Part shown: one piece after another, positions 1 to 64,000 of the stretch
Position numbering within the stretch: position 1 is the first letter of the stretch
Layout: every line of letters begins with the position of its first letter
Assembly: GCA_032164295.1 (NCBI GenBank)
Contig: JAJHTX010000011.1
Span: forward strand, 992,001-1,056,000
DNA length: 64,000 nt
Direction of reading: 5' to 3'
Source of the DNA: Inonotus obliquus
Lineage: Eukaryota > Basidiomycota > Agaricomycetes > Hymenochaetales > Hymenochaetaceae
Translations under genes and position numbers: made by a program
The notes under the pieces: generated by a model
The model's database searches: none
Told to the model about the DNA's origin: nothing
Seen by the model: the letters and a program-made list of their open reading frames with translations, nothing else

Positions 1-430
1 CAAATAAGCCCAAACTGGGTAATCGATTATATCATCCATCAGGTCATCGATTATATCATCCATCAAGTAATCGATTATATCATTCATTAGGTCATCAATT
101 ATCTCATCCATCAAGTAATCGATTATATCATCCATTAGGTCATTCATCAAGTCATCGATTAGATCATCGATCAGGTCATCACCTTGAACCATATTCTGGA
201 CTCATCAATTGATTCATTGATGGCACATCATTCATCAAGTAACTCATTGATGCGCATCATTCATCAAATAACTCATTGATGCACAGCATCTATCAAGTAA
301 TTCATTGATGCACAGCATTCATCAAATCATGCATTGATGCACATCACTCATCAATTAATTCATTGATGCGCATCATTCATCAAATAACTCATTGATACAT
401 TGATACATATCACTTGATTTGGAGTATTTG
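1..430. repeat. Degenerate minisatellite, ATCATCCATCAAGT-type units
   Basis: About 430 bases consist of imperfect tandem units built on the motifs ATCAAGTAATCGATTATATC and CATTGATGCACATCATTCATC. The unit changes gradually from the left (ATCGATTATATC type) to the right (CATTGATGC type). There is no coding potential. Because the following 700 bases look like the downstream half of an LTR, the array may lie in the U3 region of an LTR whose left end is outside the window; that link is inference. Confidence 0.8.
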
Positions 431-1142
431 ATGCATAGCTTTGGAAGGAGATATCAAATTTTGATGATGTGGTTGATGCAGATCTATTTTTAGCTTATGC
501 TGTGGATTATGTAAATTGGTCTTGGAATTAGTATTTAAGGACCAGCATGTAGCCCCCCAGAGGAGCATAGAATTAACTCCCCATAGAATAACTCACCAGA
601 GTTCTCCCCCAGAACAAGACAAGCTCACATCACTCTGTGACCCCTTGTCACACTATTTGCAAGTCAAGTCAAGGTTTCGTCGCATACAGTTGACCACAGC
701 TCAAGACTGGGTAACTGCATTGCTCAAGGACTAGTTTGGTACTAGTCAAAGGTATTGTATTGCCTCTGTTCCAATTGGACATTGGTGATAAACCCCTCTC
801 AAAGTTGATATCTGATATCTCGAGACTTCGAGTGTGTGTGTCCCTCTAGACATTGACATCTATTCTGCATAGCTTGTCATTGCCTACCTCGGTGTGGACA
901 ATTTAATTGCTCCTCACCCACGGTGACCTATCACTCGCTTTCAAAAGAATTGGATAAAGACTCATCTCTCACTCACTCTACATCTCTACTTGAACTCGAA
1001 TCCCTCAACCCTCCAACTACAACAAGTTGCCCATAGCTTCAACGAACAACTGGGAAGACTACCCGCCTAGATAATTAGACCGGTTGACTCAGTGGGAGTG
1101 TACTTGGTTATTCAACAGCCAATACCATCCCAGCACGACAGC
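431..1142 (+). mobile_element. Possible R-U5 part of an LTR inserted in gypsy copy 1
   Basis: This stretch has no gene. A TATA-like TATTTAAGG lies near 531, and the block ends in CA directly against gypsy integrase sequence that starts abruptly at 1143. That is what an LTR inserted in the gypsy integrase would look like, comparable to the element that interrupts gypsy copy 2 at 12683-14296. The left end and any target duplication are outside the window, so this is tentative. Confidence 0.3.
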
Positions 1143-1143
1143 G

Positions 1144-2026
1144 GAAGATCATCCATGATCGGGGAATTCAGTTCGAGGCAAAAATGATGAAGAAATTGTA
1201 CAAGTTACTACGCATCCAAGGAAATCCGTCGACAGCATATCACCCCCAGACGGATGGACAGACAGAGCGAGTAAACCAGGAACTTGAACAATATCTTCAC
1301 CTGTACGTCAACCACAGGCAATCGGATTGGGTCGACTGGCTTCCTCTCGCGGAGTTTGCATACAACAACAGAGAGCACTCTGCGACAAAACTTTCCCCAT
1401 TCTTCGTTAACACGGGCATGCATCCGACGGGCTTCACAGATGTTGTGACATCATCTTCCAACTACTCCGCAGAAGACTTCGCTAAACATATCAAGGAAGT
1501 ACATGAGATAGCTCAGAAGAATCTCAAACAGGCGGCAGAAGACATGAAGAGGTTCCATGACAGACATGCGGGTGCATCTGTGGAGTATAGGCAGGGTGAC
1601 AAGGTTTTCCGAGATGGATGTAACCTTAAGACATCCAGACCGACAGCTAAACTCGAGGACAAGTGGTTTGGACCATACGAGGTGGTCAAAAAGGTTGGAG
1701 CTAGTGCTTATCGTCTCAAACTCCCCCGTTCGTGGAAGAAAGTACACCCCGTGTTCAACGAAGCATTACTTAAACCCGCAATCGAACTGGTCTTTGAGTC
1801 TCAGAAACACCCGCCGCCGAAACCTCCTATGATCATCGACAATGAAGAAGAGTATGAAGTTGAAGAGATACTGGATTCGCGTATCCATCGCCGAAAGCTT
1901 CAGTTCTTGGTCAAATGGGAAGGATACAAAGACCCAACATGGCAGCCCAAAGAAGATTTGACAAATGCTGAAGAGACAATTGAAGAGTTTTATGACAAAC
2001 ATCCCAAAGCACCACGAAAACCGTAG
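1144..2026 (+). pseudogene. Gypsy integrase C-terminal part plus chromodomain (5' truncated)
   Basis: The open frame gives the end of a Ty3/gypsy polyprotein. It holds the integrase signature HPQTDGQTERVNQELEQYL, the C-terminal integrase domain with the GDKVF strand, and a chromodomain of about 50 residues with the aromatic/acidic pattern VEEILDSR...FLVKWEGY...TWQPKEDL. A chromodomain at the end of integrase defines chromoviruses and is thought to steer insertion by binding modified histones. The N-terminal zinc finger and first catalytic Asp are absent because the fragment begins at the second half of the core. It is very close to the same region of copy 2, with few substitutions. It cannot act alone. 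Confidence 0.9.
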
Positions 2027-2188
2027 ACTCACTCTTGATCGGGACGATCAAGCCTTGAAGGGGGGGTAATGTTAGGACTTGAACTTTTCCTTCTTGCTCT
2101 GCTTACTTAATTCCTTATTTGTCATCTTCCTTTTCCGTATATGCTTACTCATCCTTATTATTCATCTTGCTTAGTTGCTCTTTACCGG

Positions 2189-3508
2189 TAAATGTGCGAG
2201 ATCGCGTCCGGTACCGGAGGTACCGAGACGAGGGGTGTATGGTTTTAAGTGGGGGAGGGCTAATATGTGCCGGTACTTAACCAGTACGGTCATGGTACTT
2301 GTTGTCTATGAAAAGGGGGAGTGAATGGATGGGCCAGAAGCAAAGAGTATATGATTCTGGTATGAAAAGGACAGTTTTGAACGTGGGAAAAACTTCGGTA
2401 TAGGTCGGTATGAGAGAGAACGTAGCAAAACAAGAGTCTAATACCGTGGGAAAAACCTTGGTACAGGTCGGTACAGAAAGAAAGGGGTCGGTACGTGAAG
2501 GTATGTTGTCAAACAAGAAGATCAGTACAGAAACAAAAGGGTGACGTGCAGAATGCAAAGGATAACAAAATGTCGGTACCGTGGGAAAAATGTCGGTATA
2601 GGTCGGTACTGCAGGAAAACAGCTAGCACGGGATGGTATAGCAAGGGACTGAATGAGGTTGACTGGTGGCTGAAGGTGTCGACTGGACTGGGAAGCAAAC
2701 CTGAGCCCTCACACGGGAGGCTAACTCCGAAGGTTCACTTGAGATGGAACTGGGATGGGATTGGGACGAAGCTTGAGATGAGACTGAGACGGAACTGAGA
2801 AGGGGGTGAGGAAACCCGAGCCCTCACGTTAGAGGCTAGCTCCTAAGATTACCTGGAGAGCTACTACGTACAGGAGGAGATATTTATACTACTGTACCGT
2901 AGTTAGCTCACAAATCCAAAAGGAGAAAGTAGAAAGGAAGATCAAAACAAAGAAAAGTCTGAATAAAAATGTAACAAGGAAAGTGAACATTGCAGCGCCA
3001 TCAGGGGGACAACAAGAAAGGGTTAGGGAGGACAAGATACCAATGAAAACGTAGCATATAGTACCCCTGGATGAAAAGTCCTCAGGACAAGAGATCTGCG
3101 CCCCTGCTGATTGATACCGATGCATTTCTGGTACTACCGGACCTGAAAACCTTAATGGATACTGACCCTGAGCTTCCCCAAAGAACCGGCATGCATAGTC
3201 CAACCATCAGGAATGAATACCAGAGAGGGAGACGTCCGATCCATATCATGAGAGCATGTCGAATTGTCAATTTGTCTCGGTACCGGGTTTCTCGGCACTC
3301 GGTACTCTCGGTATTCTCGGTACCGGGTTTCTTGGCGCTCGGTACCGGTACTCTCGGCGTTCGGTACTTCGAGAAATGGGACCGGCAGTTTCTCTGGGTG
3401 TGCTGGTGGATACTGGAAGGTGTAGATGGGACTGTACCGTAGCATAGGATAAGCGTAGAATGGGATACCGGGCTCGATACCGAGCTCAGCTGCACGTAGT
3501 TCTCTTCA
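2189..3508 (-). mobile_element. Solo LTR, CCGG-site family, copy 1
   Basis: On the minus strand the element reads TGAAGAGAACTACGTGC at its start and ends GCACATTTA. It splits the gypsy LTR exactly: CCGG is present on both sides (2185-2188 and 3509-3512), and the uninterrupted LTR at 9915-10415 has a single CCGG there. Related copies at 18190-19317 and 23841-24993 sit in CCGG too. This copy is the longest (1320 bp), with extra tandem GGTACCG/TCGGTAC-rich repeats near 2390-2640 and 3276-3365. A TATAAATA box (minus strand, near 2885) divides it into about 620 bp of U3 and the rest, as in an LTR. No real gene is visible in it. Confidence 0.75.
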
Positions 3509-3835
3509 CCGGAACGTTCTGTAATATTCTATTTTCCTTTCTTACTAATATTCTTCTTAGAGTAATATCTTCCCACGTCTGGTGTGTATATAAGTAGATA
3601 GTCTGACTCATTTGTACCCCGTCTCACTATTCTTCTTACCACCACCATCCCTTAGGTAGTTACTCATTGTTTGTACTAACTTAAATAAATCTTCTTACCA
3701 CCACCATCCCTTAGCCTGCGTGATCGTCTCCGTCGTTGTACAAGTCTTCGACGTTTGAGGCAGCGTACCCTAAGCTCTGGTGTGAGAGACCCCGACTCCG
3801 TTCAAGTACCCCTGAACCCGTCGTTTCGCATAACA

Positions 3836-4055
3836 GATGGCCAGTCTCCGGGCGAGTTGGAGTGTGGGGGGATGGGGGGCGTGGCTCGGACACAATTTGC
3901 GACACACCTTGGTCCGTCGTCTCCTGCGTATCCTCCAATTCCATCCCTTCGGGTTCTACGACGACTACCTTCACGCGTTTCGTGCGTTCCGGGTTTCGTC
4001 TGGCTTTGATGGGTCTGTCGGTCGGTTGCGTTTGCGTTGTTTGTTCGTCTTCCAT
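3836..4055 (-). pseudogene. 5' end of an unknown gene, cut by the gypsy LTR
   Basis: An ATG at 4055 opens about 73 codons (MEDEQTTQTQPTDRPIKARR... to ...RPETGH) that run straight into the inserted gypsy LTR, where the frame becomes LTR sequence. The peptide is hydrophilic, with a basic patch followed by an acidic stretch and a Pro-rich end. It has no domain I recognise. It lies just downstream of GDT1 on the same strand, so it may once have been the next gene or an exon of one. The absence of the rest of the gene to the left shows that insertion, possibly with a deletion, removed it. Confidence 0.5.
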
Positions 4056-4326
4056 ATTAGGAAGGTAGTGGTAAGAGAGAGAGAAGCGTCTCATTAGGCC
4101 TACATTGCACATTGAGCATTGCACAATGTAAAAAAGCGAAAACGAAAACGAAAACGAATGGAGGGACAGATCTAAGGAAGGACAGAGGACAGAGGTGGAC
4201 GAGGTCAGGTACGAGAAAGCTTGTTCACATACGCCAATATGCCCAATATCCCACAATGCCAGAATCCCAATGCCAATGCAAACGACAGTGCTAATGTTGA
4301 TATCAATGTTATCGGTAATGTTAATA

Positions 4327-5452
4327 TTAATGCAACAAGTCCGCGGGATCTTCATGTCCTGGTGGTACACTATTAGCAAGAACATGTTCCGAGTTTTCCC
4401 TGAATGCTTCGTAGAGGTATATAAATCCGAAAAGTAGGAATAGGAATGCTCCGCCGAGTGTGACTGCAATACGTCAAGAAGGAAGAAAAGGAAGGTAAGA
4501 AGGTAGGAAGGTAGGAAGGTAGGTATTAGCATTCGTCGCAAGTCAATAAATAAGAAGGGGAAAGAAGAGACGAACCGTGTTTGACTGAAATTTTAGTAGA
4601 GACGTATCGACCTCCAATAACTGCAAAAGCTGTACAACATGTATGTCCTAGAATAGTTCCGAGTGACACGACGTATACGTTCTAATCACAAAAACGATCA
4701 GAACGATCAGCTCCAGTTCTCAAACGCACATATGCATACGCCGATATTGAAATAAAGCAACGTACATGAGCAGCTCCAAGGGCAATCGTAGCAATTTGAC
4801 TTCGATCTCCCCATTCTCCAAGGAAAGTAAGTGCGAAAGCCTGTACGAACACAGGTCCTAATAATAAACTGAAGAAATTCCTTGCACCTTCTCTAAATGA
4901 TCGCTTTTCGCTTTTTCGTGAGGAAGTCGGGGAGCGTATAATAACGTCCTCTTGGTGCTCCTCTTGGTGCTGGTTCTGGTCCCGGTGACGATGAACTTCC
5001 CCACGTTCAATTTCTTCTAAAGGTATAGCATGCCCATTCAGTTCAACACCACCCGTCCCATCAACCAGCGCCTCATCCTCCTCAATCTCTTCCTCAGCCT
5101 CCCTCATCTCCTCCTCAATCTTCCCACTCCCACTCCTCATCTCCCGACCTTCCCCAACCATCTTAGCTCCAAACGCAAAAAATAAAACCGCAGCAGCGAA
5201 TTGAGTCCACGATTTTGGGATGAGGGTTGGTAAGACATGGCCGAGAGCGGCTGAGAGGACGGACATGATTGCGAGTGCGCCGAAAGCTCCGGAGAAGACT
5301 GTAGTTCGTGGGTGACGCATTGCTAGGATAGCGGCGATGAGGAAGGTTTTGTCACCGATTTCGGAGGCGAGGATCATAAGAAAGCCTTGTACGAGGACTT
5401 GCAAGTTGTTATCGTTGTTACTACTACCGTCGTTTTGAACGCCATTTTCCAT
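4327..5452 (-). CDS. GDT1: GDT1/TMEM165-family Golgi cation transporter
   Basis: Three exons (5452-4766, 4681-4576, 4463-4327) join in frame to 309 residues. The UPF0016 family moves Mn2+/Ca2+ (probably against H+) into the Golgi lumen for glycosylation. Both family signatures are present: ASEIGDKTFLIAAI near residue 30 and LGEWGDRSQIATIA at the end of exon 1, each the E-x-G-D-(K/R)-(T/S) motif that forms the transport path. Six to seven membrane segments are seen, split by a long acidic and His-rich cytosolic loop (about residues 105-185). Introns are 84 and 112 nt. Fragments of this gene recur: its 5' end and promoter at 7501-7835 and 26800-27030, its exon 2 region near 20929 and 36913. This copy is the intact one. 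TPS2 is its divergent neighbour once the inserted 36 kb is ignored. Confidence 0.92.
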
Positions 5453-6200
5453 CGTGTTGTTGTTCTTGTTGTTGCTGCTGTGGGTTCAAGGTTGGGTGGT
5501 TGGTGGAAGAGTTCACAGTGCTAGTGGCTAAGTCATCACAGAAGTCAGAATCATTAATAACGTAAACCAAAAGAAAAAAAAAACCTAGAACAATATCGCA
5601 CCTAAAGAATGACAATGAAATGCTGCTGCAACGGGAACGGTCTCCAGACTGGCGAATGCAGAAGGGGAAGGGAGAAAGTCGTCCAGCAACGGTGTACATC
5701 CACGGCGAATTAGGTTATTTCTGTGAAACTGCTGCGCTGGAATCTGTTGCCGGTGTTGCCAATCCCACGCTTCGTGACTGTAAGTCACAGTCACATGTGG
5801 TATTCACCAGCGATGCGTTTCGTCTGTCCTTTCATCTCCATCCCATCTGTATCGCCTTCCGAACACCTAGAATGCACGAGCTGATAATCTTATATGGTTG
5901 ATATTCAGCTTATTGTGTGATGAGGACGAAAGACCGGTTTTTTGAAGATTTGTCTGGTGCTGTACTGTATCTATATCTGTTGACTCGGTCAGTGGACAGT
6001 GGGCACTTTTGCACGTTTGCACATAAGGTTCTACCTGGGGCATCGGATTCGGAGACCGTGGTATCGTTGACGACCTATGGATAATACCAATGGCTGTAGG
6101 AACTGTAGGCACCAGCTATGACCTCTGGGGCCCTGAGGAATCGAGTAGGACTTGATTGAACTGGTCTGTCATTTGCATTTGGGGTGTACAAAGCTCTTCT
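5453..6200. other. GDT1 promoter and upstream spacer
   Basis: No gene is seen here. Bases 5453-5790 are the GDT1 upstream region; a diverged copy lies at 7501-7835 and another, reversed, at 26698-27015. The stretch 5790-6160 appears only once in the window. Confidence 0.6.
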
Positions 6201-6923
6201 GGTCTGGTAACTAACGACGGCGATTACAGACATCGTTCATCCAAACACTAGAAGATGATCGATGACTGAAAAGAGCCCATCTCGTACAGTATCTCGTATG
6301 ATGACTCTCTTGATGACCTGTACATTATCGACTCATCATTCATCGCCGGTTTCTTGGTACCACGTTTGTAGAAGGTTTACTGTAACCTTACCAGTCCGAC
6401 CGGGCGAACTCAATGACCCAGAAGTGCGTAGTCTGGGATATAATCGGTCTATCCGGTCATCTCAAATGATCTTCGCCATTCGACTTTTAGCGTGTCGTTG
6501 GGTCGATCGTTCTACACGCCCTGTCAGGGACTCATCCAGCCACATACCTTGGCGTCCCACCGTCGAATGGTATATGCATATTATTCTGATAATGCCGGTT
6601 TTGACTAAACGGCTACTAAGGACCCAGCTGTAGATATGCATTTCTACCCTGCTTCACGACCGGCCCGGATACGAAAAGACGGAGTGTCACCCATCAGTTC
6701 TGAATTCGATTATTCCGCTTATCGCAACTCGCAGCTCGGAAAGGAATATCTAGACGAAGCATCGGAAGACACGCGTCCGCTAGTCCGATCCTAATACTGC
6801 TTCATATGGACGAACGGGATCGTTGAAGAGGGTGTATTCGCTTTCAGGGAAGTCTGCTCCCAAGGACCTCTCATGGTAGATTGTCACGAGGACGTTTTGG
6901 ACGATGGGATGACAGAAGTATAG
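6201..6923 (+). pseudogene. Degenerate multi-exon gene fragment, copy 1 (gene P)
   Basis: This block is shared with 36133-36850 (reversed) and, for its 3' end, 40547-40822. In the conserved frame it gives ISYSISYDDSLDDLYIIDSS-like sequence ending FLVPR before a GTTTGT donor, and a last exon (from VDMHFYPASRP to HEDVLDDGMTEV and stop at 6923). Relative to the copy at 36133 it has a 12-nt in-frame deletion and a TAA in place of a CAA codon in the last exon. The pattern of conserved frame, in-frame deletion and conservative changes suggests a once-coding gene. I do not recognise the protein. Confidence 0.4.
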
Positions 6924-7500
6924 GATGTGAGGATCCTCGTATTCGGCGTAATGAATGCGGTTATACGCGAAGACTGAGCGAATTAGGCAACGAGATGTGG
7001 TTGCGGGAGGGATGTCGGTTGAGGATTATGAGTGGGTTCATCATCATTAACCTTCGGACCGATGTTCTGGAACGAGCCTGTTTTCGGAATGCTGGGAGCA
7101 GTTTCTCGTGCAATCGCAGGCGACCGCACGTTGGAAGATGGGCGAACGTGGGTGGAAGTAAGATGAAGAGCGGGGATCGATGTAGCCAAGAAATCTGGCA
7201 TGGCATAGTAACAATTCTGTTATTAATGCCGTCGGCTTATGAAAGCACGTCGAAGCGCAGAAGTGGTGAAAAGTCTAAGATTTGGGTACCTCGGCAAATA
7301 GCCACTTTCCCTCCACCTTCACTTCATCCCTATAAAGCTTTCCTCTCTCTCCCTACTCCCCACTCGCATTTACTCCCATCCTACCTATACATTGCACTTA
7401 CTCTATCTACTTATTACCACTTCACCACTTCCGTGTCCCCCATGGATTCATTCGCAGAACCCCGTCCACGCCAGGACCTGCTCTCAGTGTCCAAGACGTT
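6924..7500 (+). pseudogene. Duplicate of the TPS2 promoter and first ~20 codons
   Basis: This matches the region upstream of TPS2 (40823-41450), including the CCCTATAAAGC TATA box (near 7330), the ATG in CCATGGATTC at 7442, and codons for MDSFAEPRPRQDL. One T is lost in codon 13, breaking the frame. At 7497-7500 the sequence switches within the 4-base overlap CGTT to antisense GDT1 codons 1-7. The same junction occurs reversed at 27016-27035. Confidence 0.85.
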
Positions 7501-9063
7501 TTGAACGCCATTTCACAAGTTGCTGCTGCAGTGGGTTCAGGGTTGGGTGGTTGGTGGAAAGAGTTCCTGAGTGGCGGCGTCAGTCAGAACCATTTATAAC
7601 GTAAACCAAAGAAAACTCTAGAATAATATCGCACCTAACGAACGACAGTGAAATGCTGCTGCAACGGCTGCAACGAGAATGGTCTCCAGTCTGCCGAATG
7701 CAGGAAGGGGAAGGGGAGCAACGGTGGTATCAACGTCCACCTATTTGATCATTTCAATGCTTGTGAGAAAGCTGTGCTGGCAGTTGTTGCCAGCATTACC
7801 CCGCCCGCTTCGTGACCAAAACTTGTGGACGGAAGTGCCAAATTGAACCAGCTGATTCCAACCAGCGAACATACGTCGGATAATAACGCGTACGTCCAGC
7901 CCCGTCAACAATCCCCGTGTACCTTAAGATCCGTCACATCTATATGCGGCTGAATAATAGCCTGAGGGCGGTGGTTGGGAGCTTTGGCTGCGTGCCATTT
8001 TCATAACCGCGAAGGCGGACAGGTAGTCATAACGGAGAGTCAGAGGATCGCTTGGACCAGGCCTGGAATTGAATCAGAGCCTGGGTCTGGCTTCATCATG
8101 TGAAGGAAAGGCCGAGTATTTGAATGTAGCGGTAGGAAGGCCATTACAGTGGATGAAACTATTCCGTCGCTCCTAACAATGAGACATCGAATTCGAAGGA
8201 TTGGGCGCAAGCAACGACTTTGCCGTCACTGGCACTCTGGTTTGCGTTGCTCTGATGACCTAAACTACTGCACAGGGCGAGTGGGATGCAGTGAAGAGGC
8301 TGATGGTGTCAAACCTGGGCAACGGTCAAAAGAATAATAGAGAAAGAAGCAATATTGGACGCACACCGCTCCTTGACCAGCTCACAGCTTCGACAATAAC
8401 TGCATTTCCTTCAAGTTGTAATGATCTTTTCGGATACGATTGTGGAACTGTGATGAGAATTCAATTACAGCTGGATGGCTGAGCAAGCCTGCTCATTACT
8501 ACAGAGCTTTCATAATCGTTGATAGTAACGCCTGTACTCTTATCAGGCTGTTGCTGATGGCATGATGCCCAGTTGTCGTCGCCGCAGGACGTGCAAGTGT
8601 CACGGCGCACTGCCGAAGCAAACAAACAATTTTATGTAATGTACACAAAATGCAGCTCGTCTACTATGCAACATCGTTTCTTATCAGCAGCAATAATTTA
8701 TCGGCACTACCTACAACTTGCGAGTACTATTAGTTCTCGTATAATCAGGATCCACATCCCGCCTCGCTCAGGAAATCAGTCTCCAGTGTCCCAAGGGTCC
8801 CAGTGACGAGGCCTCCCGTGCTTGTCTCTACATGGTGGCGTTCAACCAGCGCGCGCCTCGCAAAGCGTTATCTAACTTTGCATCTGTCACAGTCACAGAC
8901 GTTTGACATATTAGCAATGTGCTTTCCCCAAAAATAATAGCTGGTAGATGCTATGGCGCCACTTTGCATCACGCTACAAGCTATATAAACGCCCTCCCTT
9001 GGTCCCAGGTACCAATAACAACGTACACTCCAAGCACCCACTTATACTTCACCGCTGCTTTCC
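7501..9063. repeat. Locally duplicated block T, copy 1 (starts with GDT1 promoter)
   Basis: Bases 7501-7835 copy the GDT1 5' end and upstream region. From about 7735 on, the block is an inverted, slightly diverged copy of 39175-40546. It leads directly into the first exon of the tandem-exon gene at 9064, just as the other copy does. The minus strand holds a frameshifted version of the 83-codon ORF found at 40274-40525. No intact gene is present. Confidence 0.75.
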
Positions 9064-9098
9064 ATGACATCAAGGTCCCAAACGCTGGCTGCTGTACG
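9064..9098 (+). pseudogene. Tandem-exon gene copy 1: first part of exon 1, cut by hAT insertion
   Basis: An ATG at 9064 opens MTSRSQTLAAV and then the hAT element starts at 9099. The remaining 41 nt of the exon are at 23653-23613 on the other strand. Joining the two pieces after removing one 8-bp target copy gives 76 nt, that is 25 codons plus one base, the same phase-1 end as exon 1 of the intact copy at 39174-39078. See the entry at 22095-23653. Confidence 0.75.
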
Positions 9099-9914
9099 TA
9101 GGGTTGCCGAAGTCCGGTCCTTGTCCGGTCCAGTCACTTTTGACTGGACCTCGAACCGGACCGGTCCACTTTCCAGCTCTTTGTATGGACCAGGACTGGA
9201 CGGCTGGCGGACCACACTTGGACTGGACATTTGGTTCGGTCCAGGTCCGACCCTGGTCCGGACCTGGACCAGATGTATTATTGTTAATTCCAATATTCTG
9301 TGAATATTTGGTTTACCATGCACACTGTCGAAGATTTAGCAACCTCACTAACCAAGTGTGTTCAATTTCGTGAGTCACAAAGGCTGTCGCACACGGAACT
9401 TGTCCAAGGTTGTCGACATAGATGTGCAGGGTGAAATGTTAGGAAACCGTGAACAGCATGGTTGCCCAACTTTCGTCACTTGCAAACGAAGTTATCTGGG
9501 TGTCGATCGAAGTCATTATTGCAGGTAGATTCGGTGGACAAACATTTGCTCCTGACATGAAAGGGGTGTGGAAGGAAGTTAGTTATAGGTCCGACTGTAA
9601 CAATGAGTCATAGCTACACAAAGGCATCAGAACCGTGCAAAGCTACAACGCATGAATGGGAAAATGAACTTTACAAAGTTGTGCCATAACACTTCCGTTG
9701 GGTCCTCGAGGACACGCACGAAAACGCTAACATCTACCGTCTCATCTTCGATCGTGGGATAGCTGTAACCCTATTAAATAGTAAACAGCTTCCTCAACTC
9801 GCTGAAATGTGTAAAACCCCAATCGCACTCATCAGCAATGAAACGAAGGTGCACATCTAGAGATAATTCTGATATTGGTCGTGCCCCAACATGCGAAAAG
9901 CTATGACTATTCGG

Positions 9915-10415
9915 TGTTATGCGAAACGACGGGTTCGGGGGTACTCGAACGGAGTCGGGGTCTCTCACACCAGAGCTTAGGGTACGCTGCCTCAAACGTC
10001 GAAGACTTGTACAACGACGGAGACGATCACGCAGGCTAAGGGATGGTGGTGGTAAGAAGATATATTTAAGTTAGTACAAACAATGAGTAAATACCTAAGG
10101 GATGGTGGTGGTAAGAAGATATATTTAAGTTAGTACAAACAATGAGTAAATACCTAAGGGATGGTGGTGGTAAGAAGAATAGTGAGACGGGGTACAAATG
10201 AGTCAGACTATCTACTTATATACACACCAGACGTGGGAAGATATTACTCTAAGAAGAATATTAGTAAGAAAGGAAAATAGAATATTACGGAACGTTCCGG
10301 TAAAGAGCGACTAAGCAAGATGAATAATAAGGATGAGTAAGCATATACAGAAAAGGAAGATGACAAATAAGGAATTAAGTAAGCAGAGCAAGAAGGAAAA
10401 GTTCAAGTCCTAACA
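9915..10415 (-). repeat. Gypsy copy 2, 3' LTR (501 bp)
   Basis: It is longer than the 443-bp 5' LTR because the ~59-bp unit containing CTAAGGGATGGTGGTGGTAA and AAGAAGATATATTTAAGTT is present three times, against twice in the right LTR. The length difference arose after insertion. Confidence 0.9.
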
Positions 10416-12744
10416 TTACCCCCCCTTCAAGAGTGAGTCTACGGTTTTCGCGGTGCTTTGGGATGTTTGTCATAAAACTCTTCGATTGCCTCTTCAGCAT
10501 TTGTCAAATCTTCTTCAGGCTGCCATGTTGGGTCTTTGTATCCTTCCCATTTGACCAAGAACTGAAGCTTTCGGCGATGGATACGCGAATCCAGTATCTC
10601 TTCAACTTCATACTCTTCTTCATTGTCGATGATCATAGGAGGTTTCGGCGGCGGGTGTTTCTGAGACTCAAAGACTGGTTCGATTGCGGGTTTAAGTAAT
10701 GCTTCGTTGAACACGGGGTGTACTTTCTTCCACGAACGGGGGAGTTTGAGACGATAAGCACTAGCTCCAACCTTTTCGACCACCTCGTATGGTCCAAACC
10801 ACTTGTCCTCGAGTTTAGCCGTCGGTCTGGATGTCTTAAGGTTACGTCCATCTAGGAAAACCTTGTCGCCCTGCCTATATTCCACGGATGCGCCTGCATG
10901 TCTGTCATGGAACCTCTTCATGTCTTCCGCCGCTTGTTTGAGATTCTTCTGAGCTATCTCATGTACTTCCTTGATATGTTTAGCGAAGTCTTCTGCAGAG
11001 TAGTTGGAAGATGATGTCACAACATCTGTGAAGCCCGTCGGATGCATGCCCGTGTTAACGAAGAATGGGGAAAGTTTTGTCGCAGAGTGCTCTCTGTTGT
11101 TGTATGCAAACTCCGCGAGAGGAAGCCAGTCGACCCAATCCGATTGCCTGTGGTTGACGTACAGGCGAAGATATTGTTCAAGTTCCTGGTTTACTCGCTC
11201 TGTCTGTCCATCCGTCTGGGGGTGATATGCTGTCGACGGATTTCCTTGGATGCGCAGTAACTTGTACAATTCCTTCATCATTTTTGCCTCGAACTGAGTT
11301 CCCCGATCATGGATGATCTTCCGCGGTAGCCCATGATGCCTGAAGATGTGATCCTGATAGATTTTTGCCATCCCTTCTGCGGTTAACTTTGTCGTTGTCG
11401 GAATCGCATGCATCTGTTTACTGAATCTATCCACTATGACGCAGATTGCATTATGTCCGCTCGACTCCGGAAGCTCCCCGATCAGGTCCACTGTAACCAC
11501 TTGCCATGGCGCCTCGGGTATCTCATTTGGGTGTAAGACACGTTGTTTCGCTGTTCTGACTGCTTTCGTCCGTTGGCACTTGTCGCATCCTCGTATGTAG
11601 CTTCTAACGTCTGTAAACATCGTTGGCCACCAGAAATCACGTCTGACCAGTTCGACCGTCTTTGATGAACCCGGATGTCCTGCCCATGGTGAGTCATAAC
11701 AAACCTGGAAGACCTTGTCTTGCATCTCATCCGGCACAAAGATCCTTCCATCCTTCTGCAGCATCCCGCCTTCCGTCGTTGCTCCTCTTGGCACTTCCTC
11801 CCTCGGCAGACTCTCCTGTGCTTCCTTAATCTTTTCCCTCAGAGTCATCAGATCCCCAGTGGTAAGGGCCCGTGCTAGCCATTCTTCTTTGATAAAGACG
11901 ATGTCCTTGTTGTCCTCCTTGCCTTCATCAAACCCTGCTCGCAGTGATAATAAATCAGCCTTTCCCATTGACGTTCCTGGTTTGTGCACTAATACGAAGT
12001 CGAATTCAGCCAGTTCCGTTCTCCAACGTGCTTGGCGGTAATTGAGCTTGTGCGCCTCCTTAAAGTACATGAGATTCAGATGATCCGACCAGACTTCAAA
12101 GCGATGTTTAGCGCCCAAAAGGTACTGTTGCCAGTCTCGAAGTGCTTCAACAATTGCCAACATCTCTTTGTCATAGATCTCATAGTTCCGTTCTGCATCA
12201 CTGAGTGCCGCCGATCGATACGCCACTGGTTTCCATTTGCCATCCTCCTGTTGCTGTAGCAAGACTGCTCCTGTAGCGTAGTTTGATGAGTCGGCCTCCA
12301 CTCGATAAGGTCGATCGTGACTTGGGATAGCAAGCACGGGTGGACTACATAAGCGCTCCTTTAATCCTTCGAATGCCTTCCGCTGTTCCCTTCCCCACTT
12401 CCATTCCGCTTTGCCTGTCAACGACGTTAGGGGCTTGACGACTTGACTATAGTCCTTGATGAACCGTCGCAACCAGTTTCCGAAGCCTAAGACCCTTTGT
12501 AGCTCAGTAACATTCTTCGGCACCGGCCAGTTCCTCACCACCTCGCTTTTCTTCAGATCTACCTTGAGCTCTCCACACCCAATAATATGTCCTAGGTATT
12601 TGACTCAGTCGACCTCGAATTCGCATTTCTGTGGCTTAAGGAACAAGCGATTGTCACGAAGTCGTTTGAACACTTCCCGTACTGTTAGAAAAGCAATACA
12701 ATTCACTATTACTAAGCCTGATTGATAACCGAAGTAACTCCAAT

Positions 12745-13524
12745 ATGAATTGGATACAGGAAAGGTTGAATGCGGTTACACAAGCACTACAACAGCCAAT
12801 AATACCAGCAACACCAAGACCAGGAGTGTTACAGTATTGTAGCATATGTAGACCAGCACATGAGATAGCCGAAAAGCTACTTCGAGAGATACTGAAGGAA
12901 ATAACATACTCAGCAATCGTCAAGGGACAATCGGACATTATGATTAGGAGACGATTCATTGTAATGAACTATGAACCGAATACAACTGTACGAAAGGCTT
13001 ATGAACGAGAAGTCAGGTTACTCTCATATGATAATCATTACTTCCTATTGGCAATAGGAATACGAAACGTGGCTTCAGAACAAGATAATCACCAATGCGA
13101 TGTAGCAGTGCTAGACATCGATATACCCTACAGGAATGAACCTGAACATATCGCAAGAGAGTCAGCTTACAAGTGGACCGACTACCTAGTCCAAAGACTT
13201 AAGCAATTACTGACAGGAGGAAGAACAGTTGTCGAAGTAAAGGAAGGTCGACATGGAGGAATAATAAGGATCAAAGGAATCCGAGGCAGATCACTAGCAG
13301 ACATAGCAGTAGCACCAGGATACATTAGGGTGCAGCAAGTAATTAATAACATCGACACACCTGGGGCAATAACATTACCAAGATGGCGAAGTGTAGGAAC
13401 ACAGACAGAGCCGATACAGACACCCGTATGGCACGTGACCCAAACATTACCAAGTATGGCAGAGTTTGATCGACGGCTTCGAAGCCGATCACACGTTATG
13501 AACCTCGACCATATAATGCATTAG
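12745..13524 (+). CDS. Unknown CxxC protein encoded inside element A
   Basis: ATG at 12745, stop at 13522-13524, 259 residues, with no intron needed. I do not recognise a family. Visible features are a CSIC pair (C-x-x-C) near residue 33 followed by a long helix (EIAEKLLREILKEI), two strand-like hydrophobic stretches (HYFLLAIGIRNV and CDVAVLDIDI), an amphipathic helix (YKWTDYLVQRLKQLL) and a Gly/Arg segment (IIRIKGIRGRSLADIAV). The ORF of element B has CYKC, a similar helix, a THWTIVGIHDILAL strand and a WVANTLRELWAYCKAI helix in the same order, so the two look like very distant relatives. The open frame in an otherwise decayed neighbourhood suggests recent selection. The function is unknown; it could be a product of the parent retroelement. 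Confidence 0.6.
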   Translation: MNWIQERLNAVTQALQQPIIPATPRPGVLQYCSICRPAHEIAEKLLREILKEITYSAIVKGQSDIMIRRRFIVMNYEPNTTVRKAYEREVRLLSYDNHYFLLAIGIRNVASEQDNHQCDVAVLDIDIPYRNEPEHIARESAYKWTDYLVQRLKQLLTGGRTVVEVKEGRHGGIIRIKGIRGRSLADIAVAPGYIRVQQVINNIDTPGAITLPRWRSVGTQTEPIQTPVWHVTQTLPSMAEFDRRLRSRSHVMNLDHIMH

Positions 13525-13763
13525 GGCAGCACCAGACTAAGTGGATGAGGATAGATTACTAAGACGAGGACTGAAAGGTAATAAGAATATGACATAAGGT
13601 ATTTAGAGTCATAGGAAAACAGGTATGACCGGAACCGATATGAACAAGTCATACGGCAATGCACAGCAGCTAGCATCGAGTATGACTAGGTCTGAAAGTA
13701 GTTACATTGAAGCGAACGGACCAACAGTAGATAATTCCTATACTAGGCAGGCATGTAAAATAG

Positions 13764-13771
13764 TATAAATA
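13764..13771 (+). promoter_or_regulatory. TATA box of element A
   Basis: TATAAATA lies 240 nt after the ORF and 525 nt before the element end. In an LTR this marks the U3/R border, so transcription of the parent element would start about 30 nt further on. Confidence 0.6.
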
Positions 13772-15562
13772 GGAGGCCATCGTAGGGCCAACCCAGCAGT
13801 TTAATCCAAGTCCAGAGACTCAGAGTAAACCTCACAGAAAGTCTCCAGTTGATCGATAAACAACCTCCGCACTAAGAACCCAATAAGTACTTGAGAGCGA
13901 CACTCCTTAAGCTAATCAACAGTGTGAGTTGAAGCTTAGGTAAAATACGGATAGCAGCTAGACTGTCTCTCCCTATCGTCAGCCTGAGTGCTAATTGATC
14001 AAAGTGTGGTAAGCATTGATCTCTCATACCTCTCTTATCGTGTCCAACAAGTGTTAGTACAGACAGTTAAGGTTATCACTTAGTTATCAGTATAACTAAC
14101 ATTACGATAATAGTATTAGACCACAGGCTACAGAAGTTGGTTGATAGTTGTTTTAGACGGAGCTTAACACATCCCCTAAGGTAGCTATTGATTCCACAGC
14201 TATAGTAGCATAGTGGATTTGGATTAACCCCTCTTTCGAGGCAACAACCAGATCTAGACGCCGATCCTACCAGATCAGCGCCACACCGAATTAACACGTA
14301 CCAGCTGATAATGCTCGGCATTGTTGGTGGAGAATATCAGAATGTCGTCAAGGTAAATGATGATTCTTCCTTCGTGTATTAAGTCCCTGAAGATGTCGTT
14401 CATAAAGCCTTGAAACGTAGCTGGTGCATTGGTTAACCCGAAGAACATAACCGTAGGTTCGAATAAGCCTAGGTTCGTCCGAAAGGCAGCCTTCCACTCA
14501 TCTCCTTCTCGAATACGTATGTTGTAGTACCCCCAATGTACGTCTAGTTTGGTGAAGATCCTCGCCTCCTTGACTTTATCGATTAATTCTTGAATAAGCG
14601 GGAGAGGGTATTTGTTTTTGACTGTTCCCTCGTTAAGCTTTCAATAATCTTGGATTGCACGGAGCGAGCCGTCTTCCTTTTTGATGAAGAAGAAGGGCGA
14701 TGCCATTGGTGACTTTGATTCACGGATTCGTCCAGAGGCTAAGTTTTCTTCGATGAAATCCTTCAGCGCCGCTTGCTCCTTCGGGTTCAAAGGGTACACC
14801 TTGCAATCGTTAGGCTTAAAATCCGGCTTTAGGTCTATCGCATGATCCCAAGGGCGATGTTCGAGAAGCTTCTCAAAGCTCTCTTCACTGAATACATCCT
14901 CAAAATCATCGAGATAAGTCGGCCAAGCTCGATCAGATGCGGTCATACGATTATGCACGACTGCAGTTGCCTCTGGGATTCGATTCTGCTGACAGCCAAG
15001 GGGACAACGTGTGAACTCGACCTTCCCCGTAGTCCAATCTATCTCTGGATTGTGCTTTGTAAGCCAGTCATGTCCTAGGAAGACGTCGCAGTGAGCCAAG
15101 CGAGTAACGGCTAGGCGGATCGCTTCAGTGTGTTGTCCAAAAACCATTTCTAGCTCAATGTAGTGCGTTATCATCCCCCCTGTGTTGAGAGTTCCGTCCG
15201 CATTAAAGACCATCATAGGACGTATGTATCTGATCCTGGGAAGATCATGCTTAAGCACAAATTCCTCATCGATACAGGAGCCGGTGCAACCAGAATCGAC
15301 TAGAGCTCGCGCTTTCTCTAAGAAGTCCCCCTCATATCTAGGCAGGCTGACCATGGATAAGATCACCTCTATCTCCAGTTGACGCCCATTTGATCCTCGT
15401 ATAAATCGTGGGTGCGCCTGGAAATAGGCTTCTTCAAAGACCTCCACATCATCTTCTGTTAAATCTTCTTCTGCTCTTGTTGGTATCATGTCGGTCAAGA
15501 TTTTGTAGTAGGGTGCAGCGTCATCGTGTTTCAAATCTCTAATGTAGTATACAGACGATGAG

Positions 15563-16933
15563 TCATGGAATACGCGCGACAAAACGAAATCTTGTGAAGT
15601 TTGACCAGTCGTCCCGACGACTACTCCTGGTCCTTGATAAAATCCTCCACCCCCTTTCTTCATCGACATCCTCCGCATCAGCTTGCATCACTCGCAGCTC
15701 CTCAGGACCTTGGTCGATCAATTGAAAGGCGCTCTCCCTCATTCTTCCCAGTTCGTCTGCAAAGAGCTGGCGCATCTCTGGTTCCCATGCCGTTATCGTT
15801 GCTCGCACAATCTGCTCCTTCCTAGGGCATTTGGCTGCGATGTGTCCTGGTGTTCCACAGGCCCAGCAGTTAAAGCTCCTCTTTGCTCGTTCGACAACAA
15901 CGTCCATAGGTATGCCCATCCCGGGATGAGTTCCTGGTCCTACTCCCTGATGATCACGCTGAACCGGAGGGACCTGCTGCTGACGTTGCTGTGGCTGTTG
16001 GACTTGGGGTGGGTTCCTCGTCTGGATTTGGTTTGACCAGTTCAAGCGGGGAGGACCTGTCCTAGTTGTAGAAACATGATGCAACTGTTGCTCGATCCTA
16101 TCAACGTCTATCGCTTTGGCCTTCCAGCCATCATAGGTGGTAGGGACGGTGGCTGAGCGCATGACTCTCTTGACAACCTCTAGGTTCAACGCATATTTCA
16201 AGCGATCGATAAGAATACCATCGTACAGTGCATCTGTAAGACCAGCTGCTTGTTGCTTGATGTCGAGCTTGACGAAGAATTCGTCGGCTGTCAACTTCCC
16301 TTGAGTCAGGCGCCTAAGATCCTCCAGCGCCTTCTCTTTCTTGTTCGGATCGTCAAATGACTTATCTAGGGTTGTTTGGAAGGCGGCCCAGTCATCCGGA
16401 ATACCATTCGCTTGGTTCGCATCGACGTAGTTCTGAGCCCATGTGCTGGCCGCTCCTCCTCTCATATACGAAAGAACGAAGAGGATCTTGCTCTTGCCTG
16501 TTGGAAACGACCTTGGATCAGACTCAAAGCAAAGGGTATACTCGCGTTTGAAGTCCTTGTAGTTGCTGCCATCAAACTCGCTCGGTTCCTTTGCACGAGT
16601 CTTTGGTGGTGGGGCTGGGAGGGCTGCAGGTTGCGGCATCTGCCCCAGTGCCAACGCAAACATCTGCGCAAACTGCTGCATCTGCGCCTGATTGAAACCT
16701 TGCGCCATCGGAGGGGTTGGTGCTCTAGGGGGAACAGGAGGGGGTACTGGTTGTTGTCCTTGTCCGCCTGACATTCGTAGTACAGGAGTCTCTAGAGAGG
16801 ATACGTCCGAGTCGCTTCTTGACGTTGGAGTAGGGGACGGGGGCGACGTAGGCGGAGTCTGAACAAATAGTTCGTCTATGTCTCTCTCCACGGCGTCTAG
16901 TAGTAAGGCACGTCGATGATGAGTTCTCGACAA
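15563..16933 (-). CDS. Gypsy Gag with CCHC zinc knuckle
   Basis: The frame is about 456 codons. A Pro-rich N-terminal part (to ~residue 120) is followed by a retrotransposon gag domain (EFDGSNYKDFKREY... LRRLTQGKLTADEFFVKL) and a zinc knuckle CWACGTPGHIAAKC near residue 360. Gag packages the RNA into cytoplasmic particles. No in-frame ATG opens the frame near its 5' end (the first codon of the open frame is TTG after TAA), and an ATG at 16976 lies in another frame, so the start is unresolved or mutated. The pol frame begins within the last 115 nt of gag, shifted one base forward (+1). Confidence 0.85.
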   Translation of the reverse strand: MSRTHHRRALLLDAVERDIDELFVQTPPTSPPSPTPTSRSDSDVSSLETPVLRMSGGQGQQPVPPPVPPRAPTPPMAQGFNQAQMQQFAQMFALALGQMPQPAALPAPPPKTRAKEPSEFDGSNYKDFKREYTLCFESDPRSFPTGKSKILFVLSYMRGGAASTWAQNYVDANQANGIPDDWAAFQTTLDKSFDDPNKKEKALEDLRRLTQGKLTADEFFVKLDIKQQAAGLTDALYDGILIDRLKYALNLEVVKRVMRSATVPTTYDGWKAKAIDVDRIEQQLHHVSTTRTGPPRLNWSNQIQTRNPPQVQQPQQRQQQVPPVQRDHQGVGPGTHPGMGIPMDVVVERAKRSFNCWACGTPGHIAAKCPRKEQIVRATITAWEPEMRQLFADELGRMRESAFQLIDQGPEELRVMQADAEDVDEERGWRILSRTRSSRRDDWSNFTRFRFVARIP

Positions 16934-17350
16934 CGTTTAACGACGAGGAGGGGGTACGGGTAATGGGTCTAGGCACTGACGTAAGTTTGTCGGCAAGCCG
17001 TCTGTAAGTCTTACTACAACACGGAAGATCCAGGCAGGAAAAACAATGGAGAAACCCGGGGCACTATGAACGTGTAGGAACTCCTTGGTGTAGATGACGT
17101 TTCCTCAGCACCAGATGGTAACGATGAGCGCCAGGGTGGCTTTCGGGTTAAGGGTTGTAACAGATCGGAATTACACAGAAACTTTGACAGTCTCCGGGCC
17201 GGTTGTTGTTATCTCGGTAGAAACCGGGTGTGTAAAAACTCGTGTTCATCGGGTGGTACTCGACGTCAATGGGAGACCGCAGGAGGGAACAGCAAGGTCT
17301 GGGTAACTCAGAGGTCGCTGAACGGTCCTGGTACGTGGGTCTCACTATTA

Positions 17351-17793
17351 TGTTATGCGAAACGACGGGTTCGGGGGTACTCGAACAGAGTCAGGGTCTC
17401 TCACACCAGAGCTTTAGGGTACGCTGCCTCAAACGTCGAAGACTTGTACAACGACAGAGACGATCACGCAGGCTAAGGGATGGTGGTGGTAAGAAGATAT
17501 ATTTAAGTTAGTACAAACAATGAGTAAATACCTAAGGGATGGTGGTGGTAAGAAGAATAGTGAGATGGGGTACAAATGAGTCAGACTATCTACTTATATA
17601 CACACCAGACGTGGGAAGATATTACTCTAAGAAGAATATTAGTAAGAAAGGAAAATAGAATATTACAGAACGTTCCGATAAAGAGCGACTAAGCAAGATG
17701 AATAATAAGGATGAGTAAGCATATACAGAAAAGGAAGATGACAAATAAGGAATTAAGTAAGCAGAGCAAGAAGGAAAAGTTCAAGTCCTAACA
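17351..17793 (-). repeat. Gypsy copy 2, 5' LTR (443 bp)
   Basis: It begins (minus strand) TGTTAGGACTTGAAC and ends CGCATAACA. A TATATAAG box is conserved as in the other LTRs of the family. A few substitutions separate it from the left LTR, so the insertion is not brand new. Confidence 0.9.
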
Positions 17794-18189
17794 TTCGGAT
17801 GAGGGGAAGTGCAAGACATACGAGAAACGGTGCAGATGGTGGGATTCAAGATGACAAGAGCGAGCTGAGCGTATGCATGCCATCCCTCTGGTGCTCTCTT
17901 TAGATCGGAAAAGTACAGATACACGGATACGGTATCATTCGGTGGCGCGTTTGAATTACCGAAGGGATATAAAAGTGTTTGCCTAGTAAGACGTCCAAAG
18001 ATGAATGGTAAATCGTTATCACGGTGAAATATAAGGACGTACCAACGATGTCCCCCACCTCAAACTCCAGACTGATAATCTTCTTCTTTAATTTCCTCCG
18101 ATTTGCCAGCCTCCAACGGTAAATGGTGAACGGCCTTATTGCGTACGTGCCAAACCGGTCCAGTCCAGGTCCGGACTGGTCCACACCGG

Positions 18190-19317
18190 TAAATGTGCGA
18201 GATCGCAGCCGGTACCGGAGGTACCGGTCGAGGGGTGTATGGTATAAGAATACGGGGAGGGCCAAATGAGGCAGTACTTATCCAGTACGCTCACGGTACT
18301 TGTTGTCTGTAGAAGGGGGACGTAAAGAGAGCCAAAGGAATAATAGAAAGGGGTGCTGGATCAGCTAGATGTTGGGGGGAATGTGTTCTTGTCTGGAATC
18401 GAGAGGGTCGGTACCGTGGAAAAAACGTCGGTACAGGTCGGTACTGCAAGGAAACAGCTAGCACGGGGTGGTATAGCGAGAAACAGAATGAGGGAGACTG
18501 GTAGATGAAGGTGTCGACTGGACTGGGAAGCAAACCTGAGCCCTTGCACGGGAGGCTAACTCCTGACGTTCACTTGAGACGGAACTGGGATGGAACTCGA
18601 GATGAGACTGAGACGGAACTGGGAAGGGGGTGAGGAAACCTGAGCCCTCACATTAGAGGCTAGCTCCTAAGATTACCTGGAGAGCTACTACGTACAGGAG
18701 GAGATATTTATACTACTGTACCATAGTTAGCTCATAAGTCCAAAAGGAGAAAGTAAAAAGGAAGATCAAAACAAAGAAAAATGTCATAAGAAGAATGATT
18801 ACAGTAGAGCCATCAGGGGGACAACAAGAAAGGGTTAGGGAGGACAAGATACCAATTAAAACGTAGCATATAGTACCCCTGGATGAAAAGTCCTCAGGAC
18901 AAGAGATTTGAACCCCTGCCAAACGATACCGATGCATTCCTGGTGGTACCGGACCTGAAAACCTTAATGGATACTGACCCTGAGCTTCCCCAAAGAACCG
19001 GCATGCATACTCCAACCATCAGGAATGAATACCAGAGAGGGAGACGTCCGATCCATGTCATGAGAGCATGTTGAATTGTCAATTTGTCTCGGTACTGGGT
19101 TCGGCACTCGGTACTCTCGGTATTCTTGGTACCGGGTTTCTTGGCGCTCGGTACCGGTACTCTCGGTGTTCAGTATCTTGAGAAATGGGACCAACGGTTT
19201 CTCTAGGTGTGCTGGAGGATACTGGAAGGTGTAGATAGGACCGTACCATAGCATGGGGTAAGCATAGAATGGGATACCGGGCTTGATACCGAGCTCAGCT
19301 GCACGTAGTTCTCTTCA
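18190..19317 (-). mobile_element. Solo LTR, CCGG-site family, copy 2
   Basis: It is 1128 bp, inserted in hAT copy 1 with CCGG on both sides (18186-18189, 19318-19321). The uninterrupted site is in hAT copy 3 (35951-35954). On the minus strand it starts TGAAGAGAACTACGTGC and ends GCACATTTA. The TATAAATA box lies near 18710 (minus strand). Confidence 0.8.
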
Positions 19318-19471
19318 CCGGTCCGGAAAAACAGAAGGGAGCCGGACCAAGGACCGAACCAACCTGGACCTCAGCTGAACCGGACCTGAACTGGACTGGA
19401 CTATTGGTTCGGTCCGTGTCCGGACTGCGGTCCACACGGTCCAGGACCGGACTTCGGCAACCCTACTTATA

Positions 19472-20926
19472 CAGTCTCACGGCGGGCAAAATAGAATATC
19501 AGAGGGTGCGGTATTTAAAATTATTTTTTTGCCGAAATTTTAAATATCGGCAAGCATATCAGCATGTGATTTATATTTATAATACCGGCGGGATTGATAT
19601 ACTTACCGATATTTAAAGTAGATGTTTAGACTATCTTTCAGGAAGATATGCATAAAAACAGATGGGAATTTAAAATATCAACCCAATCGATATCCATATC
19701 GATATAAAAAATATGGGCACGTGGTTTATATAAATAATATCGGCAAGGTCGATATGCTTACTGATATTTAAAATAATTGCGAGAAAAATTCTTTAAATTT
19801 AATGCCCGCTGATATCCTATTTTGCCCGCCATGTCTTTTTCAAAAGTCCTGAGACACGTGCCAAATTGCCATTTTCGGCCCCTCCAGTACCTCAGAACAC
19901 AAAATAAATCATATCTCACTCAATTCTTGACCGTTTCGCGTCATCTAGGTTGCTAAATTCATGTCTCGATCGTGCCGTCCAGACCGTAACAAACCCGAGC
20001 AAAATCGGTTAATAGTTGACCCCAAAATAGCGCAAAACATCGTTTTTTCATGCATTCCTCATGTACAATTTTTCCTGCACTCAATTCTGGGTCTACAACA
20101 CCCACAAGTGTCTCAGAGCCCTCAGATAGAATATATGTAAATTTAGGGTTTGTATTTGAGGTGTGTTTTGAGGTGTATGTGCTGGTCTGGGGCATGCCTG
20201 GAAAGCACAAATCCCCCCTCATCCCCTGAGCCCCCCATGCCCCAAGAAGAAATGTCTGAGGCTAAGTTCATACATGTAAATTCATTTCAGATCTATTGGA
20301 GGTGATTTGAGTACTTCTCATGTCTGCTATGAGGATTGGTGCATTGATTGAGATGGAGGAGATAGGGAATATGCACTATACTTCCCTGCCTTTCCCCAGC
20401 TTCCCAACATACCCATTTGCTCTGAGAAAGGCTCAGATGCATTCAAATATACTCTAAATGAGTTCCCATGTATGAATTTATCCTCAGATATTTTTTCCTG
20501 GGGCATGGGGGGCTCAGGGGATGAGGGGGGATTTGTGCTTTCCAGGCATGCCCCAGACCAGCACATACACCTCAAAACACACCTCAAATACAAACCCTAA
20601 ATTTACATATATTCTATCTGAGGGCTCTGAGACACTTGTGGGTGTTGTAGACCCAGAATTGAGTGCAGGAAAAATTGTACATGAGGAATGCATGAAAAAA
20701 CGATGTTTTGCGCTATTTTGGGGTCCACTATTAACCGATTTTGCTCGGGTTTGTTACGGTCTGGACGGCACGATCGAGACATGAATTTAGCAACCTAGAT
20801 GACGCGAAACGGTCAAGAATTGAGTGAGATATGATTTATTTTGTGTTCTGAGGTACTGGAGGGGCCGAAAATGGCAATTTGGCACGTGTCTCAGGACTTT
20901 TGAAAAAGACTGTACGAAAAAGACTG
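19472..20926. mobile_element. Fold-back element with ~450-bp inverted arms (Tc1/mariner-like ends)
   Basis: The arms at about 19834-20275 and 20467-20912 are near-perfect inverted copies around a ~190-bp centre. Allowing for the MITE inside the left tip, both ends read CAGTCTTTTTCAAAAGTCC with TA outside, which fits a Tc1/mariner-type TA insertion. At the right end the tip GAAAAAGACTGTA is present twice, 14 bp apart. ORFs in the arms (87 codons) are mirror images of each other and have no recognisable product. The element interrupts the GDT1-derived exon 2 fragment at 20929. Superfamily assignment is from ends only. Confidence 0.6.
19478..19833. mobile_element. AT-rich MITE, 356 bp, inside the fold-back element
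   Basis: The terminal inverted repeats are CACGGCGGGCAAAATAG and (reverse complement of the right end) CATGGCGGGCAAAATAG, continuing to ATATCAG. The flanking TCT is present on both sides (19475-19477, 19834-19836), and removing the MITE plus one TCT restores the fold-back tip CAGTCTTTTTC. CAC at the ends with a 3-bp duplication is like CACTA elements. The interior has further inner repeats of AAATATCGGCAAG type. It has no coding capacity. Confidence 0.7.
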
Positions 20927-20928
20927 TA

Positions 20929-22094
20929 TTCTAGGACATGCATGTCATACATCTTTCGCAGTTATTGAAGGTTGATATGCGTACGTCTCTACTAAAATCT
21001 CAGTCAAACACGGTTCATCTCTTCTTCCCCCTTCTTATTTATTGACTTGCGACAAATACTACAGTGGCGAACATATTGGCGTATGTGTACAAGCTGCCTT
21101 TCTTGTACCCGGCTTTCTCCACTCCACCTCTGTCCTCTCTCCTTGTCCTCTCCTTAGATCTGTCGCTCTGTTTGTCCGTCTTCACCTTCGCTTTCGCTTT
21201 CCCATTTCCTTATTATGGAATATTAGTTATTTCTCCTTTCATCTTCCATCTATCCATTATTCATCTTTCGTATTCGTATTCGGCCCATATTATCGGAAAA
21301 TAGAATCAAGAATCAAGAATCAACATGTAACAATTCCTTCTCTCTACTTTTTCATCGCATGCCACCTGAGGACAGTGTTAGTTAGGGAGAAGTGTAAAGA
21401 CCCGCTCAGGAATTGCTGATTGCCTCCCACCGACGATTCCGTTTTACTTCTACATATTTTACAGTAAGGCCTGAGGGGCCAGGACATTACTATTATTTGA
21501 TGGACTATTCAAGTATATCATTGAGGTATTTTAGATATTGATGCCCTGTGAGTGCGTGATGCCAGCAATGTGCAATGTGCAATGTGCAATGTGCAATGTG
21601 GGATTAGTAGAGATGCGAAAGAGGCTGACTCGGAGGCATCGGTCGGACACCTTTCTGTCTGCACTAGCTGTTCAAGCTCTTGGGCCTCTGACAGGCTGCA
21701 GGTGCTGCTGCAAATCAGTGCTATTTAACCTAGGCCTGACTTTTCAAACATTACAGGCCTAGGTACGAGTGGTAAATATTCACGGGAGGGGAAGGTCTAC
21801 AGACGATTGGAGCGCCCGGCCGTTCTGAAATCTGAGTTCAACATCTCCGATTAATATTTGGTAATTAGGAGAACGAGTGCTACTACATAGTACTACCACT
21901 GGGTCACCAAGGGATGGAGTGGGATCGTGAAATATTTCTTTCGAGCTTATTTTCCAGACTCTCCTGTATGCGCAGGCTGTGATTTACGTTTATGTGGGCA
22001 GCTCTTACTAGTGCACCCCATGCAATTATAGTATTATGTGACGCAAGCCTTATCGACCATGTGTATGACAGGGGCAGAAATGTATCTAATTTAA
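20929..22094. repeat. Duplicated block with GDT1 exon 2 remnant, copy 1
   Basis: It is nearly identical to 37072-38236. The first ~130 bases are a decayed copy of GDT1 exon 2 and following intron in sense orientation (TATTCTAGGACATGCATG... CTCAGTCAAACACGG), then sequence like the GDT1 3' flank (GCGTATGTGTACAAGC, CCTTAGATCTGTC) without exon 3. The rest, 21330-22094, holds CAATGTGCAATGTG tandem repeats near 21567-21600 and no gene I can support. The 125-codon frame at 21042-21419 overlaps the GDT1-derived part and is not convincing as a gene. Confidence 0.7.
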
Positions 22095-23653
22095 TCACTT
22101 GTTGGGATCAAAATTATCCTTCACATGTCCTAGCCCCCCTGGCAGCTCATCATCACTACGCCACAGTCTTTTGTCCTTAGCCATTTCACTAGTTTCCTTG
22201 TAGTTTACCTGATCGAAGAGCTTTTCAATAGCTACTGCCAATTCAATGTCTTGCCCCCTCGCCATTTCCCCATTGGTTTGGTTCAGCAATAGAAACACGA
22301 AATTTCTGTTGGTGTATGAGTATCTTACAGGCTTATAGGTTTGGGATTTAGCATCTGAAGTGGTATGTTAACCCTCATTCGAATTAGGAGAAATTGAGAT
22401 GATACATGTTACGCCTTGCGCAGTCAGAGACGTCGATCACAGGATCAGAGACGTCGACGAGCAAGAAGACGAGCTACCACTTAATCACAAAAGACCGGAG
22501 TCTGCGACGTAGGTGATAGTACTAGATTTTAGCACGTCTATATAACGTACAAGGGGAATACGACTTACCTGCGACGTAGGTGATAGTACTAGAACAAGAG
22601 AGTGAGGAGACGATCACTCTCTAGTCCAGCCTTATATACCCAGACGCCGCGGGAAAGCTTTACATAAACTGTACAGTATAAACAAAGACAAATAGAGACA
22701 AGGGAAGAAGGGGAATGGCGGGATAAAGTTGTTATAGATTGTGATTAGCTCAGCCAGTAGAGATTAAGTAAGGAACGTGATTAAAATGAAAGTAAATATG
22801 CATCGACGAATAGAAAGAATGGCCGTATGAGGAAAAGAGAAAAGACGTCGTAACAATACAGACAATCATTGATGGAGCGAAGATAAACGTCGTTATTGAG
22901 TACCCAATTGAAGAGCTCATAAATAGCATTCGCCATTTGAGTATTTTGTCCACTAAAACGCTTCACTTCCGGGATGTCTTGGTGATGAAATGAAAACTCG
23001 AAACATCCGTTGGGCTCGAGAGAGATATCAAGCTTATGGCCTTTGCGTTTAGCGTCTGAAGTGGTATGTTAACCCTTATTCAAATTAGGAGAAACCGAGA
23101 TGATACAGACAAGCATGGATGTGGCCAATAAGAGGGTTCTTGAATATTTGCTCGCAGAGTTGCTCAATAGCTCTCGCTATTGTAGGGTCTTCCCCCCTCG
23201 CATCCTTCACCTCCCGGCCTTGGTCCTGTAATGAAAACACGTATCTCATGGATTTATTGCCCGCGCGAGAGATGTCAAGCTCATAGCTTTTGCTTTCAGC
23301 ATCTGAAGTGGTATGTTAACTCTTATTTAAATTAGGAGAAACTGAGATGATACAGACATTCATGCATGAGGACAAAATGACAGTATCTATTAAGTATCCA
23401 TTCGAAGAGCTTTGCAAGAGCTTCATGCTGCGTCCTGCCTTTAAATGATATCACTACCGTGACGGGTGCCTCTTTGGTTCGAAATCCACGCTCATACACT
23501 CTGTCAAGTCCCGGATTATCTACAATTATGCAGTCCAAAGTGAAATGTTGAGCATCTGAAGTGGTATGTTAGCCCCTTATTCAAAGTAGGAGAAACTGGA
23601 ATAATTACGGACAGTCTGACATCGCCTGAGCATGAAGACGCATCTCCCTCAAC
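22095..23653 (-). pseudogene. Tandem-exon gene, copy 1 (exons 1b-5), broken
   Basis: Exons on the minus strand are 23653-23613 (rest of exon 1), 23555-23358, 23302-23111, 23055-22864 and 22354-22095 with TGA. All inner exons are multiples of three (198, 192, 192) with phase-1 borders, so each encodes one 64-66 residue module with the pattern A-x-S-x-x-Y-x-L-D-I ... F-x-F ... A-I-E-x-L-F-x-W-(V/I)-L. Introns are 57, 55, 55 and (without an inserted solo LTR) 55 nt. The total would be 305 residues. Exon 1 is split: its first 35 nt are at 9064-9098 on the other strand, separated by the hAT insertion and a later inversion. This copy has one more module than the intact copy at 38237-39174. The family is not recognised. 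Confidence 0.7.
22407..22855. mobile_element. Solo LTR of 449 bp inside an intron
   Basis: Ends TGTTACGCC...CGTAACA and a 5-bp duplication ATACA (22402-22406, 22856-22860) define it. The empty site is in the intact paralogue at 38541-38551. It sits inside intron 4 of the tandem-exon gene; without it that intron is 55 nt. It contains internal direct repeats (TCAGAGACGTCG twice, CTGCGACGTAGGTGATAGT twice) and a TTATATAC box near 22631. No related full element is seen in the window. Confidence 0.85.
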
Positions 23654-23661
23654 CGTACAGC

Positions 23662-26169
23662 TAGGGTTGCCGAAGTCCGGTCCTGGACCGTGTGGACCGC
23701 AGTCCGGACACGGACCGAACCAATAGTCCAGTCCAGTTCAGGTCCGGTTCAGCTGAGGTCCAGGTTGGTTCGGTCCTTGGTCCGGCTCCCTTCTGTTTTT
23801 CCGGACCGGTGTGGACCAGTCCGGACCTGGACTGGACCGGTGAAGAGAACTACGTGCGGCTGAGCTCAGTATCGAGCCTGGTATCCCATTCTACGCTTAT
23901 CCCATGCTACAGTACTGTCCCATCTACACCTTCTAGTATCCACCAGCACACCCAGAGAAACTGCCGGTCCCATTTCTCGAAGTACCAAATGCCGAGAGTA
24001 CCGGTACCGAGCGCCAAGAAACCCGGTACCGAGAATACCGAGAGTGCCGAGTGCCGAGAAACCCGGTACCGAGACAAATTGACAATTCAACATGCTCTCA
24101 TGATATAGATCGGACGTCTCCCTCTCTGGTATTCATTCCTGATGGTTGGACTATGCATGCCGGTTCTTTGGGGAAGCTCAGGGTCAGTATCCATTAAGGT
24201 TTTCAGGTCCGGTAGTACCAGAAATGCATTGGTATCAATCAGCAGGGGCGCAGATCTCTTGTCCTGAGGACTTTTCATCCAGGGGTACTATATGCTATGT
24301 TTTCATTGGTATCTTGTCCTCCCTAACCCTTTCTTGTTGTCCCCCTGATGGCGCTGCAATGTTCACTTTCCTTGTTACATTTTTCTTTAGACTTTTCTTT
24401 GTTTTGATCTTCCTTTCTACTTTCTCCTTTTGGATTTATGAGCTAACTACGGTACAGTAGTATAAATATCTCCTCCTGTACGTAGTAGCTCTCCAGGTAA
24501 TCTTAGGAGCTAGCCTCTAGCGTGAGGGCTCAGGTTTCCTCACCCCCTCTTAGTTCCATCTCAGTCCCGTCTCGAGCTTTGTCCCAGTCCCATCCCAGTT
24601 CCGTCTCAAGTGAACCTCAAGAGTTAGCCTCCCGTGCGAGGGCTCAGGTTTGCTTCCCAGTCCAGTCGACACCTTCATCTACCAGTCTCCCTCATTCTGT
24701 TTCTCGCTATACCACCCCGTGCTAGCTGTTTCCTTGCAGTACCGACCTGTACCGACGTTTTTCCCACGGTACCGACCCTCTCGATTCCAGACAAGAACAC
24801 ATTCCCCCCAACATCTAGCTGATCCAGCACCCCTTTCTATTATTCCTTTGGCTCTCTTTACGTCCCCCTTCTACAGACAACAAGTACCGTGAGCGTACTG
24901 GATAAGTACTGCCTCATTTGGCCCTCCCCATATTCTTATACCATACACCCCTCGACCGGTACCTCCGGTACCGGCCGCGATCTCGCACATTCACCGGTTT
25001 GGCACGTACGCAATAAGGCCGTTCACCGTTTACCGTTGGAGGCTGGCAAATCGGAGGAAATTAAAGAAGAAGATTATCAGTCTGGAGTTTGAGGTGGGGG
25101 ACATCGTTGGTACGTCCTTATATTTCACCGTGATAACGATTTACCATTCATCTTTGGACGTCTTACTAGGCAAACACTTTTATATCCCTTCGGTAATTCA
25201 AACGCGCCACCGAACGATACCGTATCCGTGTATCTGTACTTTTCCGATCTAAAGAGAGCACCAGAGGGATGGCATGCATACGCTCAGCTCGCTCTTGTCA
25301 TCTCGAATCCCACCATCTGCACCGTTTCTCGTACATCTTGCACTTCCCCTCATCCGAATAGTCATAGCTTTTCGCATGTTGGAGCACGACCAATATCAGA
25401 ATTATCCCTAGATGCGCACCTTCGTTTCATTGCTGATGAGTGCGATTGGGGTTTTACACATTTCAGCGAGTTGAGGAAGCTGTTTACTATTCAATAGGGT
25501 TACAGCTATCCCACGATCGAAGATGAGACGGTAGATGTTAGCGTTTTCGTGCGTGTCCTCGAGGACCCAACGGAAGTGTTATGGCACAACTTTGTAAAGT
25601 TCATTTTCCCATTCATGCGTTGTAGCTTTGCATGGTTCTGATGCCTTTGTGTAGCTATGACTCATTGTTACAGTCGGACCTATAACTAACTTCCTTCCAC
25701 ACCCCTTTCATGTCAGGAGCAAATGTTTGTCCACCGAATCTACCTGCAATAACGACTTCGATCGACACCCAGATAACTTCGTTTGCAAGTGACGAAAGTT
25801 GGGCAACCATGCTGTTCACGGTTTCCTAACATTTCACCCTGCACATCTACGTCGACAACCTTGGACAAGTTCCGTGTGCGACAGCCTTTGTGACTCACGA
25901 AATTGAACACACTTGGTTAGTGAGGTTGCTAAATCTTCGACAGTGTGCATGGTAAACCAAATATTCACAGAATATTGGAATTAACAATAATACATCTGGT
26001 CCAGGTCCGGACCAGGGTCGGACCTGGACCGAACCAAATGTCCAGTCCAAGTGTGGTCCGCCAGCCGTCCAGTCCTGGTCCATACAAAGAGCTGGAAAGT
26101 GGACCGGTCCGGTTCGAGGTCCAGTCAAAAGTGACTGGACCGGACAAGGACCGGACTTCGGCAACCCTA
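23662..26169. mobile_element. hAT-like non-autonomous element, copy 2 (holds a solo LTR)
   Basis: It has the same ends as copy 1, in inverted orientation to it. It is 2508 bp, or 1351 bp without the solo LTR at 23841-24993 and its CCGG. It carries the empty site for the gypsy insertion (CCGAA at 25354-25358, minus strand TTCGG). Flanks are CGTACAGC (23654-23661) and TGTATAAG (26170-26177), mismatched with each other but matching copy 1 flanks as reverse complements. It has no transposase. Confidence 0.85.
23841..24993 (+). mobile_element. Solo LTR, CCGG-site family, copy 3
   Basis: It is 1153 bp, starts TGAAGAGAACTACGTGC, ends GCACATTCA, with CCGG on each side (23837-23840, 24994-24997). It lies at a different CCGG of the hAT element from copy 2 (empty site 35920-35923 in hAT copy 3). 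The TATA box TATAAATA at 24461 follows 620 nt of U3 and precedes 530 nt of R-U5. The U3 contains a GGTACCGAG/CGGTACCG-rich minisatellite (about 23990-24075) and no convincing gene; the 104-codon frame at 24146 is repeated in the other copies but lacks protein-like features. Confidence 0.8.
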
Positions 26170-26177
26170 TGTATAAG

Positions 26178-26697
26178 GCGTATCCGGCATATCCGCGACC
26201 AAGGTTGATAGTATACTTACAGAGCAAAAAAATGGCCCAGGACCTTCCAACGTGCATATAACGAAGTACCGTCGGTGCTTATGGGACAACACAACGTCAA
26301 CGAATGGTCATCATGGTGATTGGTGAAGGTCCAAATGTGTAATCCCGCCGTCACCCAACCTGATTCTTGGCAGTGATGTCTGACTAATCATTTTCTAGGT
26401 CTTGATTACTTGATATGGCACGGAAACCTAGTGAGAGGGACGCAAACTGGCTTACGAAAGGTTTTGGCTCTTTGAAGGGACATTCGACTAATCAATTTCC
26501 ACTTATTTCATCATTAATTCTTCATCCTTGGGCCCTAGATGCCGTATAAGCGCGGATACGGCGGATTTCCAATGTCATATCCGGTTTCGCGCGTATATAT
26601 CCGCCCGGATATTTGCCCTCCAAAACTCATCCGCATCCGGGCGGATAGCGGATCCAGCATATCTTATCCGGGATATCCGATCCGCTGTGGAGCCCTA
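26178..26697. other. Unassigned spacer with a possible MITE end
   Basis: There is no gene here. The part 26540-26697 is rich in inverted CGGATA/TATCCG motifs and ends GGAGCCCTA directly against a duplicated block (26698), as a transposon end would. Its reverse complement starts TAGGGCTCCACAGCGG, an hAT-MITE-like terminus, but I find no matching left end or 8-bp duplication. Confidence 0.35.
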
Positions 26698-27049
26698 GTC
26701 CACAAGTTTTGGTCACGAAGCGGGTGGGGCAACACTGGCAATAACTTCCAGCGCAGCTTTCTCACAAGCATTGAAATAATCAAATAGGTGGACGTTGATA
26801 CCACCGTTGATCCCCCCCTTCCCCTTTCTGCATTCGGAAGACTGGAGACCTATCTTGTTGCAGCAGAATTTCACTGTCGTTCGTTAGGTGCGATATTATT
26901 CTAGAGTTTTCTTAGGTTTACGTTATAAGTGGTTCTGACTGACGCTGCCACTCATGGACTCTTTCCACCAACCACGCAACCTTGAACCCGCAGCAGCAGA
27001 AACTTGCGAAATGGCGTTCAAAACGTCTTGAGCAAGGTCCTGGAGTGGA
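26698..27049 (-). repeat. Duplicated GDT1 upstream region joined to TPS2 codons, copy 2
   Basis: Read on the minus strand it continues 34166-34690: TPS2 promoter, ATG, codons to about 20, then the CGTT junction (about 27031) into antisense GDT1 codons and GDT1 promoter. The copia element separates the two parts. Compared with copy 1 (7441-7870) it lacks 8 nt of the TPS2 coding part (TCAGTGTC), but the junction itself is the same, so both derive from one event. Confidence 0.8.
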
Positions 27050-27688
27050 TATTAAATCAAATGGCAAGTAAGACCAAGGAGGAGTTATCTCAACTCGACT
27101 TGGCTTGGGCAGCGGCAGCGTAAACGCAAGTGCACACAGTTGTGGGACGAGCTAGCAATCACAATGATTAACAGACACTTCAGACTCTCGTCCTCATATT
27201 TAACATACCTAGCAATCACAATGATTACTAGGTTAAGTGTACAGATCAGTATACAAGTACAATAACAATGAAGAGGGATTGTACTCACACAGACACTTCA
27301 GACTCTCGTCCTGAAGGTGTCAGTGTGAAAGGGAAGGTCTTATATAGACAGAAACACGTGGGGGCGTGAAAACAGGTGTCCACTATATCGCGCGAGAACA
27401 CGCAATTGTGACAAAAATGAAATGTAATGAAACAATACAAACGCAACAATGACGGAATGATGAGGAATAGGTCATAAGGTCAAAGATAAGGAATTTACAT
27501 TAATTGCACCATTCTGACACTCCCCCTCAAACATGCGACAGTCCGAATGAGGCTGCAAAATGTTTGGCCTTTAGGGATGGTAGCGCCTTTGTCATTATAT
27601 CTGCCAACATATCTTCAGTTGGGCAGTAAGTGAAAGGATTGTGCTGAAATTTTGATTTGATTAGGAACGCCGATCGAAACTACCCCGG

Positions 27689-28465
27689 ATGGGACCGGTT
27701 AATTTCACTGGCCGGAGACGATCAGGATCGACAGCGAGAAGCGGAGAACACGCGAATCTAATACAATCCGAAGCCGACGATCAAGAAGCATCGGCTAGCA
27801 ACGCTAATCCCGACGATCACACTAAACCTTCGCAAACGATGCAGCAAGTACAGCAACCTCCAACGGCTTGCTATAAATGCAGAAGAGTGCGACAGATCAT
27901 CGAAGACCTACACAAGATAATACTACGGGAGGCAACGGGCATGTTGACATATCATGTGTCCAGCGAACGAGCAACAGCTTATCGAGAATACCACAATCCC
28001 CCGGAGGTCGTTCGAAATCGCACGAGGTCAACGATAGCAATGGATACGGCAATAGGCATGCAACCAAAGACGCACTGGACAATAGTAGGAATCCACGACA
28101 TATTAGCACTCGAGTGCCCAAGCACATTCGTGGAGATCAGTGCAGACTACGTTACAAACCGCCGCTCACCGATAACAGCGGCATGGGTTGCAAACACACT
28201 CAGGGAACTATGGGCATACTGCAAAGCTATTCGACTACAAGGAGACCTATACCTAGGCTGGAGAATACCTTCGAACGATACTCGACGAAGTGTACGGCTA
28301 CTCATCGCCATAGGCACATACGTTAAACCACCTTGGTTTCCCCACGATGATATCCGATGTCGAATCACACTTGACGGCCCCGAACAAGAGTCCCGAGGCG
28401 ACAAGCAAATCACAGCCTTCATAGCCCCAGATGCTATACAACGGAACCCCGACGGAATTCCTTAA
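27689..28465 (+). CDS. Unknown CxxC protein encoded inside element B
   Basis: ATG at 27689, 258 residues, uninterrupted. The first 60 residues are a hydrophilic, Gln/Asp-rich tail not seen in the element A protein. CYKC near residue 61 is followed by a helix (VRQIIEDLHKIILREA). Then come a strand-like THWTIVGIHDILAL, a helix WVANTLRELWAYCKAI and a hydrophobic VRLLIAIGTYV. The order Cys pair, helix, strand, helix, strand is as in 12745-13524. I know no family with these features. After the stop, near 28540-28700, short CAGGGCGCAG and ACTCACTCACTGACTC repeats precede the TATA box. Confidence 0.6.
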   Translation: MGPVNFTGRRRSGSTARSGEHANLIQSEADDQEASASNANPDDHTKPSQTMQQVQQPPTACYKCRRVRQIIEDLHKIILREATGMLTYHVSSERATAYREYHNPPEVVRNRTRSTIAMDTAIGMQPKTHWTIVGIHDILALECPSTFVEISADYVTNRRSPITAAWVANTLRELWAYCKAIRLQGDLYLGWRIPSNDTRRSVRLLIAIGTYVKPPWFPHDDIRCRITLDGPEQESRGDKQITAFIAPDAIQRNPDGIP

Positions 28466-28795
28466 ATGCACGAGCAACTGCGGACGAGCGAACTTTAACT
28501 ACGGCGCAGCCATGCAAAACCAATGGCATACGAACACGCATTCAATGACTCACTCACTGACTCACTCCATGCACAGGGCGCAGCACAAGGCCGACCCCGA
28601 GCATAGGTTTCAATTCAGTTCAAGTCAAGATGAGTCAACGCCGAGTCATCGCCTTGCACAGGGCGCAGTCGATGAGTCAATCCGCAGCAGAACAATGGAA
28701 TTACCAGACGAGTTTGGAAGCTAGAATAACGAATCAGATCGAGAGTAGGAACTACGGAGCGTAGGAAGTGGTCCGTCCACAACATGAGGAAAAGG

Positions 28796-28804
28796 TATAA
28801 ATAG
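28796..28804 (+). promoter_or_regulatory. TATA box of element B
   Basis: TATAAATAG lies 330 nt after the ORF and 420 nt before the element end, in the same relative place as in element A. Confidence 0.6.
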
Positions 28805-29212
28805 TTGTAGACTTAGACCGTAGCTCCCCATCTTTCTTTCGATCGTCTTGTACATCGAGTCCTCTTAGGCATCTAGCTTCTAATCTGAAGACCACCTAAT
28901 CTGCTTAACCTCTCTTACTCTACGGCGTGGAACGATTGATTAGTCGCCCACCGACTAGAGAAGCTTGCGAACGGCAACCTACCGGAGTTTAACTGGGTAC
29001 TTGTCCTACTAGCCTGTCAACGAGGTTGAGGCCCGACTTGATCAGATAAACGAAAACGTCTGAGGCAACGCTTATTATACTTGGGAATCTGCCCTGCTTG
29101 TGAAAACCGAGTAGGCTCCGGAAACTCTTAGAAAAGCATCGCCGAACCCGTAACACTGAGAGGAGACCGTCCTATTGTGGTTACTGTATAGTCCCTTTAG
29201 GGCGAGCGTTTT

Positions 29213-30193
29213 CTAACAGTAAGAGAGTGTTATCCTTCCATCCTCTATCTCCTGACGTATGAAGTGGAAATCGATGTCGATGTGTTTGGTGCGCGCCTGA
29301 AACCTGTCATCCTTTGCCAATGCAATAGCTCCTTGATTATCCGACAAGAGAGGAAATGCGAATGGGCTCCAACCAAATACTTCCATCGCAAATGATCGCA
29401 ACCATAAGGCTTCCTTTGTAGCGTATGCTATTGCATAGTATTCGGCTTCGGTAGTTGATAGCGCAACACGAGTTTGGCGTTTCGACTTCCATGATATTGC
29501 TGAACCGTTCAGGAAGAATGCGTAGCCGGATATAGCCCTGCGCCCTTCAGTACTCATCCCATCAGCATCTGAATACCCAACGAACGACTGCTCCGGTGAT
29601 CGACCTAATACCAGTTTCCAATCCATTGTTCCCTTTAAGTACTGGTAGATTTGTTTGACACCGTTCCAGTGCGTTCGACCTGGTACTTCTGAGAAACGTG
29701 CAAGTTGATTGACAGCGTATTGAATGTCCGGACGGGTGTTGATAGCAGCATATTGAAGAGCTCCTAATGCCTGATGATAAGGTATTCCTTCCATGTCTAA
29801 CAACTCATCCATTGTACCCGCGCATTGGTCCGACGTATATTGTGTGTTTGGATCCATAGGCATCGCACGAGGTTTGACGTCTGCAAAACCATAACGTTCG
29901 AGTATCTGCTGAATGTAGGCCTTTTGAGATAGAGCGATGGTGTGATTTGTCCAGTCGCGAGTGATTTCTATTCCCAACAGCCAGTTTATTGGCCCAGAAT
30001 CAACGATTTCGAGTTTTTCAGCAATACGCTTCTTGGTTTCGACCATGTTCGATGGTTTTGATGTGACTATTTGAATGTCATCAACGTGAGCTGCAAGAAT
30101 GGTTATTTCACCATTTGGATGATGTCGATAGAATACTGCATGGTTTTTCTCCGAACGAGTGAATCCAATATCCTGAAGAGTAGTGCGTAGCAC
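29213..30193 (-). pseudogene. Copia RT C-terminus and RNase H, cut by element B
   Basis: The frame continues from the TGA at 30203. It has the catalytic ILAAHVDDIQIV (V-D-D), the LLGIEITRDW and SQKAYIQQILERYG blocks, and RNase H (SDADGMSTEGRRAISGYAFFLNG, STTEAEYYAIAYATKEALWL, DNQGAIALAKD). After ITLSYC the sequence enters element B at 29218. The host frame resumes at 27630 with PTEDMLADIMTKALPS and ends before the purine tract, so one insertion accounts for the gap. Confidence 0.9.
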
Positions 30194-30202
30194 ATTGTAC
30201 CA

Positions 30203-33200
30203 TCAACGTCCAGCTTGTTTGAGACCATAGAGTGCGACCTTCAGCTTGAGTACCTTATTATTGGTTACTCCATCAAGTTTGATTCCAGGTGGTGGTCGCA
30301 TGTAGATTTGTTCGTCGTCACCTAGCTTTCCATATAGATATGCAGATTTGACGTCGAGTTGATGAACTTCCCAATTATATTGAGCAGCGATAGTGAGGAT
30401 CATTCGCATGGCTGCAGGATTGACCACCGATGCATAGGTGTCGTCTGAGAAGTAATCGACTCCATCAACTTGAGTGAATCCTTGTGCCACCAGTCTAGCT
30501 CTGTGACTAGTCGGATTTCCTTGCGCATCTCGTTTCATTCTGTAAACCCACTTGCTTCCAACAACATTTGTGTTGCTAGGGTAATCGACGATTGACCAGG
30601 AGTCTCTAGCTTGAAGACGTCTAATTTCATCCTCCATTGCCGCATACCAGTCTAGCCAGTTTCCACTCTTTTGAGCTTCTGATAACGTTACAGGGTCCTT
30701 CGACTCGAACTGAGCTACCATTGCTGCTTCATGATCATTTATTTCGCTCATGGCTCGAACAATAGGTACGCTTGGGTATGCATGGTTTGCTTCACGAATC
30801 TTCCAGGTAGGTGTTCGCTTGCGCTTTCCAGTTACTATGTTTGGATCGACAGGTTCGTAGACTTCCTCACGTATTTCTCCTTCTTCTAGAGATGGGGACC
30901 GAGTGCGCTGACGCTTGGCTTCATGCTCACTTTGAGCAGGTGATAATGGTCGCTTTGATGTAGTGGGTTCGGGTTCGTCGAAAATTGGTCCAATGTCTAT
31001 ATCTTCATACTCCCCCTCGACGAGCCCGAGCTCTGTCTTAGAGAAGTTGATGTTCCTTTCGACAGTGATCTTCTTTTCACTTGACCAGTATACCCGATGA
31101 CCATTAGATGTTGGATCGAATCCAAGCCAGCGTCCTTCAACTGCGCGCGGTTCGAGTTTTGAATTTTCTGTAGTCATAATGTAAACTCGATGACCCCACT
31201 CATGCATATTTGAAAGGTTTGGAACGTGACCGAATCTTTTCTCAAATGGTGAGAGCATTCCTATTGCTCGTCTGGGGGTGCGATTGTAGACATAGACAAT
31301 GTGGTCCAGTGCATAACCCCATAACCATTTGGGCAGTCCAGATGCAAGTAGAATTGTTCGAACGCCATTGAATATCGTGAGGTGAACTCGTTCTGCTACA
31401 CCATTATGTTCAGGTGTATCATGAACAGTGAGCCATTGCAGAGTTCCTTGACGCTCGAGGTGGGTTTTGAAATCGTCCGACAAAAATTCTCCTCCTCGAT
31501 CAGAGTGTACGATCTTGATCTTGACTCCATGCTGCAACTGTTGGCGTGCTTCAAAGGCAACGTACTTTGCAAATGATTCTCCTTTTGTAACCATGAGTGG
31601 CATTTCAAGCCAGCGAGTAGCGTCGTCGATTATTGTAAGCACGTATTTTGCATTTCTAATAGTGCGCACAGATGCAGGTCCCCAAACGTCTAGGTGAATC
31701 TTTCCTCCGAAGTCATGTACAGGCTCATCCTGAAGCCTGACCTTTGAGATAGGAGCACGTCTGGCTTTGGCGCGCATGCATGTTGGACATTCAAAGTTAT
31801 CGTTTGGGTCCTCAACCATGAGTCCTGGCAACTTTTCATCTTGAATCATCTTCTTCAGATATCCGACGTTGACATGTCCTAACAGTTTGTGTAGGGAGAA
31901 CAGGGAGATTTTTCGACCATCAATGCCAGCAGCACATGCACTGACTTCCTTGAACACTCGATAGAGTCCGTCGTCTAAGGGGATGGTCCCAATAACATCA
32001 TTCGAACGATTGAAGATGTGGAGCGCATCCTTCTTGAACAGGCATTCATAACCTGCTTCGCATAGTTTGGGGATCGAAATCAACGTCGCATGCATGTCCG
32101 GGGCATACAAAACATTACGCAGGCGCATATGGGTAATACCGCCTTTATGTTGCAGCTTGATTGTCATGCTACCTTCGCCCACTGCTTTGAACAAGCCTTT
32201 GTTCGCAGCTCGAATCATAATGTCTGAGCCCTCTTTGTAATTTGTGAGGCGCTCCTTCGACGGTGTCATATGACGACTAGCTCCAGAATCGAACATGTCA
32301 CAGTATACTGATGACAGTTGCATAGCATTCTCCCCCTGGTGCGCAAGATCGGTGCAATCGATGGCTTCTCCATACCAGGCATCTTCAAAGACTTCTTCAA
32401 TGTAGGCGGACGTAGCCTGTTCAGGCTTTGGTGCATATTGAGGAGGTGCACTCGTAGACGAAGAGCTTGCCTGAGGTGTTTTCTTGTCCTCAGATGCAGA
32501 TGATGCGTCATGACGTTGGTATGTCTTCTTCTTTGAAGGGCACGAAGGGGATTTGTGACCCTTGCCACCGCACTTGTAACATACGGCTTCGTCATCTGGA
32601 ACAGTTTCCTTCTTCTTGCCTTTCCAGTCTCCTTGATTTGAGCGTCCACCACGTCCACGGCCTCGACCACGTCCATTTCCACGACCTCTAAAGTTCTTTC
32701 CTCTACCCGACTGCGCATAGTTGGCACTTTCAGTCTTCTGTCCTTTTCCAGGATGGGTGAGTTGATATCGCTGAAAATCAGCTCGAAAATTGTTGATAAG
32801 TTCGACTGAGCTCATACGGTGTGGAGCATTTGCTGGGACAGTGATGTCAAGGGTTTGTTTTTGCATTTGCAACGTAGTAACGATGTGGTTGTACTCCTGA
32901 GGTATGCCAGTGATGATAGCATTGACGAATGCCTTATCGTCGATAGAGGTGTTTCCCATACGAGCCAACTTGTCTTTGAGATCAACCATCTTGTCCAGGT
33001 GTTTGTCTAGTTTGTTTGGATCCTGGCACTTGAGTGTAAACAGCTCGCGCTCGGTTACGGCTTCATTCGTCGCAGTGACGATGTCAAATGTTGTTTTAAG
33101 ATTTGCCATTAATGCATGCGTGTGGGTAACGTTCATGTTCTTCATGAATACTGAGTCAGGTAACTTCATCATGATGGAACTGAGGACGGCTCGATCCAGG

Positions 33201-33643
33201 GCTTGCTCATCTGCTCCTGCTTGTCCTGCAGCTGGTGCAGCAGTTAAGAGGTTGAGAGCTCCTGATGACATCGCAGCAAAACGAATCTTGCCATTGAATA
33301 TGACATAGTTGTCACCACTAGCATTAAGCTTAGGGACGTCGGCGAAGATTTTGGCAACAGCGTCGGCGGACGGCATAATGATTGGTCGATAGATATGATG
33401 AGTGACGTTTGCAAGATGAGGTATATCCTCAAAGAGTTGGGATATTTGATAAACGTATGCAAGAGCAAAGATAGGGGCTAAGCCTAGTGTAGCTCTGTTT
33501 TCTCTCCAATCGAACCAATCAGGTATGGGTGTACCAATTTGATTGAGATAAGTCCTACTGGTAAATCGAACTCGAGTAGGAGGTATATGTGTCTGGGTTT
33601 GGTAGTGGATGTACTTTGACCAACCACGTAGGGCCGATGGCAT
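30203..33643 (-). CDS. Copia Gag-Pol, first 1146 codons
   Basis: The ATG at 33643 opens a single frame. It holds a UBN2-type Gag (FNGKIRFAAMS... to ~residue 270), a zinc knuckle CYKCGGKGHKSPSC near residue 360, an aspartic protease with MFDSGASRHMTP near 455, a GAG-pre-integrase HHCC finger (HKLLGHVN ... CPTCMRAK), an integrase core with D-D-E (LDVWGP, HSDRGGEF, EHNGVAER) and the start of RT (WVYRMKRDAQGNP, QLDVKSAYLYG, ALYGLKQAGR). It stops at a TGA where relatives have Arg before Trp, a CGA to TGA change. The frame continues in 30193-29213. Confidence 0.92.
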   Translation of the reverse strand: MPSALRGWSKYIHYQTQTHIPPTRVRFTSRTYLNQIGTPIPDWFDWRENRATLGLAPIFALAYVYQISQLFEDIPHLANVTHHIYRPIIMPSADAVAKIFADVPKLNASGDNYVIFNGKIRFAAMSSGALNLLTAAPAAGQAGADEQALDRAVLSSIMMKLPDSVFMKNMNVTHTHALMANLKTTFDIVTATNEAVTERELFTLKCQDPNKLDKHLDKMVDLKDKLARMGNTSIDDKAFVNAIITGIPQEYNHIVTTLQMQKQTLDITVPANAPHRMSSVELINNFRADFQRYQLTHPGKGQKTESANYAQSGRGKNFRGRGNGRGRGRGRGGRSNQGDWKGKKKETVPDDEAVCYKCGGKGHKSPSCPSKKKTYQRHDASSASEDKKTPQASSSSTSAPPQYAPKPEQATSAYIEEVFEDAWYGEAIDCTDLAHQGENAMQLSSVYCDMFDSGASRHMTPSKERLTNYKEGSDIMIRAANKGLFKAVGEGSMTIKLQHKGGITHMRLRNVLYAPDMHATLISIPKLCEAGYECLFKKDALHIFNRSNDVIGTIPLDDGLYRVFKEVSACAAGIDGRKISLFSLHKLLGHVNVGYLKKMIQDEKLPGLMVEDPNDNFECPTCMRAKARRAPISKVRLQDEPVHDFGGKIHLDVWGPASVRTIRNAKYVLTIIDDATRWLEMPLMVTKGESFAKYVAFEARQQLQHGVKIKIVHSDRGGEFLSDDFKTHLERQGTLQWLTVHDTPEHNGVAERVHLTIFNGVRTILLASGLPKWLWGYALDHIVYVYNRTPRRAIGMLSPFEKRFGHVPNLSNMHEWGHRVYIMTTENSKLEPRAVEGRWLGFDPTSNGHRVYWSSEKKITVERNINFSKTELGLVEGEYEDIDIGPIFDEPEPTTSKRPLSPAQSEHEAKRQRTRSPSLEEGEIREEVYEPVDPNIVTGKRKRTPTWKIREANHAYPSVPIVRAMSEINDHEAAMVAQFESKDPVTLSEAQKSGNWLDWYAAMEDEIRRLQARDSWSIVDYPSNTNVVGSKWVYRMKRDAQGNPTSHRARLVAQGFTQVDGVDYFSDDTYASVVNPAAMRMILTIAAQYNWEVHQLDVKSAYLYGKLGDDEQIYMRPPPGIKLDGVTNNKVLKLKVALYGLKQAGR

Positions 33644-33684
33644 AAACCAACTGGTGCAAAGATTCGAATGAGATTAGAGCTCAA

Positions 33685-33695
33685 GGCTCATAACC
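33685..33695 (-). promoter_or_regulatory. Copia primer-binding site (initiator-tRNA anticodon arm)
   Basis: The plus strand reads GGCTCATAACC directly before the LTR, the sequence of the initiator tRNA-Met anticodon stem and loop rather than its 3' end. Priming by a cleaved 5' half of initiator tRNA is established for Drosophila copia and yeast Ty5, and this site fits that mode. Confidence 0.75.
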
Positions 33696-34165
33696 TATTA
33701 AATCAAATGGCAAGTAAGACCAAGGAGGAGTTATCTCAACTCGACTTGGCTTGGGCAGCGGCAGCGTAAACGCAAGTGCACACAGTTGTGGGACGAGCTA
33801 GCAATCACAATGATTAACAGACACTTCAGACTCTCGTCCTCATATTTAACATACCTAGCAATCACAATGATTACTAGGTTAAGTGTACAGATCAGTATAC
33901 AAGTACAATAACAATGAAGAGGGATTGTACTCACACAGACACTTCAGACTCTCGTCCTGAAGGTGTCAGTGTGAAAGGGAAGGTCTTATATAGACAGAAA
34001 CACGTGGGGGCGTGAAAACAGGTGTCCACTATATCGCGCGAGAACACGCAATTGTGACAAAAATGAAATGTAATGAAACAATACAAACGCAACAATGACG
34101 GAATGATGAGGAATAGGTCATAAGGTCAAAGATAAGGAATTTACATTAATTGCACCATTCTGACA

Positions 34166-34690
34166 GTGGACGGGGTTCTGCGAATGAATCCATGGGGGAC
34201 ACGGAAGTGGTGAAGTGGTAATAAGTAGATAGAGTAAGTACAATGTAGGATGGGAGTAAATGCGAGTGGGGATAGAGAGAGTGAGGAAAGCTTTATAGGG
34301 ATGAAGTGAAGATAAGAAAAGTGGAGGGAAAGAGGCTATTTGTCGAGGCACCCAAATCGATTTAGACTTTTCCTAGTAAATACTGCATTGCGTCACATGC
34401 CTTGGCTACATCCCATCACCTAGGATCCCCCGCTCTTCGTCTCTCCTCTACCCACGGTTCGTCCAACTGCGATTGTACGAGGAACGGTTCCCAGCATTCG
34501 TCCGAGACAACCGCTACCAGTGTGAACCTTGATAACCACCAGGACCATCAGTTTCTACTAAACAGGCTCAGAACATCGGTCCGAAAGTTAATGATGATGA
34601 TCTGATCTGGCTCATAATCCTCTACCGACATCCCTCCCGCAATCGCATCTCGTTGCCTAATTCACTCATTCTAATTCATAGTCATCCATT
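34166..34690 (-). pseudogene. TPS2 promoter and start codon duplicate, copy 2
   Basis: Reading on the minus strand from 34690 this copies the TPS2 upstream region, the TATAAAG box and the ATG (near 34190), then is broken by the copia insertion and continues at 27049. The 5' side is interrupted by hAT copy 3 at 34691. Confidence 0.8.
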
Positions 34691-36098
<1,408 letters not shown>

Positions 36099-36132
36099 CA
36101 TCCATTACGCCGAATACGAGAATTCTCACACC

Positions 36133-36850
36133 CTATACTTCTGTCATCTCATCGTCCACAACGTCCTCGTGACAATCTAGCATGAGAGGTCCCAGGGAGC
36201 AGACTTCCCTGAAAGCGAATACACGCTCTTCAACGACCCCGTTCGTCCATATGAAGCAGTATTGGGATCGGACTAGCGGACACGCAAATGGTTCCGTGTC
36301 TTCCGATGCTTCGTCTAGATATGCCTTTCCGAGTTGCGAGTTGCGATAAGCGGGATAATCGAATTCAGAACTGATGGGTGACACTCCGTCTTTTCGTATC
36401 CGGGCCGGTCGTGAAGCAGGGTAGAAATGCATATCTACAGCCAGGACTTTAGTAGCCGTTTGGTCAAAACCACCATTATCAGAATAACATGCATATGCCA
36501 TTCGACGGTGGGATGCCAAGGTATGCGGCTGGATGAGTCCCTGACAGGGCGTGTAGAACTATCGACCCAACGACACGCTAAAAGTCGAATGGCGAAGATC
36601 ATTTGAGATAACCGGATAGACCGATTATATCCCAGACTACGCACTTCTGGGTCATTGAGTTCGCCCGGTCGGACTGGTAAGAACACAGTAAACCTTCTAC
36701 AAACGTGGCACCAAGAATCCGGCGATGAATGATGAGTTGATAATGTACAGGTCGTCATGAGAGTCATCATACGGGATACTGTACGAGATGGGCTCTTTTT
36801 AGCCATCGATCAACTTCTAGTGTTTGGATGAACAATGTCTGTAATCGCCG
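36133..36850 (-). pseudogene. Gene P fragment, copy 2 (last exon open)
   Basis: The last exon frame is open here (to the stop at 36133): LIQPHTLASHRRMAYACYSD... AVDMHFYPASRPARIRKDG... RSQYCFIWTNGVVEERVFAF... HEDVVDDEMTEV. The other two copies have TAA where this one has CAA. Upstream an exon ending SSFIAGFLVPR with a GTTTGT donor is recognisable. There are no catalytic motifs I can name. The block is joined at 36912 to a piece of GDT1 exon 1, so it is a rearranged fragment, not a complete gene. Confidence 0.4.
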
Positions 36851-36912
36851 TCGTTAGTTACCAGACCAGAAGAGCTTTGTACACCCCAAATGCAAATGAT
36901 AGACCAGTTTTG

Positions 36913-38236
36913 CCCTTGGAGCTGCTCATGTAAGTTGCTTTACTTCAATATCGCGTATGCATACGTGCATTGTGCGTTTGAGAACTGGAGCTGATCGTAC
37001 CCTCTTTTTCTTATGTTCCCCTCCCCTAATGTTTTTGTGATTATGTAAAAACGTATCGTGTCCCTTCGAACTATTCTAGGACATGCATGTCGTACATCTT
37101 TTGCAGTTATCGAAGGTCGACTCTACGCGTACGTCTCTACTAAAATCTCAGTCAAACACGGTTCGTCTCACTTCTTCCCCCTTCTTATTTATTGACTTGC
37201 GACGAATACTACAGTGGCGGGCATATTGGCGTATGTGTACAAGCTGCCTTTCTTGTACCCGGCTTTCTCCACTCCACCTCTGTCCTCTCTCCTTGTCCTC
37301 TCCTTAGATCTGTCGCTCTGTTTGTCCGTCTTCGTCTTCGCTTTCGCTTTCCCATTTCCTTATTATGGAATATTAGTTATTTCTCCTTTCATCTTCCATC
37401 TATCCATTATTCATCTTTCGTATTCGTATTCGGCCCATATTATCGGAAAATAGAATCAAGAATCAAGAATCAACATGTAACAATTCCTTCTCTCTACTTT
37501 TTCATCGCATGCCACCTGAGGACAGTGTTAGTTAGGGAGAAGTGTAAAGACCCACTCGGGGATTGCTGATTGCCTCCCACCGACGATTCCGTTTTACTTC
37601 TACATATTTTACAGTAAGGCCTGAGGGGCCAGGGCATTAATATTATTTGATGGGCCTAATCAAGTATATCATTGAGGTACTTTAAATATTGATGCCCTGT
37701 GCGTGTGTGATGCCAGCAATGTGCAATGTGCAATGTGGGATTAGTAGAGATGAGAGATGCGAAAGAGAGGCTGTCTCGGAGGCATGAGTCGAGTACCTTT
37801 CTGCACCAGCTGTTCAAGTTCTTGGACCTCTGGCAGCCTGCAGGTGCTGTCGCAAATCAGTGCTATTTAACCTAGGCCTGACTTTTCAAACATTACAGGC
37901 CTAGGTACGAGTGGTAAATATTCACGGGAGGGGAAGGTCTACAGACGATTGGAGCGCCCGGCCGTTCTGAAATCTGAGTTCAACTTCTCCGATTAATATT
38001 TGGTAATTAGGAGAACGAGGGCTACTACATAGTACTACCACTGGGCCGCCAAGGGATGGAGTGGGATCGTGAAATATTTCGTTCGAGCTTATTTTCCAGA
38101 CTCTCCTGTATGCGCAGGCTGTGATATACGTTTATGTGGGCAGCTCTTACTAGTGCACCCCATGCAATTATAGTATTATGTGACGCAAGCCTTATCGACC
38201 ATGTGTATGACAGGGGCAGAAATGTATCTAATTTAA
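36913..38236. repeat. Duplicated block with GDT1 exon 1 tail and exon 2 remnant, copy 2
   Basis: It starts with the last codons of GDT1 exon 1 (TGCCCTTGGAGCTGCTCAT), intron 1, a decayed exon 2 and intron 2, then the GDT1 3' flank without exon 3. From 37072 it is nearly identical to 20929-22094. No intact gene is present; 38025-38236 is open on the minus strand after the stop of the tandem-exon gene but has no start. Confidence 0.7.
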
Positions 38237-39174
38237 TCACTTGTTGGGATCAAAATTATCCTTCACATGTCCTAGCCCCCCTGGCAGCTCATCAACACTA
38301 CGCCACAGTCTTTTGTCCTTAGCCATTTCACTAGTTTCCTTGTAGTTTACCTGATCGAAGAGCTTTTCAATAGCTACCGCCAATTCAATGTCTTGCCCCC
38401 TCGCCATTTCCCCGTTGGTTTGGTTCAGCAATAGAAACACGAAATTTCTGTTGGTGTATGAGTATCTTACAGGCTTATAGGTGTTGGATTTAGCATCTGA
38501 AGTGGTATGTTAACCCTCATTCGAATTAGGAGAAATTGAGATGATACAGACAATCATTGATGGAGCGAAGATAAACGTCGTTATCGAGTACCCAATTGAA
38601 GAGCTCATCAATAGCATTTGCCATTTCAGTATTTTGTCCACTAAAACGCTTCACTTCCGGGATGTCTTGGTGATGAAATGAAAACGAGAAATCTCCGTTG
38701 GGCTCGAGAGAGATATCAAGCTTATAGCCTTTGCTTCGAGCATCTGAAGTGGTATGTTAACCCTTATTTAAATTAGGAGAAACTGAGATGATACAGACAT
38801 TCACGCATGAGGACAATATGACAGTTTCTATCGAGTATCCAATTGAAGAGCTCTTCAAGAGCTCCACTCTTTGTCTTGTGATTAACTGACTTCACTACCA
38901 CGCTGGGTTTGTCTTTGGTTCCTTTGGTTTGAAATCTATACACGAACTGCCGGGGATTTGCCCCCTGAGGAGTATCATCATCATCATGATGTATGAGGTC
39001 CAAATCGAAACTTTTCTCATCTGAAGTGGTATGTTAGCCCCGTATTCAAAGTAGGAGAAACTGGGATAATTACGGACAGTCATCGATCACCTTCATATGT
39101 TTATATATTCTTTTATTCCGTTCATTATCCTTTCTCTTCTGATCATCATTCTTCGGTTTGCGCTTTGGTATCAT
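38237..39174 (-). CDS. Tandem-exon gene, copy 2 (intact), unknown function
   Basis: Exons are 39174-39078, 39020-38799, 38743-38552 and 38496-38237, joining in frame to 256 residues with ATG and TGA. Introns are 57, 55 and 55 nt, all phase 1, with GTC(C/T)GTA donors, an internal GTTAAC/GCTAAC branch-like motif and CTTCAG acceptors. Exon 1 is basic (MIPKRKPKNDDQKRKDN). Exons 2-4 each encode one module: a strand-like start (SxxYxLDIS), a middle FxFxxQ, then an amphipathic helix (ALEELFNWILDRN, AIDELFNWVLDND, AIEKLFDQVN). The last module carries an extra 25-residue tail. Copy 1 has one module more. Intron sequence is almost constant between positions while modules are very different. No family is recognised; no signal peptide or membrane segment is seen. 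Confidence 0.7.
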
Positions 39175-40546
39175 GGAAAGCAGCGGTGAAGTATAGGTGC
39201 TTGGAGTTTGGATAGACGCATACCTGGGACCAAGGGAGGGCGTTTATATGGCTTGTAGCGTGATGCAAAGTCTTGCCATAGCAACTACCAGCTATTATTT
39301 TTGGGGAAAGCACATTGCTAATATGTCAAACGTCTGTGACTGTGACAGATGCAAAGTTAGATAACGCTTTGCGAGGCGCGCGCTGGTTGAACGCCACCAT
39401 GTAGAGACAAGCACGGGAGGCCTCGTCACTGGGACCCTTGGGACACTGGAGACTGATTTCCTGAGCGAGACGGGATATGGATCCTGATTTTACGAGAACT
39501 AGTAGTACTCGCAAGTTGCAGGTAGTGCCAACAAGTTACTGCTGCTGATGAGAAAAGATGTTGCATAGTAGACGAGCTGCATTTGTGTACATAAAATTGC
39601 TTGTTTGCATCGGCAGCGAGTCGTGCCACTTGCACGTCCTGCGGCGACGACAACTGCATCAGAAACAGCCTGATAAGAGTACATCAACGATTATGAAAGC
39701 TCTGTAGTAGCGAGCAGGCTTGCTCAGCCATCCAGCTGTAATTGAATTCTCATCACTGTTCCACAATCGTATCCGAAAAGATCATTACAACTTGGAAGAA
39801 ATGTAGTTATTGTCGAAGCTGTGAATAGGTCAAGGAGCGGTGTGCGTCATTAATATTCTTTCTTTCTTTATTATTATTTTGACCGTTGCCCACAGTACTA
39901 GTGGGTAATTTGTTAAGCTTTGACACCGTGAACGGCACACACTAATGTATGTATACCCTCCTTCAACATCGGCCTCCGAGTCTTCACTGCATCCCACTCT
40001 CCCTGTGCAGTAGTTTAGGTCATCAGAGCAACGCAAACCAGAGTGCCAGTGACGGCAAAGTCGTTGCTTGCGCCCAATCCTTCGAATTCGATGTCTCATT
40101 GTTAGGAGCGACGGAATAGTTTCATCCACTGTAATGGCCTTCCTACCGCTACATTCAAATACTCGGCCTTTCCTTCACATGATGAAGCCATACCCAGGCT
40201 CTGATTCAATTCCAGGCCTGGTCCAAGCGATCCTCTGACTCTCCGTTATGACTACCTGTCCGCCTTCGGGGTTATGAAAATGGCACGCAGCCAAAGCTCC
40301 CAACCACCGCCCTCAGGCTATTATTCAGCCGCATATAGATGTGACGGATCTTATGTAAGGTACACGGGGATTGTTGACGGGGCTGGACGTACGCGTTATT
40401 ATCCGACGAATGTTGGAATCAGCTGGTTCAATTTGGCACTTCCGTCCACAAGTTTTGGTCACGAAGCGGGTGGGGCAACACTGGCAATAACTTCCAGCGC
40501 AGCTTTCTCACAAGCATTGAAATAATCAAATAGGTGGACGTTGATA
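39175..40546. repeat. Locally duplicated block T, copy 2
   Basis: Inverted copy of 7735-9063. It lies upstream of the tandem-exon gene and so contains its promoter. It ends at 40546 against the gene P/TPS2 promoter sequence, where copy 1 continues into the GDT1 promoter instead; this is a rearrangement border. Confidence 0.75.
40274..40525 (+). other. Small ORF of 83 codons in block T
   Basis: ATG at 40274 to TGA at 40523. The peptide (MKMARSQSSQPPPSGYYSAA... ITSSAAFSQALK) has protein-like composition. The copy in 7735-8030 is frameshifted by 4 nt, and the C-terminal part resembles sequence upstream of GDT1 (5740-5790). It may be the last exon of a lost gene or nothing. Confidence 0.25.
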
Positions 40547-40822
40547 CCGGCCCGGATACGAAAAGACGGAGTGTCATCCATCAGTTCTGAATTCGATTAT
40601 CCCGCTTATCGCAATTCGCAGCTCGGAAAGGCATATCTAGACGAAGTATCGGAAGACACGGAACCATTTGCGCGTCCGCTAGTCCGATACTAATACTGCT
40701 TCATATGGACGAACGGGGTCGTTGAAGAGCGTGTATTCGCTTTCAGGGAAGTCTACTCCCTGAGACCTCTCATGCTAGATTGTCACGAGGACGTTGTGGA
40801 CGATGAGATGACAGAAGTATAG
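40547..40822 (+). pseudogene. Gene P, 3' end only, copy 3
   Basis: Starts abruptly at ARIRKDGVS and ends HEDVVDDEMTEV with TAG at 40820-40822; a TAA interrupts it after PLVRY. It lies directly upstream of the TPS2 promoter, as copies 1 and 2 do, suggesting that gene P was the original upstream neighbour of TPS2. Confidence 0.4.
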
Positions 40823-41263
40823 GGTGTGAGAATTCTCGTATTCGGCGTAATGGATGACTATGAATAAGAATGGGCAACGAGATGCGGTTGAGGGAGGATT
40901 GTGAGTGGGTAGCCAGATCAGATCATCATCATTAACTTTCGGACCGATGTTCTGAGCCTGTTCAGTAGAAACTGATGGTGCTGGTGGTTATCAAGGTTCA
41001 CACTGGTAGCGTTTGTCTCAATCGAATGCTGGGAGCAGTTCCCTTGTACAGTCGCGTTGTAAGATAAAGTCCGCGAACGAACGTGCATATGTATGATTCT
41101 GTATGCAATAATTATAAGAGTGGAATCGGTAGAATGTCGGTAATCGTCGTCGGAGCACATCGAAGGCGCAGAAGTGGTGGTCCGTATTTAGGAAAAGTCT
41201 AAGATCGATTTGGGTGCCTCGACAAATAGCCTCTTTCCCTCCTCTTTTTACTATCTTCATCCC

Positions 41264-41270
41264 TATAAAG
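41264..41270 (+). promoter_or_regulatory. TPS2 TATA box
   Basis: TATAAAG lies 122 nt before the TPS2 ATG and is kept in both duplicated promoter fragments. Pyrimidine-rich sequence follows, usual before fungal start sites. Confidence 0.6.
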
Positions 41271-41391
41271 CTTTCTATTCCTTTCCTCTCTCTCTCTATC
41301 CCCCACTCGCTCACTCTATCATCCTACCTATACTTTCTAAAGCATATTTACTCTAGCTACTTATTACTACTTCACCACTTCCGTGATCCCC

Positions 41392-44254
41392 ATGGATTCA
41401 TTCGCAGAACCCCGTCCACGCCAGGACCTTGCTCTCAGTGTCCAAGACGTTAGCAAGCAAATCGACGCCCTCAAGAGCGAGTACGCAGCAAAGGGTATCG
41501 AGTTCACCGGTCGGATCATACATGTCACCCACTATCTACCCCTTACCGTTCAACTCCTGCCCACAAAGACTGGCGTCCTCTCTCCACCCCTTACTCCACC
41601 CGTTAAACCTTCAGATGTCGCCCTCTCGCCTGCTGAGGAGGAAACGCCCTTGCCCAAGATTGTAGAGACGGCCGAAAGCGGGGCGGATGGTCCGCGTTGG
41701 ACGCTTGGGCCTCGCTGGGGTCATTCTGCGATGTTCAGCGGCATTCATAGTCTTAGCAACACATACGAGCAAATCATTGTGGGCTGGACTGGTGATATTC
41801 AGCGTGGGTCGGCATCGACCGGCGAGAAGGTCAAGCTGCCGTTCTCTTCGGTCTCGGACGCGGACCGTGAGACTCTCACCGCAGCTATCGAGTCTCACAA
41901 GTCTGAGGACGGTCCCACAAAGTACGTTCCGGTCTGGTTGGATGATCATACTGGACGTGGGCATTATGACGGGTATTGCAAGTCGAGTGAGTACTTTACG
42001 AGTCTATTCGGTGTTTTCTTGGCTGAGCCATATGCGTAGCCTTGTGGCCTCTGTTCCATTACTTATTGTGGCAGGACGTTGCAAGCGAAGCTACGAGCGC
42101 CGACGAGCATTGGAACGACTATAAAGAGGCGAACTACGTGTACGCGAAACGTGTTGCAGAAATATACAAGCCAGGTGACCTTGTCTGGGTACACGACTAC
42201 CATCTCTTACTCGTGCCGCAAGTCCTACGACAGCTCATTCCCGATGCAGTGACGGGTCTCTTTGTGCATACACCGTTCCCTAGCTCGGAGATCTTCAGAT
42301 GCTTGCCGAGACGAAAGGAGATCCTTGACGGCATGCTTGGGGCGAACCTTGTTTGCTTCCAGACATACTCGTACTCCCGTCATTTCACGTCCTCGTGTGT
42401 ACGTGTATGCGGTTATGAATCTACCGGAAAGGGGATTGACAACCAAGGCCATGTCACAACTGTTGCTCATTGCCCGGTCGGCATTGACGCAGAACGTATC
42501 GCTGAGGACGTTGCTAGACCGGGAGTACAGCCCAAACTTGGGGCGCTCCGGTCCTTGTACGAGGGAAAGAAGATTATTGTTGCGCGCGACAAGCTTGATG
42601 TCGTTAAGGGCGTCGTACAGAAACTTCGTGCGTTTGAGCGACTCATGCAAGATTACCCGGAATGGATTGGCAAAGTGGTGTTGATCCAAGTCACGTCACC
42701 TGCTTTGACCGACTCGCCAAAGTTGGAACGTCAAGTCTCTGAACTCGTTGCGCATATCAACGGCGAGTTTGGTGCACTCGATTTCGTACCCGTTCATCAT
42801 TAGTAAGTATAGTCAATTTGTTTGTCTTTTGTTTGCTAGTTGCTGACAGAGAGCGAAGCCATCAGACGATTAAGCGTGATGAATTCTACGCGCTTCTCTC
42901 CGTTGCGGACCTCGCTGTGATTACACCGCTACGTGACGGTATGAACACCACGTCAATGGAGTTCGTTATTGCGCAACAGCAAACAAAAAGAAGCCCGCTC
43001 GTTCTTTCCGAGTTCATGGGTATTTCGAGTGCTATGGAGGAAGCTCTGCAGGTTAACCCGTGGGATCTCGGTGGTGTTGCCGCTGCTATTAACCGAGGAC
43101 TACTGATGTCGAATGATGAGAAGCTATCGCGACACTCGAAGCTGTACAAGAGCGTAACGACTCATACGAGCCACACGTGGGCGGCGATACTCGTGCGGAT
43201 GTTGTTACAACAACTCGCGTCAGAACTTACAGCGCACAGTACACCTTTCCTTTCACGAGAACTATTACACGTGGCATACGCAAAGGCAAAACGGCGACTC
43301 TTCCTATTTGACTACGATGGAACGCTTACTCCGATTGTGAAGACGCCGAGTATGGCTGTTCCGTCTGGGGAGACGCTTGAAGCTCTTGGAAGGCTTAGTG
43401 AAGACCCTGCGAACGTCGTGTACATTATCTCTGGACGGGATAGCGAGTTCCTCGAGACTCATCTCGGCCATCTTAAGAAACTCGGGATGTCAGCCGAACA
43501 TGGATCGTTCATCCGCGAACCGGGGCACGCCGAATGGACGAACCTTACCGAAAAACTCGATATGAGCTGGATGAGCGAAGTCGAGGAAATCTTCCGATAC
43601 TATACCGAACGTACGACAGGGAGTCACATCGAGATCAAAAAGAGTTCTATAACCTGGCATTACCGATCAGCCGACCCGGAGTGGGGACAATTCCAATGTC
43701 GACAGTGTCAAGACTTGTTGGAGAATAACTTGGCGCGGAAAAGACCTATTGAAGTTCTGGTTGGGAAGAAGAATCTGGAAGTTCGGCCGCTGGCTGTTAA
43801 TAAGGGCGAGATCGTTAAGCGGATACTGTATGCTCATCCTGAGGCGGAATTCGTGTTTTGTGCGGGGGATGATAAGACTGATGAAGATATGTTTCGGGCT
43901 CTCGTTCCTTTCAGCTCATCATCGACATCGGCATCGACATCGACAGCGACATCGACATCTACTTCCAAGAATGGGAATACGGGTGCGACGATGATGGAAG
44001 CGCCTATTGGGGTACGTGATGAGATGGATGGGACGAAGACGCCGCCGAGGGAGTTGAAGTTGGGAAGAGATGGAGTTTTTTCGACTGCTGTTGGGTCTAG
44101 TAATAAGAAGACGTTGGCGAGTTGGCATGTTACGAGTCCGCATGAGGTTGTTGAGCATGTGCTTGGACTTGTTTCTGATTCTGATTCGGGTTTGGGGTCG
44201 GGGTCGGGGGTGGGTGTTGGTGATGAGGACGAGAAGGAAAAGAGTCATCTTTGA
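41392..44254 (+). CDS. TPS2: Trehalose-6-phosphate phosphatase (Tps2 type, TPS-like plus TPP domains)
   Basis: Exons 41392-41986, 42040-42802 and 42859-44254 join in frame to 917 residues. The enzyme removes phosphate from trehalose-6-phosphate in the trehalose pathway, usually in the cytosolic synthase complex. The N-terminal glycosyltransferase-20-like domain has RIIHVTHYLPLTVQ, LVWVHDYHLLLVPQ and VARDKLDVVKGV; in active synthases the last motif has Arg where Lys stands, so this domain is probably structural, as in yeast Tps2. The C-terminal HAD phosphatase has LFDYDGTLTPIV (catalytic Asp pair), ISGRDSEFLE and GDDKTDEDMF. A Ser/Thr run follows near residue 800, and the tail is acidic. I chose the ATG at 41392; one more in-frame ATG lies 9 nt upstream. 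Its promoter and first codons are duplicated at 6924-7500 and 34166-34690. Confidence 0.93.
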
Positions 44255-45796
44255 TGACGATGACGATGACGAAGCCTCTGTTTGGGACACTGATTCGCTT
44301 TTCACTTTTCATGTTTCATGGTTTCATTACATGCTCGTTTCCGTTCCCATTTTTTCCTCGTTTAGTTCTTGTTGTTTTTTGGGGGGGAGTTTATGATTTA
44401 TCTCCTGGTCCTGGCTTGGACTCAGACACGTTAACAATAATGGAATACATACGTCCAAGACCCATTAAACTTTTATGTAAACCCTCCCCTCCCCTATTCC
44501 AATATCCCGTCCCAGTTTCCCTATCCCATCCCAATCCCTTCCCTTAATCTCCTCGGCTTCCCCCCCTCAAAAAAAGACTAGTTATCAACTTATCAAACGA
44601 ACGATAAAGCTGTAATATCAATCTCGAGTCGAATGTAGTTTTATTGGATCCGTAACAGTACTACATAGTTAGATTCTTTGATGACTTCACATTCGACGTG
44701 ACGTGACGTACTACAGAACAAGCGGTCTGCGGATAACACGTCACTGTCACTGTCACGTTCTCCTTTCTAAATTCTCTCTTAGTACTACCCTTACCACCCA
44801 CCACTAGTACTGGCCCTGATGCCGCACGTAGCGAGGGAGAACTTGGAAGGAGAACTGGTTACTAATAGCATGGTCTCTGGTCTCTGGTCTGGTGACTCTT
44901 GATTCTTGATTCTTGACTTGAAGGTTGAATCTGGTGACTCTGGTCTCTGGTTGGTGGGACCGTGCAAAGGCAGGTAGGCACATTGCACAAGTTCACAACT
45001 CCCTTGGACAATTTGACGTCGTATAGGAATCGTAGGATAGAATTGGAAGAGAAATCGAAGTTTGGTTCTTGTTCTTGTCTGTTTGATCTGTTCTCCGTGG
45101 TGATCATGGATACTGGATATTGGACATTGGATGTCTGATATCTGTTTATTTGCTTATGTGCCTATGTGCCTATGTGCCTATCTGCTATCTTGTTAATGTC
45201 TCATATGTCTCTTATGTCTCATACGTACCTCTTCTCTCAGCTTTTGACTTGGACTTGGAAGAACAAGGCGCTACATACAATGAAAGCAGTTCCAGGTCCG
45301 GTTCCGGTTCTGGGTTTTGACGATAAAGTCGATAGTCGGTAGTCGATCGATCAAGAAGGAACTGGGGGAATTGGCGTTAGGTCCGAGTTCTGAGTTATGT
45401 TCTTCTAACTGGGTCGAGACCTCGAGGCCGCGAAGGCATGTAGAATTTTTTTTTTAGGGGGGGAGGGGAGTTACTGGTCTGCGTTCCAGCCCAGGGTCAT
45501 CGTTCTCGCTCGCAAACTTGAAGAATGGATGCGTTGCTTTGTGGGTCGGTCAGAGGCCTTATAAGAGTTTGAAGTTTTTCGTTTTACAGTCACCGTTTAC
45601 CGTCTCGCCGCGCAAGGACTAGGAGCAGGGCTGGGGCTCGTTTTAGTTTTTGGTCGTTGGTTTTTGGTTTTTGGTTGATCAACCTCCACGTAACTGCTTA
45701 CTACTTACGAATCAATCAACCAACTGTCGACTAAGCTTCGCTGCTCCAAGTTCCTACCTGTAACCTGACTCGGACTCGGAGTCTCGGACGGCGACC
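44255..45796. other. Intergenic, no gene seen
   Basis: 1.5 kb of low-complexity sequence: ACGATGACGATGACGA after TPS2, repeats of TCTGGTCTCTGG and TTGATTCTTGA near 44870-44920, TGTGCCTATGTGCCTATG near 45155, and a pyrimidine-rich leader before the next gene. No protein or RNA gene is supported. Confidence 0.6.
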
Positions 45797-46803
45797 ATGC
45801 GTGTCCGAGTCACCGGTATCTACCTTCTCGCCGCTGTTTCTGTTTTCGCCATTACTTCATTGGTGACCCATGTAGAAGCTGGGGACACCACTGGCTCTGG
45901 CAGAACGAGATCGAGATCGAACCTGAGCTCAGCGCAGAGTCATAATAAAAGGTTAATCTTGACGGCGACGACGGGACATAGTGCGCCGAAGCCCACGACT
46001 ACTACTAGATATAATGCACTGTTACCGACGACGACGACGAGGAGGGAGAGGAGGGGATCGAAGCAGGGTTCTAACGGGATTACTACTGGGATGGCGAAGG
46101 CGACGGTAACGGCGAAAGCGATAACTGGACATAACCCTCCGAAACCTGCACCTTCGACGCAGAGTTCGCCTAGACGTACTCGGGTTACGACAAATCGTAA
46201 TTCAGTAGGGTCGACGAGGACGAGGACGACGTTGGGGACTTCAACGATAAGGTCAACAAAGTCGAGGAATGAATCAGCGAGGGTAACGAGTTCGACGAAT
46301 CATAATCCATCGAAACCCACGCCAACTACTTCTTCGACGAGATACAACCCTCCGAAACCGACCATGACGACGACGAGAAGAACTAAAACTAGACCTCCGA
46401 AACCGACGACAACAAAGAATGTTTCACGGCTTAGGCGACCTACAACTAGGACAACTTTATTTTCTTCTGGTACGTTTTATGTATCAGTGTACGAATGCAT
46501 GAATGCATGATGACCTATATTTATTTTCGCGTTGACTGTTGCGGATTCTTGATTTCTTGATCTCTTGATTCCCGTCTCTCACAGGTTTATCCGAATCTAC
46601 GACCTCGACCTCCGACGGGTCTGTTACTACATCTCATGAAAACAGAATGTGAGTTTGATATTATTATATTATAACAGATCGATGGATGGACTTCACTTTT
46701 CTCGTCTATGAATTCGATTTTGTCATTTTGACGTTACACTCACATCCATCCCTCTTTGTTTTTCATCGTGATTAGGTTCTTGCACCGCGGGTTTCTACAC
46801 TGA
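45797..46803 (+). CDS. Secreted Thr/Ser/Pro-rich protein with NPPKPT repeats
   Basis: Exons 45797-46469, 46585-46648 and 46776-46803 join in frame to 254 residues. A signal peptide is clear (MRVRVTGIYLLAAVSVFAITSLVTHVEA). The mature chain is almost all Thr, Ser, Arg, Pro and Lys with a spaced motif (GHNPPKP, NHNPSKP, RYNPPKP, RPPKP). It would be strongly basic and, if it passes the secretory path, heavily O-mannosylated. There are no Cys pairs, no GPI signal and no known domain. It may be a wall or extracellular protein; the role is unknown. The last two exons are short and rest on splice consensus (GTGAGT...TTAG). Confidence 0.65.
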
Positions 46804-47505
46804 ATGATCTAGACAGTACTAGTCCGAGGTTCGTCGACCATTTTACTAGGTTATAGACTACATGGGGTATTGTGTATTATTGTTCTGTTCTGTTCTATGT
46901 TTGCGGAATGTTGGAATTTGGGTTCTAGAGTTTTGACGCGAAATTGTATAGCCGAGACTATCTGTATCTTCGACCATATGCGTACTTGCGTTTCAACTTT
47001 ATATTCATTTACTTAGCTGTTAGGCTGCTTCCCTTAGGATTACAGGCCGGATAAAATGAATATATGATGCGTTCACCATAGTTCTGACTGAGCTGTCCTC
47101 TGGAGAATGACTACTAAATTCTTTGCAAAAGGACATCGTCATGCTGTAGTAACATTTAAGGTACCCACCGTTAGCTGCGTCACGCGGTGAATCTGCCTCA
47201 TCGTGCATGGGCATGACTGTACGAGAAGGCACCTGCTTGATGGTTCTTGTGCCTCTTGATCTTGTGCTTCTTGTTGATGGTTCTTGTACGACCAGATTAC
47301 TAAATCCTATTCAGGGGGATTGGGGAATTAATGATACAAGTGCGGTCTCATCTTGTCTGTCTGTCTGTCTGTCCGAAGCGAAATGGTATAGAGAAGAACA
47401 AAGCATGAAAAGCGAAAACGAGAAAAAGGAGAAAAGAGAGAAGAGGAGAGGCGAAGTCTCAAGTACATGGTATTTGATTTGCAACGAAGTTTGAGTGCGT
47501 GAGAT
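46804..47505. other. Intergenic between two convergent genes
   Basis: No gene supported. It includes a CTGTCTGTCTGTCTGTC microsatellite at about 47355 and an A/G-rich tract; both neighbours end here. Confidence 0.6.
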
Positions 47506-49307
47506 CTATCGCTGGGTCGAATGGTTTTGTCCACCTACACCAGATAGATTGGGTGAACTTGCCATAGCAGATGAAGTAAAGGAAGCGAGTCGTAGAGTGC
47601 GACCTGATTGCCCAGGTGATGCTGTCCCCAGTCTCGGCGAACCAGGTAACGAAGGTAAAGAATGATTCGAGCGAGAAGGAGTAGTGGAAGTAGGCGAATT
47701 TATAGAACCCGTTGGTGTTCCAGTATCACCACTTCCACTGGAGGACTCTTTAAGCAAGAACTCCACCCATCGTTGTGAGAAAGACTATTCGCAAAGTTAG
47801 TATGCGGCAAAGAAGCGGGATGGGAGAACTTCACCTCGGTTTCGTCACTAGTATCGAGCTCTGCAGGACCTTTGCCTTTCGCAGACGAATTTAATGCACG
47901 GTGTGAAGGTCCTGCAGATCCAGAACGCTGTAAGCCGGCTTTTTCGCGTTCGATGTCATTCCACGAAAGAATGCTCGCTAGGAGGTTGAGCATTTCAAAT
48001 CGTTTGCCGTCACCTCTTGGAGTTGTTAGGAAGGAGAGTAGAACGTTTGTCACGAGTCGTCGATCGACGTTGTTATCTGTTTGGTTTTTTCGTAGTCGAC
48101 GGAGAGCCTCCATAAGGTGTTCGTTGAGGATGACAGCTATACATCCAGGTTACTGCTTTGAACCATCTGTCTGAAGAAACTTCGGAAACGAACCTTCATG
48201 GCGAAGTTTCCTGATGAGTAGATCTTTCTCCTTGACTTCCTTCTCAAGCTCCGTCGTGCGGCCCGTATTCGATGAGGTCTCTTCCAGTTGCATCTGAAAT
48301 GACGCCCTTCAGAGATGATTAAACTTGAATGGTTTAACCATCTTACCTCTGCTGTATGTGCCCGGTGCTTATATTCGGCCAGAGATTGCGTGATTTGCGC
48401 CAACTGTGTATCCCGATCTCGGACTGCTTGACGTAACTCATGGTCCTTGGCTATATGATACGTGTTGAGAGTGTAGGAAAGTAAGCAGGCATTTCGGCGT
48501 ACCATTTTGGAAGTCTTCAAGAACGGACTGTAGATTTACGGATTTTTCTCGTTCAGCCTCCAGCTCTGCATAATCCCGCTCCCGAGCTTCTCGTTCAATC
48601 TCAAGATCGCGCCTGTAATTCTCCGCAGCTGTCTTCGCCTCATCTATGCCTACGCGAGTTTCAAGTGCTTCCCTTTCCCATTCGTCCCGTTCTATCCGAC
48701 ATTGCTCGAGCTCGACCTGGAGTTCACGAAGTTCGCGTTCGCGAACTGCAGCCTCATGTGAGCTCTCCTCATAGACACGACTACGCATGGCCTCGAGTTC
48801 TTTCGATGCACGCTCCGCTTCAGCATTGGACGTGATAATTTCGGTTTTCAGCGTCTCGACCGTTACAACCAAATCTTCATTTTGAGCTGCTAGCTCCTGT
48901 ATCTGTTGTTCTCGTCTGTCAAGTTCTTCCTAGACACACAATGGTTCAATCAACGAAGCACAACGAGAAAGCGGCGTCAGGCGTACAGCATCCTGTCTTA
49001 TCTTTTTCTGGATTGAGGTTTTTAGGTTGCTGGTTCGAGAAAGGAGTAGCTGATACTGTGACGCTAGTTCCTCCTTTTCTTTCCGATACCGGTCCAGCTC
49101 GCGCTGCAGAATGGCCGTTCTGTCGTGTCCCGTATGTTCATTGGAGCTCCGTGGACTCGGTGAACTGGGAGGATGTGACTTCCCATTAAGGCCATTGGAA
49201 AGCAGACCGTTAGGAAGCAAAGCAGATTCGGCACCGTCTATTGAGAGCCTCAAGTCCTCCAAGGCCCGTCGAGTTGATTCGTCGGCGGAAGGCTCTTGGT
49301 GAGCCAT
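47506..49307 (-). CDS. RUD3: Golgin with GRAB domain, RUD3/GMAP-210 type
   Basis: ATG at 49307 (MAHQEPSADESTRRALEDLR). Several exons are joined by short introns; clear ones are about 48211-48139 (donor GTTCGT) and 47835-47782 (GTGAAG...GAATAG), with others near 48930 and 48500-48350. The protein is a long coiled coil (ELDRYRKEKEELASQYQLLL, then ERELRELQVELEQCRIERDEWEREA) followed by the GRAB domain (NVDRRLVTNVLLSFLTTPRGDGKRFEMLNLLASILSW), which binds Arf1-GTP and brings the tether to the cis-Golgi. A Ser/Pro-rich tail of about 100 residues ends at 47506. The domain order and the RGD-K-R-F-E signature fit RUD3; a GRIP domain is absent. Exact outer exon borders in the coiled coil are uncertain. 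Confidence 0.8.
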
Positions 49308-49783
49308 GTCGCGAAATGGCTGAGTTTAGCCAAGGTTGGACACGTCTCCGTAGCGGCCATCTGTAGCAGTATATTCCCACGGCCTTAAGATGTGTTTTCT
49401 CATTCCACATTCTCCGTTAAATATCATCCTTCGTACTCATTCTACGGCCCGCTTGCTATAAATTCGTATCACATGTTTGCTGCAACGTTGTACCGGACAA
49501 ATAAATCACCTCAGGACTTCTCTTGTTCCACGCTTCTCTGACCCAAGAACTTGTTCTCTCCCGTTCCCAGTGGAAGTTTCGATGATACTATCGGTCGAGA
49601 TTGAATAATATGGTCAAGCCCTTATTCCCTGCAGAATTGCTTCTTCCGCGGTGTTGGATGGTTTGCAGGAGTATGAAGGGATTAGTTGGAAAATGACGCG
49701 ATTCCCAATATTTCTCCTAAGCCATGCGTCGGGCGCCTTCACCCGGAGACTAGTATAAATGTAAGGGCTATGGAACGCTCGTA
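49308..49783. other. Divergent promoter region of RUD3 and the GH1 gene
   Basis: No gene is seen. A TATAAAT box at 49754 lies only 30 nt before the first open codon of the GH1 frame, which makes the GH1 start doubtful. Confidence 0.5.
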
Positions 49784-52042
49784 TTGAAAGTCTCATCTGA
49801 TGATGATGTAGTATTTTGCCTCGCCCTTCTCTTCTTGCGCCTCTGGTCACCGTCGGGGTGCCTTGCACAAAGTAACTTCTTGAGCACGGCGACTACGAGT
49901 GAATCGTTGGAGAGCTCAAAGTCGAGTGCTCCGTCTCTATCAAGCGTTGACTTTTCTAACCTTTCTCAATCCACTCCCGGCATCACCCCCGCTCCTGAGA
50001 CTATAGTCACGTCCTTTCCCGTGTCCGGGAGCACGACTGATAGTGTGATCCCAACTAGCGCTCCCTTTATCCCGATCGGCTCTTTTCCAAGGAACTATAC
50101 GCCGGAAACACTCGATGAGCTCTGGAATCTTGTAAGCCTGTCGAACTAACGTATCTCTACTCAATGACTGACTTTTCCCTGTAGGTTGGGGAAGTTGTCG
50201 AGCCGCCTTTCACCACTACTGTTGAGGCAAACGTTCCGGTCACACCGCCATCTCTACCCCCGCCGGCCTATCCGACCTGGTATGCGCTAACGCCAGCAAG
50301 AGTTTTTCCGGATCTTAAGTTGCATAAGGACTTCAAGTTTGGCGTGGCAACTGCCGCATATCAGGTCGAGGGTGCGACAAAACTTGAAGGAAAAGGCCCT
50401 AGCTCTTGGGACTGGGCAGGTCGCCAGGAGGGAGCCATTGCAGGCGGTTCGAACGGTGACATTACAGATCTCCAGTACCTGCTTTATAGGGAAGATACGG
50501 CTCGCACCGCGGCGCTCGGGCTCAACGCTCATTCATTCTCGATCTCGTGGGCGCATATCTTCCCGTTTGGAACAAGGGACTCTCCTGTGAACCAGGAGGG
50601 CCTAGATCACTATTCTGACTTGATCGATTATCCCATCTCTTTGGGTGTCGAGCCAGTCGTTACGCTTTCTCACTGGGATATGCCGCTTGCTCTTCTTGCC
50701 TATTACGGAGGCGTGACGTCCGAAGAATTCATTGCGGATTTTGAACAGTAAGCCTCTTGACCTTTAAAGAGTGGCTTGCCATTGATACCTTATCATCAGT
50801 TATGCGAGGACCGTATTCCAGGAATATAACAGACGTGTCAAAACATGGTTTACGTTCAACGAACCATACGTTTACTGCGACCAGATAACCACATACCCAT
50901 TCAATGCAACGTTATCGCCAAATGTGACAGTTGATAATGCATCTTTCCATTGCTCGTATTACACGTTGAGAGCGCACGCGAAAGCCGTAAAGGCCTTCCG
51001 GGAGTTGGGTATTGAAGGCGAGATAGCGTTGAAGAACGATGGTTTCATTGGTCAGCCTTGGCGAACGAATACCACAGAAGATTCAGAAGCTGTGGAACGC
51101 AATGCAGCCTTCCGTGTCGGCACGTTTAGCGAACCCATCTACGGTTCGGGTGATTGGCCGGAGACCTTGAAGGAATCACTCAACGAAACTATGCTACCAC
51201 GTTTTACTGAGGAACAGAAGGAGGAGATTAAGGGTTCGGCTGACTTCTATGCGATCGACCCGTATCGTAGCCTCTAGATTGCAGCCCCAGAGAATGGTAT
51301 CGCGGCATGTGTAGCAGATTCAAACGATCCCAACTGGCCTCAATGCAACGTGCAGAAGCGATACGACTCTACAACAGGTTGGCCTGTTGGTATTGAGTCG
51401 TCGCAAGCAACATCTTGGTTACTTGCGACTCCTCAAAACGCTCGTTACGAATTGAGGGAACTCCGAAGGCGATGGCCATTCGACAAGATCGTGAGTGATC
51501 ACGATCGCCCAGTCACTAGGGCTTGCTGCTAATGGGTAATGGAGGTTTAGTACGTCACCGAATTCGGCTTTGCCGTTCCTGAAGAAGCAATCCGTACAGA
51601 TCTTGCATTGGTCCTGAATGACGCCGCCCGAACTAGTAATGCTGTCTTCATGACATTCTTTCCTTTGCTAATGCAGGTTTGTTATCGATAACAGATTATT
51701 TCATGACTACACTTGGTGAATACCTTCTGGCGATTCATGAAGATAATATCCCTTTAGGCGGCGTGTTCGCGTGGTGTATGTCGCCATTCTTCCCTTTCAT
51801 TTCGGAATTATTGACAGAAGTATCTAGCTATGGTGGACAATGCTGAATGGGCATTCGGGTTCACAACGAGGTTCGGGATCCAGTATGTCAACTACACATC
51901 ACTTGAGCGCCACTATAAGCGTTCCGCACTTGATCTCTGTAAGTTATTTCCCTTCTCATCTGCAGTATTAGTCGGTGACTGTATTAATGAATTGTAACTC
52001 TCGTCATTAGCGGAACTTTATGCTTCCCATAAGTCATCTTGA
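49784..52042 (+). pseudogene. GH1 beta-glucosidase, secreted, with an in-frame stop
   Basis: Seven exons (49784-50131, 50185-50747, 50800-51490, 51551-51635, 51695-51775, 51828-51938, 52011-52042) keep one frame of 636 residues. A hydrophobic leader ending CLAQ and a 140-residue Ser/Thr/Pro linker precede the catalytic domain (FKFGVATAAYQVEGA ... SSWDWAG). The acid/base motif is TFNEPYVY, the nucleophile motif YVTEFGF, and the aglycone-site FAWSMVDNAEWAFGF is present. A TAG at 51275-51277 (YRSL-stop-IAAPENG) lies between the two catalytic Glu residues. All splice sites and the frame after it are intact, so loss is recent, or the base is a sequencing error or read through. No in-frame ATG opens exon 1 (it starts with TTG), so a short upstream exon is possible. 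Confidence 0.8.
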
Positions 52043-52794
52043 AGTCCGAAGCCCGCTCGCCGACGGCCGCCCTATTTGAAAAAATAGCGATCATTCTCCG
52101 AAAGTCCGCGAGCCGGCCTTCCACTTCACCACTTGCATATTTTTCTTGAAAAGAAATATCAAGTTGTTTATTGTCAGGAATGATTGATGTGAAGTTTCGA
52201 AGTCCCACTTGCTCGGATAAAATGGCTATCAAAAACACTAAAGTAAACGCGCAGATTGCATCTCTGAGTCCATGGGGCCGCGCTGCTACGGAGGACGTTT
52301 TAAAGACCAATACTCAGCAAGCAAACCTTCTCTTGGACGCGGCCAGCACCCGAAGTGGGCGAGAGTTAGAGGGAGAAGAAGTAAGTACCGCGTGTTGATT
52401 TTATAGTGATAGGAGTGCGACGGGCCCAACAACCATAGTGAATATACAAGCCAAGGGAATGGAAGCGCTTGTGTACAAGGTCCGTTTTACACGATGAAGC
52501 TGGAACCTTCATGGGGAACACCAGTCGCGGCAAGACGTGAAGCTCGTGACTAAAATAGACGTGAAGATCGCCAACCCGTTCGCCCCCATCGGCCATTAGC
52601 AATCCGTGCCTTCAAAGTCTCCGGTCTTCGAGCTCTTTTTTGTACGTTGACACGGGCCTTATGAAACCAACTAAGTTTCGGATAGTATGGATATGGGAAC
52701 GGAGCCTGCTCTAATGATATAAAGGGGTCTCCTGTGCTAAAACGAACACCAATTGTCGTCACTCTCGTCTATCAGGCCTCTCAAGCATCCCGCC
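52043..52794. other. Intergenic, no gene seen
   Basis: The 3' region of the GH1 gene and promoter of the P450. A TATAAAG lies near 52720. Open frames on the minus strand (51984-52310) have no protein-like features. Confidence 0.5.
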
Positions 52795-54741
52795 ATGTTT
52801 ACAGAAACGCTTTTGAAAAACATGCCTTTATGGCTTTACGCTGGTCTCTTCGCTGCAGTCCTACTAGGATATCTTGTGCCTTACTTGGTTGACTCTCATA
52901 GCATTCGTTCAAATGGCGTGACCGGCCCGTTCCTCGCCAGACTTTCAGACGCATGGCTTGCCTGGGTCGCAGCGCAGGCGAACAGATCTATTATTGTGCA
53001 TGAACTGCACGGAAAGTATGGTGAGTGCTTTGTGCTATGTTACATTGGCCACAGCTCATGTCTGTTCAGGGCCTTTCGTACGTCTGGCACCCAACCATGT
53101 TTCCATTAGCGACCCGGAAGCTCTGCACATTGTCTACGGACACGGTAACGGAGCACTGAAATCCGACTTCTATGACGCATTCCTCTCGATTAGCCGCAGT
53201 ATTTTTACCACCCGGTCGCGGGCGGAACATACTAGAAAGCGCAAATTCGTTTCTCACGTATTCTCTCCAAAGGCTGTCTTAGAATTCGAACCAGTAATCC
53301 GCCTTCACATCGGAGAACTCCTCGAGCGGTGGGACAGACTTTGCGAAAGCGGCAGGAAGGGAGTTTCGGGAAGTGAAGGCGAGGCATCCTGGATTGGTCA
53401 CTCTGGACGTGTTTGGTTTAACTGTATGCCGTGGTTCAACTACTTAGCCTTCGACATTATTGGTATGCTTCTACTGGTTCTCACATCATAACTTCTCCTT
53501 AGTCATGTCTTCATAGGCGATCTAGCTTTCGGCTCTCCATTTGGCATGATTAATAATGCCCGAGACGCTGCTCCCGTAGCAGTGGACCAGAAAGCCACCA
53601 TGGCCGGTTATGCCCAAGCAACGAAGGGTATTGAGGATGACGCCCTACCTGTCTGCGAAGTCAAGGAAGTTCCAGCTGTGAAGATTCTGAATGGTCGATC
53701 CGAGTACTCCGCTTCGCTTGGTGTCCTTCCGCCTTGGGTGAGACCTCTGGCGCACCTTTTGCCGTTCTATGCGAGCGGCAGTAAGGCGGTGGAAGCTCTT
53801 GCAGGCATCGCCGTTGCCGCTGTTGCAAAGCGCCTTGCCTCCCCGACTGACCGTATTGACCTTTTGAGTAAGCTGCAACAAGGCAAAAATGAAGTTGGAA
53901 GACCTTTGGGCAGCGAGGAACTCTCTGCTGAAGCGCTTACGTTCCTCGTTGCTGGATCAGACACCACGGCAAAGTATGTGGCCCGATTCATGATTTTTGG
54001 GTGAAAAAAAGTATGTTGATGTTGCATTGATAGTACTGCATGTGCAATAGCCTATCACTTGGCAGCAAATCCTCGAGTGCAAGCCAAGTTGCAGAAAGAA
54101 CTCGACGAAGCTTTCGGAGTTGGTGAATCCGAAAATCCAGTTTCAACATACGAAAAGGCTAAGCGTCTGCCATACCTCGAGGCTGTGATTAACGAAGGTC
54201 TACGAGTCCATTCAACAGCCGGAATAGGACTCCCTCGCTTGGTTCCCGAAGGTGGTCTTTCTGTATGTGGAAAGACATTCCCGGAAGGCACAGTTCTCAG
54301 TGTTCCGACTTATACGATTCATCGTGACCCGGACGTGTGGGGAGCAGACGTTGATGTTTTTAGACCGGAGAGATGGTTCGAGCGTGATCAAGCGATTCTT
54401 CAGAAGGTATTCAATCCATTTTCGTTTGGACCAAGGTATGAGATGCATGAATATTTCCGAGTCATTAGCATACGGCTCATACTTTCTATCATAGGGCTTG
54501 CCTTGGTCGGAACCTTGCTATAACGGAGCAGTTACTCATTATCTCATCGATATTCCGTCGCTTTGACATTACACTTGAACAGCCGGGTACTTCGGTGAGT
54601 ATTCCTTCCGCCGCTTATTCACAGGATAGTTACTGAAGTATTCAACTTTGCAATGTTCCTCCACTTAAGCTCGAGATTCATGAAGGATTCATACGAAAGC
54701 CGATGGCCTGTCACATTGGCATGAAACGTCGCGATGTCTGA
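52795..54741 (+). CDS. Cytochrome P450, CYP53-like (benzoate 4-monooxygenase type)
   Basis: Six exons (52795-53020, 53070-53462, 53517-53973, 54034-54435, 54495-54594, 54670-54741) join in frame to 549 residues. An N-terminal membrane anchor (WLYAGLFAAVLLGYLVPYLV) places it in the ER. The I-helix AGSDTT, the K-helix E-x-x-R (EGLR in EAVINEGLRVHS) and the haem loop FSFGPRACLGRNLA with its Cys ligand are all present, split by intron 4. Features such as WLAWVAAQANRS, SPFGMI and STAGIGLPRLVPEGG recall fungal CYP53 enzymes that hydroxylate benzoate at C4. The family name is by resemblance only. Introns are 49-75 nt. The gene appears intact. Confidence 0.88.
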
Positions 54742-55613
54742 GCACGGGCGTATGGGCAGATCTATACACAGAATGAATATGTTATTTATCAGCCCTGAAG
54801 AATTTATCGCGCGCCGCGGCCATCGATATAGAGTTGTATTGTCATCAAGCTCCTAAATTTTTTCGCAAACATCAGAGAGGGCTTCAATCTCCTAGCAGAA
54901 CTAAGTACCGGTGGACAAAGAATGAACGCTACAATGAGACATCTCACAGTTCAGGTCAATGCAATTCGTGGCGTGGCTTGCCTCAATGCCTGTAATCATC
55001 ATCCATACCTAGTTCTTTTCGCCTACAATAATAACACGCAGGAACGAGTCTGTACGTATTCTTACCCGCACCACAATTTGATGAAATAGCTTGCATAAGC
55101 TGGTAGTGCTTCTTGTTCATCAAAGCAAAAGGGTTGTATGCCAGTTCGTCTCAGATTCTCAGATTAACCAATACCACTATTACGGTATTAAACAATATCT
55201 GATCTGAAGGGATATAGTCTTCCCGGTCCAATCCTACCAGTTGATTCGAGTGTCGACAGAAGTGATTGGCTTGTGTCTGTATATCTCATACGGTCTCGCT
55301 TATCTTCTTCTACTCATGCAGCTTGGATACAAGTAATCAATCCAAGTTTTGCTGGGCACATTTGGTGAGCTTCTAATCGAGGTACTTCGGAAACAGTTCA
55401 CAGGACTTTTCTCGAGAGACGAAGCTCGTACTTTTGCACATTAACTCATCAGTCAATATTTGAGATGATAGATACTACATTAGCCCAAGAATGGATTCCA
55501 AACAGAAAACGCCTATGCTTATAATACATTTTTCTTGACAATCATAAAATAACATCCCAGCGAAAAAAGGCAGTATCACTGTATTAGATATCAATCATCA
55601 AAGTTTCGTTACA
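54742..55613. other. Intergenic between convergent genes
   Basis: No gene supported; AT-richer sequence with no repeats shared with the rest of the window that I can see. Confidence 0.55.
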
Positions 55614-58600
55614 TCATTGTTTTGAGCCCCTTAAAAACGCTGCTACCACATCCAGGGGCAACCTACTATCCATGCTATTTCTTCGAGATGAAGATAGAGG
55701 ATCAACCGATAACCCTTCACTATTGCTCTGAAACTGACTCGGCATCGGTCGTAGATTCCCAGAACCAGAACCAGAAGCAACCTGGGAGTTCTCCAAACGC
55801 TCGGTAACTTCAAGAGCGAACGAAGGATGTAATAACATCGCAGGTGGATCAGGCGTAATCGTCCTCGGTGTACTATTCTCCGAATATCTCAAGTCGATAT
55901 AAGAGTTTCTCTGAGGTAGTTGGGGCTGTTGAATGGATGACCAAATTCGTACGGTACCATCGTGAGAACCTGTCGCGAACATGAATGGAGAAGAAACTGC
56001 GTGATTCCATGCTAAGCACGTCAGGTCATTGTCGATATCTTGGGCTTGGAATGAATGTAAGAGATAGCTGGTACGTCGGTCCCAGATATGTATGTCGCCC
56101 ACTTCATTAGAAACCGATCGAAACATCCGAGAAAGAATGCGAGGCAAAGAGTTCAAGTCAGCTGTGTGGAGACGATTTGGATGGGGCTGTGACTTACCTT
56201 TACCAGCACAAAGAACAAGCTGATCATCGTTCCCACCGAAATAACTCGGTCCGGCAAAGTCGACGGGAGATTTGGGCATATATGTGTGCACGAGTGACAT
56301 ACGGACTATGCTATTAGTCGTTTCGTTCGTCCTGTCCCTGACGGTTTCCAGTTTCCATAATTGTGGTGGAGCCTTGTTCTCGTAGCTGACCAGAGCTACG
56401 GAACCGTTCCGTGCTAGAGTAATGTCCCGGACTTCGTGTAAGATGGGGACTTGGCTGATGAGACGAGTCATTTGGTTTGCTTTGACGGGAACGTTTTGTA
56501 TAAGAACCTACTTCTCTATCTCCTTCCGATCGAGGTTGTAGACTTGATAATGAGTTACGATTTTATTAATAATAAGGTTGGTACTACATCGAAAGGACCT
56601 ACCAATGATCTGCTTCTCCTCTCTAGCCATACTTGGCTGCAGCCCAGTCGGAGATTCGGTCAAAGTCGCAACGCAAAGCATCCTTTGTTGATCGTTCGTA
56701 ATTGCAATATCATGAAGCATCATGCGCTCAAACGAATACGTGCTTAATATCTGAAAAGCTTTTATAAGAATTGCGCGTTTCGGGATGTGAAGGGCCACAT
56801 GACATGGGCAAGGCGTACGTTTCCATTTAGATCCTGTTTTTGCAAGTAATAAGTACGAGCAGGATAAATGAAGTGGCCCGCTACTCACTAACTTCACGAC
56901 CTCATTGCCTTCAACCGACAGGAAAGCTATTACACCAACGATCAAGCATCAGCTTATTATACTATACGATGATCACAATAGAATCCCTACCTTCGCCCTG
57001 TGGGAACCACGCTACTGATTGTATCGACCGAGCACGAGTGATCGTCTTCCGACAAACACCCGACTAGACCGATATCAGATAATCTAGATCTTCCTGCATT
57101 GAAAGATAACAACTCACATCCGTGGTCCAGATCTTCACTCCGCGTATCATCTTGGTCAGAAGAAGGTCGCCGTTTGGGGACCTAGATTCCAATAGTGTTA
57201 GACCATGACCCGAACTTCCAAGAATCGCACTGTTGTGCTGTACCATGCGACCTGACCAACGAAGCCTTGCGGATGCGCCAAGATACGGTGAGGTTGCATG
57301 AAATCCTAAAAATAGGATTCCCACCTCGTCAATCAATCATATCATAATCGGGCTGGCCAAGAAAAGAGGCAAACCTTGACTTTGAAGATCAGGCACGTCC
57401 GGTCCCAACTGTATGACTTGCCATGAATGAATATTCTTCCGACCACTTGGCAATAACATACCTGCACGTGGCCAAGAATTCTCCGTTGGGGCTAAATTGC
57501 AAATGCCTGACAAGAGCAGTATGTGGTTGGAATAGTTGCAAAGGTTGCAAACTCTTCAGAGCCGGGATGAGGCTTGCAACGCGCGCAGCACCTCTCGTGT
57601 TCGACGGAAGAATATAGTCATCACTTCCTGGTGTAAGCGCACCATACGATTTCGCGCGCTCCTTTCCCGATTTCGTTGGTCCACTTCCAGCAGGAGGAGC
57701 AATGGGAGAGTTTGCGCCAAGAGCTCTGTGGGTGGAAATAACGCTCCGGATGAGAGTCGCAAATCGGCGTCGACCCGCACCTTCATTACGACTAGAACTT
57801 GGACCAGTGGGGCCTGAAGTTCCTGCACCTGATGTAGCTGTGGAAGAGGACGTCCCGGGTTGATTACATTCCGTAGCTGCGATCGTCTCAGACGCAGCAA
57901 GGCTAAGAGACGCGGCGGAAGTGGAAGCCGGGTGCGGAACAGGCGTAGAAGCTTCAGGGCTCGCAGGACTCAATGGACTAGTCGGTGTTGGTGATCCTAC
58001 ACGCTCCGTCCCTGATTCCGAGGATAGCCTTCGTGTATGTGAGGTAGCGGCCGAAAGCAACAGTCGCGCCGGTGATGTCGTCTTTTCACGAACATTTTCT
58101 GCATCTGCTATCCCCACATCTTCTTTCTTCAGTGCTTTTTGCGCTACCAACATGAGCTTTTTCCCGAATTTGCTAAACCCTTCACCAAAGCAATTCAGTC
58201 CACGATTCGCGGACTTATACGCACGCTTCACAGATTTGATAGGTACAATAAACAACCATCTGACCCATCTCTTCCTACGCATCTTCTGGCGTTTCTCGTA
58301 AAGTACGTCCATTAACCACTTCTTGCCCAAATGTCGTGAAAACGTCCACCGTTCAAAGATAAACCACGCCGACACAGCTATAAGTCCGAAAGAGCTGAAA
58401 ATCGTGAAGATAGTTGTCAATGCTGACGTGACGAAGCTCTATTAGTGGACATAATCTCCGTTAATAAGTGTAGAAATCAGGCGGTGAGAGAACGCACCTG
58501 GTTAGAAGAATATGCGAATAGACAGAGACCGACGGAAAATGCCGCGACGGAGAAGACCAAGAAGATCAAGGGGCTTCGCTTGATCCATATTAGGACCCAC

Positions 58601-60375
58601 CATGGAACGCGATGCCCTGGAGATCGGCTTCGTCGAAGTCAGTAGGGTTGCCCATAGGAATGTGGAAACGCAGTATTTACTATATAGCTTGTTTCCACGT
58701 AACGCCAAGTAAACTGTTTACCGCACTTGCAATACTGAAAACAAGTGAGATGAACCAAAATGAATTGACAGCGTCCGCGACCGGGTTTCCGACGGTTTCA
58801 AAAGAGAACTGTAAAGTTGTTGCTGTGACCGCGGAGAAGAATGTAGCAACTGTACTCAGGTTCAGAAGATTGTCCGCCGCGTGTTGTTGCGCGAAGCGGA
58901 TTGTCGGTATACCTGCCGCGGGACGGTCAGAGGAGGTAATTAATGAAAATCCCTAGTCACGACATACCGATTTCGAGGAACATTTGCAGCGAGGAAGTGA
59001 TACTATCCAAATGATCTCCCATTTCCCCGCAAAGATCATGCACATAGCGCTGCACGGCAGGATACCGGAACTGCCCTGTTCTATGTTCATATGAGAAGTC
59101 TTTGTGCTCGTGAACTTAACGCCATACCCTCGTATGTCTTCAAGCAGGACGCCCAATACTGCAAAAACAACGACATGAGTTATAAGGGACTGGGGAATGA
59201 ATTTAAGGTACACTCACCTTCAAGTCCGCTTCAAACGAATTCATCGAATTATTGACAGCTTCATCCGTAAACTCAGGAAACTCATTCAGGCTCTTCAAAA
59301 ATGTCTTGATATCCTTCGCAAACTCTTCCAACTGCTCAGGAAAGTCTTCCACATCTAGAATACGAGGTAACGTGGGCCTAGCGACATGTGGCAAGCGCTT
59401 AAGGGGTTTCCGATGGCCAGTAGACGTGGAAGACTCCTCCGTACGATGCCGTTGGTCCAATAATTGGTCCGCAGTCTGTCGCGGCACCCTACGGAAGATA
59501 TTTGCCGCATTATCACGAAAGAGGAAAAGAACCTGTACGATTCGTTCGCGTAGGTGGAACGCGGAGGATAAGATACCCACGGAGGAACCAAGTTGCCGCG
59601 TTGCGTTGGCGAAGTTGCGTAGTTCACGGTCGAGGTTGTTGATACGCCTACAAACATATATTCAGATGAATGATACCAATCTTGCTTCAAAGACGGGATA
59701 TTCCTACTTTTGAAATTTGAAGAACGTTTCAGCGCCGAATTTTTGAAGTTGTTCATCTGCACCTTCGGTTGCTAAAAGTCGTGTGTAGCCACGATAATTT
59801 GCTGAAGATACAGGCGTTGCTCACGTTCTTCATGCTTTTCGCTCTTTGATTGATATGCAGAATCTGAAGGGCGTCATAATCGTAAAATTATTAACATCTT
59901 GCGGTCAAACTTCAAAAAGATTCTGTGTACACACCACGAAGTGGCGAATCCCCTTCCTTTTGTAGCTCCGCCAGAATATCCAACAAGCTGAGCAACGTCT
60001 GTTTTCGTCTCGTATCAATCTCTGGCTTTTGCTTCTGCTCCTTTCTTGTGGGAGTCGTTGTACCAGGAGGACCGCTGCCGCTACCGACGTGCGGTCCCCT
60101 TGAGCTCGATGGCTCGCTAGGATATGAGCCTGCACCCGATGAACTAGTGGGTGGCTGCACTACAAATACATCTCAACATGTCAACGCACAGAACTATTAC
60201 AGAAAATGGTAGTGCTCACATCTATTTGAACTACTACCAGCCATCCCGATCCAGCTGTCAACCCTCTATTGCCTCTATCCGTCGTCGTAATATCTCTTTT
60301 AGCGTTCGTCAAACACTTGTTGTACAACTCGTGAAGAAAAATCGTCAAAGCGGGGAAATCGTCAGGTTCGTACAA
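55614..60375 (-). CDS. Large membrane protein with C-terminal WD40 repeats
   Basis: A chain of exons on the minus strand reads as one protein. N-terminal part: YEPDDFPALTIFLHELYNKC, a Ser/Pro linker, RKQTLLSLLDILAELQKEG, then a helical region (RINNLDRELRNFANATRQLG, LRERIVQVLFLFRDNAANIF). Middle: two or more membrane segments (IFLVFSVAAFSVGLCLFAYS, TTIFTIFSSFGLIAVSAWFI) and a basic loop. C-terminal part: WD40-like repeats (HTALVRHLQFSPNGEFLATC, GDIHIWDRRTSYLLHSFQAQ, FATGSHDGTVRIWSS) with DITLARNGSVALVSYENKAP, wording that recalls Gid7/WDR26 propellers. Exon borders are only partly certain. The 5' end near 60375 starts on TTG with no in-frame ATG before a stop, so a short first exon is probably missed. 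Function is not known to me. Confidence 0.6.
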
Positions 60376-61133
60376 TGTGTCAGTCGTAGAGATGATGGAA
60401 GTAAAAGCAAAAGAAGAGTTGCGGGCGCCTTTTTATGAGACGAAACGAGGCATGCCAGATGGTTAATGGCAAGAAGTTGGCCTCGAGTTTATGCGACCCT
60501 GAAATAGAATAGAACGAAGATTCTCATGACCTTTCTCCTTTCTCCCTCCATTATTTAGCCGCTATTCTGAAATTCGAAATAGTTGGCTTTTCTTCAGACT
60601 CGTGAGTATTGATATGAACACGCGTTGATTTGTGATTGATTTCCATCCCATTGATAGTGGCGAGGTGAGTGATTGAAAAACCACGAGAGAAAGAAATATA
60701 TGTAGGACGATCAAGGTTATGTAATCAAACTAGACCATGATCCAGTCCCTAACAAATTACTTAGTACCAGTACTTTGGCTAACGCTTGACCTTGGCTACC
60801 ATACTGAAAGAAATTAGGCATGTTCGTCGTTTTTCCATTCAAGATGGAGTCGACAGATAGTTGAGCCAAACACACAAGAAATACTATGTACTTAGCTATT
60901 TGGCTGGCCTGCCATTCGCCATCTAATACATATACACATGAAAACCACTGGCTTCATGCTGATCGAAGCATCCATGATTCCCAACCAAGAAAGAATATAC
61001 CACCTTGAAGGACCAAGAGGAGAGAAAGAGACAAGTCGAAAGCCGAAAGCAAAATCGACAGCAGAAAGGACAACGAGGAGTGACAAGCTTTACTGATAAC
61101 AAACAGCAAGAAAAGCAGATGCAAGTTAACAAG
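60376..61133. other. Intergenic, no gene seen
   Basis: It holds the promoter of the membrane/WD40 gene and the 3' end of the next gene. Weak open frames here lack protein-like features. Confidence 0.5.
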
Positions 61134-64000
61134 TTACGATCGTTGCAACCATCCGGTCAACAATCCCGTCATCACGCGTACACCCATCGGATAAGCTGTG
61201 TTACTTTCCTTCAGTAACGAAGCGAGTCTTTGGCACACGTCACGAGGGTATAGCAATCGTTCTGCTTGGGGGAATCCCGGATGTCTTTGTAGGATGCTTT
61301 CCAGGTTGAGCTGAGAATGCGGTGAGCCCGGTGGGCTCCGAATTGGTGTAGAAACGCCGTTCTCCAACCCAGCTCGTAGGATTTTGAACTGCACTTTTGA
61401 TGCATTCACGGTACCTGTCCGTGGCAGTGCGTATTGTGCTGTTGTCGCGTACGAAAGGCGGATTCGAGGATTGAAGATCCGTATCTGTAGAAGTAGTGCG
61501 TTAGTTATGAACAAGGTGGGTAGGAAGTGGATCTATTGTACCAATATTCTTGGTCGTTCTTCCTCCTCATCCAGGATGACAAAATGATACGTAGCGTGAG
61601 CACGGACGAACTCCATCATATCTTCCAGAATGAAAGCTGCGAATGGCACACGAAGTGGTCTACACGCACAATTCATTACTTGTTCTAATCCAAGAGGCAA
61701 AACATGTAACTTACTCATACGTCTGACTAACAGGTCGTATTGCATATTTCGGTATGCGATACACGGATCCAGATCCCTCGCTATCCGTAGAAGGGGCACG
61801 ATATCGACCAACAATTGCACCGCATATGCATTGCACGCGTCTCCACTCGTCTCCCTGAAATCAAAACAAACTCGTCAGTACATCATCATCCCATTTATCA
61901 TGAGTGTGAATGAAAAAGTGTATCGTATAATCCTGTGTCCTCAAGAGTAGCTCCCAGACAGTATACCTTGAGAACCTGAGAGTTGTTAACTGGAGAACGC
62001 GGCCACACTCGAAAGTGTAGCCGCTTACTCTTGGACGTTTTGTATCAGCCGAAAGTTTTGCTTGACCATGTACCAACCCGGCGAGGAAAGGCTTCAACCA
62101 GAGGAAACCGACTCGGGACTCGGGTTTCTCAGTGGTCTCCACCTCTCACAGACCATAGCCGGAACATTGCCCACTGGTAGATGCGATCCAGCGTCGGCCT
62201 TCTTTTTCGTCCGACAACCAAAGAGAAAAAAGGAGAAATGAGAGAAGTAATTCATACCTTAGCACTTTCAAGAATCGTCAGATTCGAGGAATTCACCGAT
62301 GATTCATGGAAAATGAAGTAACTTCCTCCAACGAACACCTGTCCAGCTTCCGGCCAGAATCCCCTTGTGTGCCTTGCCACCCGCTCCGTAAGTCTTTGGT
62401 CCGTATGACACATCCACGACTCAAGCAACTCAGCCCAGTGCTCTGAGGGTAGGTCGAGGTACGTCAACTTCTCTGTCGGCTGACTGGATGAATGTGTCTG
62501 GGACTGCACCATCGTCGATGAGCACGAGGCGCAAATGAAGAACGTAGGATCCAACTGTGATACTTGTTCTGCATCGAGTAGTCCCGAGTGTATATTGCCA
62601 TCACCATTCTCGAACACGTCTCGTTGGTTCGGAGAACCGCTGGAAAGGGACGTCGGAGATGAGGAGCAACGGGAAACAGAGGAGGATGAAGGATGAGAAA
62701 CCGGTGTCGATGTAGAATTGCGAAAGGATATTTTGATCTCGTAATGTCCACCCTGTACTTGGACAATGGATTTTCCTGCAGGGACAGGTAATGGCAGGCC
62801 GAGAGGTGCGGAATAGTTTGATCCACTTTTAAGGACGAGCTTATCACCGAGAGTCGGGTCGCCAACACCTGGTATAACCTCGGCCTCGAGGTCAAAGCCC
62901 ATGGTCAGCCCTTCATCGACACCCACGAAAACGACAACGCGATTTAAGTTTTCGAGATGCTCCGCTACATACCGCACAGTTAAACCTATTAAACACGATT
63001 GGGTTAGCCGAAACTCTAGAAAGGTGGCAATCATGGGAAATCTACGCACGCTTCACGGGGGTCGCACTATCTGTTGCAGCCTGGGAAAGGCGCGACGAAG
63101 ATGATGACCGACTTAAAGAAGGGATCAACCAAGCAAGAGGTGGAGCTGACAGGCTCCTACTCCTTTTCGTCAGAGCTTTGAAATGCTTCTTGCTTGCCTT
63201 CAGACTTTCCAGAGAAGGAGCAGCCTTTGGTGCCTTCGGTGGCGGGGGAGGTTCTTTGACAATTTCGGATAAGGTCAGAAGTGCGTCTGGATCACGCTCA
63301 AATTCCTGCTGAAACTCTTCGGGGACCCTCTCGCGTATGAACTCTGGAAGCGAAAGCAGGGCATCACCGTCTTTTATTTCTTCAGATTGGAAGGTCGCGT
63401 CCTGCGAATCTATCCGTCGGGAATGAGAATGTGTCAAGAGATGCTCGACGAATGCATCACGCTGTCGACGGAAGTCAGCATATGAATGGAGGAACGAGCA
63501 ACATAATAAAGTAATACCCTTGCTTTGTCCCTCTGTTCTGAACTCTCAAGGCGCGTCTTCATATCATGGTCGAGCTCAACAGACTGATCGTTCATTCGCC
63601 TACTTGATGCCTTGCTGACGAGATCAAGAAGTTTCTCAAGCTCGCGCGTATCTTTCTCCCTCTCCTTGCCTTTACCCGAAAGCCGAGCGCGCTCTAGTTC
63701 GTCAACTTTACTCTTCCGCAGTTCAACACGTTGATTGTGCAATTGTGGAGCGACCAAATACAGTCGGTCAATTGCCATCGTAACTGCGTCGAGGTCCATC
63801 CGCATTTTCTCATTTGAGGCATCAGAACTCTGTTGGTGTTGATGAGAATGTGATGGCCCTTTCTCTTTCTCCTGTTGCGGACCGTCCGGGTACTCGTATT
63901 CCGGAGGTAGCAAGGACTCGTCATCAGCATGGTAATAAGCATCGTACTCCGGAGGTAGAACATCAGGATAGGGACTCGGTGCTGGTTCGTTCCGCTGCCG
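61134..64000 (-). CDS. UBE3D-like (HECT_2) protein with long N-terminal extension, 5' partial
   Basis: The stop is at 61134; the 5' end is beyond the window. The C-terminal half carries the features of the HECT-like E2-binding family (UBE3D): a sheet region (GKSIVQVQGGHYEIKISF), a Cys pair FICASCSSTMV, the block YLDLPSEHWAELLESWMCHTDQ, EAGQVFVGGSYFIFHESS, and a C-terminal ARP-like LPRTGTVNASKVQFKIL. Such proteins bind E2 enzymes and are linked to ubiquitin transfer. The N-terminal part (PPEYEYPDGPQQ, AIDRLYLVAPQLHNQRVELR, ELEKLLDLVSKASSRRM, LPEFIRERVPEEFQQEF) joins it by a 67-nt intron at about 63033-62975 (TPVKR to LTVRYVAEHLENL in frame). If that splice is wrong, these are two genes, the left one starting near 63049. 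Confidence 0.65.

What the first reader, a model, noticed from the sequence alone, without database searches (positions are those of the whole stretch)
12683..29218. Two diverged solo-LTR-like elements that carry a gene in U3
Elements A (12683-14296) and B (27631-29218) each have TG...CA ends, a perfect 5-bp duplication (CGTAC; GTAAG), and sit inside retrotransposon coding frames that resume exactly across the site. Both have the same layout: ~60 nt, an intact ~259-codon ORF with a CxxC followed by helix-strand-helix, then a TATAAATA box, then 420-530 nt. Their nucleotide sequences differ greatly, yet both ORFs are open among decayed host elements. LTRs normally carry no gene; a conserved ORF upstream of the LTR promoter would be an accessory gene that every solo LTR also keeps, or these are a distinct class of single-gene mobile element mimicking an LTR.
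Basis: partly seen in the sequence, partly recalled or inferred. Interest (0 to 1): 0.88.

Follow-up and report, generated by a model that had tools for sequence, protein, structure and literature searches.

The report
Fungal retrotransposons with gene-carrying LTRs
Two kinds of jumping element in a fungal genome carry an extra protein gene inside the repeats at their ends, a place that normally holds only control signals, and selection has preserved that gene, an arrangement otherwise known from a mouse retrovirus.

Summary
A (12683-14296) and B (27631-29218) are solo LTRs with 5-bp duplications. They belong to two Ty3/gypsy chromovirus families with full-length copies elsewhere in the genome: LTR pairs about 9.8-10.0 kb apart (A and its relative C) or about 12.4 kb apart (B), around gag-pol. 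The ~258-codon gene lies in both LTRs, on the gag-pol strand, in U3. The U3/R border is fixed two ways. The primer-binding site is exactly complementary (11 nt A/C, 16 nt B) to an LTR stretch 33-34 nt after the TATA box, so these elements prime themselves. ATG triplets are common before that point and almost absent for 1.8-2.6 kb after it, up to gag. The gene is under purifying selection (omega 0.16-0.26 in A/C; B weaker, p=0.003); the A/C gene has homologues in public sequence data. 'Single-gene element mimicking an LTR' is excluded; 'accessory gene in U3' is supported. Most likely the 3' LTR copy is the expressed one, as with MMTV sag; 5' and solo copies lie upstream of the promoter. Transcripts and biochemical function are unknown. 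The elements carry further accessory ORFs, including a (nearly) Met-free leader frame of over 500 codons in A/C. New variant of a known kind.

The parts
12683..14296 (+). Element A: solo LTR (1614 nt) of a chromovirus family; a full-length relative lies at G000 C6:2446559-2458126 (L009/L010)
   Evidence: end-to-end match to the LTR pair of that element, TG...CA
12678..12682 (.). target-site duplication CGTAC, left
14297..14301 (.). target-site duplication CGTAC, right
12745..13524 (+). U3 gene of element A, 259 codons, CxxC at residues 32-35
12683..13797 (+). U3 of element A (25 ATG triplets in 1115 nt)
13764..13771 (+). TATAAATA box of element A
13798..14296 (+). R-U5 of element A; begins with AGTTTAATCCA, the complement of the family's primer-binding site; no ATG in 499 nt
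27631..29218 (+). Element B: solo LTR (1588 nt) of a second chromovirus family; a full-length relative lies in G000 C3:3569000-3585500 (L028/L029)
27626..27630 (.). target-site duplication GTAAG, left
29219..29223 (.). target-site duplication GTAAG, right
27689..28465 (+). U3 gene of element B, 258 codons, CxxC at residues 62-65
28796..28803 (+). TATAAATA box of element B
28830..29218 (+). R-U5 of element B; begins with ATCTTTCTTTCGATCG, the complement of the family's 16-nt primer-binding site; 0 ATG in the 387 nt counted (from 28832)
10095..17795 (-). Control: the chromodomain element into which A is inserted; its flanking repeats (10095-10417 and 17473-17795, 99% identical over 323 nt; LTR borders not mapped) hold no frame over 52 aa

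Best explanation
A and B are solo LTRs of two families of self-priming Ty3/gypsy chromoviruses whose LTRs hold a protein gene in U3, upstream of the LTR promoter and on the gag-pol strand (shown). Because the RNA made from the 5' LTR starts at R, the gene reaches that RNA only through the 3' LTR; reverse transcription then copies this U3 into both new LTRs, so every insertion, and every solo LTR left by recombination, carries the gene (follows from the LTR replication cycle). The gene is maintained by purifying selection on the transposing lineages (shown for A/C, supported for B). Expression most likely comes from the 3' copy only, via an RNA that begins in the internal 3' region or a genomic or spliced RNA that reaches the 3' LTR; 5' and solo copies are probably mostly silent (inferred). 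In B, a 431-nt ATG-free stretch directly before the gene and TATA-like motifs before the other 3' ORFs fit internal promoters. The product is most likely a small accessory protein with a CxxC-plus-helix head, possibly zinc-stabilised (A family: CxxC, later HxC or HxxC, by eye), acting on the element's own expression or on host control of it. That last step is a guess at about 0.3.
For: (1) Full-length elements. Reading the lists by hand, 13 same-strand pairs of A/C-type ORFs lie 9.81-9.96 kb apart and 16 pairs of B ORFs lie 12.34-12.49 kb apart. LTR pairs compared over their length are 99.8-100% identical in 1 A, 3 C and 2 B elements, and 5-bp duplications are visible at those 6. All 17 full-length copies of a B internal ORF lie between two B LTR ORFs. 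(2) RT, RNase H, integrase and chromodomain above Pfam cut-off in the A and B elements tested, on the gene's strand; the C elements' ORFs were listed but not run in Pfam. (3) PBS 2 nt after the 5' LTR, exactly complementary to the LTR 34 nt after the TATA (A 11 nt; B 16 nt, 2 elements); same 11-nt match in 3 C elements, 33 nt after the TATA. (4) ATG count from that point to gag: 2 in 2597 nt (A), 1 in 2545 (C), 1 in 1763 (B), one element each; simulated means 23.8, 22.9, 13.4, minima over 2000 simulations 11, 8, 2; U3 has 25, 19 and 22 ATGs in 1.0-1.2 kb. (5) Selection: NG86 A/A' 0.20-0.24, C/C' 0.12-0.18, A/C 0.28; GY omega 0.164 for 32 sequences, 0.166 C+C', 0.257 A+A'; changes shared by >=2 copies A+A' 36N:45S, C+C' 37N:91S, B 20N:20S. 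(6) Ten homologous proteins of the A/C gene in public data, 46-85% identical to A. (7) B 3' region: 0 ATG in 431 nt before the gene in 2 of 2 copies readable, expected 4.1-4.4.
Against: No transcript or protein evidence. Just upstream of the 3' LTR, within 60 nt, lie one ATG in A and five in C, so simple cap scanning from further upstream is unlikely there. The C6 A element has ATA in place of the start ATG in both LTRs. The B gene has no homologue among 222 candidates from 5.8 billion proteins, and its selection signal is modest (shared changes p=0.003; singletons p=0.059); A-only shared changes 7N:7S, p=0.069. A against a C' copy gives dN/dS 0.38, and two A' copies against each other 0.52. 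No significant family or PDB match hints at function.
Confidence: 0.88

Rival explanations
1. A distinct class of single-gene mobile element that mimics an LTR and moves without gag-pol of its own.
For: In the window both copies stand alone with duplications and an intact gene; most B copies are unpaired (by my reading of the lists 37 of 147 LTR ORFs lie in pairs; 18 internal-ORF matches).
Against: Near-identical LTR pairs flank gag-pol internal regions with a PBS, so they are ordinary LTRs and the solo copies are their residues.
Confidence: 0.02
2. The frame is a chance or recently captured open frame with no function, open only because copies are young.
For: Listed B copies are >=95% identical and singleton changes in B are near neutral (41N:25S, p=0.059).
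Against: A and C proteins are 45% identical with dS about 1.9 and omega 0.28; C against C' omega 0.12-0.18; ten outside homologues of the A/C gene.
Confidence: 0.04
3. The gene acts from solo and 5' LTRs too (for example driven by neighbouring promoters), giving trans-acting copy-number control or a host benefit.
For: 115 of 147 listed B copies are open (hand count), about 80 of them unpaired; in MMTV, endogenous copies keep sag while losing virion genes (PMC3026287, passage).
Against: The LTR promoter lies downstream of the gene, older A' copies are broken by stops (5 of 6 A' copies aligned), and young age explains the open B copies.
Confidence: 0.1
4. The A and B genes are unrelated and were acquired twice.
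For: Pairwise global alignment is no better than shuffles (466 of 1000 reach it), and the profile match covers 24 columns with probability 20%.
Against: A-profile score of B reached by 5 of the 1602 shuffles that scored (of 2000 made), local score by 14 of 1000; same place in U3, similar length, and by eye a shared CxxCR-helix and C-x5-[DE]-I-x3-Y pattern.
Confidence: 0.35

Closest known systems
Mouse mammary tumour virus sag (superantigen gene in the LTR)
   Same: Accessory gene inside an exceptionally long LTR (about 1.3 kb), encoded by the 3' LTR; MMTV uses an LTR transcript and a second one from a promoter in env (PMC3026287, passages; that it lies in U3 is recalled).
   Different: Different superfamily and host kingdom; no sequence comparison with Sag was made; no T-cell system in fungi, so the function cannot be the same; whether the fungal RNAs are spliced is unknown.
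Foamy virus internal promoter and 3' accessory genes; lentiviral nef overlapping U3
   Same: Accessory genes at the 3' end reaching into U3; in foamy viruses an internal promoter serves 3' ORFs (an internal promoter is named in a figure legend of PMC7828637; the rest recalled).
   Different: Those frames run into U3 from outside (recalled); here the whole gene lies inside the LTR. Internal promoters here are only TATA-like motifs.
Fungal chromoviruses (20 clades in PMC2864245)
   Same: gag-pol order, chromodomain, LTRs with duplications; that survey lists Gypsy elements up to more than 13 kb and marks an 'add. ORF' in a figure legend (section 5 read).
   Different: The section read reports no gene in an LTR; the majority had one or two ORFs. 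Its supplementary table was not seen.
Tf1/sushi-type self-priming elements
   Same: [quoted passage not shown] Tf1 details recalled).
   Different: Here the self-priming stretch lies about 1.0-1.2 kb inside a 1.5-1.7 kb LTR because the gene occupies U3.
crapaud of Podospora
   Same: Chromodomain element whose LTR diversity is concentrated in U3 before the TATA (PMC10787394, passages).
   Different: Its LTRs are 339-443 bp with no gene mentioned in the passages seen.

Membership tests
Ty3/gypsy chromovirus | gag, RT, RNase H, integrase and chromodomain in pol order | tested here: met
   Pfam on one A and one B full-length element: RT, RNase H, integrase, chromodomain and zinc knuckle above cut-off; capsid above cut-off in A, below in B; protease weak and below cut-off in A, not read in B (cut by the locus border). 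In the A copy the chromodomain is in a separate ORF from pol. C not run.
Ty3/gypsy chromovirus | LTR pairs with TG...CA ends and target-site duplication | tested here: met
   duplications at 1 A, 3 C and 2 B full-length elements read
Ty3/gypsy chromovirus | place within chromoviruses on an RT-integrase tree | not tested
   no RT tree was built
Self-priming (Tf1/sushi type) | PBS complementary to the 5' end of the element's own RNA | tested here: met
   11 of 11 nt (1 A and 3 C elements) and 16 of 16 nt (2 B elements), 33-34 nt after TATA; the RNA 5' end itself is inferred
Self-priming (Tf1/sushi type) | mapped RNA 5' end and RNase H-type cleavage of the leader | not testable with these tools
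   needs RNA
LTR-encoded accessory gene (sag-like arrangement) | complete gene in U3, sense strand, both LTRs | tested here: met
LTR-encoded accessory gene (sag-like arrangement) | expression from the 3' LTR copy | not testable with these tools
   no RNA data; the ATG-free 431 nt and TATA-like motifs in B only suggest it
MMTV Sag protein family | sequence homology | tested here: inconclusive
   no Pfam family reaches its cut-off; no direct comparison with Sag was made
Single-gene LTR mimic | no gag-pol partner between paired ends | tested here: not met

The most novel reading that the evidence does not exclude
These fungal chromoviruses have, independently of vertebrate retroviruses, become complex elements: an old gene family housed entirely in U3 and expressed from the 3' LTR through internal promoters, further accessory ORFs after pol, and a 1.8-2.6 kb leader kept almost free of AUG so that ribosomes scan to gag, which in A/C carries a conserved, (nearly) Met-free frame of over 500 codons that must start at a non-AUG codon or be reached by splicing.
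Probability: 0.5. Interest if true: 0.85.

Novelty: new variant of a known kind. Interest (0 to 1): 0.74.

Why it matters
LTRs are usually treated as non-coding and masked as repeats; here about 80 unpaired B LTRs in the list (hand count) still carry an open gene. The gene-in-U3 layout is known from a few vertebrate retroviruses; a conserved example in fungal chromoviruses would show that it arises independently and gives a system in which the purpose of an LTR gene, and translation of an AUG-poor leader with a Met-free frame, can be tested. The jump in ATG density at the self-priming site is also a sequence-only way to map U3/R borders.

Tried and rejected
Pfam, PADLOC and PDB sequence searches gave no significant family. 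tblastn of the B protein against plasmids and of the A protein against phages gave no match. The B gene gave no homologue among 222 candidates. A fusion of an upstream 3' frame through the LTR border was considered: the frame is open to the LTR edge in A and C, but A and C read the shared border in different frames, so it is not conserved coding. RIP or editing was considered for the ATA start in the C6 copy but not tested. 'One gene acquired once' for A and B stays open. Paper searches (open-licence library only) listed no paper whose title or abstract start reports an LTR-borne gene in a fungal retrotransposon; only listings were seen except passages of PMC10787394, PMC3026287, PMC7828637, PMC5408684 and passages plus section 5 of PMC2864245.
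Full report
What is there. They are LTRs. The genome (36 Mb, 30 contigs, unnamed; gene content looks basidiomycete, an untested inference) holds 124 matches to the A protein (126 of 126 candidates scored) and 147 to the B protein (147 of 207 candidates scored, so a lower bound). The A matches are mainly of three kinds: A (about 97-100%), A' (about 81-87%) and C with C' (about 45-48%); the rest are fragments or more decayed.

Full-length elements. In the lists, read by hand, 13 same-strand pairs of A/C-type ORFs are 9.81-9.96 kb apart and 16 pairs of B ORFs are 12.34-12.49 kb apart (one run of three B ORFs counts as two pairs). For one A, three C and two B elements the two LTRs were compared over their length and are 99.8-100% identical; for two further pairs (L031/L032, L033/L034) locus borders cut the comparison, the parts seen being 99.7% and 100%. 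All six show 5-bp duplications. Pfam on the A element and on the B element finds RT, RNase H, integrase, chromodomain and zinc knuckle above cut-off, on the strand of the LTR gene; in the A copy pol and chromodomain are in separate ORFs, and protease is weak in A and was not read in B. The C element's ORFs look alike but were only listed. All 17 full copies of the B 338-aa internal ORF (an 18th match is partial) lie between two B LTR ORFs. Of eight B loci read with flanks (L020-L027), five have the same 5 bp on both sides and so are solo LTRs, as in the window. Of 50 A/C-type ORF copies examined in detail (of 124), 49 have the LTR start motif within 100 nt upstream and 46 have the start-site box; where the box is found it is 34 nt (A, A') or 33 nt (C, C') from the TATA.

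The gene is in U3. Two nucleotides after the 5' LTR lies TGGATTAAACT (one A and three C elements) or CGATCGAAAGAAAGAT (two B elements). Each is exactly complementary to a stretch of its LTR that begins 34 nt after the TATA in A and B and 33 nt after it in C. So the RNA 5' end most likely primes its own reverse transcription. This puts the start of R at 13798 and 28830 in the window. An independent sign agrees: U3 has 25 (A), 19 (C) and 22 (B) ATG triplets in 1.0-1.2 kb, the last one 44-46 nt before the start site, while the stretch from the start site to the gag ATG has 2 in 2597 nt, 1 in 2545 and 1 in 1763 (one element each). First-order Markov simulations give means 23.8, 22.9, 13.4 and minima 11, 8, 2 over 2000 runs each. 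The reverse triplet CAT is not depleted (33, 28, 24). In the window itself R-U5 holds no ATG in 499 nt (A) and 387 nt (B, counted from 28832), against 25 in 1115 nt and 21 in 1201 nt of U3.

Selection. Nei-Gojobori dN/dS for 15 chosen pairs: A against two A' copies 0.20 and 0.24; C against C' 0.12-0.18; within C 0.14-0.18; A or A' against C 0.28 (dS about 1.9, near saturation); A against one C' copy 0.38; two A' copies against each other 0.52, as expected if dead copies drift. A codon model gives omega 0.164 (32 sequences), 0.166 (C+C', 21) and 0.257 (A+A', 11). The 32 were chosen from 50 aligned copies; I left out 11 of the 16 copies with stops and 7 of the 34 without, so decayed copies are under-represented. 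Changes shared by two or more copies: A+A' 36 N to 45 S, C+C' 37 to 91, B 20 to 20, against a neutral ratio near 2.5 to 1 (p 2e-7, 1e-23, 0.003); A alone 7 to 7 (p 0.069) and B singletons 41 to 25 (p 0.059) are not significant. These counts use all 50 A/C rows, one pair of which (L032, L075) may be the two LTRs of one element, and 26 distinct B LTRs of the 147 or more, chosen mostly without stops.

Relatives. A profile of A and C found 8, and a wider one 10, homologous proteins in 5.8 billion, 46-85% identical to A; sources are given only as ena, lgn or ncbi, without organism, and several are fragments. B found none. A and B resemble each other only weakly: BLASTP E 0.014 for the pair, 24 columns with hhalign probability 20%; the A profile scores B better than all but 5 of 1602 shuffles that scored (of 2000 made); local alignment beats all but 14 of 1000; global alignment is no better than chance. 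By eye both have CxxCR plus helix and, later, C-x5-[DE]-I-x3-Y. I think common descent more likely than not (about 0.65).

How it probably works. The LTR promoter fires downstream of the gene, so the RNA from the 5' LTR contains the gene only at its far end, in the 3' LTR. Reverse transcription copies 3' U3 to both ends, which is why both LTRs and solo LTRs carry it. In B the stretch from the end of the 254-aa ORF to the gene start (431 nt, crossing the LTR border) has no ATG in 2 of 2 readable copies (expected 4.1-4.4); an AATAAAG lies 395 nt before the gene; ATAAATA lies 84-86 nt before the 254-aa ORF with no ATG between in 3 of 3 copies; CTATAAG lies 86 nt before the 338-aa ORF, with one ATG between, in the 2 of 3 copies where that start was found by its exact letters. 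In A and three C elements TATATAA stands at or just after the end of pol. These motifs fit 3' subgenomic RNAs but prove nothing. Against a simple scanning model in A and C: one ATG (A) and five (C) lie within 60 nt before the 3' LTR. What the protein does is unknown; I guess a regulator of the element or of host control (0.3).

Control. The chromodomain element into which A is inserted has flanking repeats, 99% identical over 323 nt, with no frame above 52 aa (LTR borders not mapped). So at least one other chromovirus of this genome lacks such a gene; others were not examined.

Comparison with what is known. The arrangement resembles MMTV sag: an unusually long LTR because the 3' LTR encodes an accessory protein, with one transcript from the LTR and one from a promoter in env (PMC3026287, passages). 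A fungal Gypsy survey lists long elements and an additional ORF (PMC2864245, section 5), but the text I read places none in an LTR. I found no report of such a gene in a fungal LTR in the listings; the library holds open-licence papers only.

Verdict. Observation and first interpretation hold. It is a new variant of a known kind: chromoviruses with a conserved gene family in U3. Further accessory ORFs, and a leader frame without Met of 514 codons (A) and 529 codons (two C copies; a third C copy, read for 520 codons, has one Met), with dN/dS 0.09-0.16 among the three C copies and 0.41-0.44 between A and C (near saturation), suggest a more complex element than gag-pol alone.

Noticed in passing
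L009:1375-3971, L011:1301-3845, L029 (reverse strand) leader; in the window 13798-14296 and 28830-29218: Leaders from the inferred start site to gag are almost free of ATG (2 in 2597 nt, 1 in 2545, 1 in 1763). The single ATG in B starts a 293-aa ORF that overlaps the start of gag.
   Followed up: partly
L009:2404-3945; L013 from 2327; L017 from 2373; L011 from 2285: Leader frame without Met of 514 (A) and 529 (C: L013, L017) codons, one Met in L011, with an N-terminal hydrophobic segment and acidic parts (by eye), 34% identical between A and C; its stop lies about 25 nt before the gag start in A, and the frame overlaps the gag start in C; no Pfam family above cut-off. A second Met-free frame of 140 (A) or 129 (C) codons precedes it.
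   Followed up: partly
L028:2524-3288 and 3713-4729 (minus strand); L009 and L011 after pol: Additional ORFs after pol: B has 338 aa and 254 aa (the latter with an N-terminal hydrophobic segment); A and C have a short hydrophobic frame, in C possibly spliced to an acidic frame.
   Followed up: partly
G000:C12:390421-415968: Three B LTR ORFs at equal spacing (12,387 bp) with an internal 338-aa ORF in each interval: looks like tandem elements sharing an LTR.
   Followed up: no
L009:322-324 and L010:277-279: Both LTRs of the C6 A element have ATA where most other A copies have the start ATG.
   Followed up: no
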